DNA from: Heliocybe sulcata
Lineage: Eukaryota; Basidiomycota; Agaricomycetes; Gloeophyllales; Gloeophyllaceae
Assembly (NCBI GenBank): GCA_004369045.1
Contig: ML213503.1
Coordinates: 2,850,924-2,914,923 of the forward strand
Direction of reading: 5' to 3'
DNA length: 64,000 bases
Position numbers and translations under genes: made by a program. The notes beneath the pieces are model-generated. The model did not search any database. It worked only from the letters and a program-made list of their open reading frames with translations, and was not told the origin of the DNA. Of the stretch, positions 1 to 64,000 are shown in pieces; the stretch's first letter is position 1; the number at the start of each line of letters is the position of its first letter.

Positions 1-383
1 CAAATGGGTGGACGAGGATGAACAGGACGGCGACGTCAAGATTGACGAAGACTTCGACATGGGTGGTATGGGCGCCATGCCAGGAATGGGTGGCATGGGT
101 GGTATGCCCGGCATGCCCGGTATGGGCGGTATGGGTGGTATGCCCGGTATGGGCGGTATGCCTGGAATGGGCGGTATGGGTGGAGACATCGACTTTGAAA
201 AGGCACGTTTTCTGCATTATGATGAATGACCCGCGTGTATTGACTACGTTTCACTTTTTCCAGATGATGGCGGAGATGGGCAGCGGTGCTGGACCGTCCG
301 GCTCAGGAGCAGCGGACGATGAAGGCGAGTCGGATGACGACGACGGACCCCCACCTCTCGAGGAGCCCACGAAGTCCTCATGA
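1..383 (+). CDS. wos2: p23/Wos2/Sba1-type HSP90 co-chaperone, 3' part
   Basis: This is the C-terminal part of a p23 family protein, which binds the ATP-bound N-domain dimer of HSP90 in the cytosol and slows its ATPase. The visible exon carries the acidic [10 protein letters not shown] segment that follows the CS domain in fungal p23, then a tail of Gly-Gly-Met and Pro-Gly-Met repeats. The second exon starts at 264 with MMAEMGSG, ends in an acidic stretch ([14 protein letters not shown]) and stops at 381-383. The intron 203-263 begins with GC rather than GT (aag|gcacgt) and ends ttccag|. Only this splice joins the Met/Gly tail to the acidic end in frame; the first GT downstream gives a different frame. 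The CS domain lies outside the window. The Gly/Met-rich and acidic tails are known for this family, so identity is fairly secure. Confidence 0.85.
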
Positions 384-898
384 AAATGTCCTCACCGGAG
401 GGATGATGAACTCTGATGTTGCCGGATCAGTGTAGAAGAAGCATAATACAGTTGTCTCTTGTTTCAAGCTATCCTTCTCCTGCGTGTGAGGACGATCCTC
501 CTACTCCTTACACGGTTCTCGTGCTCTGCCCTGTCTTCTGTACATATACCCGCGGCTGCTTACTAGCTGATACTCGAACATCTGTGTGTTAGTTCAGCGC
601 TCAACCTTGATGACAAAAGCATGCCGGCTGGATTACTCGTCATATCGGCATCTTTGGTGATACATTGCGTATGTCTCTAAAAACGATTGCAATAGTCATC
701 CCGGTAGGTCGCATTCCGCGGTCCCGAAGCCACTGACCATGAGTCGATTCCATCTCCAGGAATGTTCGTCCCACCGCACTGGCATATGTTCCACCACTAT
801 GACATATCACAAAATCTCTTATAAATTCAACAGATATAAAGGCAGTAGCTGGTGCGCAAGCTCATTGATTATATCCGTAACCTTTGAGAGCATTTGAG
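384..898. promoter_or_regulatory. Intergenic region with TATA boxes before the SDR gene
   Basis: No gene is seen between the p23 stop and the dehydrogenase start. The first part should be p23 3' UTR. Two TATA-like stretches, ttataaat at 819-826 and gatataaa at 833-840, lie 60-80 bp upstream of the SDR ATG at 899, a plausible distance for a fungal core promoter. Confidence 0.45.
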
Positions 899-2093
899 AT
901 GTCCGAATCGCAGGTCTGGTTTATCACCGGTACTTCCACTGGCATTGGTCGCGAGATCGTCCTCGGCAAGCACGCTGCCTCATCTTCACAGCTCGACCCA
1001 TCTCTGACGCTGTATTGTAGCTGCTCTATCCGCCGGCCACAAAGTAATCGCGACCGCCCGCAGCGCGGCGAAGATAAAGGACCTCGGCGAGAAGGGCGCA
1101 TATACGCTCGAGCTGGACGTCTCAGCTTCCTCCGCGACACTTGCGAAAGGCGTCGAGCAGGCGCTGGCGAAGTACGGAAGGATTGATGTACTCGTGAATA
1201 ATGCGGCACAGATTATGTTGGGAGCTATTGAGGAGGCGAGGTGTGTTCCAGTGAGAAGTACTCCGGCTGTATGCGCGATGCTGATTTATTGGGCAGTGAA
1301 GAGGATGTGAAGAGGATATTTGACACGAACTTGCTCGGGCCTCGTATGTTATGCAGTAATATTCTATGAATATGGTGGTAACGTCCGAGAACAGTTAACC
1401 TGATTCGTGAGGTCCTGCCCCACATGCGGGAGCGTAAATCAGGGACTATCGTGAATATAGGCTCTATTGGAGGTGCGCCACTGGAAGAGGGTCGAAAGCT
1501 TTGTTGTCTGAACGATCTTTTCCAGGAACGATTATATTCCCGGGTCTTGGTTCTTACCATGGGACGAAGTTTGCCCTCTTAGGTGCGTCTGAGAGCCCCG
1601 TTCATTTTTGCATCACCCCGTTGTCTCATTATACGTGTGCTTGCTTTACAGGATACACTGAGACGCTAGATAACGAAATAAAACACCTCGGTCTCCGAGC
1701 CGTGTACGTCGAGCTCGGGGACTTCAGAACGGAGATCTTGGACTCCGTACGTTCTCTAGACTTCCGGCCATTCGATGGCCTATGCTGATCCCTTTGCCTC
1801 TACAGAACGTCAAAATGCTCACTACATCCGGCCGCATACCCGACTACCACACCCCTGACTCAGCTGTAGACTTTGTTGAAAAGCGGACAGCAGAGCTCAC
1901 GGGCAAGCAGCCTGGCGACCCTAAGAAGGCAGGTGAAGTGATTGTACGCGTTTGCTCAGGCAAGGATCCAAAAGGTATCCCGTGGCGCCTGGTGCTAGGC
2001 AGCGACTCGGCTAGGAACTCTATGAATAAGTTCAAAGCTATGATAGAGAATGTTGAGAAGTGGGAGGATGTGGCAAAGAGCTCAGATTTCTGA
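899..2093 (+). CDS. Short-chain dehydrogenase/reductase (classical SDR)
   Basis: Probably an NAD(P)H-dependent oxidoreductase of unknown substrate. Seven exons join in frame: 899-965, 1021-1240, 1297-1343, 1395-1472, 1526-1582, 1652-1746, 1806-2093, giving 283 residues, a normal SDR length. Motifs seen: the Rossmann TGTSTGIG near residue 12, NNA (VNNAAQ) around 90, the catalytic serine strand NIGSIGG, and the catalytic Tyr-Lys as SYHGTKFALLG. A basic residue after the second strand (ATARS) suggests NADPH preference; that is an inference. The first intron (966-1020) is GC-AG (ctcg|gcaagc ... tgtag|): only this splice restores the LAALSAGHKVIATARS segment expected of the family. The ATG at 899 puts the Rossmann motif at its usual distance from the N-terminus. 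The C-terminal part (GDPKKAGEVIVRVCSG, WRLVLGSDS) resembles fungal SDRs of the oxidoreductase YusZ-like type. Confidence 0.88.
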
Positions 2094-2614
2094 TTCAAGA
2101 GGAAGGGCTAGCAAGGGTACGATGCCCCGTCTTGTGTTGATAAGCGAGTGCTTACATACAAATTGTGTAGAAGCCTTTATAGTGTCATTGAAGTAAAACA
2201 ACAAGCTGCCATAGAGTGTGCTTTAATGGCAATACTGTGCTATGGACCTTCTCGTTTGCTGATCCTAGTGCTCAAACTCCGGCGAATTTCCAACACCTTG
2301 ACGCTGATATGTTGGACTGCTACGGAAGGATTGTATGACTTCAATCCATAATTTCTGCGGTGCTAGGCAATCCACGCGTTCCCAAGACTCTTGTTATTTA
2401 TTTCTTCCTTGAGGAGCTGCACCAAGAGATATCGACGGGCTTATGCTACGCGATAAGGCGGGTACTATTTTTCTGCAAGTTAAATGTGACACGTATATTT
2501 CTGACATTACTGGCTGCTCCTTCGCTCGAAGCAACTGGATTGTCATGGAGCCCCTTATCACATGTTCGTGCGCTATTGGAGTAATGGAAAGCAGATGTGG
2601 CAACCGTCGCGCCG
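2094..2614. other. Intergenic, no gene seen
   Basis: About 520 bp between the SDR stop and the first repeat cassette. Only short open frames without family features are present. It should hold the SDR 3' UTR and terminator. Confidence 0.4.
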
Positions 2615-4835
2615 GGACAATTACCAGTCACGCACTCACTAGGGCACCCAGTAGTAATTATCAAACCCGATATATACTGTTTGCGTTTATGAAGACACTG
2701 TTCTATCCTATCACGTATAGGCTACAATCCAGTCCAAACCGAAACGTCTGCAACACACTTGAATCCAATGCTAAGAGAAACATCAACCTGTCCTACACAC
2801 GTCATACCCTCGTACCCAATCCAACCAAATCCCAACAGTCACAATACATATCCAGTCCAGTTCAATCGCATGCAACCAAGAAGAAAACAAGCCATCGTCC
2901 ATAGTCATACACGCAAGAGATGAAGCAAGAGGGGGGGTGAAGGGCCGTCCAGACTGTAGCCCGGGGGAGCGTAGGCGACTTGCGGATAGAAATTGAAGAA
3001 GGCAGAGGTGGTCGTCGTCCGTAAGGATAGCCCGGGGGAGCGTAGGCGTCTTGCGGATGGAAGTTGGAAAAGGCAGAGGTGGTCGTCGTCCGTAAGGGTA
3101 GCCCGGGGGAGCGTAGGCGTCTTGTGGACCAAAGTGGAAAAAAGCGAAGGCAGAGATTGTCCGTAAGGATAGCCCGGGGGAGCGTAGGCGTCTTGTGGAC
3201 AGAAGTTGAGGAAGGCAGAAGGCAGGGGTCGTCCGTAAGGATAGTCCGGGGGNNNNNNNNNNGTCCGTAAGGATAGCCCGGGGGAGCGTAGGCGTCTTGT
3301 GGACAGAAGTTGAGGAAGGCAGAAGGCAGGGGTCGTCCGTAAGGATAGTCCGGGGGAGCGTAGACGTCTTGCGGACAGGGCTGAGAGCAGTTATGGTTGA
3401 AGAAGACAGCAGTCGTCCGTAAGGATAGCCCGGGGGAGCGTAGGCGTCTTGCGGATGGAAATTAGAGAAGGCAGCGGTGGCGGTCGTCCGTAAGGGTAGC
3501 CCGAGGGAGCGTAGGCGGCTTGCGGACCGAAGTTGGAGAAGTGGGAGGCAGTTCAGCGCGTAGTCCAACGACAGAAGAGCCTAGAGCAAAATTAGAGATA
3601 TTCTAGAGAATGACCGATCAGCGCTCACATATTGGCCGGTGCCCCTTACGCCTTGAGGGCGGAACCGGTTGTCATGTATTCCTGTGAAAGCGGTGGGCGA
3701 CTCGGATACAGATGGCTGACGTGACTTGATCGTGCCGCTAGTTCCTAAGGATGATCATGAATGTTAACACTGAGTTAAATAGCAGAGGCGTGAAAGATCA
3801 GTCGGGAGAACAAAGATATATGCTCACTTTACGACCGGGACCCCTTACGTCTTGAGGGCCATTCCGGTGGGAGTATGACTTTTTGACTTTGATATTAGGT
3901 AGGTATTCAAGTATAACTTGCTGTGTGAGGATATTGGAAGGTTTAATAGTAATTCTTTGATATGGAAGGTGGGCTAGAAGAGATACGACTTAGATCGTTC
4001 TATGAGAGGAGGAAGGTGATACTCACTTGTTGGTCCGCGGCTCCTTGCGTCTTAAGAGCTGCGCGGGTGGTCTCGCAGTCGACCACAGTGGTACCATTGC
4101 GACACTATCCGACCAGGTCGGACAATGCCGCATATGATGACCACGTACATGACAGGATGCTGTCAAAAGGAATCCATCAGTACATATTCTCTGGAACATC
4201 TGCGCGTGCTGGTCACCATTCCAGATGCGGGTACATGCACCCATTGTCCAGCAATGGTATGGAAGAGAGGAGAGAGAGTTGGAAGAGAGGAGAAGGGGAG
4301 GAGAGACGGCGCCAGCGCTGTGAGGATGACTGAGGCGGGGAGGTAGGTATTTATGCCTGTCCTCTTGCGGCTGACACGACGTGGAGCGTGTTTCTGGGCG
4401 CGTTCGAGGCCCGTCGAACTGTCATCAACAACAGGCGGCTGGCTGTATGACAATACGGTCAGAATCGAAATACTCCTGGCAGCCAGCTGGTATTGAACTC
4501 TTACCAGAACCACCACTAGGCTACCTGAGCATCAGCATGAAACACTTCATTCGCAAGCAAAACCGTGTCATACTTGCGACAAACGACATCGGAGACTTTG
4601 TAATCGTTCGATGTACGGAGTCAAAGCGGCCCAAGGAGCGTTCGAATTTCAGCTTCTGTCTTGAATGCGTGAGCCTGTTTATAGTACAAACGACTACTTC
4701 CTTACTGAGAGAAAGCATAAAGTCTTCGACATTGTTCATACACTCGCAGGCTCTGGTGATGCAAATAAGGACCGACGAAAGTCGCGAGTAGGGGAGTAGG
4801 GTCGTGTATGTCACGTGTGATGACACGTGCTTGCT
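2615..4835 (-). repeat. Composite repeat cassette, copy A1 (type I)
   Basis: First of eight copies, reading right to left. In its own 5' to 3' order: tRNA-like Pol III promoter (A box 4512-4522, B box 4462-4470, both on the minus strand); TATA box ATAAATA at 4348-4354; module 1 at about 4030-4110, with a hairpin of type CCCTN7AGGG followed by a GT donor; module 2 at about 3840-3870; module 3 of the type with CCGGTTNCGCCCTCAAGGC at about 3630-3670; then a minisatellite at about 2940-3545 with core gtccgtaaggatagcccggg, continuing into gagcgtaggcgtcttgcgga. The last 300 bp toward 2615 match the sequence that lies just past the HAD gene 3' end in copy D1. A run of 10 N interrupts the minisatellite. 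No transposase or reverse transcriptase is visible. Whether the cassette makes a protein or an RNA is unknown. Confidence 0.8.
3253..3262. other. Assembly gap of 10 N
   Basis: Ten N lie inside the minisatellite of copy A1, between two nearly identical units. The true number of units there is therefore unknown. Confidence 0.99.
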
Positions 4836-5024
4836 AGATCTTGCGGCTGCCATCCTCGAATCGGGGCGTAACCCGTACTTATCATATTAATGTCAAGGAC
4901 ATGAGAGTACGCGTCTTTCCCCTCCCGTTGTGAGACGAGTCGGTTGATTGATTTTCTGTTAGAGTCATCGCGAGGTAGATAGAAGGTATTTAAAGCAGAA
5001 GTCACGATAGACGAGTCGGAGTGA
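4836..5024 (+). pseudogene. HAD phosphatase 3'-end fragment between A1 and A2
   Basis: This stretch matches the last coding part, last intron and last exon of the HAD gene found complete at 34908-36263 and 41187-42538. It contains a decayed form of the region encoding ESGCNPDYIVNDLTK, a donor-like gtacgcg, the intron text ttcccctcccgttgtg, and a final-exon copy ending gacgagtcggagtga. Nothing of the upstream catalytic part is present. It is a fragment carried along with the repeat cassette. Confidence 0.8.
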
Positions 5025-6818
5025 AGCAAGAATGTCGGCAGTGACGACTATTCTGAGGCCATACTAGAGTAGATCAGGATGTACAGGACGCGATACAATA
5101 CTCGGTCGAGTGCAACAGTCACTAAGGCCACCGGTAATAATATCGAATGCACTCTATATTGCTTGCATAAAGAAGATATAGTCCTATGCTATCACACAGA
5201 GTCACACTCGAATCTAATCCAAGAAGAAACGTCAACCTCTCGCACACACATCAGACTCTCGTACCCAATCTAACCGAATCCTAACAGTCGCCGATCCAAG
5301 TCCAGTCATATACATCTAAGAGAAGACAAGCCATCGTCCATAGTCATACACACAAGCAAGAGGCGGAGTGAAGGGCCGTCCAGACTGTAGCCCGATGGAG
5401 CGTAGGCGCGTCGTTGAACAGAGCAGTCGGAGTTGGAGGAAGGCAGAGGCAGGTTGTCCGTAAGGGTAGCCCGGGGGAGCGTAGGCGTCTTGCGGACGAA
5501 GGTTGGAGACGTTGGACGCAGTTCAGTGCGTAGTTTAACGACAGAAGAGCCTAGAGCAAAGTCAGAGATATTCTAGAGAATGACCGGTCAATGCTCACAT
5601 ATTAGCCGATGCCCCTTACGCCTTGGGGGCGGAACCGGTTGTCATGTATTCCTGTGACAGCGACAGGTGACTCGAAAACGGATGGCTGTCGTGACTTGAT
5701 AGTGTCGCTAGTTCCTAAAGATAATCGCGAATGTTAACACTGAGCTATACAGGAGAGGCGTGGAAAATCGGTTGAATGATAATATATGCTCACTTTACGA
5801 CCGGGACCCCTTACGTCTTGAGGGCCGTTCCGGTGGAAGTATGACTTTGACTCTGATAGTAGGTAGGTATTCAAGTATAACTTGCTGAGCGAGGATACTG
5901 GAAGGTTCAACAGTAATCCTGCAATATTAAGGCAGGCTGGAAGAGATTCATATTAGATCGTTCTGTGAGAGGAGCAATGCAATACTCACCTGTTCGTCCG
6001 CGGCCCCTTGCGCCTTGAGGGCTGCGCGGGTGGTCTCGCCGTCGACCACAGTAGCACCATTGCGACACTATCCGACCAGGTCGGACAACGCCGCATATGA
6101 TGACCACGTACATGACACGATGCTGTCAAAAGAAATGCATCAGTACATAGTCTTTAGAACATCTGTGAATGCTAGGCACCATTCCAGATGCGGGAACATG
6201 CACCCATTGTCCAGCAATGGTATGGAAGAGTAGGGAGAGAGTTGGAAGAGAGGGGTGGAGAAGAAGAGAAGGCGCCAGCGCTGTGAGGAAGAGTGAGGCG
6301 GGGAGGGCGGTATTTATGGCTTTCCTCTGGCGGCTGGCAAGAAGCAGAGCGTAGATCCAGGCTATTCGAAACCCTGTCAAGCTGTCGTCGACGACAGGCG
6401 GCTGGCTCTATGACAAGACGGTCAGAATTGAAATATTCCAGGCGGCGAGCCCATAGTGAACTCTTACCACGACGACCACTGGGCCATCCGAGCATCAGCA
6501 TAAGCTACTCCTTTCGCCAACAAAATCTCATTCCTTTTCCTACAGACAAGATGCAGGCCTTGTAGATGTCCGATTTATGCAGTCAGCTCAGCCCAAGTCG
6601 CATTCGAATTTCAGCTTCTGTCTTTGGAATATGATCAAGGCAAACGAGTATTTACAGACCAACAGCAAGTAGAGCATCGTCATGAGTGTTCATACACGCA
6701 CACGGTCTGGTGATGGCAATAACGACGTCGACTGACGCGGACGAAGAGTTCGATTGGTAACGTCGTGTATGTCACGTGTGGCGACTGTCACCCCTGCATG
6801 CACCTAAGGTTTGGTCAC
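5025..6818 (-). repeat. Composite repeat cassette, copy A2 (type I)
   Basis: Second copy, same orientation as A1. tRNA-like promoter at 6425-6487 on the minus strand, TATA box 6311-6317, module 1 at about 6000-6080, module 2 at about 5800-5840, module 3 at about 5600-5650. The minisatellite is very short here (about 5395-5510, two to three units). The outer end has the near-palindrome ggcgactgtcacc (6780-6792) and stops at ttggtcac (6818). Homology with the outer flank of copy B1 continues beyond this point. Confidence 0.8.
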
Positions 6819-7162
6819 GGATTGAAGGAGTGTTTATTCGAGTAAGCTAGACAATCATGCAAGAGAAGGCGATATGATACACACGGTCGGGTAGATAGAT
6901 ACAATGGCCAGTTGGCATTAATCAAAATGATAGGAGCAGTGACTTTGGGTGAGCATGTACACGGCAAGCTTTGCAAGCGGGACGACGCAGTGGAAAATCC
7001 ACTTCAAAGCAAGACATGGTAGCAGTGGACAAGAGAAGGACATACCACTACAAGAAACGAGGTTCTGCAAAGGCCGTGGATGGAAGCGCTCTTCAAGATA
7101 GAGGGTCGACGTGAGGATTTCACCTCGGCGAGGATGGCATGCTCCCTCGCTTTCGCAGCTTC
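6819..7162. repeat. Flank shared in inverted form with 28240-28354
   Basis: From 6819 to about 6930 the sequence (ggattgaaggagtgtttatt and onward) matches the reverse complement of about 28240-28354, so the outer flank of A2 and that of B1 derive from one ancestral sequence. The rest, to 7162, shows no feature. Confidence 0.6.
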
Positions 7163-7657
7163 CTACATTTCAACTTCAGGCTAGAAACGAGATCCTGCCC
7201 GGGCAGCGTCAGTGAGAGTGGGAACGACAAACGACGAGACATACCTCAAGAAGCGCCAGTATCTTTGGTCGTGTCCTAGCGACGATCGATTCCTGTCTCT
7301 CCTCCGAGAGTCTCGCGCCGTCCCTCTCCTCTTCGTCAATGTCTGACATTGCAGGCTAGTAGAGTTTTAGTATGAGCTCATTGATGGCATGTAGGCGACT
7401 TACTACGCATAAGTCGGACGCCCAGCTGCAAGAGCCAAGATGACGAATATCTACGGTCCTCTGGCGAAGAAGATGTCGATTTAGGTCCGCTGTTAGGTAG
7501 AAACAAAGGGGAAAACGGTTACCATCAGAGGGTCATCTTTGCTGAAGGGCTCCGGAGATGGCGGGTACCATATCTCAGTGTAGTACGGCCTAGAAGTCGG
7601 GCAGTAGTCGCGATTATTCAGAACGAGAGTGAACGCGGGTTCCGTAGCAGGTTTCAT
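7163..7657 (-). pseudogene. Truncated paralogue of the unknown gene at 48475-49219
   Basis: Family not recognised. Exons 7657-7523 (starting MKPATEPAFTLVLNNRDY), 7460-7404 (RTVDIRHLGSCSWASDLCV) and 7355-7245 (PAMSDIDEEERDGARLSEER...) have the same lengths, phases and order as the first three exons of the gene at 48475-49219, apart from small indels. The fourth exon is not recognisable: after an acceptor at about 7181 the frame stops at 7163-7165, so the product would be about 106 residues against 182. The conserved segments include EIWYPPSPEPFSK and an acidic DIDEEE stretch. It sits just outside cassette A2, as its paralogue sits outside cassette D2. Either a shortened gene or a pseudogene; I favour the latter. 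Confidence 0.55.
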
Positions 7658-9342
7658 TGGCGTCGTAAAAGAGAGAAAAGCGATTTATTCGAGACTCGAA
7701 CAGAAAAGACAGCGGCAACAGCGCAAGAGAAAGCAGAATACGGGAGAGACACGATAAGGACGAGTCTAAACCTCCCCGCCATTTTATACGCGAAAGCCTC
7801 CGCGCGGGGATTGCATAACGAGAGGTGTTCTCGCAGTTTGAGAATTGATGCCATACCTCTTTCGGTGGCGCGACGCGCTCTGCAAAGTCGTTTCGGCATT
7901 CCCCCTACTCGCTCTGTCTGCATCCCGCTTGCTGGCTCTATTCTCACTTCACTTCCGCGGATACTGGTCTGGTATGGCACTGGGATTCTCGAATAAACCC
8001 TCACAGGGTCGATGGACCGCGTACGACGAGAAGATGCGCCAAAGACACGGGATGCAGGCCACCTTGCAAACGAGACCGCGAGGGCGGAGTACGGAGGAAG
8101 ATTGATGTCGACGCAAAGCAGTCCCGCCACGTATGGAGGTCGCAGAGTTGTATTCGATTATACCAGGACGTGCTGTCTTAGGACCTGTAGCAGAAGATAG
8201 GTTAGGTCAATGCAGTCTATGCTTCGCTGTAGCGCAGCGCAAGGACCTGGCTCATAAGCTCATTCTCTCGCAACCCTGGGCTTGACATGTCCCGTCCTTC
8301 AGACATGCATCCATGGGTCTCAGTCTCCTCTCACTGTCCTGCCCACTCTCTCCCGCGGCCGGCGAATCCCACAGGAACTCCCAGCGAGGCCTCCTCTGGT
8401 GTATATGGTCATGTGACATGTCACAGTCACATAAAGCGGGCGAAACCGGTGAGTCGCCTTTCATTCTCATGCCACATCGACCAGATGCAATGCAGTCCCC
8501 TAGAGAACCATATGCCCGAAAGACCCCGTCCAACGACGTACTGAATTCTGAACAACGTGTGATATCCTCAAGCCTTGCAAGCAGCGCAATATCAAGGCGG
8601 TTTGGGAAGACGTGTGCAGCAAGACAGAAAATCGTCCGCAAGACGCAAGGAAGCATACAAAAACCCAGCGACAAGATGACCAGCAGTATGAGATGCTCAC
8701 CGTTATCGACATCTACTGACATCACCAGTCCTGACCCTGTACCAGCTAGAACCCCCTTTGTCGCTGCGAGCGTTTTGTGGGGACCAGAGACAATCAACGA
8801 TCTTCGGAAAGTCGAGCAAGACGGGGTCCTCCTCTGTCCACAAGAAGGTGATCTCGCTAGCCATGGACGAAGATACGCAGAAGATGTGCCCTCCAGCCAA
8901 CAGTGGGTGCCATAGGAGACGTCACCGGCCCCGATAGTCGAACACGAACTCGCCAGATGCCGCCAAGGACATGCAAATCATAAAGACAGAAGGAAACAAC
9001 ATCCGGCAATGAGAAGTCCAGCAAGCAGAGAAGATGGAATGTGGTCTGAGAAACCAGAGACGAATTTTGTGTCGGAAGGCAGACTGAAATGCCCCTAAGC
9101 ACTGTTGCCGCTGCCCAGTACTTCGCCGCCAGCTATCGTCCGACAGCGAACCAACCATCCTTCACGATGGGCTCCTACGAAGCGCAAAGGCATCAAGATG
9201 GGTCGTAAGGACAGCAGTCAAGATTCGAACGCGGCTGGCGGTTCGACAACGCGGCGGACTCCGACTTTGCCGATTGTGGCGGGCAACGTAGCGGCAACAT
9301 TCCGGAATCCGGCCTCCTATCCAGCCTCCTGTCTGCTGGCTT
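7658..9342. other. Low-confidence coding remnants, possible membrane protein on minus strand
   Basis: No gene can be closed here. Just upstream of the truncated paralogue (about 7750-8010) the layout resembles the upstream region of its sister at 49220-49560, including a cagggtc element. On the minus strand, 8252-8797 is open for 181 residues with hydrophobic stretches (LILLVILSLGFCMLPCVL) followed by ALLARLEDITR. Further minus-strand fragments with hydrophobic segments lie at 8922-9158. They could be exons of a decayed multi-pass protein, but splice joins are not convincing and an overlapping plus-strand frame at 8313-8915 is also open. Confidence 0.25.
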
Positions 9343-10513
9343 GTGCTGGGACCTGTCGTCGATTGTCTTTCTCTGGCTATACACGAATATCTGAATGTTG
9401 CGCTCTTAGGGCAAGCTGCAACCATAGAAGCTCTCGTTTTCTCTAGTCTATCTGCAAGCACGACGGCCTCAATCCTGGAACAGATTCGTCGAATCCATGA
9501 CCGGCTAAAAAGCGAAATTGGGGCCTCAGAAAGCATCATTATCGCAGGACTCCATAAGGACGTCATGGCAAGAAATCTGGAGAGGATGACCGCTTGCTCA
9601 TCGAAACAATACGCCGCCCCTGAGGTATGGCACGCAATGGACTTGGAATTCAACAAACCCAAGTCCTCAGGATCCGATCCGGAAGATATACGGCAAATAC
9701 GTAGAGCAGCGGTAGGGCCCTGCTTAGAATTGGGCGACATTGCAGGAGGGACTCATGAAGTACGAGCTTCTTTCGAATCTGTCATCCTCCAGTCTCCGGG
9801 CTTTCCTTCGTTATGCTTGTCATTCTCGTTGACACCCTTCTTCCTATGTCAAGCTAGCAATTGTCATGCAATATAATTGATATGTTTCTTCTTTACCGAA
9901 AGGATCTATCTGCCAGCTTACAGTGAATCGACACACCTCGGTTACAGAGCATTCGTTAAACGGGAGGGATGACATTGTCTAAGCAAGTGCGCTATGAATT
10001 TATGTGCCGTTCATGTGGGTGTGGATCGTCGGTATTTCCTGAGGAACAAGTGACAATCTATGTACCGGCAGCCATCGATAGCTATGGCACTGGGCCCGAC
10101 TTTCAACGTTTTTCCCTGCCCGACTGCACGTCTACTCCGGTATCCCACTGGCCGATCTTCGCTGGCCACTGACGCTGTTTTTTCGCTTTGTGGAGCCCAC
10201 AGATTGGACGTCCATCATAGGCAGGACACGGGATTTGTACAGCCATCTCTCCCGAATAAAACTTTGGCGGTGGACGGTCCAAGAAGAGGCACACATCAGC
10301 CTCACGCTGCAGATTACTAGGATGATTGATGGGGCCCTTCGCCAGCACTCGACTTGGCTCATACAAAGTCGATGCATATTGTACGGACCTCCGGCGACAG
10401 AACTGAAGAAGGTTCAGAACTGCCCGTTCCCTGAGGGCTTCTATGTTTTTGGTGAGTGCGAGAGAGCACTTCGGGGCAATAACGCTGTGTCCAATTTAAC
10501 TCATACTTCGTGA
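9343..10513 (+). other. Possible multi-exon hypothetical gene
   Basis: Two open stretches have natural composition. The frame at about 9320-9876 reads HEYLNVALLGQAATIEAL, then a helix-rich part (SILEQIRRIHDRLKSEIG) and DPEDIRQIRRAAVGPCLE. An intron-like cctatccag before 9322 and a gap at about 9880-9900 suggest splicing. The frame at 10190-10513 reads EPTDWTSIIGRTRDLYSHL and CPFPEGFYVFGECERAL. No family recognised, and the exons could not be joined with certainty. It may be one gene, two, or remnants. Confidence 0.3.
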
Positions 10514-11725
10514 TAAATGTAGGACACCTGATATACGGGCGCACCGGAGGCAGGAGGACTGTGACTGAGGTAGGATCGTTCAGACAGTGCCTCGGACCAA
10601 GAGACGACCACAAGCCGTCTCAAGCCTGTGTCCGTCTCCACGGTGCTTTCTCCGTCTACTAGCAGGTCAACCGAGATCCAACATTAAGCAAGCCGCAAAC
10701 CACCTACCGAGGTACGAAGCTTGCCCGATCTGACCGGGACATGCGCAACGAAAATCCAGGAGATTCGCTGGCATTTTGTTGGGCGCTCCTGTCCCTCCAG
10801 AGCGACCTCAAGCATCTAGCACACGGAGGCATTACAGAACGTCGATAGCCACGCCTGATCTATCCCAGGCAAGCCTCCAACTCCGTCGAATGTCGGGGTG
10901 CCATATTGACGATACCGCTATAGGCATGTAGCAGGGTCCAACCATACGTTCGCAACCCGGGGGCGTCGTCGCTCTGCCCATGCGAGCCGGACGCTCAACG
11001 GCCGAGCCCGCTGCTTGTACAGGTGCCGGTTCCAGGTAGACAGCTCAGAAACAGTTTACAGACCTAGCAACTGTTGAGTTCTTGACGTTCTTTCTTCGGG
11101 GAGACCTAACCTAACACGCTCCGTCCGGCTAAGGCTCAGAAGCCAATGACGCCTCGAGATCACTGCTTCCTGCTGATTGGGCCTCTAGCCGGTAGTGCAG
11201 CATGCTAAAGACATAGACAAGATTCAATGCATTCAGTCCAGTTGGACGCTTCTATCGTAAGCTAGCTACAGTCTAATAACATACGGGTATACATTACAAC
11301 AGCAGAAGAAAGCAATAGAGACCTGACCACGAGTGCAGACCGCCAGCGAGGAAGGGTAAGGGGTTAACGTGACAACAAAGTAAGCCGGGACTCCCGAGAG
11401 CCAATAAGAAGTAATACGATGGGGGCGAATGCAATCTAGCAGGAGAACATGGCGGATGGAGATGCAGAAGGGGGTCGTAGGGGGTCGTGAACGTGCGTGC
11501 AGAATGGACGATGCTGTACAGTAGAAAACGAAGACGGAGCGACGCGAGATCGCACCATCGTCTAGTCATAACATACCAAATAACCGTAAGCAGGCATACG
11601 ATAGTCTCTAAGAGCGATGTGCCAAGCATGGCGTGATATAGCGGCGGATGCGAGCGAGATGTCGGGATGCAGGGCAAGAAAATGGATGCGCAGGTCGAGT
11701 CGGGAATAGAGATAGGAGCCGGTCA
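10514..11725. other. Intergenic, no gene seen
   Basis: About 1.2 kb with only short unrelated open frames. The right part should hold the 3' UTR of the SRPK gene, which ends at 11726. Confidence 0.4.
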
Positions 11726-13913
11726 TTAGAATTCATTATCAATGTCAAGCCCAGAGACGTCCAGCCACGGGTGGTTCGACATCTTGTGGGCCGACGCGCG
11801 CTCGCGGTGGTCGATGGCGAGCATGGGAAGAAGGAAACCGCACAGCGCCTGTGCGTCTTCCTCCGAGAACGTGTACTTCTCCATCATGACGTTCTTGAGT
11901 GGCCATGGTTTCAGGCTCTTGATATAGCGCAGCGCACCTACACGTGACATCACGCCATGAGCGCCTGACCCGCGATCACGGCTATAAAGGACGCTCACCT
12001 GTCGAATCAAAGAGCTCGCGGCTGAATCTCCCTCCCATCTTTACATCCATCGGGAAGTCGCCCAGGAGCTCCATAATCTGGGCCATGTGGTCATCGTCCT
12101 TGGTGAACAGCTCCCCTTGTCCTTGCGGATCAAAAAGATACTCTGCCGTCAGCAGTTCGAAGATCTAATTTCGGAAAGTGTTAATGAACTTCCTCGGGTT
12201 ATCTTGAAAAGGGCTACATACCACACAAGCGACGCTCCAGACGTCAGCCGTGCACCCCCAATCACTCTTTCCGAGAATGGCTTCAGGACACCGATATTGA
12301 CGCGTCTGGATATCCTCGGTGTAATGTCGCTTGGAGGACGTCGCATTTCCAAGATCAGCGATCTTGACCGTGATTGGAGGTAGGGGCGCAGGCTCTTCCA
12401 CCAGAGGTTCTTCAACGATTCGGGATGGGATATCCACGGGGGACGGGGACGTGATGAGTGGCGAAGATGTGTTGAGATTCCGAGGAGCCGTCTGAGAAAG
12501 TAGTGAAGGTCCGGGAGTGGTCGCGGCGGATGAAGTCGCAGTGCTAGGGGCAGAGGAGGTAGCGGAAGATGCGGTAGGGCTTGACGATTGCTTGGAGCAC
12601 GAGCTCATGTGGCTATCCTGTGTCGAGCGCCTTGACAGAGGCTCGCTGTCTGCCAATGTTAAGAGAGACATAGCACTGCCAAGCGAGGTCGGTGGTGTAC
12701 TGCTTGCGCCTAGCGAGGACACCATGGCAGAGTTTGCCGACGTCGACCCTGATGATCCGCTGGACGAGGATCCATGAGACGAGGTCGACTCCGCCACAGA
12801 GGCTTCGGAAGTCTTCTTCACGGGCGTCTTGTTCACATCAATCCCAGCTGGCTTCTTAGCCGCCGCCTCGCTTAGACTGGCACCACTACTGATACGCGAC
12901 ATGACCAGCCCACTCCTCGTCCTTGGGCTCTGGCTTGGGCTAGATAGCGGCTGAGAATCAAATATTTGGACATGTCTTTGTGCGCGGTATGGGAGATCGA
13001 GGTTATTGACCCGTCTCGGAATTGCCATTCCGCTACGGGTGGCTTTCGCTGGCGGGACACCGACTTTACGGCATGTCGGACTTTGCGAGGAAGTCAGTTC
13101 TTGCTGGATGTGCGACTCGACCTCCGGTATCGCGATCACTACGCCACCAGGGTCAGTGACTCAGCACAGCTGCGCCGCACGGACGATACTCACTGATGTT
13201 CTCCGGCTTGATGTCAGTGTGGACCAAGTCGCATTCGTCGTGCAGATACATGAGACCCAAGAGGATCTGCTTAGCAATGACCTTGACGAGTCCTTGCGGT
13301 ACGCCTTTCTTCTTGTGTCGCTCGATAAGGGCCAGTAAGTTCTCCCCTAAGGGCTCGAAAACGATGCAGACGTGAATGTCATCCGGTCCGCAATGCTGAA
13401 ACGAGTCTAGAAAGGATACGACGTGCTCTCGCCCTGGATGGGCTGGGTTGGCGGAAGCCACCTGGCGCAGGAGTTTTATCTCGTCCCTAGCGGTTTCAGC
13501 GTAGCGCCCAGCCGACTTCACGACTTTGAGAGCAGAATGCCTGTTCTCCCTATAAGAGGCAAGGGTGCTAAACATTAAGCGAAGCCGCGAAAGTCGCGAA
13601 ACACCCACTGTAGATCCTTGACTAGCCATACGGTCGAAAAATGGCCCCATCTGCTCGCGTGACCAGCGGATCTATATCACATTTTCGAGACCGCCACAAG
13701 AATGGAGACGTACCCTAGCTTCCTGACGACAACATATCTGTCCTCCTTGAACGTATCCTTGATCTTCACCTGGAGATATCCCCCGGAGTTGTAATCCGCT
13801 GGACTCTCCTCGTCCTTGGACTCTACGTCGGGTACAGGCACTATCTTGGGGCCCGCCGGGGTCACGACGTATTGAAACTTTGCGCAAGGCTGCTGCGGTT
13901 TGGTGGATGCCAT
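11726..13913 (-). CDS. SR-protein kinase (SRPK/Sky1/Dsk1 type)
   Basis: A serine/threonine kinase that phosphorylates RS-domain splicing and mRNA export factors in cytosol and nucleus. Six exons join in frame: 13913-13714, 13650-13609, 13549-13194, 13138-12222, 12164-11999, 11937-11726, giving 630 residues. Seen: the typical SRPK entry DYNSGGYLQVKIKD, the glycine loop KLGWGHFSTVWLVKDL, the lysine strand HSALKVVKSAGRY, the catalytic loop LVHTDIKPEN, then the SRPK hallmark, a Ser/Pro-rich spacer of about 240 residues inside the kinase domain, then KIADLGNA with the QTRQYRCPE activation segment, and the C-lobe GKSDWGCTADVWSVACV. The protein ends NHPWLDVSGLDIDNEF, as in family members. The start follows from the MASTKPQQPCAKFQYV exon in frame with the kinase entry. 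The spacer is known to control localisation in yeast and human homologues. Confidence 0.93.
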
Positions 13914-14303
13914 AGAAAGGCGAGTGGTGGTATAAAGAACGAAGGGGGGGGCTCGAGTGGAGGATATACGAGCTGTTACGAGTCTATCGGAGCTCCAGCC
14001 TCAGTTCTGGCGCTGGCCTTCCCGGGGTCTCCGTGACGCGTGATGGGTCACAGTTGGAAGCGGGGCGATGCGATTCGCTATCTCGGCTCTACGCCACAGC
14101 CGGCACGTGAATTCGTATCAAGCGCCCGTGTATGCCATAGCGGGTATACGCTTGTCCCCGCAATTCCGCTTGTGCACAGGCGTGTCCTGAGTAGCCGGGC
14201 GTATCTGTACTTGTGCGCGACGGCCAGCTGATGCTTCAGTATCGCTCGCGGAACATATTTCGGACGAACTCTGTCCGAACTTTGTTTCATTCAATGTCTT
14301 TGA
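13914..14303. other. SRPK upstream region
   Basis: About 390 bp with no gene seen. It should contain the SRPK promoter; no clear TATA box was picked out. Confidence 0.35.
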
Positions 14304-15330
14304 TCATGCGGAAACGAGAGCAGCCTCGGCATGGCCTCGTATTACATTCGATAAACGCCGGACCTTGCTGAGAAGCCCATCCAGGTACGACGCGGAGTTG
14401 TGAGTCTTTACGGTATGACTTGACACGCGGAGCCTTTTGGCCATTGAGACCGGCAATCTATGCTTAAACGTAGCGTAATTCGAAGATATTCTGGACGGGT
14501 GGCTCGGAACACGGAGATTCTGAGAGCCCCAGATATTTTCGTTGTCGAAGATCAGACTGTTATAGGGCGTATCTGGGGACCTTGGAGATAATGCAGATGA
14601 TAGTCCTAGGTTCCGAATAGCACGAGTAAAAGCGCCCGTCAGATGCAGGCCGAATTCCTGTAAGCAGCGGAGGATTGGATCCAATACGCCGAGATATATG
14701 AACAGCAAACATACCATGCCAAGGTCAATCTACTGATCATACTGGAACCTGTTACCTGAGTATACCTGCCCTCATGACTATGTCAGCCAGTGCACTGTCG
14801 GCCATACCTTGCAGGCGCGCTCCGTCTGAGACGCTCAGCAGCCCAGCTGGGTGATCTCCACTCCGGTACAGTCTTCTTTCCAAGCTCAGCAGCTGAGCTA
14901 CTCTGCGAGTTTCTCCTCACCCTCCAAGCACCCTGGGGTAAAGTGGAATCGGAGGATACCCCGCGCGGCGCGCAACGCTGGAGCGCGTCCGGCTTCACGA
15001 AAACGCGAGACGAACAAAGAGTGCTTGTCGATGGGATTGCCAAACAGCGTCGCGGCCGGACGCGTCGTGACGTGCGCGATATTGCAACGGGCGCTCCCGA
15101 TAAGGTGTGTTCTCCTGTTTGGCACCAGACCGACGTTCTGTGGAGTCAGCGAAAAGTCTAGTGGGACCGAGGGTTGCTATTAGAGTTTTGATATCATATG
15201 CTGTATGTAGAAGCCAGAATATTCGAGGTTGAGGCTGGCGATGACACGGGATATGTCGCAGAACAAGCCGGGAGTCGCGCGATGAGATGTCACGATGACA
15301 TGCCAAGTAGGTTTCTCTGGTCAGTGCCAT
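14304..15330 (-). other. Possible hypothetical gene, minus strand
   Basis: The clearest part is an open frame 14304-14717 whose product (LDPILRCLQEFGLHLTGAFT, later YLDGLLSKVRRLSNVIRGHA) looks protein-like. Further minus-strand frames at 14783-15330 may be upstream exons (RCNIAHVTTRPAATLFGNP). Exon joins are not convincing. No family recognised. Confidence 0.3.
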
Positions 15331-15604
15331 TCATATGAAAGCATCTAGTTCGAGCTCAAATGAGGGTACTGTGGTCGTTGAATGAAGTTTGGTACAAGAC
15401 AGGCAGAAAGAGGCCAGCGCTCCGACGGTGAAGAAGCAGAGGAGCCTCCGCCAAGAACGTGGCTCAGGGAGTCCCATAAGCGGGCAAGTGGATCTGAGAT
15501 CTATACAGGCCATCCCCTCTTTATATGCCGCCACACTCGCCGGACCTCGTCGTCCTTGCCGACATCCACGTCCCACCACCACCTACACATGCACATCGCT
15601 AGCC

Positions 15605-17957
15605 ATGTCCTCCGCAACTGAACGACTTTCCAAGAAATTCATCGGAGCCGTCGAAGACGAGTGGCCGGTTTACAGGTCCGTTCGGCTGTGGCGGTTCCCC
15701 TTTCCTTTCGGCTAACACACGTTTTGCAGCGACCGAGCCGAAGACTACACTCTCGGACCCCCCATAGGTTATGGGGCCTCTTCAACAGTCTATGCTGCCA
15801 TCTATCATCGCGGGAACCCTCCGCAGGACCTGCCATGCGCTGTCAAGGTCCTCGACCTGGACAAGCTGCCACCGAAATCGCTCGCGCTCCTGCAACGTGA
15901 AACGCAGCTGATGTCGTTATCGAAGCACCCCAACGTCATCCGAGTACGAGGTAGCTGGATGGACGGCCACAAGCTATACATCGCTATGAGATTGATGAAT
16001 GCCGGGAGTGCCGCCGACGTGATGCGGTACGGCTGGCCTGGAGGGATGGAGGAGGAGGTCGTCCGATGTATCCTCAAGCAGGCATTGGAAGGTCTGAAGT
16101 GCGTAACGCGTCTCTAATCATTCTCCTGTCTCTTGTTCAACCCGTACTCCAGCTACCTTCACGTGAACGGCTTCATCCATCGCGACGTCAAAGCCGCAAA
16201 CATGCTCATCGACGACGACGGCACAGTTCTCCTCGGCGACCTCGGCGTCGCCGCCTCCCTCGCAGATGAGGATGACCCTCTCCTAACGCATAACAAAGAC
16301 GCCACACACAAGCGCACAATCAATTTCGATGCAGGACTGGCCATCCCGAGACGCAGTGGACCAACGCCCGCAAGGCAGCTAGGGAAACGAAGGTCCTTTG
16401 TTGGCACGGTACGATTGCTATTTTGCGCACGTTTGGTAGACTCTGTGGCGCTGATGTGCGGATCGTGTACAGCCTTGCTGGATGGCGCCCGAAGTCATCA
16501 ACGGCAAGCGGTACGACTCCAGTGCCGATATCTGGTCCTTTGGGATCACGGCCATCGAGCTGGCATCTGGCCGAGCACCTCGATCGCGGGAATCACCCGG
16601 CCAGGTCTTATTGCATACGTACGTCAAGTTCTTGTTTCTGTACCGCGAACCCCTCTTTCTGTCAATAGTGTATTGCCTAGTACGGTTTTTACACTTTATT
16701 AACTCCTACAGAGCTACTGTCATGCAATCCTTATTTCCTCATCTGTGTTCACTTATCCCATTTCATTCTTCTATTCGTCCTTGTCTTCATGAGTGGCACA
16801 CCACTAACCTTCTGCATTCCAGTGTGCAGGATCCTCCACCAAGGCTGGATCGGGGAGGCGGCCAATATCAGTATTCGAAGGCTTTTGAAGAAGTAGTGGC
16901 CATGTGCCTGGTGAAGGACCCTTCCAAGCGGTATGTGTACCGATTCGTCGTCGTATGTAACTGACTCAATTATACTTACAGCCCAACTGCCGCCCAAGTA
17001 TTACAAACCGCTTTCTTCAAGGGGTCGAAGAGAAAGAGCTACCTCGTAGGCACGATCCTCCGCGGACTTCCTCCTATCTCGCAGCGGCAGGAACGTCGTC
17101 GGCAGCCGTCCATCAACACGCGGCGTTCCATCGACTCCTGGGACTTTTCTATCACGCCCACCACCACGATACACAGGAGACCCCGATCTACCTCGAACGA
17201 AGGCGTCTTCGACTTGGAGGACGACGCACATGTGCGTTCGCGTACGAGCAGCCCGGTCTTGTCAAGAGGCCGGCAGAGAGAGTCGCTGTCCCGCGCGCAT
17301 TCGCGGAATGCCTCGTTTGTCAGCTCTGAGCACGACGTAGATCCTATTATTGAGGAGAAGAGCGATTCTTCGAACCCTCCGTCGCCCCGCGCGTTCGTCT
17401 CCTCCACTGAAGCTCCCGTGCCGGACCCCTTCGAGTCTTTACCTACCGCCACCGACCTAGAAGCAAGACCCTGCTCACCCGCACCCCTCGACCTCCCGCC
17501 TCCCACCCAGGTCCTCGAAGTCCCCTCGCGGCCGGACATCGCCTCCTCCCCCTCCTCCGCAAGCTTCGCCTCCACCGCCTCCGCGCAGAGCTCCGGCGCA
17601 CCCGTCACGCCCCCCTCCGCGGACAAAGAGCCCGCCTCGCCCGCCGTCGCCTCCTCGACGAGTCTGTGGCAGAAGCTCAAGGGCGTGCAGGCTGTTGCTG
17701 GGAACGGCGAGGAGGAGATCGAGCAGGAGAAGGAGAAGGAGAAGAAGGAGAAGAAGAAGGGCTTGGTGGGGCGCGTGCTGGCGAAGCGCCGGTCGAGCGG
17801 GAGCTTGGGCATGGGCGGGGCCGGGATGATGAAGCATGCGCTGGCTAGTACGACGAGCAGAACGTACAACGCTGTCGCTAACGGTGCGTGCTCTATTTTA
17901 GGCATAGTTAGGGGAAGTTGCTGACGTACCTTGTTTGCAGGCTTCTCGAAGTCATGA
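15605..17957 (+). CDS. STE20-family protein kinase, FRAY/OSR1-SPAK type
   Basis: A serine/threonine kinase likely acting in polarity or stress signalling. Seven exons: 15605-15675, 15730-16098, 16153-16408, 16473-16618, 16823-16930, 16982-17883, 17941-17957, in frame for 622 residues. The kinase domain starts YTLGPPIGYGASSTVYAA, with the lysine in PCAVKVLDL, catalytic loop HRDVKAANML, activation segment FVGTPCWMAPEVI (the STE20 signature) and DIWSFGITAIELASG. The DFG motif is replaced by DLG (LLGDLGVAASL). An insertion of about 35 residues rich in basic residues separates DLG from the FVGTPCW segment. The C-terminal third is Ser/Pro-rich and low in complexity, with a Lys/Glu run (EEEIEQEKEKEKK), and ends NAVANGFSKS. 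Intron 4 is the longest (204 nt). FRAY assignment rests on the domain order and on similarity of the catalytic core; substrate and upstream activator are not deducible. Confidence 0.9.
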
Positions 17958-18398
17958 GCACATATCTATTTACTCTTCGCTGACGACACTTACGACCTGA
18001 ATCATCTCGGTATCGACATCCGCATTTATCACTGCAAGGTCTCACCTTCATATCTCTGCATATCTTTCATCTACTACTAACATTCCAGTCTGGGCACCGA
18101 CCCTCTGTAGCGTTTCATGTCCACGCTTTTAGGACTGTCTTAACCAACTTACATTATCGTATACGTAGTGGCTGCTTGTACATATTGTACTAATGTCGGG
18201 GGATCACCCTGAATTTGATGCCAGACCAGTCGAATGAACATGTATACTGACTTCCTCCTGATGTTCCACCCTAACTCCGGCGAGCGACCAAGACATTGCG
18301 AATAGGTTCGGTTCCATTATCCTAGCAAATAGACCGATACAGGAGCGATATGTTACTCTACTTGCGTCCAAGCGACCATGTCTATGCGCTAGGAAAAG
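17958..18398. other. Convergent 3' intergenic region
   Basis: The FRAY-type kinase and the Rieske gene face each other here; about 440 bp hold both 3' UTRs. No other feature is seen. Confidence 0.4.
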
Positions 18399-19412
18399 TT
18401 AACCGACAATGAGCTTGCCCTCCGCCTCGTTGAAGTCATGAGGAGGGACTTCGAGATTCAACTATGCACATAATTAGGAGAAGTGTAGCTTAGAAGCGAG
18501 CATGAAACTTACAGGTGCGGGACCTTTGCGGGTACGCCCGGAGATATCGTAGTGAGACCCATGGCATGGGCAGAACCTAAACGCATGTAAGATCAGGGGT
18601 CAGCAGTACCGGAAGCAGCTGCGCTACACACCATCCTCCAAAGTCACCCGACTCGCCAATGGGCACGCAACCCAAGTGCGTGCATACACCCAACATGACC
18701 AACCACTCCGGCTTCTTCGTTCTGTCCTCGTCCGACTGGGGATCCCTAAGCTTCTTCCAGTCAACAGCGCGGGCCTCCTTGATCTCGTCCTGGGTCCTGT
18801 GCCGGATGAACACGGGCTTGCCGCGCCATTTGATGATGACATTCTTGCCCTCTGGGATCGACGCCAGCTCAAACTCGACCTTCGCCAGCGCCAGGACGTC
18901 CGCGGAGGCCGCCATCGTGCCCAGGAACTCGGTGATGGTGGATTTGGCGACGGAGGCGGAGAGGACGCCCATGGTGCCGATCATCATGTAGGAGAGCGCC
19001 CGGTTGGTGTGCTCGGACTGGGGCCTGTAGTCCGAGAAGTCGGGGACCTTGGGGGTGTCATACTTGGCTGGCGTGCTGGTGTGGATCGTTCGCGAACCCC
19101 TGTATGCGATGGTCGGTGCTGGGACACCGGGCTAAGGTCCTTTCACTGCCTCGAATCGAATTGTAGAGATGACTCACGGGTAACCATCGTCTTGCTCAGC
19201 AGAGAAGACGACGACATTTGCACGCCTCCTATCCACTTCGGCGGGATATCTGCGCGGGGACCGTGCGCACCATGGTCATGGTGATCGTCATGACCGGCAG
19301 GGGCTCGAGCAGCGAGGTTAAGCAGAGGGGTGCTGGGCACGCCGGAAGACAGGGTGCGGACAGTGACGGGGAGATTATAGGCCTTTTTCACGACACCCTG
19401 GAGGCCGGCCAT
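18399..19412 (-). CDS. rip1: Rieske iron-sulfur subunit of mitochondrial complex III
   Basis: The Rieske protein carries the 2Fe-2S cluster that takes electrons from ubiquinol in the cytochrome bc1 complex, in the inner mitochondrial membrane. Exons 19412-19178, 19118-18632, 18576-18513, 18461-18399 give 282 residues. The N-terminus ([20 protein letters not shown]) is basic and hydroxylated, as expected of a matrix presequence. A membrane anchor follows ([18 protein letters not shown]), then the cluster-binding motifs CTHLGC and CPCHGSH with the GPAPLNLEVP loop. All cluster ligands (two Cys, two His) are present. The start at 19412 is the first Met of the presequence. Exon 2 joins to exon 1 at 19118 using tcccag|; the acceptor 18 bp further in would break the frame. 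Confidence 0.95.
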
Positions 19413-20259
19413 GGCGACGATGGTGAGTGGGAGATGTTGCGGAAGCTGGCAGTGACGATGAGCAGGTTATTTTGCGGTATCCTCCGATTGCCATATTCGG
19501 CCTGTTTCTTCCGGAGGACTCCGAGACGCGTGCAGGTCGCACAGCCACACAAAACAGTGGCTTCCAATCAGACGCGGACAGTGCGTCATTTCACGGGCAC
19601 GGGCACAGGTTGTGGCATGCCCACGAGGCTTTCATTCCGGAGTAGGTCGGCGGGAAATATATACAGTCGAACAGCAGTACTCTGCTCTAGCTGCTGGTCG
19701 CGGATTCATTGACACGCCCTCTTGGACGTTTCGCCGTGGACTTCAAGTCTCGAGAACATCATAGAAATTCGCCGGGCTTACATGGTGGGCCCATCATCTA
19801 CAGCTAGACCAATGCACCCCTTCGGTTGACCGATGCGACATGCAAGAGACTCAGAGATGATGGTGCAATGTCCTGTAGTTGAGTGCTGACAACTGCGTTC
19901 GTTGCTTCATAGCTCGAGCTGGCGACATAAAATGTGCAGATATTCGCCTATGGATTATGAAAAGGACAAGTCCTCGAACTGTTCGACATTGCCATTGGCA
20001 GAAAGCATTACCTCCAAGGTGGTGACAATAAGCTCGCCGGGTCGGTGGGTGCGAGAGAGACGGCTATGACTTCACGGCATCTCGAGCTTCCCTTCGTGAT
20101 TGTCGCTTTGACGAAACAGAGTGTCCCAAGTTCGTCTAAATCACCAATGCCGTCACCGTTGCCGTGTACGTACCTACAGAACTATTCGCCGATATTCTCC
20201 CCGATGCCCGTTTTGATGAGATGAATTCGTTCGAAGGCAGCATACGTCAACAGGATCCC
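19413..20259. other. Intergenic, no gene seen
   Basis: About 850 bp. The proximal part should be the Rieske promoter. No reliable coding signal was found in the rest. Confidence 0.35.
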
Positions 20260-20816
20260 GATGCTTCCTGGGTTCCGTCCTTCCTACAGTAACCAGTATA
20301 CAGGTCTCGTGCTGGATCATGCCTCCAAACCAAGGACAGTAGTAGGGCGCAAAGGCTACTCAAGAAATGAGGGTCTTGATCTCATCGCCCAGATTGAGAG
20401 AATGCTTCAACAGGACAGAATGATCCTCTACTTGAGGCCTGGATCGCGGAACCCACCCAGAGAGACCCGGCGTACGAGAAAGACGTGCGATCCGCCAGCC
20501 AGAGACATTCCCCGTTCCCTCGGGCAACATGGAAACTGCCAGCATTGCCCTGACCGCAGACATAGACACTCCACGGAGGATTTCAAGCAAAAGCATAAGC
20601 AGTTCTCCGATGCGCGCTGCCCGCACGAACGTGCGCCGCATGTCCCCACCGCCCTCGGAAATCGGTTGCCAGCAGTCTCGCCAACATCGGAACATCCAGG
20701 GTCGTATCAGGGGCATCGGGGGAATGCTCGGGGTTTTGGTGGTGCAGCGGAACTAGAAGAGGCTGCAGACTCAGAGTCGGGTAGGTTTGCTAGTTCCTCC
20801 GCAGATTAAGGCAAGT
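20260..20816 (+). other. Possible exons of a hypothetical gene
   Basis: The plus strand is open in more than one frame. The most protein-like reading is NDPLLEAWIAEPTQRDPAY followed by a Ser/Arg-rich stretch beginning METASIALTADIDTPRRISS at 20529 and ending at 20756. A minus-strand frame (20360-20716) overlaps it. No family recognised, and no complete exon structure can be supported. Confidence 0.25.
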
Positions 20817-21569
20817 GAGAGCATTTGAGTGCATGCCAGCGGGAGCGGAATGAAGAAGCCTGCACAACCACATGAGCGATCAGCAAAGCCAGAGGTAGCA
20901 GCCTGCCGTGGGCCAAGCAGTATCACATTCTGCAGTCACTGCACCTAACATGGACGTTCCGCGCAGCGCTGACAATGAATATTCTTGTGAAATACACACC
21001 TGACGTAGACACCCATTTCGAGTATTCGTGCGCTATCCTTGTCGCCGCATGCGTGCACTTCCTTCGCTCCGTCCATGCACGTTTGCCGTCCGAAACAGTC
21101 GCTGAAACAGTCCAGTCCTCCGCACGCTTGCCATCTCTTGAGGTCTACCACAAGGCCTGCCAGAAATCCTGCTAGCCAGATAGTCAAACGGAACCCAAAC
21201 CTTGTGGAAAGCAGGACCACGACCCGCTGATCCCGAGGCTAACCTTGTCGAAAGTCAAAAGGCAAAAAGCAGCCAAAGTGGTGTTCCCAAATTCATTTCG
21301 ATACCGTACGCGTGCGTCGGGTGCTGTACACGTTCCTCGCCTGATACTCGTATCAGCCACGAGCCAGTTTATCTCGTATCTCGCAACGCTTACTCTCCGC
21401 GAATGTCCCGGCACAACGTTCGTGTCCGCAGATCCCCACACCGAGAAGCGACCCTGTCTCTGCGATGAGTTCATCTGCGCTACCCCTAGTACATAATCCC
21501 CACGTTGCCACCGTGGCCATGGCTTCCTGAGCCCTTTCACTCACTCTCCGAGGGTACCGCTAGGCCAGG
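20817..21569. other. Intergenic with a possible minus-strand transmembrane exon
   Basis: Between the hypothetical exons and the phosphodiesterase start there is one hydrophobic minus-strand stretch at about 21130-21215 (RFGFRLTIWLAGFLAGLVVD). It might be one exon of a membrane protein, but neither neighbouring exons nor a start can be found. Confidence 0.2.
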
Positions 21570-23458
21570 ATGATCCCCCCATCCGCCGTATCCCTCTTTG
21601 CCTTTGTCGCCGCGCAGTCCCGCGCTCTGTTTGCGTTGCCGGCGCAGGAGGTCGTATTGGGCAGCGCCGACGCGTCGGCTAATCCTGTCCCGGTGGTTGC
21701 GGGCGGACACGCGCGTTTCTTTGATATCCAGGTGGGTCGTACTTGGGCTTCGTCATCCTGATGGCGTTGTTGATGGGTGAATTGTTGTAGGCGCATCGTG
21801 GAGGAAGAGGAAATACGGTCGAGAATACCCTCCCTGGTTTTGCTTGGTATGTGATGCTTCTTGTTGCCTCTTCTTCCATCGAATGTTAGTCGGGGCTTCA
21901 AAAGGACCTCTACTCTTGATGCACCAGTATACGGCACATACATATCACATGTGTACTCCCATTTCTCTATCCAATCTTTCTGACCGCTGCAGCCCGCCTG
22001 CCGTGGTCAATACTCTGTTTCGCGCTAATGCTAACATATTCAACGAAGGGGATTAATTAACGGCGCTACTACGTTAGAGCTTGATAATTGTATAACAAAG
22101 GTAAGTTGATCCGTATGTTCATTGTGCACACCTCTGTTAACCCAGGTGTCCAGGATGGAGAAGTAGTTGTCTGGCACGACGAGAACATCACCCCGCAGAA
22201 ATGTGTTGACACTGGGCCGGCAGTACGCCCCCCATTGCCTTGTCCGTGACATGTGCTGACACCACAAGCAAGTTCCCTGACGACCCGGACTACCCGTACG
22301 TGGGCAAGTTCGTTGCCAACCTTACGCTTGCGCAGTTGAAGACACTGGATTGCGGGTCCAAACGGCAGCTTGGTTATCGTGAGTGTCTCCCACACCTGTG
22401 TTGGACCGGTTTGCTGACATTTACGGCATGGCGGGGAACAGCGCACCAGCTGACCGTCCCTGACACTGGCATCGCCACGCTGAGCGAGTTCTTCTCGTTT
22501 GTCGAATGCGCGGACCCGCAGCACCAGGTGCTCTTCAATATTGAGAGCAAGGTGGACGCGAATTGGAATAACCGGACGCGTGATCCGTGGACATTTGTGG
22601 AGAAGCAATATAAGGTGTTTAAGGAAAGTGGCAGGATTGATGCTATCACTGTGGGTATTGATGTCGAGATGTTCGTAAATGTTGACGGTGCTGATAACAT
22701 GTTCTTCTTGCAGTATCAGAGCTTTGATTGGAGGACGTTGGTTGCGATGAAGGTGGGCAGCGCCGTGAATAGACTTGACATGCAGCTCACGACTTCCGCT
22801 CATATCAGGATCTGGATTCCGCAGTGATGACCTCCGCCCTTATCGACGAGTAAGTCCCACCGTTCCACGCCCTTGGAGCACTCCTCATCTCTCCCTCGCT
22901 CAGTGAAACAGCGGAAGGAACAGAGACTTCACCCTCGCCATGGCTGGCTGGTCTCAAGCTGTCCTCCTTCCCAGGTCCGACGCTTGGCGAGCAGGTTGCT
23001 CAGGCGGCGCACTCGATACGGGCGGACATTCTGAGCCCTGCGGCGACTGCGCTGAGATCACGAGGCCTGGATCCCCTCGGGGAGGAGTACGAGGGATTCG
23101 CGACGCGCGAGATGGTGGAAGAGGCGAGGAGGCTGGGGGTTAGGGTTAAGCCGTGGACTGTGAGTGCTCTATTATTTTCAACGCGGATGGTGTATGCCTT
23201 AACGCGTCTTGGAATTACAGGTTAATAGATTGAGTGTTGTTGAAAGAATGATGGACTGGAGGGTGGATGGTATTATTACCGACTGTGAGTACATGCACAT
23301 GGCATTTGGCGGGCGCTGGTTCTGATCGATTGCCGTTTGATGATTTAGACCCTGATATCGTTAGGCGTTGGGCGAGTCAGCAGAACCTGCCGGTTGCGCC
23401 GCGGTACCCCAAGCAGCGTGTCCTTGCCTGCCTGGACCGCCATATGGGGCGCAGCTGA
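21570..23458 (+). CDS. Secreted glycerophosphodiester phosphodiesterase-like protein
   Basis: GDPD-family enzymes hydrolyse glycerophosphodiesters to an alcohol and glycerol 3-phosphate. Eleven exons give 387 residues in frame: 21570-21731, 21791-21846, 22049-22100, 22154-22222, 22273-22378, 22442-22650, 22714-22752, 22809-22849, 22904-23159, 23221-23284, 23349-23458. An N-terminal hydrophobic signal (MIPPSAVSLFAFVAAQSRAL) suggests secretion. The GDPD signature is clear: AHRGGRGNTVENTLPGF with the first catalytic His and Arg, TTLELDNCITKD with the metal-binding Glu and Asp, then VVVWHDE with the second catalytic His. Later family strands are FNIESKVD, YQSFDWRTLVAMK and DGIITDYPDIVRRW. The exon at 22154 begins after gtgtccag|, since the earlier AG would introduce a stop. 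The acceptor of exon 5 is less sure than the others. Likely role: use of external glycerophosphodiesters as phosphate source. Confidence 0.88.
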
Positions 23459-24082
23459 GCGATGATTGATCGATGCTGTGTTTATGACTATAGAAGAGAA
23501 GTATATTGCGCGTGTATGATTTGGAGGGGTAGATAGACAACCAGTAGTAGTTTAGGGCTAATGATGTGCATGGGTTGTGGAGCTTACTAGACAGCTTAAA
23601 TTGAAACTTTCTAATGAGTGGCACCTGATGCTGGCCTTTGTAGCAACTGAGTAAAATGGTCAAGTCCATAACTGAGGAACGTAGCCTGTGGCGCAAGGGA
23701 GATCCGGAACTGACGCTTCTTCCCGGAAGATGCCTATGCAGTGATCGGGTGATCGGCGACCGCGACGTCGCTGAAGACCCTCCCATGTCGCGATGCACAA
23801 TGCTTAAAAGGGTCTCTTTGTCGTGCAAAACGTCTTCGACGTCGTGCTGCACGTTCCCGGCGCTGCGACACAAATACCACCGTCAGAAGCAGGGTGCCTT
23901 CCAAACATAGGTGCCACGTGGGTATGCCGTAAAGCAGATAAGGATCTCGATCCAAGATGTGATCGGCGTCATTTCAATTTCTTTTCAGTTGTGCGTGTCA
24001 ACTTCGGTTTCCCTCCGCGCTCGTTCCTTGTCTCTGCTTCCTCGCTGTCTTCCCCGTCTTCCACGACTCCGTCCTCGCCGCC
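23459..24082. other. Intergenic between GDPD and Rxt3-like genes
   Basis: About 620 bp with no supported gene. The GDPD 3' UTR and the Rxt3-like promoter and leader should lie here. The 100 bp before the ATG are rich in pyrimidines. Confidence 0.4.
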
Positions 24083-27000
24083 ATGAACGTCGCCGCCCTC
24101 CTGCAGGACTCGCCTTCCGAGGACAGGCGCAGACCGCCGCCGCCACTACCCCCACCGCAGCATCAGCAACAACCTCAGCAACAGCAACGTCAAGAGCAGG
24201 CGCACACGTCTCCCGTAGATCGGGACAGACTCCCACCCCCGCCGCCGCCGTCGTCGAGCTCGCATTCCAGACACTCCCACAGCGGCGACTACAGCAGAGA
24301 ACATGCGAGCCACTCGACTCACCTTCCGCCTCCAGCTACGATCATGCAAGATCATGCATACGATCCCAGCTACCATCGGGGACCCGTGGGAGGAGGGACT
24401 CGGCCGTTGATCCCAGAGTCGGTGCATAAGCTGGGTGGTCACGGTCAGCGCGGAGACTCCTTCAATGCTATTGAGGTTCGGCAGGTAGGCTCAGGGCCGC
24501 CGTCACAAAGGGGACCCCCGCCGCCGTCGCACGCTAATCCGTATAGTCATGGACCTCCCCCTCCGATATATGCGTCTTCTCCGCCTGGTTCTGGGCCTGG
24601 ACCAGGCGATTATCCTCATCATGCTGGCCCTCCCCCGCCGCCACGCGACCGCGACCGCGAAACTCGCATGCCGAGGTCCAGCGCGCCGTCGGTCCAAACT
24701 CTGCAGCTTTACCCCATCCGACACGGCTCATCTCGCTACACCTCGCCTCCTCCGCCAGCTGGGCCCGCGTCGTCCTCGGGGTATCCTCCCGGCCACCCCG
24801 TGCCCGTGTCCATGCCTGTCACTCTGAATGATCCTTCTCCCATGTACACCGGAGTGCCTCCCGGGCACCCTGGTGGCTCGGGCAAACCTTCCTCACCCGC
24901 CATGGGCAGTCTTCCTATGCCTCGTTCTCGAGACGCACCTCCACCCACTGGGCCTAGGGGGCCGCACGTGCAGACCGTTACTGTCACGCCTGTGACTGGA
25001 CCTAAGAGCGCTAGTGTTCATGGTGCCCGAACTGCTACGCCGCATATGGATACTGGAAGTGGACGCCATTTCGGGCTGCCGGATGAGATGCTCTTTAGGG
25101 AGAGGGAGAGGGAGCAGAGGAGAGATATGGAGAGGGAACGCGAACAGAGGGAAAGGGAGAGGGAACGCGAGCGCAGGTATGGGATGGGTGCGGAGAGGGA
25201 GAGGGAGCGCGAAAGAGAACGCGAAAGGGAAACCAGGCAGATGGAAATGAAGAAGGAGAGGGATTTCAAGGATGATGGGCCTATTGGACACGGACATTCG
25301 CTTACATCCAGCCCGGATCGGGGTGGGAGGAAACGCGACCGTGACTTTGACAGGGAGAGGGAACGAGATCGGGAGAGGGAGAGAGATAGAGAGAAGGAGA
25401 TGTCGAGGAATGATACGAGAGAGCGCGATAGGGAGCGTATCATTCATGCGCAGCATCATCCACACCATTCCCACCTCCTTCAACATCAGCAGCGGCTCAG
25501 CCCGCGTATGCATCCTGCCGGACGTCCGAGTGAAGGTGGCATGATGTCCTCGAGCCTCCCTCAGTCACATTTGGTGCGCGCTTTTCACAGTTCATATGTG
25601 TACCCTTCGGTCTTATCTGTACACCCACTAGGACCGCCTTCCTCCACCAGAGTCGAGCATGACGCGCTCACATATTTCTCACCACGGACATTCTCAACCA
25701 CTCCCTGCACCTCATAGCGTACCGCATACGCCGCAACAATCACATACACAAGGGCCACCACTGCACCACCGCCCTCAGACACACATCCTGGACTTATCTG
25801 TACCGGTAAATCTCAATAAATCGTTAGACTTGAGACATACATTGACACACTTTTAGTCGTACGGTGCGCCATCACCATCCCAATCCCACTCCACCATAGC
25901 CCACCCGCCGCCGGGCCATGGCCAGCCGCAAAACACCCAGTCGACCGGGCTCATACCCATTCCTCTTATGCTTCCTCCTACGCAACTCGTCCCTCGTACG
26001 CCTCCCCCGGTTGCGTCTGCCCCGCCTGGCGTGGTACCTCTACAAGTGCCAGCCCAGCTGGCAGAGTCGGCACGTCTGGCTCCTAAGCCACCTTCCGTGC
26101 CCCGAGAAATAGTGCACCTCGGGACGTTCGTCTACCCGCGTACGCCCTTTCCCTACCGTGGCCACCCTCTCTTGGACAACCTCGGTGGCACCTCTTCCTC
26201 CTCGGCTTTCGATGCGAAACCCAAGGAGATCCGAGCTGAGATCCTCGTGCCGTCCCTGTACCTTCCCGACATGCAGACCAACTCGGAAGTTGCGCCCGGC
26301 TTGAAGGGTAATGGCAAGCGCCGAATTTGGGGTGGCGGGATCTCGGAGGAGCACGCTCAGACGTTGGGGTTTACGGCTCGGATATACACAGATGATTCGG
26401 ATCTGTTCTTGTGTGCGCTGCACGCTGGGTTTGTTACGTGGAGCGGGGCGAGAAGGGCGAGAAGGGAGGGGAAGGATATGAGGATTGTGGTTAGGATTAT
26501 GAGGGGGATGGTGAGTAAGGGCGGTGGGGGCGTAAGCCTTGGGCGGTTCTTGGGTGGGTATGGGGCGGAGTGTGTTGTTGCTGGGGGTGGGAAGGGGTTA
26601 GACGGGGAGGCAATAGGAGAAGAGGAGGAAGAGAGTGAGATTGAAAGTTTCGAGGATGACGGAAGGAGTTTGGTTAGTGCTGGGTGGGGGAATGGTCATG
26701 ATGGGGCGGCTATTGAGATTGTTAGTGCAGAGTTTGTCGAGGTATGTGGTCCTTCGCTTTGGCGGTGGTAAAGTGGCTTATTGTGCGATTGTGCCCTTAG
26801 AAGGGTACATCCCATGCGAAGACATATCCGAACCGGGCACAACGCATGCGAGAGTATGCGGAACGGCGCCAGGATATCTTCGGCAGCTTGTCTGCTCCTT
26901 CTCCTGTCGAGACTGAGTCCGATCCGTCGCCGGATAGGAAAGTTCGTGCGAGGAAGAGGAGGAAGCTGTGCATTGCATTGCCGAGGGAGAGTGCCTTGCT

Positions 27001-27698
27001 GTCAAAGACCATTGTCTTTGGGATGGGGGCGACGCATTCTGAGCCTGGGTAAGTGACACTGTTTGATTGAAGTGTACTTGTGTGTTGAGATGTGTTGGAA
27101 TTGCAGGTTCAGGTACGATCCCTCCGCATTGAAGGCCGCTCTCTTCCTTCCCGAAGGCAGCTCGAACAGACGCCCGCTCGATGACTTGGACGATTCCCGA
27201 ATGGAGGTCGATGGAGAAACTCCTGGTCCCCCTCCGGCTATCAAGACCAGTCAGCAAAGTCGCTCTGTTATCCTAGAAACATTGAAGGAGTCTTTCCTTC
27301 TCCGACCATCGACGGAAGCGGACGTACAATCGACCACTGGCGACGTCCGCGAAGGACCCGAGAAGGAGAATCTTGGGAGCTCTGTTGTTTCCTGGCCAAG
27401 AAAGTATGTCATTGCTCTTCGGACTACCAGCGAGAGTACACATCGTCTGCCGGACACTGCTCCGTCGAGGCTGGCATCCAAGGATGGTGTGAAGTCAGCT
27501 GTCGAGGAAAGCAAGACAACACCGGCGGATACATCGAGCGTCCGTTCGCCAGACTCCGCATTACAGATACTGCAACGGGACGTCAGTGAAGACAGCATGT
27601 TGTTCCAGGACGACGGCATCACGATTTTGACTGGTACTGAAGACGATGGGAGTCGGACAGGGTTCGCGATAGAAGTGAAGACTTGGAGATGGGTTTGA
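24083..27698 (+). CDS. Rxt3-like subunit of the Rpd3L histone deacetylase complex
   Basis: Rxt3 is a subunit of the large Rpd3 deacetylase complex, acting in transcriptional repression in the nucleus. Five exons (24083-25573, 25632-25805, 25857-26741, 26801-27048, 27107-27698) give 1129 residues in frame. The first 620 residues are low-complexity: Pro/Gln/His-rich at the start, then a long charged Arg-Glu repeat (about residues 335-460), likely helical. The Rxt3 domain follows: VHLGTFVYPRTPFPYRG, then EILVPSLYLP, the RRIWGGG motif, then ARIYTDDSDLFLCALHAGFV, which is the most diagnostic part, and an arginine-rich end before VRIMRGMV. After it come a basic segment (KVRARKRRKL) and an Ala/Ser-rich tail ending KTWRWV. 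The conserved AKTYPNRAQRMREY exon start also supports the reading. The domain assignment is from motif memory. Confidence 0.82.
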
Positions 27699-28354
27699 TC
27701 GAGGTCTCACTAAAACCAACGGAATTTGTATAGTTGTATCGCGCATTTAGGTGTACTTTTAGTGTATTTCTCTCTTGCATTGTTCAATGAATGGTTTTGC
27801 CCAGGTAGGATCAGGGCCGCTTGACGAAGCTTGCACTCTCTGATGCATTCTCTTGCTTCAAACTACTGCGATAGTTATATTTGGCTGTTGTATCTGTACC
27901 CTTTCTCCGGTGGGAAACGCTATACCTTTGCCCAAGCTGAGGAGGTGCAGTACGGTATGCCACAATCCCCCCTACGGCTTGAGCGACTGCTGGAACACGG
28001 TCACGTGACAATATTGCGGTATATATTAGGAGCGCCACATTCGATTCGACATCACTAGCTTGCCGCGACCAGGACCATCAACGCGACCATGGCGGGCAAT
28101 AGTATGCCTCCGTATTATACAATGGAAGATACCAGCACGGATAAAGATTGTCAACAGCGACTGCGAAAGGTGTGCGCAAGTCTAGAGTTCAGAACGGCAA
28201 GGCATAGGGAGGGAAAGAAGGGTCAGAAAAGGCAAGAACCGAATTATCTGATTAATGCCGATTGGCCATTGCATCAATCTACCCGACCTTATGTATCATA
28301 TTTCTTTTTCTTGTATGACTGCCCAGCTTACTGGAATAAACAGTTCTTCAATCT
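27699..28354. other. Intergenic, possible orphan first exon before cassette B1
   Basis: Following the Rxt3-like 3' UTR, a TATA-like ggtatatatta at about 28018-28028 precedes an ATG at 28089 that opens a frame of 89 codons (MAGNSMPPYYTMEDTSTDKD). After the first 31 codons a GT donor (aag|gtgtgc) is possible. It may be the first exon of a gene cut off by the cassette array. The last 115 bp (28240-28354) match, inverted, the outer flank of cassette A2. Confidence 0.3.
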
Positions 28355-30432
28355 GTGACCAAACCTCAAGTGCATGCAAGACTTAAGTCGCCACACGTGA
28401 CATGCGCGAGGTTACCCGCGACCTTCGTCAGTCCTTATTCATATCACCACAGCCTGTGCGTGTATGAACACTCGTGAAGACGCTATACTTGCTGTCGGTC
28501 AGGAAGTACTCGTTCGCCTTGATTGTACTCCAGAAGGACCCACCGATTCGCGACAGAAGCTGAAGTTCGAATGCGACCTGGGGCTATTTGATTTCGTGAT
28601 CGGTCCAATCGGACAATTGCAAGGTCTTCGATCTCATTGGTAACGAAATGGCTCGGATTTTGTTGGTGAATAGAGTACTTTATGCTGATGGTCAGGTAGC
28701 CCGGTGGTGATTCTGGTAAGAGTTCAATAGCAGCTTGCTGTCAGGAATATTTCGATTCTGACCATATCGTCATACAGCCAGCCGCCTGTCGTCGACGGCA
28801 GCCTGACGGGGCCTCGAACGAGCCTGGAATTGTACCCTAGTACTACTGTAATCCTGTCAGCCGCCAGAGGAAAGCCATAAATACCGCCCTCCCCGCCTCA
28901 CTCTTCCTCACAGCGCTGGCGCCTTCTCTACTTCTCCACTCCTCTCTTCAAACTCTCTCCCTACTCTTCCATACCATTGCTGGACAGTGGGAGCATGTAC
29001 TCGCATCTGGAATGGTGATCAACACGCACAAATATTCCGAAGAACATGTACTGATGGATTCTTTTGACAGCATCATGTACGTGGTCATCATATGCGGCGT
29101 TGTCCGGCCTGGTCGGATAGTGTCGCAATGGTGCCACTGTGGTCGACGGCGAGACCACCCACGCAGCCCTCAAGTCGTAAGGGGCCGCGGACGAACAAGT
29201 GAGTATTGCCTTCCTCCTCTTACAGAACGATCTAATATGAATCTCTTCCAGCCCGCCTTGATATTGCAGGATTACTGTTGAACCTTCCAGTATCCTCACA
29301 CAGCAAGTTATACTTGAATACCTACTATCAAAGTCAAAGTCATACTTCCACCGGAATGGCCCTCAAGACGTAAGGGGTCCCGGTCGTAAAGTGAGCATAT
29401 ATTTTAATTCGATCGATTTTCCACGCCTCTCCTGTATAGCTCAGTGCTAACATTCCCCATTATCCTTAGGAGCTAGCGGCACTATCAAGTCACGACAACC
29501 GTCTATTTTCAAGGCACCTGTCGCTGTCACAGGAATACATGACAACCGGTTTCGCCCTCAAGGCATAAGGGGCACCGGCCAATATGTGAGCATTCACTGG
29601 TCATTCTGTAGAAAATCTCTGACTTTGCTCTAGGCTCTTCTGTCGCTCAACTACGCACTGGACTGCGTCCAACATCTCCAACCTCCGTCCGCAAGACGCC
29701 TACGCTCCCCCGGGCTACCCTTACGGACGACCCCTGCCTTCGCTTCCTGCAACGTCTATTCGCAAGATGCCTATACCCTTACGGACGACGCCCATCTCTG
29801 CCTTCTCCAACCTCCGTCCACAAGACGTCTACGCTCCCCCGGACTATCCTTATGGACGACTTCTGCATTCTCCCTTCCTCAACTTCGGTCCAGAAGACGC
29901 CTACGCTCCCCCGGGCTATACTTACGGACGACGACCACCTCTGCCTTCTTCAATTTCTATCCGCAAGTCGCCTACGCTCCCCCGGGCTACCCTTACGGAC
30001 AACCTGCCTCTGCCTTCCTCTACCTCCGACTATTCTGTTCAATAATGCGCCTATGCTCCCTCGGGCTACAGTCTGTACAACCCTTCACTCCCCCTCTTGC
30101 TTGTGTGTATGACTATGGACGATGGCTTGTCTTTTCTTAAATGTGTATGACTGGACTTGGATCGGCGACTGTCAGGTTTCGGTTAGATTGGGTACGAGAG
30201 GAGTCTGGGGTGTGTACGAGAGGTTGACGTTTCTTCTTGGATTAGATTCGAGCGTGACTGTGTGTCGTAGGATAGGACTGTAGCTTCTTTATGCAAACAA
30301 TATAGAGTGCGCTCGATCTTACCGGCGGCGTTAGTGACTGTTTCACTAGACCGAGTACATTGTATCGCATCCTGTCTGTCCTGGTCTACTCTAGTATAGC
30401 CTCAGAATAGTCGTCACCGCCGATATTCTTGC
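28355..30432 (+). repeat. Composite repeat cassette, copy B1 (type I)
   Basis: Reads left to right. Outer end gtgaccaaacctc, then gtcgccacacgtgac with a CACGTG. tRNA-like promoter with A box 28697-28707 and B box about 28750-28758; TATA box 28877-28883; a conserved leader ending in ccattgctggac; module 1 at about 29080-29200, ending in a GT donor (acaa|gtgagt); module 2 at about 29345-29390; module 3 of type I at about 29540-29590; minisatellite 29690-30070. The terminal part (30110-30432) matches the region next to the 3' end of the HAD gene. Confidence 0.8.
28697..28758 (+). promoter_or_regulatory. tRNA-like internal Pol III promoter (A and B boxes)
   Basis: A box tagcccggtgg and B box tttcgattct lie about 42 nt apart, as in tRNA genes. 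The arms gtcag and ctgac around the B box can pair as a T stem, though the loop is longer than in a tRNA. A second B-like match, gttcaatag, lies between them. The same pattern recurs in the other seven cassettes, the A box being least clear in C1. This resembles the head of a tRNA-derived SINE. Transcription is not shown. Confidence 0.5.
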
Positions 30433-30625
30433 TTCAATCCGACTCGTCTATCGTGACTTCTACTTTAAATACCTTCTATCCACCTCGCGCTGACTCCACC
30501 AGAAAATCAATCAACCGACTCGTCTCACAACGGGAGGGAAAAGACGTGTACTCTGATGCTCTTGACATTAATATGAAAAGTACGGGTTACGCCCCGATTC
30601 GAGGATGGCAGCCGCAAGATCTAGC
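30433..30625 (-). pseudogene. HAD phosphatase 3'-end fragment between B1 and B2
   Basis: Minus-strand copy of the last intron and last exon of the HAD gene, with decayed coding sequence upstream (gaggatggcagccgcaag side). It matches the fragment at 4836-5024 closely. No catalytic motif is present. Confidence 0.78.
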
Positions 30626-32456
30626 AAGCACGCGTCGTCGCACGTGACATGCGCGACCCTACTCCCCTACTCGTCACTTCTGTCGGTCCTTATTCGCATC
30701 ACCAGAGTCCGCGAGTGTATGAACACCGTCGAAGACTTTATGCTTTCTCTCAGCAAGGAAATAGTCGTTTGTACTCCAAAAGGGCTCACGAATTCAAGAC
30801 AGAAGCTGAGATTTGAACGCTATTTTGACTTCGTAAGTCGAGCGATTACAAGGTCTTCGATCTCGTTTGTCGCAAGAATGACACGGTTTTGCTTGCGAAT
30901 AAAGTGTTTTATGATGATGCTCAGGTAGCCTAGTGGTGGTTCTGGTAAGAGTTCAATACCAGCTGGCTGTCAGGAATATTTTGATTCTGACCATATTGTC
31001 ATACAGCCAGCCTGCTGTCGTCGGTGACAGTTTGACGGGCCTCGAACACACCCAGAAACACGCTCTACGTCGTGCCAGCCGCCGGAGGAAGTCCATAAAT
31101 ACCGCCCTCCCCGCTTCACTCTTCCTCACAGCGCTGGCGCCGTCTTCCTCCCCTACTCCTCTCTTCCAAGCCTCTCCCTACTCTTCCATACCATTGCTGG
31201 ACAACGGGTGCATGTACCCGCATCTGGAATGGTGCCTAGCATGCACAGATATTCTAAAGAATATGTACTGATGAATCTCTTTTGACAGCATCGTGTCATG
31301 TACGTGGTCATCATATGCGGCATTGTCCGGCCTGGTCGGATAGTGTCGCAATGAAACCACTGTGGTCGACGGCGAGACCACCCGCGCAGCCCCTGAGGCG
31401 CAAGGGGCCGCGGACGAACAAGTGAGTATTGTCTTCGTCCTCTTACAGAGCGATCTAATATAAATCTATTTCAGCCCGCCTTAATATCAAAGGATTACTG
31501 TTGAACCTTCCAGTATCCCCATACACTTGAATACCAAATTACAAGCAGAGTCAACACGTACTCCCACCGGAACGGCCCTCAAGATGTAAGGGGTCCCGGT
31601 CAAAAAGTAAGCATATACCTTCATTTTTCCGAACGATCTTGCTTATCTGTCCTATATAGCAGTAAGCTAGCCTATCTTCCCTGGTCGGATAGTAGCAGCA
31701 ATAGCAACACTGTGGTCAACGGCGAGACCACCTGTGCAGCCCTTGAGGCGTAAGGGACCACGGATAAACAAGTGAGTAGTGTCTTCCGTTCCTTGTACCT
31801 CGACCTAAGTCGCTTCTCTTGTAGCTCGCCGACGTCAGGCACGAATACCACGACAAGTCTACCCTCTAGACTGCCTTCTCAATCACAATTCCTGCAAATT
31901 GGATCCTTAAGACGCCTATGCTCCCCCGGGCTATCCTTATGGATGACTTTCGCCTTCTACCTTCCTCAACTTCGGTTCGCAAGACGCCTATGCTCCCCCG
32001 GGCTACCCTTACGGACAACCTGCCTCTGCCTTCCTCTACCCCCGACTATGCTGTTCACGACGCGCCTACGCTCCCTCGCGCTACAGTCTGGATGACCTTT
32101 CGCCTCGCCTCCTTCTTAATCTCTCGTGTGTATGACTATGGACGATGGCTTCTCTGCTTTTCTCGGTTGTATGTGACTAGACTCGGATCGGCGACTGTTA
32201 GAATGGGCACGAGAGTTTGATGTGTATACGATAGGATGATGTTTCTTCTTGGACTAGGTTCGAGTATGACTGTGTGTAATAGGATAGGACTGTATCTTGA
32301 TAAACGCAAACAATATATAGCGCGTCCGATATTAACAGGTGCTTCAGTGACTAGTGTTTCACTAGACCGGGTATTGTATCGGGCCCTGTGTATCCTGGTC
32401 TACTCTAGTATAGCCTTCAAATTTAAATAGTACTCATCATCGCCAGTATCCTTGCT
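30626..32456 (+). repeat. Composite repeat cassette, copy B2 (type II)
   Basis: tRNA-like promoter with A box 30926-30936 and B box 30978-30988; TATA box 31095-31101; module 1 at about 31305-31425; module 2 at about 31555-31610; module 3 of the second type, a copy of module 1 with GTGGTCAACGGCGAGACCAC, at about 31680-31770; minisatellite about 31905-32090 with three to four units. Ends next to a HAD 3' fragment. Confidence 0.8.
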
Positions 32457-32645
32457 TCGCTCAGGCTCGTCTTCGTGGCTTCTACTTTACCTTCGATCCA
32501 CCTCGCGCTGACTCTACCCATGCAGAGAATTAATCAGCCAACTGGTCCCAGAACGGGAGGGAAGATGCGCATACCTTCAGGTTCTTTACAACATAATACT
32601 GGTTACCCCTGACTCGAGGATGCACACCGCGAGACGTGTCCGAGT
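32457..32645 (-). pseudogene. HAD phosphatase 3'-end fragment between B2 and B3
   Basis: Minus-strand remnant of the HAD gene end: final exon text, the intron text ttccctcccgttctg and the preceding coding region with ctcgagtcagggg. About 20 bp within the coding part are missing compared with the full gene, a deletion shared with the fragment at 44817-45001. Confidence 0.75.
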
Positions 32646-34907
32646 CGCCACACGTGACATGAGTACGGGACCCTCCTCGCGCTTTGTCCATGTCAATCAC
32701 CAGAGCCTGCGAGTTCTTGAATACTGATGAAGATTTTATGCTTTCGCTCGGTAAAGGAAGCATCCATTGGTCCTAGTCGTACTCCAAAAGGGCTCATAAA
32801 TTTAAGACAGAAGCTGAGCGCTGAGTGCTGAGCACTGACTCCATGCACGCGTCGTCATGTACACGTGACATACGCGACCCTACTCGCGACTTTCGTTAGT
32901 CCTTATCGCATCACCAGAGCCTCCGCACGAGTGTATGAACACTGCTGAAGACTCTATGCCGAAGACTCTATGCTTTCTCTCAGTAAGGAAGTAGTCGTTT
33001 TTCCTAGTTGTACTCCAAAAGGGCTCACGAATTCAAGACAGAAGCTGAATTTTGAACAAGTACAAGGTCTTCGATCTCCTTTGTCGCAAAAATAATACGG
33101 TTTTGCTTGCGAATAAAGTGCCGTATGCTGATGCTCAGGTAGCCTAGTGGTGGCTCTGGTAAGAGTTCAATACCAGCTCGCTGTTAGGAATATTTCGATT
33201 CTGACCGTATTGTCATACAGCCAGCCGCCTGTCGTCGATGACAGCTTGACGGGCCTCTAACAGGCCCAGAAACACGCTCTACGTCGTGTCAGCCGCCAGA
33301 GGACAGGCATAAATACCGCCTTCTCCCCCTCACTCTTCCTCACGGTGCTGGCGCCTTCTCTCTCCCTCCCCTCCTCCTCTCTTCCAACTCTCTCCCCACT
33401 CTTCTATACCATTGCTGGACAATGGGTGCATGTCCTTGCATCTGGAATGGTGACCAGCACGCACAGGCGTTCTATAGAATATGTACTTATGGATCTCTTT
33501 TGACAGCATGCCATGTACGTGGTCATCATATGCGGCGTTGTCCGACCTGGTCGGATAGTGTCGCAATGATACCACTGTGGTCGACGGCGGGACCACTCAT
33601 GCAGCTCCTAAGACGCAAGGAGCCGCGGACGAACAAGTGAGTATTACCTTCCTTCTCTTACAGAACAATCTAATTTGTATCTTTTCTAGCCCATCTTCAA
33701 TTTCAAAGGATTGCTGTTCAACTTTCCAGTATCCTCCCTCAGCAAGTTATTCCTGACTACCTACTTAATGGCACAAAATCATATGCCCACTGGGATGGCC
33801 CTCAAGACGTAAGGGGTCCCGGTCGAAAAGTAAGCATATATCTTCATCTTCCCGGATGATCTTGCTTATCTCTCCTATGTAGCAGTACGCGAACCTGTCT
33901 GACCTGGTCCGATAATAGTAGCAATATCACCACTGTGGTCAACGGCGACACCACCTGTGCAGCCCTTGAGGCGTAAGGGGCCACGGATACACAAGTGAGT
34001 AGTGTTTTACGTCCCTTGTACCTCGCTCTAAATCACTTCTCTTGTAGCTCGCTGTCAAGCATGAAGTCTACGACAAGTCTACGCTTCTCTGAACTCTCTC
34101 TGGACTGCTTTCTTGACTACATCTTCTGCAAATCGGATCCTTAAGACGCCTACGCTCCCCCGGGCTATCCTTACGGACGATTTCCACTCCCTGCCTCTTT
34201 CAACTTCTTTCCGCACGACGCCTACGCTCCTCCAGGCTCTCCTTAGTTCCGCCTTCCACACTCCGCCTTCTCTGACTTCGGTTCGCAAGACGCCTACGCT
34301 CCCCCGGGCTACCCTTACGAACGACCGCTGTGTTCCTCAACTCCATTCGCAAGACGCCTACGCCCCCCCGGGCTACCCTTACGGACGATCACCCCCTGCG
34401 CCTTCTCCAACTTCTATCCGCGAGATGCCTACGCTCCCCCGGGCTACCCTTACGGACAGCTTGCTTCTGCTTTTCTTCACCTCCGACTATGCTGTTCACG
34501 ACGCGCCTACGCTCCCTCGGGCAACAGTCTGGACAATCCTTGACACCGCCTCTTATTTCATCTCTCGTGTATATGATTATGGACGACAGCTTGTGTTTCT
34601 CCTCGGTTGTATGTGACTGGACTGGATTGGATTTGTATCTGTGACTGTTAGGATTCGGTTGAATTGGGTATGAAAGTATGGTGTGTGTATGAGAGGCTGA
34701 TGTTTCTTCTTGGATTGGATAGACTGTAGGATAGGACTGTATCTTCATATTTGCAAACAATATAGAGCGCGTTGGATATTAACAGGTGCCTTGGTGACTA
34801 TTTCACTAGACCGAGTATTGTACCGGGTGCTGTCTATCCTAGTCTACTCTAATATTCCAAGTGCCCGCCGTCGCAATGTTAGGATAGGGCAGACCAATAG
34901 CCTTCCT
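32646..34907 (+). repeat. Composite repeat cassette, copy B3 (type II)
   Basis: tRNA-like promoter with A box 33140-33150 and B box 33192-33200; TATA box 33309-33315; module 1 about 33520-33635; module 2 about 33775-33830; module 3 of type II about 33900-33995; minisatellite about 34135-34540 with six to seven units. The start contains a partly duplicated stretch (32740-33010, repeated ctttctctcagtaaggaag-like text). It runs straight into the 3' end of the intact HAD gene, so cassette and gene are convergent. Confidence 0.8.
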
Positions 34908-36263
34908 TCACTCAGACTCGTCTATCGTGACTTCTACTTTACCTTCAATCCACCTCGCGCTGACCCTACTCATGCAGAGAACCAATCAGCTAACTCATCC
35001 GACCACAGGAAGGGAAATGCGCGTACTTTGTTAGATCGTTGACAATGTAATCCGGGTTGCATCCCGACTCGAGGAGAGCAGCCCTCGTATGCGAGGTGCA
35101 CACCGCGAGCGTCTGCGCGCCTGCTGCGTGCCCGGACTTGATGCCCGAGGGCGCGTCTTCGACTACCAGGCCTACGCACATATCATGTTCACGTTCTCAA
35201 TACTTTGGGTGCCACAGGCTGGGGGATGGGCTCACATTTAGTGGGGTCGACGCCGCATTTCTTCGCGCCTGCAAGGTAGGGATCCGGGTGTGGTTTGCCG
35301 TTGGCGACGTCGTTGGAGGTGACGGGTCCGGCTGGGGGGAGGTGGATGCCGCACCGGGAGAGGGCTTTGGGGGTGTAGATGTTGGTTGCTGGGAGGATGT
35401 TTGATGAATGAGATACGGTGGATGGCGGTGTGGTGGTTAGCCGGGTTACGAGGAGTATGGGTGTGATGACACAGGGCAAATACGTACCAGATGTGACTAT
35501 GGTCCAGCCGTAAGATGGGGATCCGGTGGCGCGACCGGCTTCGAGCTGTAGTTACCCGGATTATTCGGTGGCTAATCAGATAGGTAGGAGCTCATCAGAT
35601 AACTAGACAGGTAGAGAACCCGGTACTGTCAAGGTACCCACCAGATGGACGGTGCAACAGCCACGGGACCGAGTGGTATCCTGCACTGTTATGATGAACT
35701 GAGAGATGCGATACGGACGTCGGGGTACTCGCTTGATGGATCAGGTCGAGTGCGCCGGGGAGGACGACGGGCCCGCCTTCGATCACCTCATCTTCGAAGC
35801 GCACGATCTCTGACTGCGGGATCCGAGTTAAGTGCGCCACATGTCTCGTACCAACGGCATGGGTTCAGGTTGTACCTGGAGCTTGCCTTCGTCGTCGATT
35901 TGGCACCACTCTTTGAGGGTGTCGTAGAGACGGCGGCCGTGCGACTTGTGTGCGATCTCGGCGCCGTTGGTGAGGCCGTAGTCGGCGGCGAAGGTCGACC
36001 AGGCTTTGAGCACGCCCGGGGTTGAATCGATCAGTGTGCTGCGATGCCAAGGACGACGTGTTGAGGGCGCAGATGGAGAGATGCGAGGTCGATGGCCGGT
36101 CGTTAGATGTGAGCACTGATGGTCAGGACACTTGCTGATGACGATAGTAGAGACGGCAACTGACCCGTCCATGTCGAACAGAATCTGGTGAACATCAGTA
36201 CATGATAGGACCTTATGATTCCCGACATGGGATTCTTACTGCATCTACTGTAATGGTAGGCAT
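34908..36263 (-). CDS. HAD-superfamily phosphatase, open copy (glycerol-phosphatase-like)
   Basis: HAD phosphatases use an Asp nucleophile to dephosphorylate small metabolites. This copy resembles fungal DL-glycerol-3-phosphatase/2-deoxyglucose-6-phosphatase types; substrate unproven. Eight exons are inferred from 36263 (MPTITVDA|) down to the stop at 34908-34910, about 240 residues. All motifs are seen: nucleophile motif ILFDMDGT, motif II WTIVTSAT, motif III lysine in NGKPHPDPYLAGAKK, and motif IV VVEDAPSGIKSG. A cap helix region (HKSHGRRLYDTLKEWCQ) lies between motifs I and II. The last exon (VSARWIEGKVEVTIDESE) follows DYIVNDLTK and a 62-nt intron; it is this last part that recurs between cassettes. 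The exon before motif II (after LPGALDLIHQA) has the least sure splice sites. An inverted second copy lies at 41187-42538. Confidence 0.85.
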
Positions 36264-36913
36264 CTTGCAGGGGCACAATTCCGCCACAGAATATTGGTCC
36301 ATACTAGAATATTCGCGACGGAAGAAGCCCCTCCAGGCGTAGTGTTATTTTTAGCACCTGCCGGATGTGGCAGAATCGAGCATATGCAAGCTCCGTCGTC
36401 TCATCCCGGCGTCGCCTCTCCTCTCTGGACAGCCTCAGCATATCTGCCGACCACGCGCCGTGCAAAGTACAATAAGCAACGAGCAGGTATTGATACTGTC
36501 AAGCAGCATTGACAGACAGGTTTAGGAAACTGTTAAGAGAACAAACGCAGGTCTAAAAGTAGAGATGCCAAAACAATCGAGTGAGTATCTACCGCCCTTG
36601 TCCGTTTCCAGCGACCCCTCTATTTGCCGGCATGGTCCTGCCGTGTGCTCCATTCCCATCAGCTCCATGATATCCTACTTGAATCGTGGCCACCGGTATA
36701 AAACCTTATCCTACTCTCTTCCACTCTTTCACCTTCCGGTCTTTTCTCTTCCCTCTCTCTCTCAGCCTCGGCCTACAGACTTCTGTCTCGTTCGCGATCA
36801 GGCATCGTCGACCAGACCAACCGTCTCGACAGACATTCCAATCTTTACCTCACGACCTGGTGTCCGGCCTTAACTTCTACCCAATCGAACAAGCCCACCT
36901 TTCACGTTTCAAT
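36264..36913. promoter_or_regulatory. Divergent promoter region of HAD copy 1 and the CBM19-like gene
   Basis: About 100 bp next to the HAD start (to about 36370) match, inverted, the sequence before HAD copy 2 (gcttcctccgtcgcg and caatattctgtggcgg-like text). Toward the CBM19-like gene there is a TATA box, tataaaa at 36697-36703, followed by a pyrimidine-rich 5' leader of about 180 nt. Confidence 0.55.
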
Positions 36914-38448
36914 ATGAAGTACTCCACCATCCTCGCTGTCGCCTCTGCCCTCGCTGTCTCTGTGGAGGCGCGCCCGATGACCCGCCGTGCTGCCAGTGCT
37001 GATGTGCAGAAGCAGAACGCCCAGCAGGCCGCTCAGCTCAAGTAAGCCTCGACGAAATATTCCGCCGGGAAGCTCGCTGATCTCCGTTTTAGCCAACAAT
37101 TCCAAAGCATGACAGTCGGCCAGACTTGCACGGCCGGTACCAACGCCTGCATCAACGGCCAATTCGCCATGTGCGTCAATGGCAAGATGGCCGCCACGGG
37201 CTGCGCGGGTGGAACAACGTGAGTTCCTGTCCATACAATTACATCTGTTGTCGATCCTTCTTTGTCCCATTGTTCATCTGCTTATCTGATAAATCTTCTG
37301 TTGTTTCCGTCTTTGTGCGACATCTCATCAACGATTGATGGAATGCTGATATTAACCTTAATATAGTTGCGCAGCCGTGCCCCTCGTTAACAGCGCTGGT
37401 ACCTCCATCGTCTGCGACGTTCAGTCGGACATCAGTGCTCGCTTTGCGGCAGCCGGCGTTACCAACACCGGGTTGACCGGGTCTGCCGCCGCTGCTTCCA
37501 GCGGAGCCATCTCCAGTGCTGCTGCTAGCACCAAGGCTGTCTCTAGCGCAGCTGCCACTGCTTCGGGTGCCGTCACCAGCTCGGTTGCCTCGGTCACGTC
37601 TAGCTCGGCGGTAAGTCGTCCCGTGCGAATTAGATTTGTAGTCTAATTCCCTTCCCTTCAGGCTGCCGCCACGAGTGCTGCCAACAATGCAGGCACCGGA
37701 ACCGCTGCCGGCAACAACAACAATTCGACGGGCGCCACGGGTGACGCCCAGTCCTCCCTGACGCTCCTGCAGTCCGTCCTTGCGACCGGTTTCGAGAACG
37801 ACGGCCAGTCGCAGCCCACTGCGGGCCAGGTCGCGTCCAAGACGTCCTCGAACAACTTTATCAACTTCTGCGCGACGGTATCGAACCTGCCGATCACCAA
37901 CGGCCAGCAGGTCAAGACGGGCTCGTGCAACCCCGCGCCGATGGGCGTGATCGCGTCGACGGCGAACATGCCGTCGAGCAAGTTCCAGTTCCCGACGAAC
38001 GGGGGGAGCGTCAAGGCGAACACGGCGTTCACGATCAAGATGGCGATCAGCAACATGGACACGGGCTTTTTCGTGAACGCGAACGAGAACTACTTTGCGG
38101 CGCCGCAGTTTACGAACGCGCAGGGGCAGATACAGGGGCACAGCCATGTGGTCGTCGAGCAGCTGACGTCGCTGAACCAGACGGAGCCGACGGACCCGAC
38201 CAAGTTTGCGTTCTTCAAGGGGCTTAATGCCGCGGCGCAGGGCGGGGTCTTGACGGCGGACGTCACGAGCGGGCTGCCCGCCGGTGCGTACAGGCTCGCG
38301 TCCATTAACTCGGCGGCGAACCACCAGCCTGTTCTGGTCGCCGTCGCGCAGCACGGGTCGCTCGACGACATGATCTACGTGCGTCTCTTCCCTCGATGCC
38401 CCCCTAATGTCGTACTAATACTCTCTGCTTCAGTTCACCGTCGAATAA
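36914..38448 (+). CDS. Secreted protein with CBM19-like cysteine domain
   Basis: Five exons (36914-37041, 37093-37218, 37367-37610, 37662-38378, 38434-38448) give 409 residues. The N-terminus is a signal peptide (MKYSTILAVASALAVSVEAR), then a dibasic site (TRRA). A small Cys-rich domain follows (TCTAGTNACINGQFAMCVNG ... GCAGGTTCAAVPL), resembling the chitin-binding module CBM19 of fungal chitinases. Next is an Ala/Ser/Thr linker of about 90 residues, probably O-glycosylated, and a C-terminal domain of about 220 residues (SSLTLLQSVLATGFENDGQ, FINFCATVSNLPITNGQQV, GHSHVVVEQLTSLNQTEPT, ASINSAANHQPVLVAVAQHG) common in basidiomycete secreted proteins of unknown function. Likely located at the cell wall or outside. 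The gene is complete and sits between the two HAD copies. A similar protein is sometimes annotated as ribosomal protein s17, which the sequence does not support. Confidence 0.8.
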
Positions 38449-38979
38449 ACAAAGGCGCTCGCCGCCGACCGCACCTAAAAGTCCAACTTAGGGGCATCCG
38501 CTCATTTGTCACGTCTCGCTCACGCATCCCGCTTTCGTATCTATTGGGTATTTATTGGCCGCCGATCTGCTTCGACAGCAGCTGGGGTGCTGTGTATCGT
38601 TAGTCTGTCTGGTTGTTTTTCTTTTTTGCTGTCTGTAGGTCTTGTCAACTGAGTTGTACGAGCGGGAATCGAGATATATCAAAATATACCAAAAAAAAGA
38701 TAGAAAAGCGTGAACATGCGGTTGAAAGCAACCGTCGGTGCATAGTATCTCGAGCTTCGTCAAGGCAGCTGCGTAGGGTATCCTGTATATATTGTTTCTA
38801 TCTATCACGACACGACCACCACATTCTAGCAGTCCAGCATACAAGATACAAGTATTCAATCCTATTCATCTAACTCGTGCGGAAACGCCAACTTATCGTA
38901 CACATGATATCCATCCATCTTATCCGGGACAATACTAGCAGTCATCTATACAATCCACTCATCTACTGCAGACAGGGAG
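38449..38979. other. 3' region of the CBM19-like gene
   Basis: About 530 bp with no gene. The first 300 bp should be the 3' UTR and terminator; a polyA-like aaaaaaaaga run is at about 38691. Cassette C1 begins at about 38980. Confidence 0.4.
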
Positions 38980-40804
38980 CCAGAGGAACGTCGTCGTCAT
39001 CATACACGCACACACACAGGAAAGAGCAGTAAGGGCGAGGGGTCGTTCATAACTGTAGCCCGGGGGAGCGTAGGCACGTCTTGAACGGAATGGTCAGTGT
39101 CAGGGGAAGGCAGAGGCGGCGGTCGTCCGTAAGGGTAGCCCGGGGGAGCGTAGGCGTCTTGTGAACCGAAGTTGAGGAAGGGAGAAGGTGGAATTTGTCC
39201 GTAAGGATAGCCCGGGGGAGCATAGGCGTCTTGCGGTTAGACGTTGGAGGAAGCGAGGGCATTGAGCGGTTATCCGTAAGGGTAGCCCGGGGGAGCGTAG
39301 GCGTCTCGTGGATCAAAGTCAAGGAAAGTGAAGGCAGCAGTTGTCCGTAAGGATAGCCCGAGGGAGCGTAGGCGTCTTGCGGACCAAAGTTGAGACGAAG
39401 TTGAGAAAGGCAGAAGGCGGAAGTCGTCCGTAAGGATAGCCCGGGGGAGCGTAGGCGTCTTAAGGATCCAATTTGCAGGAGTGTTAGCTAAGAAGGCAGT
39501 CCAGAGCGTAGTTCGGGGGGGCGTAGACTTATCGTGGACTTCATGCTTGACGGCGAGCTACAAGAGAAGTGATTTAGATCGAGGTACAAGGGATGCAAGA
39601 CACTACTCACTTGTTTATCCGTGGCCCCTTACGCCTCAAGGGCTGCACGGGTGGTCTCGCCATTGACCACAGTGATGATATTGCTACTACTATCCGACCA
39701 GTTCGGTCAGGTTCGCGCACTGCTATATAAAGGACATAAATAAGATTATTCAGGAAAATGAAGATATATGCTCACTTTTCGACCGGGACCCCTTACGTCT
39801 TGAGGGTCAGTCCGGTGGGCATATGATTTTGTGCCAGTAGGTAGGTAGTCAAGAATAACTTGCTGAGTGAGGATACTGGAAGGTTGGACAGTAATCCTTT
39901 GATATCGAAGATGGGCTAGAAGGGATACAACTTAGATCGTTCTGTGAGAGGAGGAAGGTAATACTCACTTGTTCGTCCGCGGCTCCTTGCATCTTAAGAG
40001 CTTCGCGGGTGGTCCCGCCGTCGACCACAGTGGTATCATTGCGACACTATCCGACCAGGTCGGACAATGCCGCATATGATGACCACGTACATGACAGGAT
40101 GCTGTCAAAAGAGATCCATCAGTACATATTCTTTAGAACATCTGTGCATGCTGATCACCATTCCAGATGCAAGGACATGCACCCATTGTCCAGCAATGGC
40201 ATAGAAGAGTGGGGAGAGAGTTGGAAGAGAGGAGTAGGGGAGGAAGACGGCGCCCGCGCTGTGAGGAAGAGTGAGGCGGGGAGGACGGTATTTATCCCTG
40301 TCTACTGGCGGCTGACACGATGTAGAGCGTGTTTCTGGGCGTGTTCGAGGCCCGTCAAACTGTCACAGACGACAGGCGGCTGCCTGTATGACAATATGGT
40401 CAGAATTGAAATATTCCCGACAGCAAGTTGGTATTGAACTCTTACCAGACCAATCACCCAGTTACTTGAGCATACAATATACCGTTGACACACAAAACTC
40501 CATCTCCTTATGAAATCAATATCGTACCCCCGTGCAAGTATACGACGTACGAAGTCAGTTCAGCCGAAGTCGTGCTGAGTTTCCGACTTTCGCTTTGAAA
40601 AATTGATGCTTGCTGCGGGAATAGCTCTGGCGTAGTATGTTGTGGGACATTCTTTATTATCGACAGGTATCCCTGGCAGCGCAAGTAACGATTGAAGAAG
40701 AAGAAGAGCATCCTCGAAGATATTGGTGACATGTCGTGTACGTCACGTGGGGTGACTGTCACCCTCGCCTTGGCGGGCGCCGCCGCCCGCCCGCCTTCGG
40801 TCAC
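38980..40804 (-). repeat. Composite repeat cassette, copy C1 (type II, 5'-complete, 3'-truncated)
   Basis: Reads right to left. tRNA-like promoter about 40403-40465 on the minus strand (A box decayed); TATA box 40289-40295; module 1 about 39970-40050; module 2 about 39780-39825; module 3 type II about 39610-39690; minisatellite 39055-39475. The roughly 350 bp that elsewhere join the minisatellite to the HAD 3' end are missing, so it is truncated at the left. The outer end contains the palindrome ggtgactgtcacc (40751-40763) and stops at ggtcac (40799-40804). Confidence 0.78.
40772..40791. repeat. GC-rich 8-bp hairpin at the C1 outer end
   Basis: GGCGGGCG and CGCCCGCC are perfect inverted repeats around a 4-nt loop (CCGC). 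The equivalent position in copy D2 (about 47090) lacks the hairpin, so it is an insertion or local expansion in this copy. Confidence 0.7.
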
Positions 40805-41186
40805 CAGAGTATAGGTGTGGAAGAAATGTTTTGTTCCTGTACTCATTGCTAACTTTCGAACCGTAGGGCCTTTATGGATGACTTACCAGCGGAACCTGTA
40901 CCAAAGCAAGCCCGCCAGTTGTAAAAACTGCCGCCAATCAATTCCAATGTGAAGACCGCGACTGGGAGGACTTTCAAGAAGAGGCCGGACTCTGATGGTC
41001 AATGTCAAGTCATCGTGGCTAGATGCCTGTGCCTTGTAGCGAAAGATCTCAATGTCTCCTGGTTTATTCTAACTGCTCGTTCCTTCTGGAAGTGGGGCCA
41101 TAAGAAAGGTCTCCTGCAACGGGGCTTCCTCCGTCGCGTTCTGGTCAGAACTAATATTCTATGGCGGGGTCACCTGTCCGCGCAAA
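40805..41186 (+). repeat. HAD copy 2 upstream region, duplicated at 47103-47448
   Basis: This region before the HAD start matches 47103-47448 closely: shared text includes agaagaggccggactctgat and ataagraa followed by ctcctgcaacgg. The right-most 80 bp match the upstream side of HAD copy 1. It should include the HAD promoter; no clear TATA box is seen. Confidence 0.65.
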
Positions 41187-42538
41187 ATGCCTACCATTAC
41201 AGTAGACGCAGTAAGAAATTCCATGTCTGGACTCACAAGGTCCTATCATGTACTGATGTTCACCAGATTCTGTTCGACATGGACGGGTCAGTTGCCGTCT
41301 CTACTATCGTCATCAGCAAGTGTCCTGACCATCAGGTGCTCACATCTAACGACCGGCCATCGACCTCGCATCTCTCCATCTGCGCCCTCAACACGTCGTC
41401 CTTGGCATCGCAGCACACTGATCGATTCAACCCCGGGCGTGCTCAAAGCCTGGTCGACCTTCGCCGCCGACTACGGCCTCACCAACGGCGCTGAGATCGC
41501 GCACAAGTCGCACGGCTGCCGTCTCTACGACACCCTCAAAGAGTGGTGCCAAATCAACGACGAAGGCAAGCTCCAGGCACAACTCGAACCCATGCGGTTG
41601 GTACGAGACATGTGGCGCACTTAACTCGGTTCCCGTAGTCAGAGATCGTGCGCTTAGAAGATGAGGTGATCGAAGGCGGGCCCGTCGTCCTCCCCGGCGC
41701 ACTCGACCTGATCCATCAAGCGAGTACCCCGACGTCCGTATCGCATCTCCCAGTTCATCATAACAGTGCAGGATACCACTCGGCCCCGTGGCTGTCGCAC
41801 CCTCCATCTGGTGGGTACCTTGACAGTACCGGGTTCTCTGTCTGTCTGATGAGCTTCCACCTATCTGATAAGCCACCAAATAATCCGGGTAACTACAGCT
41901 CGAAGCCGGTCGCGCCACTGGATCCCCATCTTACGGCTGGACCATAGTCACATCTGGTACGTATTCGCCCTGCATCATCACACCCATACTCCTCGTAACC
42001 CGGCTAACCACCACACCGCCATACACCGTACCTCGTTCATCAAACATACTCCCAGCAACCAACATCTACACCCCCAAAGCCCTCTCCCGCTGCGGCATCC
42101 ACCTGCCCCCAGCCGGGCCCCTCACCTCCAACGACGTCGCCAACGGCAAACCGCACCCCGACCCCTAACTCGCAGGCGCGAAGAAATGCGGCGTCGATCC
42201 CACTAAATGTGCGCTCACCCCCAGCCTCGAACGCGATGTTGCTTGCTGAATACTAATAACGTGATGTATGCATAGGCGTGGTAGTCGAAGACGCGCCCTC
42301 GGGCATTAAATCCGGGCACGCAGCAGGCGCGCAGACGCTCGCGGTGTGCACATCGCATACGAGGGCTGCCCTCCTCGACTCGGGATGCAACCCGGATCAT
42401 ATTGTCAACGATCTAACGAAGTACGTGCCCTTCCCTCCCGTTGTGGGACGAGTTGGCTGATTGGTTCTCTGCATGAGTAGGGTCAGCGCGAGGTGGGTTG
42501 AAGCTAAAGTAGAAGTCACGATAGACGAGTCTGAGTGA
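41187..42538 (+). pseudogene. HAD-superfamily phosphatase, decayed second copy
   Basis: An inverted near-copy of the gene at 34908-36263 with the same exon layout: 41187-41210 (MPTITVDA), 41267-41286 (ILFDMDG), third exon from 41414 (TLIDSTPGVLKAW), later exons with WTIVTS, the TNIYTPKALSRCG part and the motif IV exon (VVVEDAPSGIKSG), ending with the last exon at 42536-42538 (tga). Differences from copy 1 indicate loss of function: an in-frame stop replaces Tyr in HPDPYLAGAKK, the cap-domain HGRR is HGCR, and the donor after DEGKLQ is GC (cag|gcacaa) instead of GT. Motifs I and IV are preserved. Without the motif III lysine-bearing helix end, the product would lack about 80 residues. Confidence 0.8.
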
Positions 42539-44816
42539 AGCAAGAATATGGGCGGTGATGACTATTTGGAGGCTATACTAGAGTACACCAGGACAGACAG
42601 GACCAGATACAATACCCGGTCTACTGAAACAGATACTAAGGCACCTGTTAATATCGAACGCGCTCTATATTGTTTGCATATATGAAAATACAGTCCTATC
42701 CTACAGTCTACAAATCTAATCCGAACCGAAGCTGTTTGCAGCACACTTGAATGCAATCCAAGAAGAAACGTCAACCTGTCGTACACACACCACACTTTCA
42801 TATCCAATTCAACCGAATCCTAACAGTCACAGATACAAATCCAATCCAGTCCAATCACGAACAACCGAGGAGAAACGCAAGCCGTCGTCCATAATCATAT
42901 ACACGAGAAATGAAGCAAGAGGCGGGGTGAAGGATTGTCCAGACTGTAGCCCGGGGGAGCGTAGGCGCGTCGTTGAACAGAATAGTCAGAGGTAGGGGAA
43001 GGCAGAGGCAGGTTGTCCATAAGGGTAGCCCGGGGGAGCGTAGGCGTCTTGCGCGTGGAAGGTGAGGAAGGCAGAAGGCGGAGGTCGTCCGTAAGAATAG
43101 CCCGGGGAGAGTAGGCGTCTTGTGGATGAAAGTTGGAGAAGGTAAAAGTGCTGGTCGTCCGTAAGGATAGCCCGGGGGAGCGTAGGCGTCTTGCGAACGG
43201 AAGTTGAAGAAGGCAGCAGGCGGAAGTTGTCCGTAAGGGTAGTCCGGAGGAGCGTAGACGGCTTGCGGATAAGGAGATCGTTCGAAAAGGTAGGGCGTAG
43301 GCGTCTTGCGCATGGAAGTTGGAGAAGGCAGAGGTGGTCATCGTCCGTAAGGGTAGCCCGGGGGAGCGTAGGCATCTTGCGAACCTGAGTCAGAGAAGGC
43401 GAAACTAAGGAGAGTCAGGAGGAACGTAGGCGGCGTGCGGCAAGAAGTTGATAGAGGCAGAAGGCTGAAGTCGTCCGTAAGGATAGCCCGGGGGAGCGTA
43501 GGCGTCTTAGGGATCCAATTTGCAGAAGCTGTAGTTAAGAAAGCAGTCCAGAGAGCAGTTCGGGGGAGCGTAGACTTGTCATGGACTTTATGCTTGACGG
43601 CGACCTACAAGAGAAGGTGAATAAGATCGAGGTACAAGGGATGGGAGACACTACTCACTTGTTTATTCGTAGCCCCTTATGCCTCAAGGGCTGCACGGGT
43701 GGTCTCGCCGTTGACCACAGTGGTGATATTGCCACTACTATCTGACCAGGTCAGACAGGTTTGTGTACTGCTATATAGGAGAGATAAGCAAGGTCATTCG
43801 TGAAAATGAAGATATATGCTCACTTTTCGACCGGGACCCCTTACGTCTTGAGGGCCATTCCGGTGGGCAAATGACGTTATGCCCGTCAGTAGGTAGTCAA
43901 GGATAACTTGCTGAGCGAGGATACTGGAAGGTTGAACAGTAATGCTTTGATACTGAAGATGGGCTAGAACGGAATCAAATTAGATCGTTCTGTAGTAGGG
44001 AGGAAGACGATACTCACTTGTTCGTTCGCGGCCCCTTGCGCCTCAAGGGCTGCGAGGGTGGTCTCGCCGTCGACCACAGTGGTATCATTGCGACACTATC
44101 CGACCAGGCCGGACAGCACCGCATATGATGGCCACGTACATGACACAATGCTGTCAAAAGATATTCATCAGTGCATAGTCTTTAGAACATCTGTGAATGC
44201 TAGGCACCATTCCAAATGCGGGTACATGCACCCATCGTCCAGCAATGGTATGGAAGAGTAGAGAGAGGCTTGGAAGAGAGGAGTAGGGAGGAGAGACGGC
44301 GCCTGCGCTGTGAGGAAGAGTGAGGTGGAGAGAGCGGTATTTATGGCTTTCCTCTGGCGGCTGACATGAGTGTTCGAGGCCCGTCAAAATGTCATCGACG
44401 ACAGGCGGCTGGTTGTGAGATAATACGGTCAGAATCGAAATATTTCCGACAGCGAGCTGGTTATTGAACTCTTACCAGAACCACCACTAGGCTACATGGG
44501 CATTAACATAACATGCTTTATTTACAAGCAGAATCATATACCTTTGACTACAAAAGAGATCGAAGAACGTAAGTGCGATTATCCAATATGTGAAGTCAAA
44601 TCAGACCAAGTAGCGTTCGAATTTCAGCGCTGAAGTTCTGTCTTGAATTGCAAGACCTGTTGGAGTACGAGTAGGCCAAGTGAATACTACTTCCTTTACT
44701 GAGCGAAAGCATAGAGTCGCCATCGGTGTTCAATCAATGGCAGGCTCTGATGATGCGAATATGACAAAGCGCGAGGAGGGTCCCGTACTCATGTCACGTG
44801 TGGCCACTCGGACGCG
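42539..44816 (-). repeat. Composite repeat cassette, copy D1 (type II)
   Basis: Directly follows the HAD copy 2 stop and is convergent with it. In its own direction: tRNA-like promoter on the minus strand (A box 44484-44494, B box 44432-44440), TATA box 44338-44344, module 1 about 44010-44095, module 2 about 43820-43865, module 3 type II about 43640-43760, minisatellite 42945-43510 with about nine units, then about 400 bp to the HAD stop. It is the best place to see the junction HAD gene-cassette. Confidence 0.82.
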
Positions 44817-45001
44817 TCTCGCGGTGTGGCACCTATCCTCGAGTCAGGGGTGTAACCAGTATTACATTGTAAAGAACCTGAAAGCACGCGCGTTTCCCCT
44901 CCCGTTGTGGGGCCAGTTGGCTGATGAATCCTCTGCGTGGGTAGAGTCAGCCCGAGGTGGATCGAAGGTAAAGTAGAAGCCGCGAAGACGAGTCTGAGTG
45001 A
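44817..45001 (+). pseudogene. HAD phosphatase 3'-end fragment between D1 and D2
   Basis: Plus-strand remnant with decayed text of the region encoding LAVCTSHTR and ESGCNPDYIVNDLTK, intron text ttcccctcccgttgtgg, and a final exon ending gacgagtctgagtga. It shares its internal deletion with 32457-32645. Confidence 0.78.
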
Positions 45002-47102
45002 TGCAAGGACATTGGCGTTGAAGGCTACTTGGAGGCTATACTAGAGTAGACCAGGATAGACAGGACCCAATACAGTGAAACACTAGTCACTGAGGCACCT
45101 GTTAATATCGGATGCGCTATATATTGTTTGCATTTATCAAGATACAGATCACACACAGTCATACTCGAACCTATCCAAGAAGAAGTATCATGCTATCGTA
45201 TACACATCAAACTCTCGCACCCAATCTAACAGTCACAGATATGCATCTAGTCCAGTCTAGTCACATACAACCGAGAAGAAACACAAGCCATCGTCCATAG
45301 TCATACACACAAGAGATAACACAAGAGGGGTGAAGGGTGGTCCAGACTGTAGCCCGGGGGAGCGTAGGCGCGTCGTGAACAGCATAGTCGGAGTTGGAAG
45401 AAGGTGGAAGAAGGTTGTCCGTAAAGGTAGCCCGGGGGAGCGTAGGCATCTTGCGGATAGAAGTTGGAGGACGCGGAGGTGGTGGTCATCCATAAGGGTA
45501 GCCCGGGGGAGCGTAGGCGTCTTGCGGATGGACGTTGAAGTTGGCAGAGGCGGTGGTTGTCCGTAAGGATAGCCCGGGGGAGCGTAGGCGTCTTGCGGAT
45601 CGAAGTAGGAGAAGGCAGAGGTGGCAGTCGTCCGTAAGGATAGCCCAGGGGAACGTAGGCGTCTTGCAGATTGAAGTTCGAGAAGGCGGAGGAGATCGTC
45701 CGAAAGGGTAGCCCGGGGGAGCGTAGGCGTCTTGCGGATTGAAGTTCGAGAACGTGGAGAAGAAGATCGTCCGAAAGGATAGCCCGGGGGAGCATAGGCG
45801 TCTTAAGGATCCAATTTGCAGGAATTGTGATTGAGAAGGCAGTCCAGAGCGTAGACTTGTCGTGGAATTCGTGCCTGACGTCGGCGAGCTACAAGAGAAG
45901 TGACTTAGGTCGAGGTACAAGGAACGGAAGACACTACTCACTTGTTTATTTGTGGCCCCTTACGCCTCAAGGGCTGCACAGGTGGTCTCGCCGTTGACCA
46001 CAGTGGTGATTGCTACCACTATCCGACCAGGTCGGACAGGTTCGCACACTGCTATATAGGACAGATAAGCAAGATCATCCGGGAAGATGAACATATATGC
46101 TTACTTTTTGACCGGGACCCCTTACGTCTTGAGGGCCATTCCGGTGGGAGTGTGTTTTGACTTTGCTAGTAAGTCGGTATTCAAGTGTATGAGGATACTG
46201 GAAGGGTCAACAGTAATCCTTTGATATTGAGGCGGGCTGGAAGAGATCAATATTAGATCGCTCTGTAAGAGGACGAAGACAATACTCACTTGTTCGTCCG
46301 CGGCCCCTTGCGCCTCAAGGGCTGCGCGGGTGGTCTCGCCGTCGACCACAGTGGTTTCATTGCGACACTATCCGACCAGGCCGGAGAATGCCGCATATGA
46401 TGACCACGTACATGACACGATGCTGTCAAAAGAGATCCATCAGTACATATTCTTTGGAATATCTGTGCGTGCTGATCACCATTCCAGATGCGAGTATATG
46501 CACCCACTGTCCAGCAATGGTATGGAAGAGTAGGGAGAGAGTTGGAAGAGAGGAGTGGAGAAGTAGAGAAGACGCCAGCGCTGTGAGGAAGAGTGAGGCG
46601 GAGAGGGCGGTATTTATACCTTCCTTCTGGTGGCTGGCAAGAAGCAGAGCGTGACCCGAGGCTCGTTCGAGGCCCTCAAATCTGTCATTAACGACAGGCG
46701 GCTGGCTGTATGACAATATGGTCAGAATCGAAATCTTTCCGACAGCGAGCTGGTATTGGACTCTTACCAGAACTACCACCGGGCTTTCCTGAGCACAGGA
46801 TTCTCTGTTCGCTAGCGCACTCCCACCCCGTCTTTGTAAACAAGACCGTACCACCGCGCAAAATGTACGATGCCCGAAGTCGGTTCAGCCAAAGTTGTGC
46901 TGATAGTCCAGAAAGAATCGGCTTTGCCCGGCTGTCAAAACCGACGCCTTCTGAAGTAATGACTATGTCATAGTAGATTGTAGTCCATTCGTTGTTATCG
47001 ACAGGTAAGCATGGGCCCTGGCAGTGCAAGTAAGGATTTAAGGAAATTGGTAACATGTCGTGTACGTCACGTGGGGTGACTGTCACCCTCGCATTCGGTC
47101 AC
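45002..47102 (-). repeat. Composite repeat cassette, copy D2 (type II)
   Basis: tRNA-like promoter on the minus strand (A box about 46776-46786, B box 46725-46733), TATA box 46611-46617, module 1 about 46280-46370, module 2 about 46100-46150, module 3 type II about 45950-46035, minisatellite 45350-45815 with seven units. In module 1 the reading VVDGETTRAALEAQGAADEQ is open up to the GT donor. The outer end has ggtgactgtcacc (47075-47087) and stops at ggtcac (47097-47102). Confidence 0.8.
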
Positions 47103-47448
47103 AAGAGTATGCGTAGAAGAAATGTTTTGTTCCCGTACTCTTTGCTGAGATTTTCAAACCGTAGGGCCCTTGTGGATGGCTCACCAATGGAACCTGCACC
47201 AAAAACAATCCCGCCAGTTGCAAAAACTACAGCCAAATCATGTTGCAATCGAAGAGAACGACTTAGGAGGACTTTTTAAGAAGAGGCCGGACTCTGATGG
47301 CCATAGTCAAGTAAACGTGGCTGGCGACCTCTCAGCGAAAGATCTCATTGGCTCTTGGCTCAGTTTGATTGCTCGTTCCTTCGGGAAGCGGGGGCATAAG
47401 GAAACTCTCCTGCAACGGCCGATATTTATAATCCAGCTCCTCTGAACA
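47103..47448 (+). repeat. Orphan copy of the HAD upstream region
   Basis: Homologous to 40805-41186, which lies before HAD copy 2, but no HAD gene follows. The frame 47170-47445 is open (FKKRPDSDGHSQVNVAGDLS) and its counterpart at 40949-41494 is also partly open, so a small expressed region cannot be excluded. Confidence 0.6.
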
Positions 47449-47728
47449 CTGAACGTTACAGCTGTTCAATACCGCTGGCGGTGGAAGGATTGGTCGATCT
47501 GGTTAGATTGCTGTCGACTTCTGGAGGGCTATGACATCCTTCTGAACGGAAGGGAATATTTCGAAGCCCTGAAGGCTCTCGACAGTCGGGCCGATAGCGA
47601 GATGAGAGTTCTGCTATGCAAATGCAGAAATCACTACGAAGCGCATAGGCATCTGGACATTTCTGCGGCTTTGATGAGACCTGAGGTCCGCGTATACCGA
47701 TTATTTTGGTTCTCGCCCCTTTTCTAGG
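47441..47728 (+). other. Open frame of unknown origin
   Basis: A plus-strand frame of about 95 codons reads VQYRWRWKDWSIWLDCCRLL, then a helix-rich part (EYFEALKALDSRADSEMRV) and ends VYRLFWFSPLF at 47728. It has no ATG near its start, so it would be an inner exon or a remnant. No family recognised. Confidence 0.3.
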
Positions 47729-48474
47729 GGCTACCTCAGCTCGCGGCACTCTGGTTCTATTTGTCTACGGCAGAAGGATGGTCTAGGGCATATCCTACTC
47801 CTCGGAAGTGCTGTCCCCCGGCATCTGTTCGGGTGAAGAAGGGAAGCCCCCAGCATTGTCCTTGAAGAGAGGTAAGTACGTCACGGAGTTGCTAATCTTT
47901 CGCCCTCTCTTATGATTTTTTCAGTTCACTACTACGCCCAGGCCGAGGTTAGTCCGTCGCAGTCTGATCTGGTTGTGGCTTCAGCTTGCGCTGAAAGACA
48001 TCGTGTATGCTCTCATATTGAGATACCAGCGAGTTCACACAGTCATTCCACGTTTGTTTCTTGCATTGGCGTGTACAGAGGAAGCTCCATGTGTTGCACC
48101 AATTTGGCTCTGAATCCGCCCGGTCTTCGAAGTCGCGATACAACATCGTTCAGATACGGAGATGATGTAGGACTTGGTAATTAGGAGCTCGCATGATGCT
48201 GGATCGAGAGAGAGCCCTGATTTAACCAGTTCATTTTGAGAAAAGCAAAACAAAGAGTAGCAATGCACGACAGCAAGACTAAATAAAAGCGAGGAACGAG
48301 TGTTATGGCATACAACATAGGGATGAATACATTGACTGTCAAAGACAAGCCAGCACTTTCGGGAAGAGATGTCAAATCGCGAAACAATCGAAACAAGGCA
48401 ACGAAAAGCAGGACAGCGAGGAATATAACAAAAACGAAGAGAGCAGCGGCAAATCATGGCGCGGAAGATCAACT
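47729..48474. other. Intergenic, no gene seen
   Basis: About 750 bp without a supported gene; it includes the 3' side of the minus-strand gene that ends at 48475. Confidence 0.35.
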
Positions 48475-49219
48475 TCAGCTTGAGATTTGTTTTAGACGAC
48501 AGCGTCGCCCGGAGGGCGAGACCTGGAGTAAACCGTCATATGAGCGCCCATCGAAGAAGATGAATGAGCAGTCGAACCGTGCGGACCTAGGACGCTCGGC
48601 CATTTTCAGGATATAGATCACGTAGATGGAGCCAGCAAATTGACCTTCGAGGTCTTGGTAGACGGCGGCAGTCGATTCTTCTGCGGACGTAATTTGCGGC
48701 ACTTCGACCTGAAAGTATAGACAAGATCCTGCGCCGCACGTACGAGTCAGCCTGGTCGTTGGCTATTACAGACAGACGCACCTCCAGAGCCAAAAGGATC
48801 CGGGGGCGCTTCTTGACACTGAGAGACTCCATGACTTCATCCGGGATCATAACGGTACCATCCTGCACCTCTTCCTCTGAGATGTCGGATAGGGCAGGCT
48901 GTGGCAGGCGGATAACATAAGCATAGCGACTATCTACAAGAGAACGCGACTCACCACGCACAGGTCGGATCGCCAGCTCCACGAGTCGATATCCCGGATA
49001 TCCACTGTCCTCTAAAGACCAGGGCCAACTAAAAGTGAACAACAATCATAGTAACCGAAAGAGAGACATTGCCATTACCATGAGGGGATCAAACTTGCTG
49101 AAAGGCTCAGGCGACGGAGGGTACCATATTTCCCTGAAGTACGCCCGAGAAGGCGGCGAATAGTCGCGGTTGTTAAGGACAAGGGTGAAGGCAGGCTCTG
49201 TTGACGGTCTCAAGGGCAT
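48475..49219 (-). CDS. Unknown basidiomycete protein, full-length paralogue
   Basis: Family not recognised. Four exons (49219-49079, 49011-48955, 48898-48782, 48708-48475) join at phase 0 throughout and give 182 residues. Segments: N-terminal MPLRPSTEPAFTLVLNNRDY, then EIWYPPSPEPFSKFDPLM, RTVDIRDIDSWSWRSDLCV, an acidic ALSDISEEEVQDGTV, KKRPRILLALEVEVPQIT, and a C-terminal beta-rich part (LEGQFAGSIYVIYILKMAE, CSFIFFDGRSYDGLLQVSP). No signal peptide or membrane helix. The start fits because the truncated paralogue at 7163-7657 has its ATG at the same place, and the first exon is conserved. The conserved intron positions between the two copies strongly support a real gene. Confidence 0.72.
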
Positions 49220-50825
49220 CAGAAAATACAGGAAAAAGAGGGTTTAATCCAAACTTGGGGAGACTAGATAGCAACGACAGTGTAAAGAGAGGAAAGGCTG
49301 GCAAGGATGTCGGGACAGGATCATGTCGACCTCCGCCATTTTATGGACCCAAGAAATGAAAGACGCCGTCCTGGCGTCGCATAACCAAAATTACTCGCAG
49401 ATAGTGAGTCGACGGCGTACCCAATCCGGGTTTGCGCACGTCGCCGGCCAAGTCCTTCTGGCAAAACGCGTACCGTGTTCAGTGTCCACGCGTCTTCCAC
49501 CTACTATCCGCCGCCTTCTCATTTCAGTCCTGGGGATAACGCTCTCGACCGCTGACCACTTCTGAAAGGACCCTGCGCAGGGTCAAGAGAGTCCCTTCAA
49601 GTGGGATTGGCCTGAAGCCGAGAAATCGCGAAGGCTCTCAGGAGCAGGGAAGGATCCGGCGAGAGCGGAATAGGCGTCGACAACGCACGTAAGACGTAGA
49701 AGTGCACGGCATCCAGAAGTAACACTGGAAGACCTTCTACCAGAGAGAGGTGGAGGCAATGCTTTCGATACAGTGCCACTGCAGTGAAGCACAGCATCTG
49801 GGCTTTGATCTCAAGGGCTTGCCTCGCTCAGAACACTAACAGTTGCACTCCCCGACGCCCAGAGCCGCCGCGGGCAGATACCACTCCCCCTACAACTCAT
49901 CCAAATGCCATGAACTCCAACAGACGCGCAAGCGATACGTCCATCCCGTCCCATGGAGGAACGAGCTGCACGTATGTCAGCCGCGATGGTAACGGTCACG
50001 TGCATCTGCGTGATGTTCATGTCACATACGCAGCGCTGCTTCGAGGTAGGGTTCTTTCCTCCCACCAATCACTCAATTATATCCAACTAATATATGTATG
50101 GTCCAACGGCCAAGCAAGCACGCAATATCACACGCATGATCGCCATAGTACATTGCATGCTATCTTGGACGCAGGAATCGTCCCGATCGAAGTGTGAAAA
50201 CAAGACTGACCAACAAATTCTCAAAAGAAATACCGTGGCTCTCCGAATAGATAATGGACAGGACTGGCAGATACTCACTCACCACTCGCGATGTTCGCCA
50301 ACACCAACGAATCATTACCCCGCACCAATACCCAGGAAACTCTGGCTGCAGGGAATTACGACCTGAGAGATGGGAAAGAAGAGAAACATGCCCATCCATC
50401 CAGCCTGCGGTAGATCCGCAGCGCATATACAATGGAATTGTCGTATGAAACGGGCGCTGCGCAAGGTCACCAAGTCCGCCCGGAATGATCGACGCGTGGC
50501 GGCTGAGACATTGTACGATGTTTGCACGTAGAGCCCACAACTCAGCGATACAGAAGCATACAAGGCACCCAAGAAGAGCTTGAATCAGAGCCAGGCCGTA
50601 AGTGTAGGAGGGAAGGCAGCCCCTCGAGGTTCAAACAAAAGTATAGACCGCTGAGTCGCCGCCTAATCCTTGTCATTTTCGCCGGAACTGACAGTTCGTC
50701 AGTGCGCGCGGAGCCCCACCTCGTCAGACCAGGGCCTCTGAATGCCAGAGAAAATAAAGCAACCAGTGCAAGAGCTGTCGTCGCCGTTCGGAATAGCGTC
50801 GCTAGCTGGTGATATTATTAAATTA
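49220..50825. other. Upstream region and possible decayed membrane-protein exons (minus)
   Basis: The first 350 bp are the promoter side of the unknown gene and resemble the upstream side of its paralogue. Further on, minus-strand frames at 49583-49797 (SLVEGLPVLLLDAVHFYVLR), and 50315-50600 (LALIQALLGCLVCFCIAELW) are hydrophobic, suggesting exons of a multi-pass membrane protein. They could not be joined, and no family was recognised. Confidence 0.25.
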
Positions 50826-51463
50826 GGGACTGACACGGGTTAACCCGGGTTAATCCGCAGGTGTACCCGCGGGTAAGGAGAGAGTTGAGCGCGGTGCCCG
50901 TACCCGTCCCGGGTAGCCCTACGCGGGTACGGGTCGACCCGCAGGTGTACCCGCAGGTGTCCTCGGGTGACCCACGGGTATCTCTTGTAGCTCATTGCTG
51001 TTATGACATTCACTAATCTGTGTCGACATCCATCAGCCTGACTTCACGGACCTCTTCTGGTTATCCTTCTGAACGATACCTGCCATCTGCGTCACGTCTG
51101 GTCAATGGTAAGTGGTAATCCGGCGCCACTTGGGCCTTAAAATTCGAGAAAATATTGAGACACGATGTTGGTTTAGAAGTTCTAGTTAGCAACAGCCTCG
51201 GCTGAGTTCTGGACATCGACGGTACCTGGTAATAGCATTCTGCAAGCTTACACAGCTCGCTATGGTGGTCCAACTGGGCTATCATCAATTATTGCAATTG
51301 CCCGCGGGTGACCCGTGGTCTACCCGGTACAGTCCATCCAGTGCCCGTACCCGTCGCGGGTGGCACCCACCAGTACCCGTGACCCGTACGGGTTAACCCG
51401 CACGGGTAATTCACGGGTCGGGTTACGGGTACACCCGGGCACCTTGCTACCCGTGTCAGTTCC
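50826..51463. mobile_element. hAT-like non-autonomous DNA element (MITE)
   Basis: About 640 bp. The ends are inverted: left GGGACTGACACGGGT, right (reverse complement) GGAACTGACACGGGT, one mismatch in 15. Both ends are followed by blocks built of ACCCG and CGGGT words (50836-50985 and 51297-51455), as known from several hAT families. Inside is about 300 bp of unique DNA with no transposase. Flanks taaatta (50819-50825) and tatatta (51464-51470) differ at one base and may be a target-site duplication. hAT assignment rests on the CGGGT-rich ends and the 7-8 bp flanks. Confidence 0.6.
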
Positions 51464-53040
51464 TATATTATTTCCCGTATACCGGGACTACTATGTAACG
51501 GATTTCGCCGGCCCCCTTACCAACTGCGTAATAAGTATACGTTAACGTATCTCCATGGTGGTGCCGCTAGTGAGTGAAGTCTCCCTGGTTTATTTCTTCA
51601 TCACTTCTAATTGCTAGAGCTCAGGTGGGCCAGTGCCTCTAAATTTGTGCACCTGGTTATCGGCAGAAGAAATTTAAACCCGGACCTCCCGTTGTACCGA
51701 CTGTCACGATTAATATTCTGTTGAATCGCCGCGTAATTTGGCAGACTGGGATCATCGGACGACTAGAATTTTTTGCTTGAACCTCCCTGTCTCGGGAAGA
51801 CTGGAGGCTTCGCACAGCGGAAAGATGTCTACGTCCGACGCGAGAAGTAAGGAGCCAGCGCGGGATGAGCCGATTATCCGTAGCTCGTGCACCAAGGGGC
51901 CAGGAAAGCTTGCGCACAATCACTCAGGTATTGCCGTGCTCGGGCTTTGATGCTCTTCACTTCATGATTCCTATTTCTGCGGCGCCGCTGGATCCCTTTA
52001 TTCGGCCTCAAGGCGACCATTCCGGATAGTGCAACAGGATCGTTTCACCCTTGTGCGCCATCCCAGGCCGAATCCGCATAGTTTCTTCAGTCACTCTCTC
52101 CTCGATCGGGACTGCAGCAAACAGGTCCGCAAGTCCACCATCGCTTCTACCTCTATGGACTTCTTCGCCATTGTCATAACTCCGATCCCCTGTCCTCGGA
52201 AGATTTTTCTCTGGTAAATACGCACAAGGTGCTCTAACTATCTCCTCCGGTTCGTGACTGTCCCAGGCGATGCTCAGCATCCGGGTGATCATCGCGATCT
52301 TCCTCTACTCCAGGCTACGGAATAATGTTCTGTACTAAGACGGCGAAGAAGATTTGTCAGGAAAGGGCAAGCACGCAGCGCATGCGTCGTCATAGTACTG
52401 CTCTGGACCCATCCGCACGTCCCCTTGAGAGAAATCCGCAAACTTAATCATCTAAAGCTTGCTGATATACCGCCCTCCCTCGCTCGGACCCTCATGACTA
52501 GGCATCCGACAAATGCTCCATTAAGCCCTCCGGGCATATACTATCGCTGGGATGGGTCACGTTCTTAGATCCGCACTATCTGTATAAGGCAAGTCCGACT
52601 TACGATCCATTGATAGAACGCTGATGGTCTGCATAGCAGGTAAACTTGGACTCCCAGCGTGGTTTGACGGTCCATAGGACCTACGAAACCACGCAACAGT
52701 ATCGAAAACACTCATTCACAGCGGTGTACCCATCCTGAAGAAGTTTATTGAAGGAGCGGCGACAAAGGACCTCGACTGGTACTCCACCGGAGGTGTCATT
52801 CCGGAGGGACATACAGCCATTGCATCGATATTACCTTGGTCCTGTTCGGGTTGGAATCTGGTATGCCACAGTATAAGGAGCAAAAGTGATATTGTATCCT
52901 GAGTTTATGGGATCTTGGTTTGACGAAGAAATAGTGTCTCGTTGACCTCCAATATGTTGCTGCAGAATCCCTTGCCGAGAAGTATCCGTACTACGATACT
53001 ATGTATACTAGCACACTCCGCCAGTCTGTAGTGATACTCC
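51464..53040. other. Decayed coding remnants, no closed gene
   Basis: Short protein-like frames occur on both strands: plus at about 51822-51930 (MSTSDARSKEPARDEPIIRS), minus at 52008-52292 (FAAVPIEERVTEETMRIRPG) and plus at about 52640-52860 (GKLGLPAWFDG and SGVPILKKFIEGAATKDLDW). The last recalls esterase-type sequences but lacks a catalytic serine motif that I can see. None can be built into a gene. Confidence 0.25.
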
Positions 53041-55728
53041 TCAATCTAACCTCTTCTTCGTACCCATTTCGATCTCCTCCAGTTTACTACCGGCGCGTTT
53101 CCGGCCCTTAGCCAGCCATTGCGCCCCAGCACCAGCGCCCGACCTCAGCTTGCCAATATCCAGGGCAGATATGCCGAAGCCTCGGCCCTTCTTTACTGAA
53201 TGCCAGCCAGAACCATGGTAGTGAATGACCTCGGTAGGCGGCAGAAGCCTTGGCCAGGAGACATAGTCGATGCCGTGCGCAAAGATGAATCCCATACTTA
53301 GCGCAAACACCGTGAACCAGATTAGGAAGTAATAGAATAGGGAGTATTCTGAAGGGCATGTCAGTGCTACCGGACGTCAAAGGAGGAGAGCACGTACGGG
53401 ATGTCCGAGGTAGAGTCAACCCGGCGAGTATCATAAAGAGAGCGATGAAGGCCAGATAAGGCACCTATAGGCAATTATTAGGATTGGTCAGTAACAAGAG
53501 AGGAACTATATTTCCCACAGAGCGTATTATCAACGGTCTTGGATCTGTCAGGAGGAATTGCGCTGAAGAGGGGCCTCTTCTGGGTCTCCAGACACCCGTC
53601 ATCAAGTCATACCCATCCTAAAGTACTGAGTCAGAACCACACTATCGCGGATTACGAGCGGCACTTGCCTGTCTCGGGCCATCAAAGTAGTTATTCTTTA
53701 CATAGCGCATAACAGACTTGTAACCGTCCTCCAAAGCTCCAGCCCGTGTACGTTTGCCTGTGCGCGTGAAGTCCACTTTTAGGGCTCCCGTACCAGCGTA
53801 GGCTGTCGAAATGAGGTCTGCATGGTCGGACCATACTAGAAAAGAGTTACTGAGCTGATCTCATATTGAATGATTGAGGACGCACTTTCTCGGAAGTCTT
53901 TGCTTAGACTTTCATGGTAGTCAATCGTGTCACTGTCCTTAAGCACTCCGACAGCCTTGAGTTGACGGTTCAACGTCCACTTGGCGATCGCAGCTTGCGT
54001 AACATTGGTGCGGTCCAAGTTGTCCATGCAATTCGTCCGCACGACGCCCCTCTGGACCTGCGCAGGATCCGTCGCCGGCGCGTCAAGGTGGAAGTACCCG
54101 TTCTTTATCAAGTCAGCCTCAAGTTTCTCAATGAGAAGACCGATTCGCTCCCAGCGCATGTGCTTGCACTCCGTGTGGAAATCAAAGTATTCGTATCTGA
54201 CGTCCGGGAGGCCGAGCTGCGGAGACAAGTTAGCCAGCCGCGACTTGAACAAGATGCTTTCGAACCTGTGCAACGTAGCGTTCGTACTGCTCCTTGACCG
54301 GCTTTTCGTGTCCTTTGTGGTTGACAAGATTCACAAGGTCCTGAGCTCCGTAATGAGATATCATGTCCTCGAAATGCTTCCGCATGGCATCAGCCTTTAG
54401 TAGTTGTTAGAGAGGCCATTGCAGAACAGAGAACGAGAACCATACTGTATCAGGGTAATCCATGACTTGCAGATCAGGCTTGTATCGCAAGTTGTTCACT
54501 TCCGCCCAGAACACCGGGATACTGCCTCTTATCTGAACAAAGCTGAGTTTCGTACTGGCTTCGTCCGAACTGCCTCGCCCTTCGTTCAGTTTTGGGTCAA
54601 TGAAGACGATCTGTTCCGTCTCGTTGAAGTTAGCCACGTAGCCTTCGTGGTCGATACCTCGGCGAAAATAGCGAGTGCCTGCTCTGTAGCGCGATCTCCG
54701 ACTGATAAGACAAAGGCGGAGGTGATAGCCATTCACGAACGCCGAGCGGATGTCAAAAGCTTGGGAGCATTAGAGGCCGGCCACCTCATGACGGGGAGTG
54801 ATAAATGAACTCACTGCCGTACATGATCGGCAGAATGTAGGAGCTGAGCTGCAGACGACAGTAAGCATCATTACAGACCAATGATTTCAACTGGAAACTC
54901 ACGTCTTGCGAAGGATTCGTCGTGGTGATGTCGATAAACTTGGATTGCAGGTACCTGCGGAGAGGTGAGGGCTGCTCTGCGCGCCCAGGGGAGGCACTCA
55001 CTTGTTCCAGAAGAATCTGTCATCCGCCTTCGATTCCCGTGAGTGATAGACAGTATATGCGGAGCCAGGAAGAACGTACCACCTGCCAGAGGGTCTTCCC
55101 TTCATCACTCTTCCTCGCCTGCCATTGCGCTTGCAATCTCCTCGTCAAGTCCCACCCATAACTGAAGAAGAAGTAGCCATTGTTCAAGTGCGAGCGAACC
55201 AAGGCCAAAAGATGCGATTCCACAGGGTGCGCTGGATGCTGGATGGAGGCTCGAGGGTCCACTGGCAGGATTTCGTACTCGGTCGCGCGATAGATGTCTT
55301 GCCCCATCAGACGGCCACGAAGTTCGCGACCAGTCACGACGATAATATAGTCCGCTGAAAGAGCTCTTATTGGGGCCATGTGGTGCACACAATGACTGAA
55401 GACGCACAGAGGGTGAGAGATATTATTCCCATTATGCCATATATTGTCTTGGGCGAACGTTGTCCGGACGGGGACGCCGAGGCATTTGGGGCTGTCATGA
55501 CCGGATAAGTATAGGATAACAACGACAAGACGGACACGCACCATTGAGAACTATATCGCCAGAATCCCTTCGGATAGTCAGGGATCTCGCGCCAGCGCTT
55601 GCTTCGGCCGGGGCGAACGTATATGATGTAGGGTCTATATACCTGCGCAAGGCTCAACTTAGATATGCAACAGAGAGAACGCGAGAATAGGGAATTTACA
55701 AGTTCAAGCGTTTGTGGAGGGCCTGCAT
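53041..55728 (-). CDS. sac1: SAC1 phosphoinositide phosphatase
   Basis: Sac1 removes phosphate from PI4P at the ER and Golgi membrane. Fourteen exons give 671 residues: 55728-55700, 55642-55542, 55491-55408, 55354-55080, 55027-55002, 54954-54903, 54848-54815, 54759-54446, 54394-54266, 54216-53886, 53835-53669, 53617-53519, 53464-53398, 53348-53041. Seen: N-terminal [15 protein letters not shown], the Sac domain with YGIMGIISL and [30 protein letters not shown], the catalytic CX5RT as [13 protein letters not shown] near residue 430, [36 protein letters not shown], then two membrane helices ([18 protein letters not shown] and [18 protein letters not shown]) and a short cytosolic tail. The intron between exons 11 and 12 (53668-53618) is GC-AG (cag|gcaagt). 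The start [14 protein letters not shown] is supported by the first splice. Confidence 0.92.
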
Positions 55729-55857
55729 GGTGGCGGTCCGGGTATGAGAAGTTCGTGTGTGGCGTCAGTCCTTCTTTTGCTGCATTCAACTGCTTAAAGT
55801 TGTGCTTCATATACCAACACGCCGACGCCTGCCTGACTCTCTTCGTGAAGTCTCCTC
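55729..55857. promoter_or_regulatory. Bidirectional promoter SAC1 / U2A'
   Basis: Only 129 bp separate the divergent start codons of SAC1 (minus) and the U2A' gene (plus). Both promoters and both 5' leaders must share it, or overlap neighbouring exons. No TATA box is seen. Confidence 0.6.
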
Positions 55858-56773
55858 ATGGTGAAGCTTACACCGGAGCTGATTGCGCAGTGCCCGTCTG
55901 GTCTCAACCCTCTCAAAGAACGACAGTTGGATCTGCGAGGTGCGCCGAGTTCCAACATCACTCGAGGCGCTCACAAACCGGCTCACAGGCTATAAAATTC
56001 CTGTCATCGAAAACCTGGGTGTTACCAGAGTGAGTCTCAGTGTTTCCTTCGTCAAAGTCGCGTCATATTCATTCTATGTTCGGCGTGTGCAGGACCAGCA
56101 CGATGCTATAGATTTTACAGACAACTCTATTATTTCCCTCGGCAATCTACCACTCCTTCGTCGCCTACGAACTATCCTCCTCGCCAACAACCGCGTATCA
56201 TCTATATCATCCTCCCTTCACCTCTCCGCCCCAAACATCACCACCCTCGTCCTCACGAACAACAACATCCAAGAGCTCGGCGACCTCGAGCCACTGAAAG
56301 AACTAAAATACCTGCAGTACCTGAGCCTGCTCGGGAACCCAGTGCGGGAAAAGAAATGGTATCGCGAATGGCTTGCGTGGCGGTTACCTGCGCTGAGAGT
56401 TTTGGATTTCCAGAGAATTCGTGACAAGGTGTGCCTTCGCCTCGCGTGGACCATTGGGACCGACTTATTTCGAACGCGATTCGGTTAACAGGAGCGCAAA
56501 GCGGCGCGAGCACTGTTCTTGACTGCAGATGGTCTCCCGACCAAGCTGGCCACGACACTCGCGGACACGGTGTCGACGCATTCGACTAAACAGGTCGTGA
56601 CAACGGATGAACCCAAACCGCTGGTTGAGGCCGGCAAAGCGGGTCGCCTCATGTCGAAGGAAGACGCCGAGAGGGTGAAGGCGGCTATTGCAAAAGCGAC
56701 TTCCATCGACGAGATCCGGAGACTAGAGGCGAGTTTGAAAGAGGGATTTTTGCCTACTATGGAGGCAGCATGA
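55858..56773 (+). CDS. lea1: U2 snRNP protein A' (Lea1/SNRPA1)
   Basis: U2A' is a leucine-rich-repeat protein that holds U2B'' on stem-loop IV of U2 snRNA in the nucleus. Exons 55858-55939, 55989-56029, 56093-56428, 56492-56773 give 246 residues. It begins MVKLTPELIAQCPSGLNPLK, with ERQLDLRGYKIPVIENLGVT, then LRR strands (IDFTDNSIISLGNLPLLRRL, ILLANNRVSSIS, LVLTNNNIQELGDLEPL), and the LRR cap LGNPVREKKWYREWLAWRLP with ALRVLDFQRIRDKERKAA. The C-terminal tail (LMSKEDAERVKAAIAKATS, IDEIRRLEASLKEG) is the known helical end. Length and order match the family. Confidence 0.95.
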
Positions 56774-56983
56774 GCTTTATTGTTACATAGTTGTATTTGC
56801 TTATAGTACATCCCGGTACTCTGATACTGATCAGACATACTAGTGCGATGTGCTTGGTTGCACATCTGGAGCAACACGAACGACGGTACTGAGAACAAGA
56901 ACATAAGTTTCACGCAATGACTAGATCCCGGTATATCCTAGGCTGCTTTTCACCTTCATGAGATGACTGTCTCTGGCATATGG

Positions 56984-57828
56984 CTAGTAGCCTTCAACAC
57001 CAGCATGGGCGATCCAGAGACCATGGAAAGCCAAAGCAATGACGGCACCAAGGTTCGCGAGGGAACTGATGCCGTGCAAGCTGGAGAATCTGGCGTTCAA
57101 GGCTTTCATCTGCGCTGATACCTGTAAGCGTACTCGTTAGTAAGACCCTCACTAACTCGCGCGACAAAGTACTGACGCCTGCTTGGTCGTAGGTCTTGCC
57201 TTCCTCCTTCTCAAGCTTGTGGCGCTGGAACATGGTCCTAGTGATGATAGGCATCAGACGGTGACCAGCACCGTCAAGAGACTCTAACATACTTGCTAGT
57301 CAAAGGTCCGACGGCGAAATAGTTGGTGGCCTGGCAGACGAAGGCAAAGGCCAGAGCATACAGCTGCGCAACGTCTGCGTGGCTCGGGGACGTGATGTAG
57401 GTGACAACATCGGGGTGCGAGAAAACCCATTTGGCACTCAGGAAGGAAGTTAGTGCCATTGAAATGACGAAGTAAACTGGGAATGTGCGATGCTGGAGGG
57501 TCCCGAATTGGTGGCGGGCTACCCGCAGTCGCAGTCATAAGCTTATTAGAACAAGTACGGCGAAAAATCGACGCACGCAAGGCCCTCAGAGCAATGATAC
57601 CTAGATACGCAATCAAATCATTCTGGACTGTACGGTCCTGTCTCAAGACGTACCGCCAAAGAATGTCACCCAGATTGCTAAACACCGCACATGAACATCA
57701 TGTCCCATAATAAGTGTCCCAATTATCTCACCCATTCCAAACAGCCAGCTATATCCAAGCATATACAGGCCATTGAGAGAGAATATCTGACCCAAGGTCG
57801 CCAAGTTCAATGTGTCGATTTTCGCCAT
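56984..57828 (-). CDS. TMEM205-like (DUF4149) small membrane protein
   Basis: Six exons (57828-57732, 57677-57654, 57600-57577, 57518-57293, 57237-57177, 57121-56984) give 189 residues. Two exons are only 24 nt long. Seen: LNGLYMLGYSWLFGMAIWVT, then FFGGIIALRALPRHQFGTLQ, helices VYFVISMALTSFLSAKWVF and LYALAFAFVCQATNYFAVGP, the family motif TMFQRHKLEKEEGKTYDQAG, and a last helix LANLGAVIALAFHGLWIAHA. Such proteins have four membrane helices; function in fungi is unknown. An upstream in-frame TTG would add 17 residues but ATG 57828 fits the family. Confidence 0.88.
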
Positions 57829-57968
57829 ATTGTTGAACAAGTTGTTGAGTGTAGCGGAGAAGAGAGTTGGCGGCCGCAATGACGCTGTCGCGTGGAGGCC
57901 ACGTGGACGGGTATCTACCCCATTTGAAGGCCGGACACTAGAGTTCTCATCGTTCGTTCGCTCTCGCC
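57829..57968. promoter_or_regulatory. Bidirectional promoter TMEM205-like / ATP11
   Basis: 140 bp separate the two divergent ATG codons. No TATA box is seen; a gcggccgc word and ggccacgtgg (about 57896-57905, containing CACGTG) are candidate factor sites. Confidence 0.5.
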
Positions 57969-59175
57969 ATGTACTCTCTCGCTAGACGCAATCTCATACC
58001 TTCTGCACGGAACGTTGCTTGTAGAAGCGCTGCTGCTCGACGTTTTCTTCAAACGCAGCCTGATTACACTGCGAAATACGCGGATAAGCTCGCTCGTGTA
58101 GCCGAAGAGTGAGGTGTATCGCTTGACTACACCCGTGGTTGATCGTGAATGTTTTCTTACAGTCAACTCCACCGGTATGAACCCTGCTATCACGTCGACT
58201 TGTCTAAAGGCGCGGTACGAGTGTGGAAGAGCTAAGAGCCAAACTCAAAGAGGAGGAGCTTGAACGTCGGAGACAGGCACTGGCTTCATCTGTCCAGCAA
58301 AAGCAGATCTCTCCAGGCCAGCCGACTTCAGCATCGTCTACCTCCGAGTCATCTGAGCCATTGGCAACGCCATCATCAAATGTTAGGAAGGACAGCTCGC
58401 CCGTAAAGGTGCCCTCATTCAAACGTGTCTAAATGTGACTTCTTGCTGACGGTCTCTTCCTTATCTGCTATAGCCGCTTTCCTCATTCCTGAACCTGACA
58501 AAGCTATTCGAGTCCTCTCATACGTCCGAGCAGGTGTCGGCTCTCTGGACTGCGTACCACCTGTCACGCTCTCAAGGTACTGGTCGGGGCTATATCTGTG
58601 CCTCGGTCCCGGTCGATATGTACCATCGTATGACTGAGGTCGCCAGGAAGTACTCTTCCTTTATCATCCCAGTATCGAGAGAGCAGGAAGGCGAAGGCGA
58701 ACGCGCTTACGAGTTCTACTATATGCAGTGGGGGTTCCATGAATCCCCTGAGGTCCCTTCGTTGGACCCCTTCGCCGTGAAACAGGAAGGGAATCCGCAG
58801 ATCTCAACCGTCTTGTTCACGCCGCTGCAAGAGTACAAGCTTCGCCAAGCATTTGCCACACCCTACCTTGTCTTGACGCATTACACGGATCTCGCGAAAA
58901 CTCACGGAGTGGTACTGCTGCGAGGCGAGATTACGCCATCTGCTGCTGCCCCAGTGCCTTCTGGCGCTGGTCAGGAGGAGGGAAAGTTCCTGCTTAGCCA
59001 GGCCGATGCGCAGGCTTTGGCCATGCTCCTCCAGAGGTTCTACCTCTGGAACGCAGGGGAAGGAGTGATGAAGCAGAAGGCCAAGGAAAGGGAGGAGCTG
59101 TTGAAGGGGTTCCATGAGAGCCCAGCAGAGTTTGAGTGGAAGGACCTGTTGAAACATACCCATTTGACCCTGTAA
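57969..59175 (+). CDS. atp11: ATP11, mitochondrial F1-ATPase assembly chaperone
   Basis: ATP11 binds the free beta subunit of F1-ATPase in the matrix and keeps it soluble until assembly. Four exons: 57969-58108, 58163-58174, 58210-58408, 58474-59175, 350 residues. The N-terminus (MYSLARRNLIPSARNVACRS) is a basic presequence. Exon 2 is only 12 nt (QLHR) but is required for frame and gives AEDQLHRRGTSVEELRAKLK, as expected from the family. The ATP11 domain begins KPLSSFLNLTKLFESSHTSE and contains SALWTAYHLSRSQGTGRGYI, SSFIIPVSREQEGEGERAYE, FYYMQWGFHESPEV and VLFTPLQEYKLRQAFATPYL. It ends LKHTHLTL. Length agrees with fungal ATP11. Confidence 0.93.
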
Positions 59176-59365
59176 TTTGCGCCGTTAGTGAGGCACCGAA
59201 GATACGCCTGCTAGTGCGCTATCTGCGTTTGCGGGTGCAGTGCTGTTATCACCGAGTCAAGCACAAGAATATATATATACACCTGTAGAATGCGGCTGCA
59301 TTAACATTGTTTGTGAATATTCGGGCTAACAATAAGACAGGTGGATCGTAGAGGTTGTGTGGAGA

Positions 59366-60133
59366 TTAAGAATATGCAGCAGCATCCTTCTCTACTTGCT
59401 GAATCGCGAGAGGGAAGTCGTCTTCTTCGGATATGTCCAGCGCAGCCATGTCTCTTCCAATCAGCTGCCCGAACCTCTTCACCAAACCGAAAACCTCTCC
59501 CTCGACGGTGACAGGCTTCTCGGCAGCAACCTCTATGCAGCCAGCCTTGACGTCAACCAAGCCGCATGCCACCACATTGTCGAAGTATGGCAGCGGCTCC
59601 TTCGTGATATTCATCGCGAACCCGTGGGTAGTGAGACGATGCCGGACTTGTACACCTATGCTCGCGATCTTCGTACGCTCATCAAGGAAGACGCCAGTGT
59701 GCTCCGACGGGATATGTGTGACACCGTGTTCCTCTTGCAGATGTCTCTCCAGCGTCTTCTGGATCTTGCAGACATAGTCTCGAGCGCCCATCGCTGGCTG
59801 CCACCTCCCAAGGTCAATCAAGGGATAGCCGACGATTTGGCCGGGACCATGGTACGTCAATTGGCCACCTCTTTGCGTCAAGATGAATTCGGCGTCTTTG
59901 ACATCGAGCTGGCGCAAGCGCTCTTGCTCAGCATCAATCTCGGCCTGGCTCTGCCGCCGCCCGAACGTGTAGACAGGCGTGTGCTGCAGGAGGAGAAGGA
60001 TGTCTTTGTAAGATCCGGACGTGCGGCGCCGGTTTAGCTGAAGAGCATGAATTTGCTCTTGAAGCGCGAATGCTCGCCGGTAGGGAACTGGAGAGCGGAT
60101 ATAGTGGTAGAAGATGGGTGGTAAGGATGCCAT
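59366..60133 (-). CDS. lip2: Lipoyl(octanoyl) transferase LIP2/LipB
   Basis: LIP2 moves octanoyl from mitochondrial acyl carrier protein to lipoyl domains, the first step of lipoic acid synthesis. A single exon of 255 residues from ATG 60133. Motifs: LLLQHTPVYTFGRRQ, the LipB signature RGGQLTYHGPGQIVGYPLID, KIASIGVQVRHRLTTHGFAM and the active-site cysteine in VVACGLVDVKAG. An in-frame extension upstream reaches ATG 60211 (MSLPGAVEVPRRPNLTPASA, then RRRILG), which would supply the arginine-rich mitochondrial presequence the short form lacks; that start may be the true one. The gene converges with ATP11, 190 bp apart, and the two are both mitochondrial. Confidence 0.9.
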   Translation of the reverse strand: MASLPPIFYHYIRSPVPYRRAFALQEQIHALQLNRRRTSGSYKDILLLLQHTPVYTFGRRQSQAEIDAEQERLRQLDVKDAEFILTQRGGQLTYHGPGQIVGYPLIDLGRWQPAMGARDYVCKIQKTLERHLQEEHGVTHIPSEHTGVFLDERTKIASIGVQVRHRLTTHGFAMNITKEPLPYFDNVVACGLVDVKAGCIEVAAEKPVTVEGEVFGLVKRFGQLIGRDMAALDISEEDDFPLAIQQVEKDAAAYS

Positions 60134-63100
60134 TCCTAGTATTCGCCTCCGTGCGCTCGCGGGGGTTAGGTTTGGTCTCCTCGGGACCTCTACTGCACCC
60201 GGGAGACTCATTTGATAATCATTTGACGACACGTCAAATTCCACTGTCAGGACATCTTTGCCCTTCCTTCCTCTACGGACATTATCATGCATCGGGATCA
60301 CGAAGATTTTCAACGCGACGTGATGCTGGTATTATGATTAGAACTTCCACCTCGGCGGAGGATAGCATTGACGACTCAAATGCTCACTACGTCGACAGCA
60401 GCCTTTATCCGCCGTATAATCTGATAACGGAACGCTTCACAGCTGCTACAAGGATAGGTATTATCTTCTTATAGATTAGGAAATGGCGTATGAATTGTAT
60501 ATGGGTACACATGAACTCCATACGTCGACCTCACAGCCATCCAGTAAGTCAATATTATTTCCCTACGTAACGTTCGATTGAAACGCGCTGACTGATTCTA
60601 TCTTTCCCCCCCTTACAATGAGCAGATGGACGCCAGTCCTTCTGGAGGCTTGCATCTACCGACTGCACCCGACTTCTCCGGATCTCACGGAAATTTATGC
60701 CCGCTGACAGTCTGGCTCTTGTTGGAGCCAGCGCCGCACGTCCATGCTGAACCTACGACACCGCACTGATGATATGAGTCCACCCATACTCACTGCGGAT
60801 AAGATCCTTCTGTACGGTCCTCTCATGCGGAGCTAAAGGAGCCATCCGACTTATTATTACTTGGTAGGCTGATGAGTCGTTAATGCGCAGCGTTGATTTC
60901 GGAAGCCGAACTTGGAGGTTATCAGTACGTTTCAGCTCATTACACAGCTCACCACGATGATCGTGATGGATATCTCTTGCTGGGTTGACAGTGCACGATG
61001 AAGAAGCTCCAAGCAGAGGCCATCACCCGAGTAGACACAGTCTCCACTGCTCAAGTGTAGTGCCCGCTGACGTTCCCAGATGAAGCTCGACTCATTTATG
61101 ACAAGATAATGCTACGTTTGCATTCATCTCGAGGTTTATTATTCAGATAGTGAAGCCACTTCTATCTATCCGGTGAGTATCATACATGCAAACCGTTATT
61201 GTACAGGTGCGTGCTAGCTTAAGTCCGTAGTGCTTATGTACTACATGCCAAGATAGGTCCTATGCGTGCTGAAGTCCATTGCTATGCAATAAAGAGTGAC
61301 GGTGTGGCGCCTTCTAGTAGGCTCCACGTTTTGACTTGCGTACTCTCCGTGAGGGAGCACCCCATGCGAAGTTCTCATCTTCTAACATCTCAGCTCGGAA
61401 CTGTAGATGAAGGCCGGTCAGTGCTAGTGGACTTTATCTAATGGGACAGTACTGACCCTGGTGTCTTGTCCGTCTGCCAGCGTCTCTGTCGAGTCATTCC
61501 AAGCCTTTGGAAGACCCTGTGTCTTTGTAAGAATTGAAGCTCATTCGAGGAGGTGGTGGCTTACTTTGCTGCTGCTTCGACGGGCTCCTTTGTGGAAACC
61601 AAGAGATCGCAGAATGCGGATCAATGATGACGACCTCGAGCGATGTTTCTTCACTGGTCCCAGGCTCTGTGGACGACCCAGTCATTATCGGTATCGCCAT
61701 TGGAAGGGGATTACCCTTACACTCGATGACGAATCACTGGAGAAGGAGTATGTCCTCGAGGACTCGAAAGATTGCAACATGGGCATGGCAAGTCGTTATC
61801 GTGATAAGTCGTAAGAAGGGCGAAGGCAAATGCGGAATGCGCTTTGGATTGGATAGGGTACAGGTGGTGAGTTGGTCCTTCAAAATCACCCAACTTTTAT
61901 ATGCCACATTCATCATAATTAAATACCTCATGCTGGCATTGCCGCTCTTCCCTGTCATCGAGCCGAGCGTCTCCATACGTATTCTTAGCACTTGCAGTCA
62001 GGTATGACCGTCTTCGGATGGCAATCCCGGTCAACAATGCTGCGGACTGCGAGACGCATCCACAAACTGCGCCGATCGCGCCGAAGAGGCTCTGTTGTTC
62101 GAGGGTATCATCTGTGTCCGCTAGGAGCCGGGACTTTTTGGGAGCGATACATCTACCCACGAGTGGGCCCGGCTGTAGAGTTAGACGTCCTCTTCGCTGG
62201 CATATGCCCGTGAATTATTCTTGGACAGCAAGGTATATATATATATATATATGATGGAGTGGGAAGCAGAGCGGCTGAGAAGATCGGGAGAGACTACCCG
62301 TGCGGAGACACGCCGTTACTAGCGGAAGGAAGAAGAAGAGGGAAATGACAGCCTGGATATTATAAGGTAGGGTCTACCATGTGTCATGAATCCACGCGAG
62401 CGCATCTGACCCCACACGATGCAGGACACGGATTGTAAGGAGGGGCGTGCATAGTTACGGCATATCCCACCTGATATGAAAGTGAGAAAGATGACACCGA
62501 CAGATTATTGCAGATGGCTCATCCGGATACTATAACCGCGGCCGTCCGGTCAGCAAAAGGTCAGCAGAAGAAAGTTCATCTGAATATTAATGCTTATATG
62601 AATTCTCTCTCAGGTAGAAGTAGACGGTGGCGGGGAAGCTGCCATAACGGAATATCTAGGGCATGGTGTGTCGATGCACTTGTTCCAAGTACTGCGCCAT
62701 TGAAACTCGACTGAAGAGAGTCTTCCTGGGTTACAAGTTCACCACTCATGACGGGCAATTCTTGACTCCAGGCCGGCAGAACCGTTGGAGGTCTTCCACT
62801 GCCTTGATAAATGAGCTTCGGGGGAACCTAGTGATGACATGAATGACCGAAGAGCCGGGCTATAAGTGTCCGGGCCAGATCAGCATAGCTGAGCTAACTT
62901 GTAGCTTGTGCAACACCTACTTATCTGTACGTGTACAGTAAGTATAGCACAATACCGAAATAACCCTCGCGGGTGTATATTCATTCATGAGTGGACGGAT
63001 GTATCGCGTCGGGCTATCTCGGTGGCACTAGGCCCTTGTTCAAGGTGGCAAAACGTGTACCGCAGTCGAGAAGGCCTTCCATGCCAATCCAGTGTCGGTG

Positions 63101-63562
63101 GTAGATAGATTCGGAGGCAGTACATCTTGGTTTGAATACGACGAATAGCTGCAACGGAAGACCTTTCGAAGCTTAAGAATTCCGGATTGCTCCGTAATCT
63201 GGACATAGGACTAGGCACAGGAACATCGGGAGTCCGTACCGCCACCTGAGAGCAATTCTAATCCGTGGTTGATGTCAGACACTTCGACATTGACTAGTGA
63301 CTAGTGACTACGCACGCGCACGTGAGATCTTGACGCTGGATTTAGGACCGGATATGTCGGAGCGAGGTGCCTTCTTTAGAAGACAAAGTCATCGGAGCAC
63401 TAGTGCATATGCATACCAGACAGCGAGATTGTCTCTTCACAGAAGTAGTTGTGATATAGATATTACAGGATAAATTAGCAAAGACAGCACTAAATACAGC
63501 GCAGACAGTCGTCCGCGTAGGGTATCGAGGTATCTTCAATCGTAGTCAGACCAGTATATCGC
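60134..63562. other. Long region without recognisable genes
   Basis: About 3.4 kb. Beyond the LIP2 promoter, open frames such as 61534-62007 (plus) lack family features and are overlapped by others on the opposite strand. No repeats of the cassette family were seen. It may be intergenic or hold fast-evolving or non-coding genes. Confidence 0.35.
62234..62252. repeat. (TA)n microsatellite
   Basis: An uninterrupted alternation of T and A of about 19 bp. Confidence 0.9.
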
Positions 63563-64000
63563 CTATGAGCGGCTCTTTGTCTTCTTTGACGACTTAGAAG
63601 CTTTCCCCCATGACATGTTGTCGTCCTCGAGCATCTCCGCCTGTGACATTATGAGTACTTGCAATAGGCCGCAAGTGGAGTGACACGTACATATTCAGTT
63701 TTGGGTGCCCCCGCTTGTGACGGCGTCAATGATATTTGCGAGTACGATGGAGGCTGTCATAGGTAGCGTCAGTAGTGCTTCAGCACTGTAACAGGCGAGA
63801 GCGTACCAATAAAATATCATATTCGGAAGACTTATCAGATGTCGTGGAGATAGAGGACGACGCGGAGCTGGAGCTCTTCGAGGACTGGAAGGTTAAGTCA
63901 GCGAATACCACAAAGTGCAATCACAAGAGGCGCACCTTTGAGCTCAGTGACATGCGGGAGAGATTTAGAGACGGCATGGCTTGTATGAAGAGATGATAAT
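63563..64000 (-). CDS. 3' end of a serine-rich protein gene, runs off the window
   Basis: Four exons on the minus strand join at phase 0: to 63936 (NLSRMSLSSK), 63884-63807 (SSKSSSSASSSISTTSDKSS, then EYDILL), 63753-63691 (PPSYSQISLTPSQAGAPKTE, then Y) and 63640-63563 (AEMLEDDNMSWGKASKSSKK, then TKSRS and stop). The product is a disordered Ser/Lys-rich tail. A Met at 63978 could be a start, giving only 86 residues, but an upstream part beyond the window is more likely. Function unknown. Confidence 0.6.

Follow-up and report, generated by a model that had tools for sequence, protein, structure and literature searches.

Heliocybe sulcata, a wood-rotting (brown-rot) fungus, carries at one locus a unit repeated eight times. 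What kind of gene or element is it? We analysed a 64,000-nucleotide stretch of its genome, here called the window.

Eight homologous cassettes at one locus

An initial annotation had proposed eight units with a shared order of parts, and homology confirms both their positions and that order, which is kept in all eight cassettes (D1 to D8):

D1 cassette, 2615..4835, minus strand
D2 cassette, 5025..6818, minus strand
D3 cassette, 28355..30432, plus strand
D4 cassette, 30626..32456, plus strand
D5 cassette, 32646..34907, plus strand
D6 cassette, 38980..40804, minus strand
D7 cassette, 42539..44816, minus strand
D8 cassette, 45002..47102, minus strand

Homology continues past these units into roughly 190-bp spacers, and three of the four spacers directly match the end of the neighbouring phosphatase-like gene. 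An inverted segmental duplication is evident among the cassettes, and pieces of the neighbouring gene were copied along with them. Our literature search found nothing on this locus.

Are the copies confined here, a result that the initial annotation had raised as an argument against its own reading? A whole-genome search with the D1 promoter and modules as query gave 19 matches among the best candidates scored, all at this locus. The full cassette copies found lie in one 44-kb stretch, but the promoter and two short motifs, H and M, are found also in family branches that we label C28, C32 and C4.

A shared TATA promoter and splice donors marked by H

The TATA box reported by the initial annotation, ATAAATACC, is present in 8/8 cassettes:

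D1 TATA box, 4346..4354, minus strand
D2 TATA box, 6309-6317, minus strand
D3 TATA box, 28877-28885, plus strand
D4 TATA box, 31095-31103, plus strand
D5 TATA box, 33309-33317, plus strand
D6 TATA box, 40287-40295, minus strand
D7 TATA box, 44336-44344, minus strand
D8 TATA box, 46609-46617, minus strand

The promoter block is common to all eight window copies (branch C1), the four C28 copies compared (of eight), C4 and C32, 14 copies being aligned; in C32 the TATA box reads ATAAATGCC. A further TATA at C28:137183 (row n137 of the promoter alignment) was rejected as not belonging to a family member. The tRNA-like A and B boxes that had also been described were recovered in part. A strict A box is present in five of eight cassettes and a strict B box in four; both occur together in D1, D4 and D5, while the pair is incomplete in the other five. 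By eye, C4, C32 and all four C28 promoters in the comparison lack these boxes. ARAGORN found no tRNA in the window, and Rfam gave no match there at gathering scores and none up to E 2 in 42400-47200.

Modules ending in GT donors had been noted as well, and we find three exon-like modules per copy with a donor at 24/24 window module sites; this count required a donor-like hexamer nearby, but the cassette alignment shows the same donors. Branch sites and acceptors, the signals of spliceosomal introns, are conserved across cassettes. The exon ends carry a motif common to the family branches, H (CCCTCAAGACGTAAGGGG). Across 48 sites the donor follows the same point of H by 21 nt (35 sites) or 22 nt (13 sites); since H sites needed a donor-like hexamer within a 16-nt stretch, a donor at all 48 is partly by construction, whereas the exact 21- or 22-nt distance is not. 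Six sites that the pattern search had overlooked were entered manually, and two donor-less C28 matches (A134 1335, B177 1169) and one match within the D7 minisatellite were dropped. At the ends of exons 3 and 4, H lies as follows:

D1 H, exon 3 end, 3841..3858, minus strand
D2 H, exon 3 end, 5807-5824, minus strand
D3 H, exon 3 end, 29360-29377, plus strand
D4 H, exon 3 end, 31576-31593, plus strand
D5 H, exon 3 end, 33799-33816, plus strand
D6 H, exon 3 end, 39789-39806, minus strand
D7 H, exon 3 end, 43837-43854, minus strand
D8 H, exon 3 end, 46118-46135, minus strand
D1 H, exon 4 end, 3642..3659, minus strand
D2 H, exon 4 end, 5612-5629, minus strand
D3 H, exon 4 end, 29555-29572, plus strand
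D4 H, exon 4 end, 31740-31757, plus strand (exon 4 a partial exon 2 copy)
D5 H, exon 4 end, 33963-33980, plus strand (partial exon 2 copy)
D6 H, exon 4 end, 39625-39642, minus strand (partial exon 2 copy)
D7 H, exon 4 end, 43673-43690, minus strand (partial exon 2 copy)
D8 H, exon 4 end, 45956-45973, minus strand (partial exon 2 copy)

Between window and C28 copies the identity of H is 0.93, against 0.51-0.54 in its flanks, with sites chosen by the core. Its synonymous positions (CCT, GTA) are identical in 23/24 sites outside the window. We then asked whether H forms a stem. Of the 35 sites with a 21-nt register, 34 were aligned (all but C28 site G236 688); in these, 94.1% of cells are paired, compared with at most 72.5% in slid controls, and 26 cells are changed on both sides, compared with 11.7 in shuffles; 0/500 shuffles reach 26. 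Two of five measures do not rise above shuffles, namely double-change pairs (2 vs 1.8) and further pair types (8 vs 8.6). Four single H hairpins from C28, C32 and C4 fold no better than shuffles (z +0.82, -0.50, +1.45, -0.59). Might H mask one of two competing donors? We do not adopt this idea: in accessibility calculations H was not seen to hide either donor, and at 2/48 sites AT stands in place of the inner GT/GC.

Might the cassettes instead be mobile, as a non-autonomous element of SINE, MITE or Helitron type? Many copies in both orientations and A plus B boxes in 3/8 speak for this. However, every full copy found among the best candidates scored lies within 44 kb. Judged by eye, the unit ends differ and run into duplicated neighbour sequence, and the alignment portion listed shows neither common ends nor target duplications. 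Fragments of the neighbouring gene are duplicated with the cassettes, which also bear spliceosomal intron signals. The initial annotation saw no transposase or reverse transcriptase; in the ten ORFs scanned, Pfam gave kinase, LRR, ATP11 and lipoyl-ligase domains and no mobile-element domain. We consider a mobile element very improbable. Of the two interpretations first offered, the "non-autonomous amplified element" is not supported, but the "multicopy short-exon gene" is well supported by the TATA box, the H-donor register, the branch sites and acceptors, and the coding C28 relatives described below.

Exon 2 is predicted to fold as sense RNA

Exon 2 stands out among the modules:

D1 exon 2, 4027..4159, minus strand (26-bp, 6-bp and H hairpins, then donor GTGAGT)
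D2 structured exon 2, 5990..6122, minus strand
D3 structured exon 2, 29066..29198, plus strand (model match; exon itself 128 nt)
D4 structured exon 2, 31289..31421, plus strand
D5 structured exon 2, 33504..33636, plus strand (model match; exon itself 130 nt)
D6 structured exon 2, 39969..40101, minus strand
D7 structured exon 2, 44018..44150, minus strand
D8 structured exon 2, 46290..46422, minus strand

Its sense fold beats shuffles in 8/8 copies (z -3.2 to -6.0, mean -4.38; antisense mean -1.71), and a separate folding run again found it better than shuffles in 6 of 8. Sense means for six other cassette blocks range from -0.57 to +0.34; antisense exon 3 and promoter give slightly negative means, -1.25 and -0.79. 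The partial exon 2 copies (D4 to D8) fold inconsistently (z -0.2, +1.7, -1.5, -2.6, -1.4). Among non-Watson-Crick cells, G.U outnumbers A.C in both H (46 vs 9) and exon 2 (45 vs 6), an excess that points to sense RNA.

Is the fold itself maintained? The long exon 2 hairpin has 98.1% of its cells paired over eight copies. In the eight-copy alignment, compensatory changes occur in 0/26 of its pairs, and the whole exon 2 structure is equalled by 58/500 shuffles. Across 13 exon-2-type modules, 95.1% of cells are paired and 10 are double-change cells, compared with 3.4 in shuffles (0/500); for double-change pairs and further pair types, respectively, 23 and 97 of 500 shuffles reach the observed value. 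Variable columns are fewer in exon 2 (28/130) than in introns 1 and 2 together (45/110; p = 0.0018), with 216/261 upstream, but not significantly fewer than in the block from TATA to exon 1 (p = 0.21). The eight copies are interrelated, and gene conversion could inflate their identity.

The hairpin invites comparison with microRNA-like precursors, in which the 57-nt element would be diced as in fungal milRNA loci. Its geometry (26-bp stem, 3-nt loop, two one-base bulges) and near-complete pairing would suit that role. Against it, patterns for the arms (24- and 25-mers, up to 3 mismatches) have eight genome matches each, all in the cassettes, and we judge such a precursor quite unlikely. We likewise rejected the idea that the hairpin yields small RNAs against a clear target, as no second site within 3 mismatches exists genome-wide.

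M and the C28 orphan genes

The minisatellite of the initial annotation is borne out. TRF reports a 71-72-bp period in five copies and 147 bp in D6, and at least two repeat cores are present in 8/8. It is built from M, a 20-nt motif (GCCTACGCTCCCCCGGGCTA) that lies in the 3' UTR of C28 genes.

D1 M array, 2957..3445, minus strand
D2 M array, within 5388-5486
D3 M array, within 29698-30068
D4 M array, within 31914-32083
D5 M array, within 34148-34524
D6 M array, within 39056-39456
D7 M array, within 42947-43503
D8 M array, 45350..45728, minus strand

M is 0.96 identical between window and C28 copies and its flanks 0.35, although choosing sites by the core biases the core value upward. When sites were chosen by the right flank, M was present with no more than 3 mismatches in 30/32 (of the two exceptions, one is partly N); a left-flank anchor gave 6/7. 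M as a hairpin was rejected: among 28 of 65 sites folded, only four pairs were predicted, with no covariation. The exact core is absent from the bacterial and archaeal genome contigs and viral contigs searched.

We found about 18 family copies: eight in the window, eight C28, one C32 and one C4. Three H exon ends in donor register followed by an M array occur in 8/8 window copies. Three H sites are present in five of the eight C28 copies (A134, B177, C183, D193, H242), two in F202 and G236 and none in E200, and all eight have M; C32 has three H and C4 two. The C28 copies encode orphan "hypothetical proteins" (OE88DRAFT_1739512, _1667810, _1667741, _1811950, _919022 and _922452) of 283-668 aa; by eye, several have a hydrophobic segment at the N terminus. 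Pfam assigned no family to the single 494-aa model scanned. A protein search with the C28 protein as query (8000 best candidates scored, up to E 10) returned relatives in H. sulcata only, and no window model among them.

What do the cassettes share with these genes? Among the 150 rows listed, for C28 loci only, H and M stretches alone align, so exon 2 is no recognisable piece of C28 coding sequence. Searched with the exon 2 model, the C28 loci covered gave no strong match, and one C28 copy scanned had no 130-nt stretch with z below -1.53.

Protein or RNA?

Public gene models of 167-254 aa exist for three cassettes, D3 (P0128), D5 (P0127) and D6 (P0129); D7 has a listed ORF, P0130. Could the cassettes code for protein and evolve fast, as the C28 genes do, with gene finders capturing their exons only in part? 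Besides these models, one exon 2 frame is open in 8/8 copies, and a hand reading from the public-model acceptor finds an exon 3 frame ending PQDVRGPGRK open in D1, D3, D5, D6 and D7. C28 exons likewise show little codon-position bias, with a third-position excess in 2/6 exons (seven copies compared; C32 and E200 left out). However, the models disagree on starts, acceptors and introns, codon-position counts are flat (exon 2 11/11/8, exon 3 17/14/20), without third-position bias, at about 71 bp the minisatellite unit is not divisible by 3, and exon 2 has its strong RNA fold. A single conserved ORF from exon 1 was rejected, its ATG being gone in D3, D4 and D8. Despite the open exon 2 frame, the flat counts and mutually inconsistent models led us to reject the cassettes as protein-coding; we rate this reading unlikely. 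Nothing in the sequence of the window copies points to protein-level constraint.

Perhaps, then, they are pseudogenes that arose recently from the C28 protein family and are now decaying, alike through recent duplication and gene conversion, their hairpins a harmless inherited palindrome? This is the main rival, with a limited but real chance of being right. The copies differ from one another in their frame-shifting indels, in-frame stops and loss of start codons, the inverted segmental duplication is evident, and the long hairpin lacks compensatory changes. Counting against decay is conservation that is uneven on a fine scale, greater in exon 2 than in introns and far greater in the M core than in its flanks. 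The window modules have also retained their donors, the TATA box survives in 8/8, and exon 2 is not a recognisable C28 coding piece among the matches listed.

We favour, with about even confidence, the reading that the cassettes are locally amplified, TATA-driven, multi-exon genes acting mainly as RNA, which came from or share an ancestor with the C28 orphan family. The protein has apparently been lost while promoter, intron borders and folded RNA were kept, and the cassettes may therefore work as RNA. Pol II would transcribe them from the TATA box and the exons would be spliced; H may be an exon-end element in splicing, as a hairpin or binding site, and M may be bound as a tandem site within the 3' exon or 3' UTR. 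On the C28 genes the non-coding copies might act in trans, whether through competition for a shared factor or by giving rise to small RNAs. The fuller proposal, species-specific spliced, folded RNAs that lost the protein of an orphan family, kept promoter, H and M, and regulate in trans their C28 relatives, which lie on a different contig, is a rather doubtful extension. If true, a protein gene family would have been caught turning into an RNA gene family with its RNA-level parts still under selection, and what young orphan families keep and lose would become measurable within one genome. H, 21-22 nt from the 5' splice site, and M, tandem in the 3' UTR, are Rfam-unmatched motifs and directly testable.

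Comparison with known systems

Iron-responsive elements in transferrin receptor mRNA are multi-copy control elements of a 3' UTR. M is likened to them by description, as several copies of a short motif in a 3' UTR; unlike them, it gave no supported stem when 28 of its 65 sites were folded. Fungal milRNA loci, a subject of work on Coprinopsis (PMC6145500), share with the cassettes a long imperfect hairpin in RNA, but the cassette hairpin would lie in an internal exon beside two further hairpins and a splice donor. For the brown-rot fungi Coniophora and Serpula, an lncRNA study reports transcripts that are mostly monoexonic (60-65%), fold less stably than coding transcripts and are barely conserved between the two species (PMC6525899). 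Like the cassettes, these are candidate non-coding transcripts of brown-rot basidiomycetes, those of the cassettes being predicted; unlike those, the cassettes form a multicopy family with several predicted exons, one of them strongly folded. The C28 orphan genes resemble the cassettes in promoter block (4/8 compared), H exon ends, downstream M array and clustered multicopy arrangement, and differ in encoding an orphan protein.

Architecture of the cassettes

Self-comparison of the window resolved eight homologous units of ~2 kb, cassettes D1 to D8 (D3, D4 and D5 on the plus strand, the other five on the minus strand), which are ~76-90% alike across long stretches. The initial annotation had described one order of parts for all units, and this held across the eight-unit alignment: promoter, exon 1, intron-like stretch (56-57 nt), exon 2, intron 2, exon 3, intron 3, exon 4 and last exon, the last containing a 71-bp repeat. 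Its tRNA-like A and B boxes did not hold throughout, both strict boxes occurring in 3/8. Every cassette has the promoter motif ATAAATACC and, in intron 2, the donor GTGAGT and a branch-like CTAA; the cassettes are presumably transcribed and spliced. An E-box-like CACGTGAC is retained in 8/8 at the far upstream end (near 4810-4820 in D1). The D1 minisatellite holds ten N (3253-3262), so its array length is uncertain.

The fourth exon duplicates part of exon 2 in D4-D8; D1-D3 retain another one. This difference is an exon replacement inside the family.

Exon 4 as partial exon 2 copy
31643-31771, plus strand, D4
33864-33994, plus strand, D5
39611-39750, minus strand, D6
43659-43786, minus strand, D7
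45942-46068, minus strand, D8

Genomic distribution

Are the cassettes a mobile element, as one of two initial proposals had it? We searched the 31.6-Mb assembly, scoring the best candidates. The D1 promoter and modules gave 19 matches, every one within the window locus, and the D5 tail matched this locus and six short stretches of C28, a contig carrying orphan "hypothetical protein" genes; because only best candidates were scored, further diverged copies may exist. Copy distribution and unit ends speak against a mobile element, which is unlikely.

A window ORF has its closest named relatives in Neolentinus and Gloeophyllum. Self-comparison also revealed an inverted segmental duplication of 1.6 kb, 90% identical:

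34713-36331, first arm
41121-42716, second arm, inverted

Its gene, from a translation read by eye, we take to be phosphatase-like (HAD/GPP-like); the single ORF tested from the duplication, on the opposite strand, had no Pfam match. Three of the four inter-cassette spacers hold short remnants of the phosphatase-like gene's end. A short tandem repeat (27/36 bp, ATGGGCGGTATGCC-type) lies at the window start, 59-180.

Exon 2 is predicted to fold

The strongest signal of the cassettes is the predicted fold of exon 2. Its sense strand gave z of -3.2 to -6.0 in 8/8 copies (mean -4.38) and its antisense strand a mean of -1.71; sense means for six other blocks (promoter, exon 1, intron 1, intron 2, exon 3 and the sequence beyond it) were -0.57 to +0.34. 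In a separate folding run, 0 or 1 of 200 shuffles folded equally well for six of the eight copies. Most copies would form three hairpins, one of 26 bp closed by a 3-nt loop, one of 6 bp and one of H (the exon-end motif), the last followed directly by the donor; in D7, the last part of exon 2 has a different lowest-energy fold.

Variable columns are least dense in exon 2 (28/130, versus 45/110 in introns 1 and 2; p = 0.0018), the difference from the TATA-to-exon-1 stretch (40/138) not being significant (p = 0.21). Non-standard cells comprise 45 G.U versus 6 A.C, an excess expected if the sense RNA matters. Several points weigh against such a role: the long hairpin shows no compensatory change in the eight-copy alignment, 58/500 shuffles equalled the whole structure, and all eight copies are mutually related. 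An exon 2 covariance model, run on the window and nine loci, scored 146-162 bits on the eight exons 2 and 57-76 bits on the five partial copies in exon 4, and also matched the reverse strand of the long palindrome; far weaker matches lay on contigs C4 (21.2 bits) and C32 (18.6 bits). The exon-4 copies lack the 5' arm and fold inconsistently among themselves.

Relatives outside the window

Pattern searches gave 28 hits for H (reversed control, 0) and 69 for M, the 20-nt minisatellite core (control, 0). Outside the window, these motifs mark eight C28 copies (134-243 kb), one on C32 and one on C4; with the eight cassettes on C1, the contig whose positions 2850924-2914923 form the window, the family totals ~18. 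H precedes M in all these copies except E200, a C28 copy in which the search found M and no H. The C1, C28, C4 and C32 copies compared (eight, four of eight, one and one) have a promoter block in common, in which a TATA box and two copies of the repeat CCAGCC occur.

In the C28 copy that was read fully, H is in frame and ends successive exons (..CPQDVRGAGRT, ..CPEDVRGAGYS, ..NPQDVRGSGQR); the encoded motif, with variations, is in 6/6 annotated C28 proteins. In models P0002, P0003 and P0004, which end ..EDEDDD, the first M starts ~10 nt past the stop, placing M in the 3' UTR. Among the 8000 best candidates scored against a C28 protein query, six H. sulcata proteins were the sole matches up to E 10; no Pfam match was found for a 494-aa C28 model. 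In the C28 gene at L027:7820-7930, a GC donor (GCAAGT) follows the second H, in place of which public model P0001 splices at the GT within H.

With sites chosen by their cores, C1-C28 identity was 93% in H and 51-54% in its flanks, and 96% in M and 35% in its flanks. Outside C1, synonymous positions inside H (CCT, also GTA) are identical in 23/24 sites, and the flanks of H, compared inside a single gene, agree at roughly half their positions. H and M are conserved at the nucleotide level. Counted from a fixed point in H, the donor is 21 nt downstream at 35 sites and 22 nt downstream at 13. Pairing in the H stem is kept in 94.1% of cells (slid partners, <=72.5%). Double-change cells number 26 versus 11.7 expected, reached by 0/500 shuffles, counts weaker than they look because many copies share few ancestral events; pairs with double change and pair types did not exceed shuffles.

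Coding potential and interpretation

Might the cassettes encode protein? Variation was even across codon positions, at 11, 11 and 8 in exon 2 and 17, 14 and 20 in exon 3. D5, D3 and D6 each hold a public gene model and D7 a listed ORF, all differing in starts and introns. The cassettes are probably non-coding. Fast-evolving protein-coding genes are still conceivable, since evolution is fast in the C28 genes too, where 2/6 exons compared across seven copies show a third-position excess.

We propose that the cassettes are spliced RNA genes, descended from the orphan protein family or sharing its ancestor, and maintained for an RNA that combines a folded exon 2 with the exon-end motif H and an M array. 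The architecture, its conservation, the fold and the kinship are visible in the sequence; that the cassettes are transcribed and spliced, and any effect they have on the C28 genes, we infer. The main rival is pseudogene decay, in which the cassettes would be decaying relatives of those genes.

The literature searched held no account of this locus. The brown-rot lncRNAs described in PMC6525899 mostly have a single exon and fold less than coding transcripts do; as spliced, folded RNA genes, the cassettes would be unlike them.
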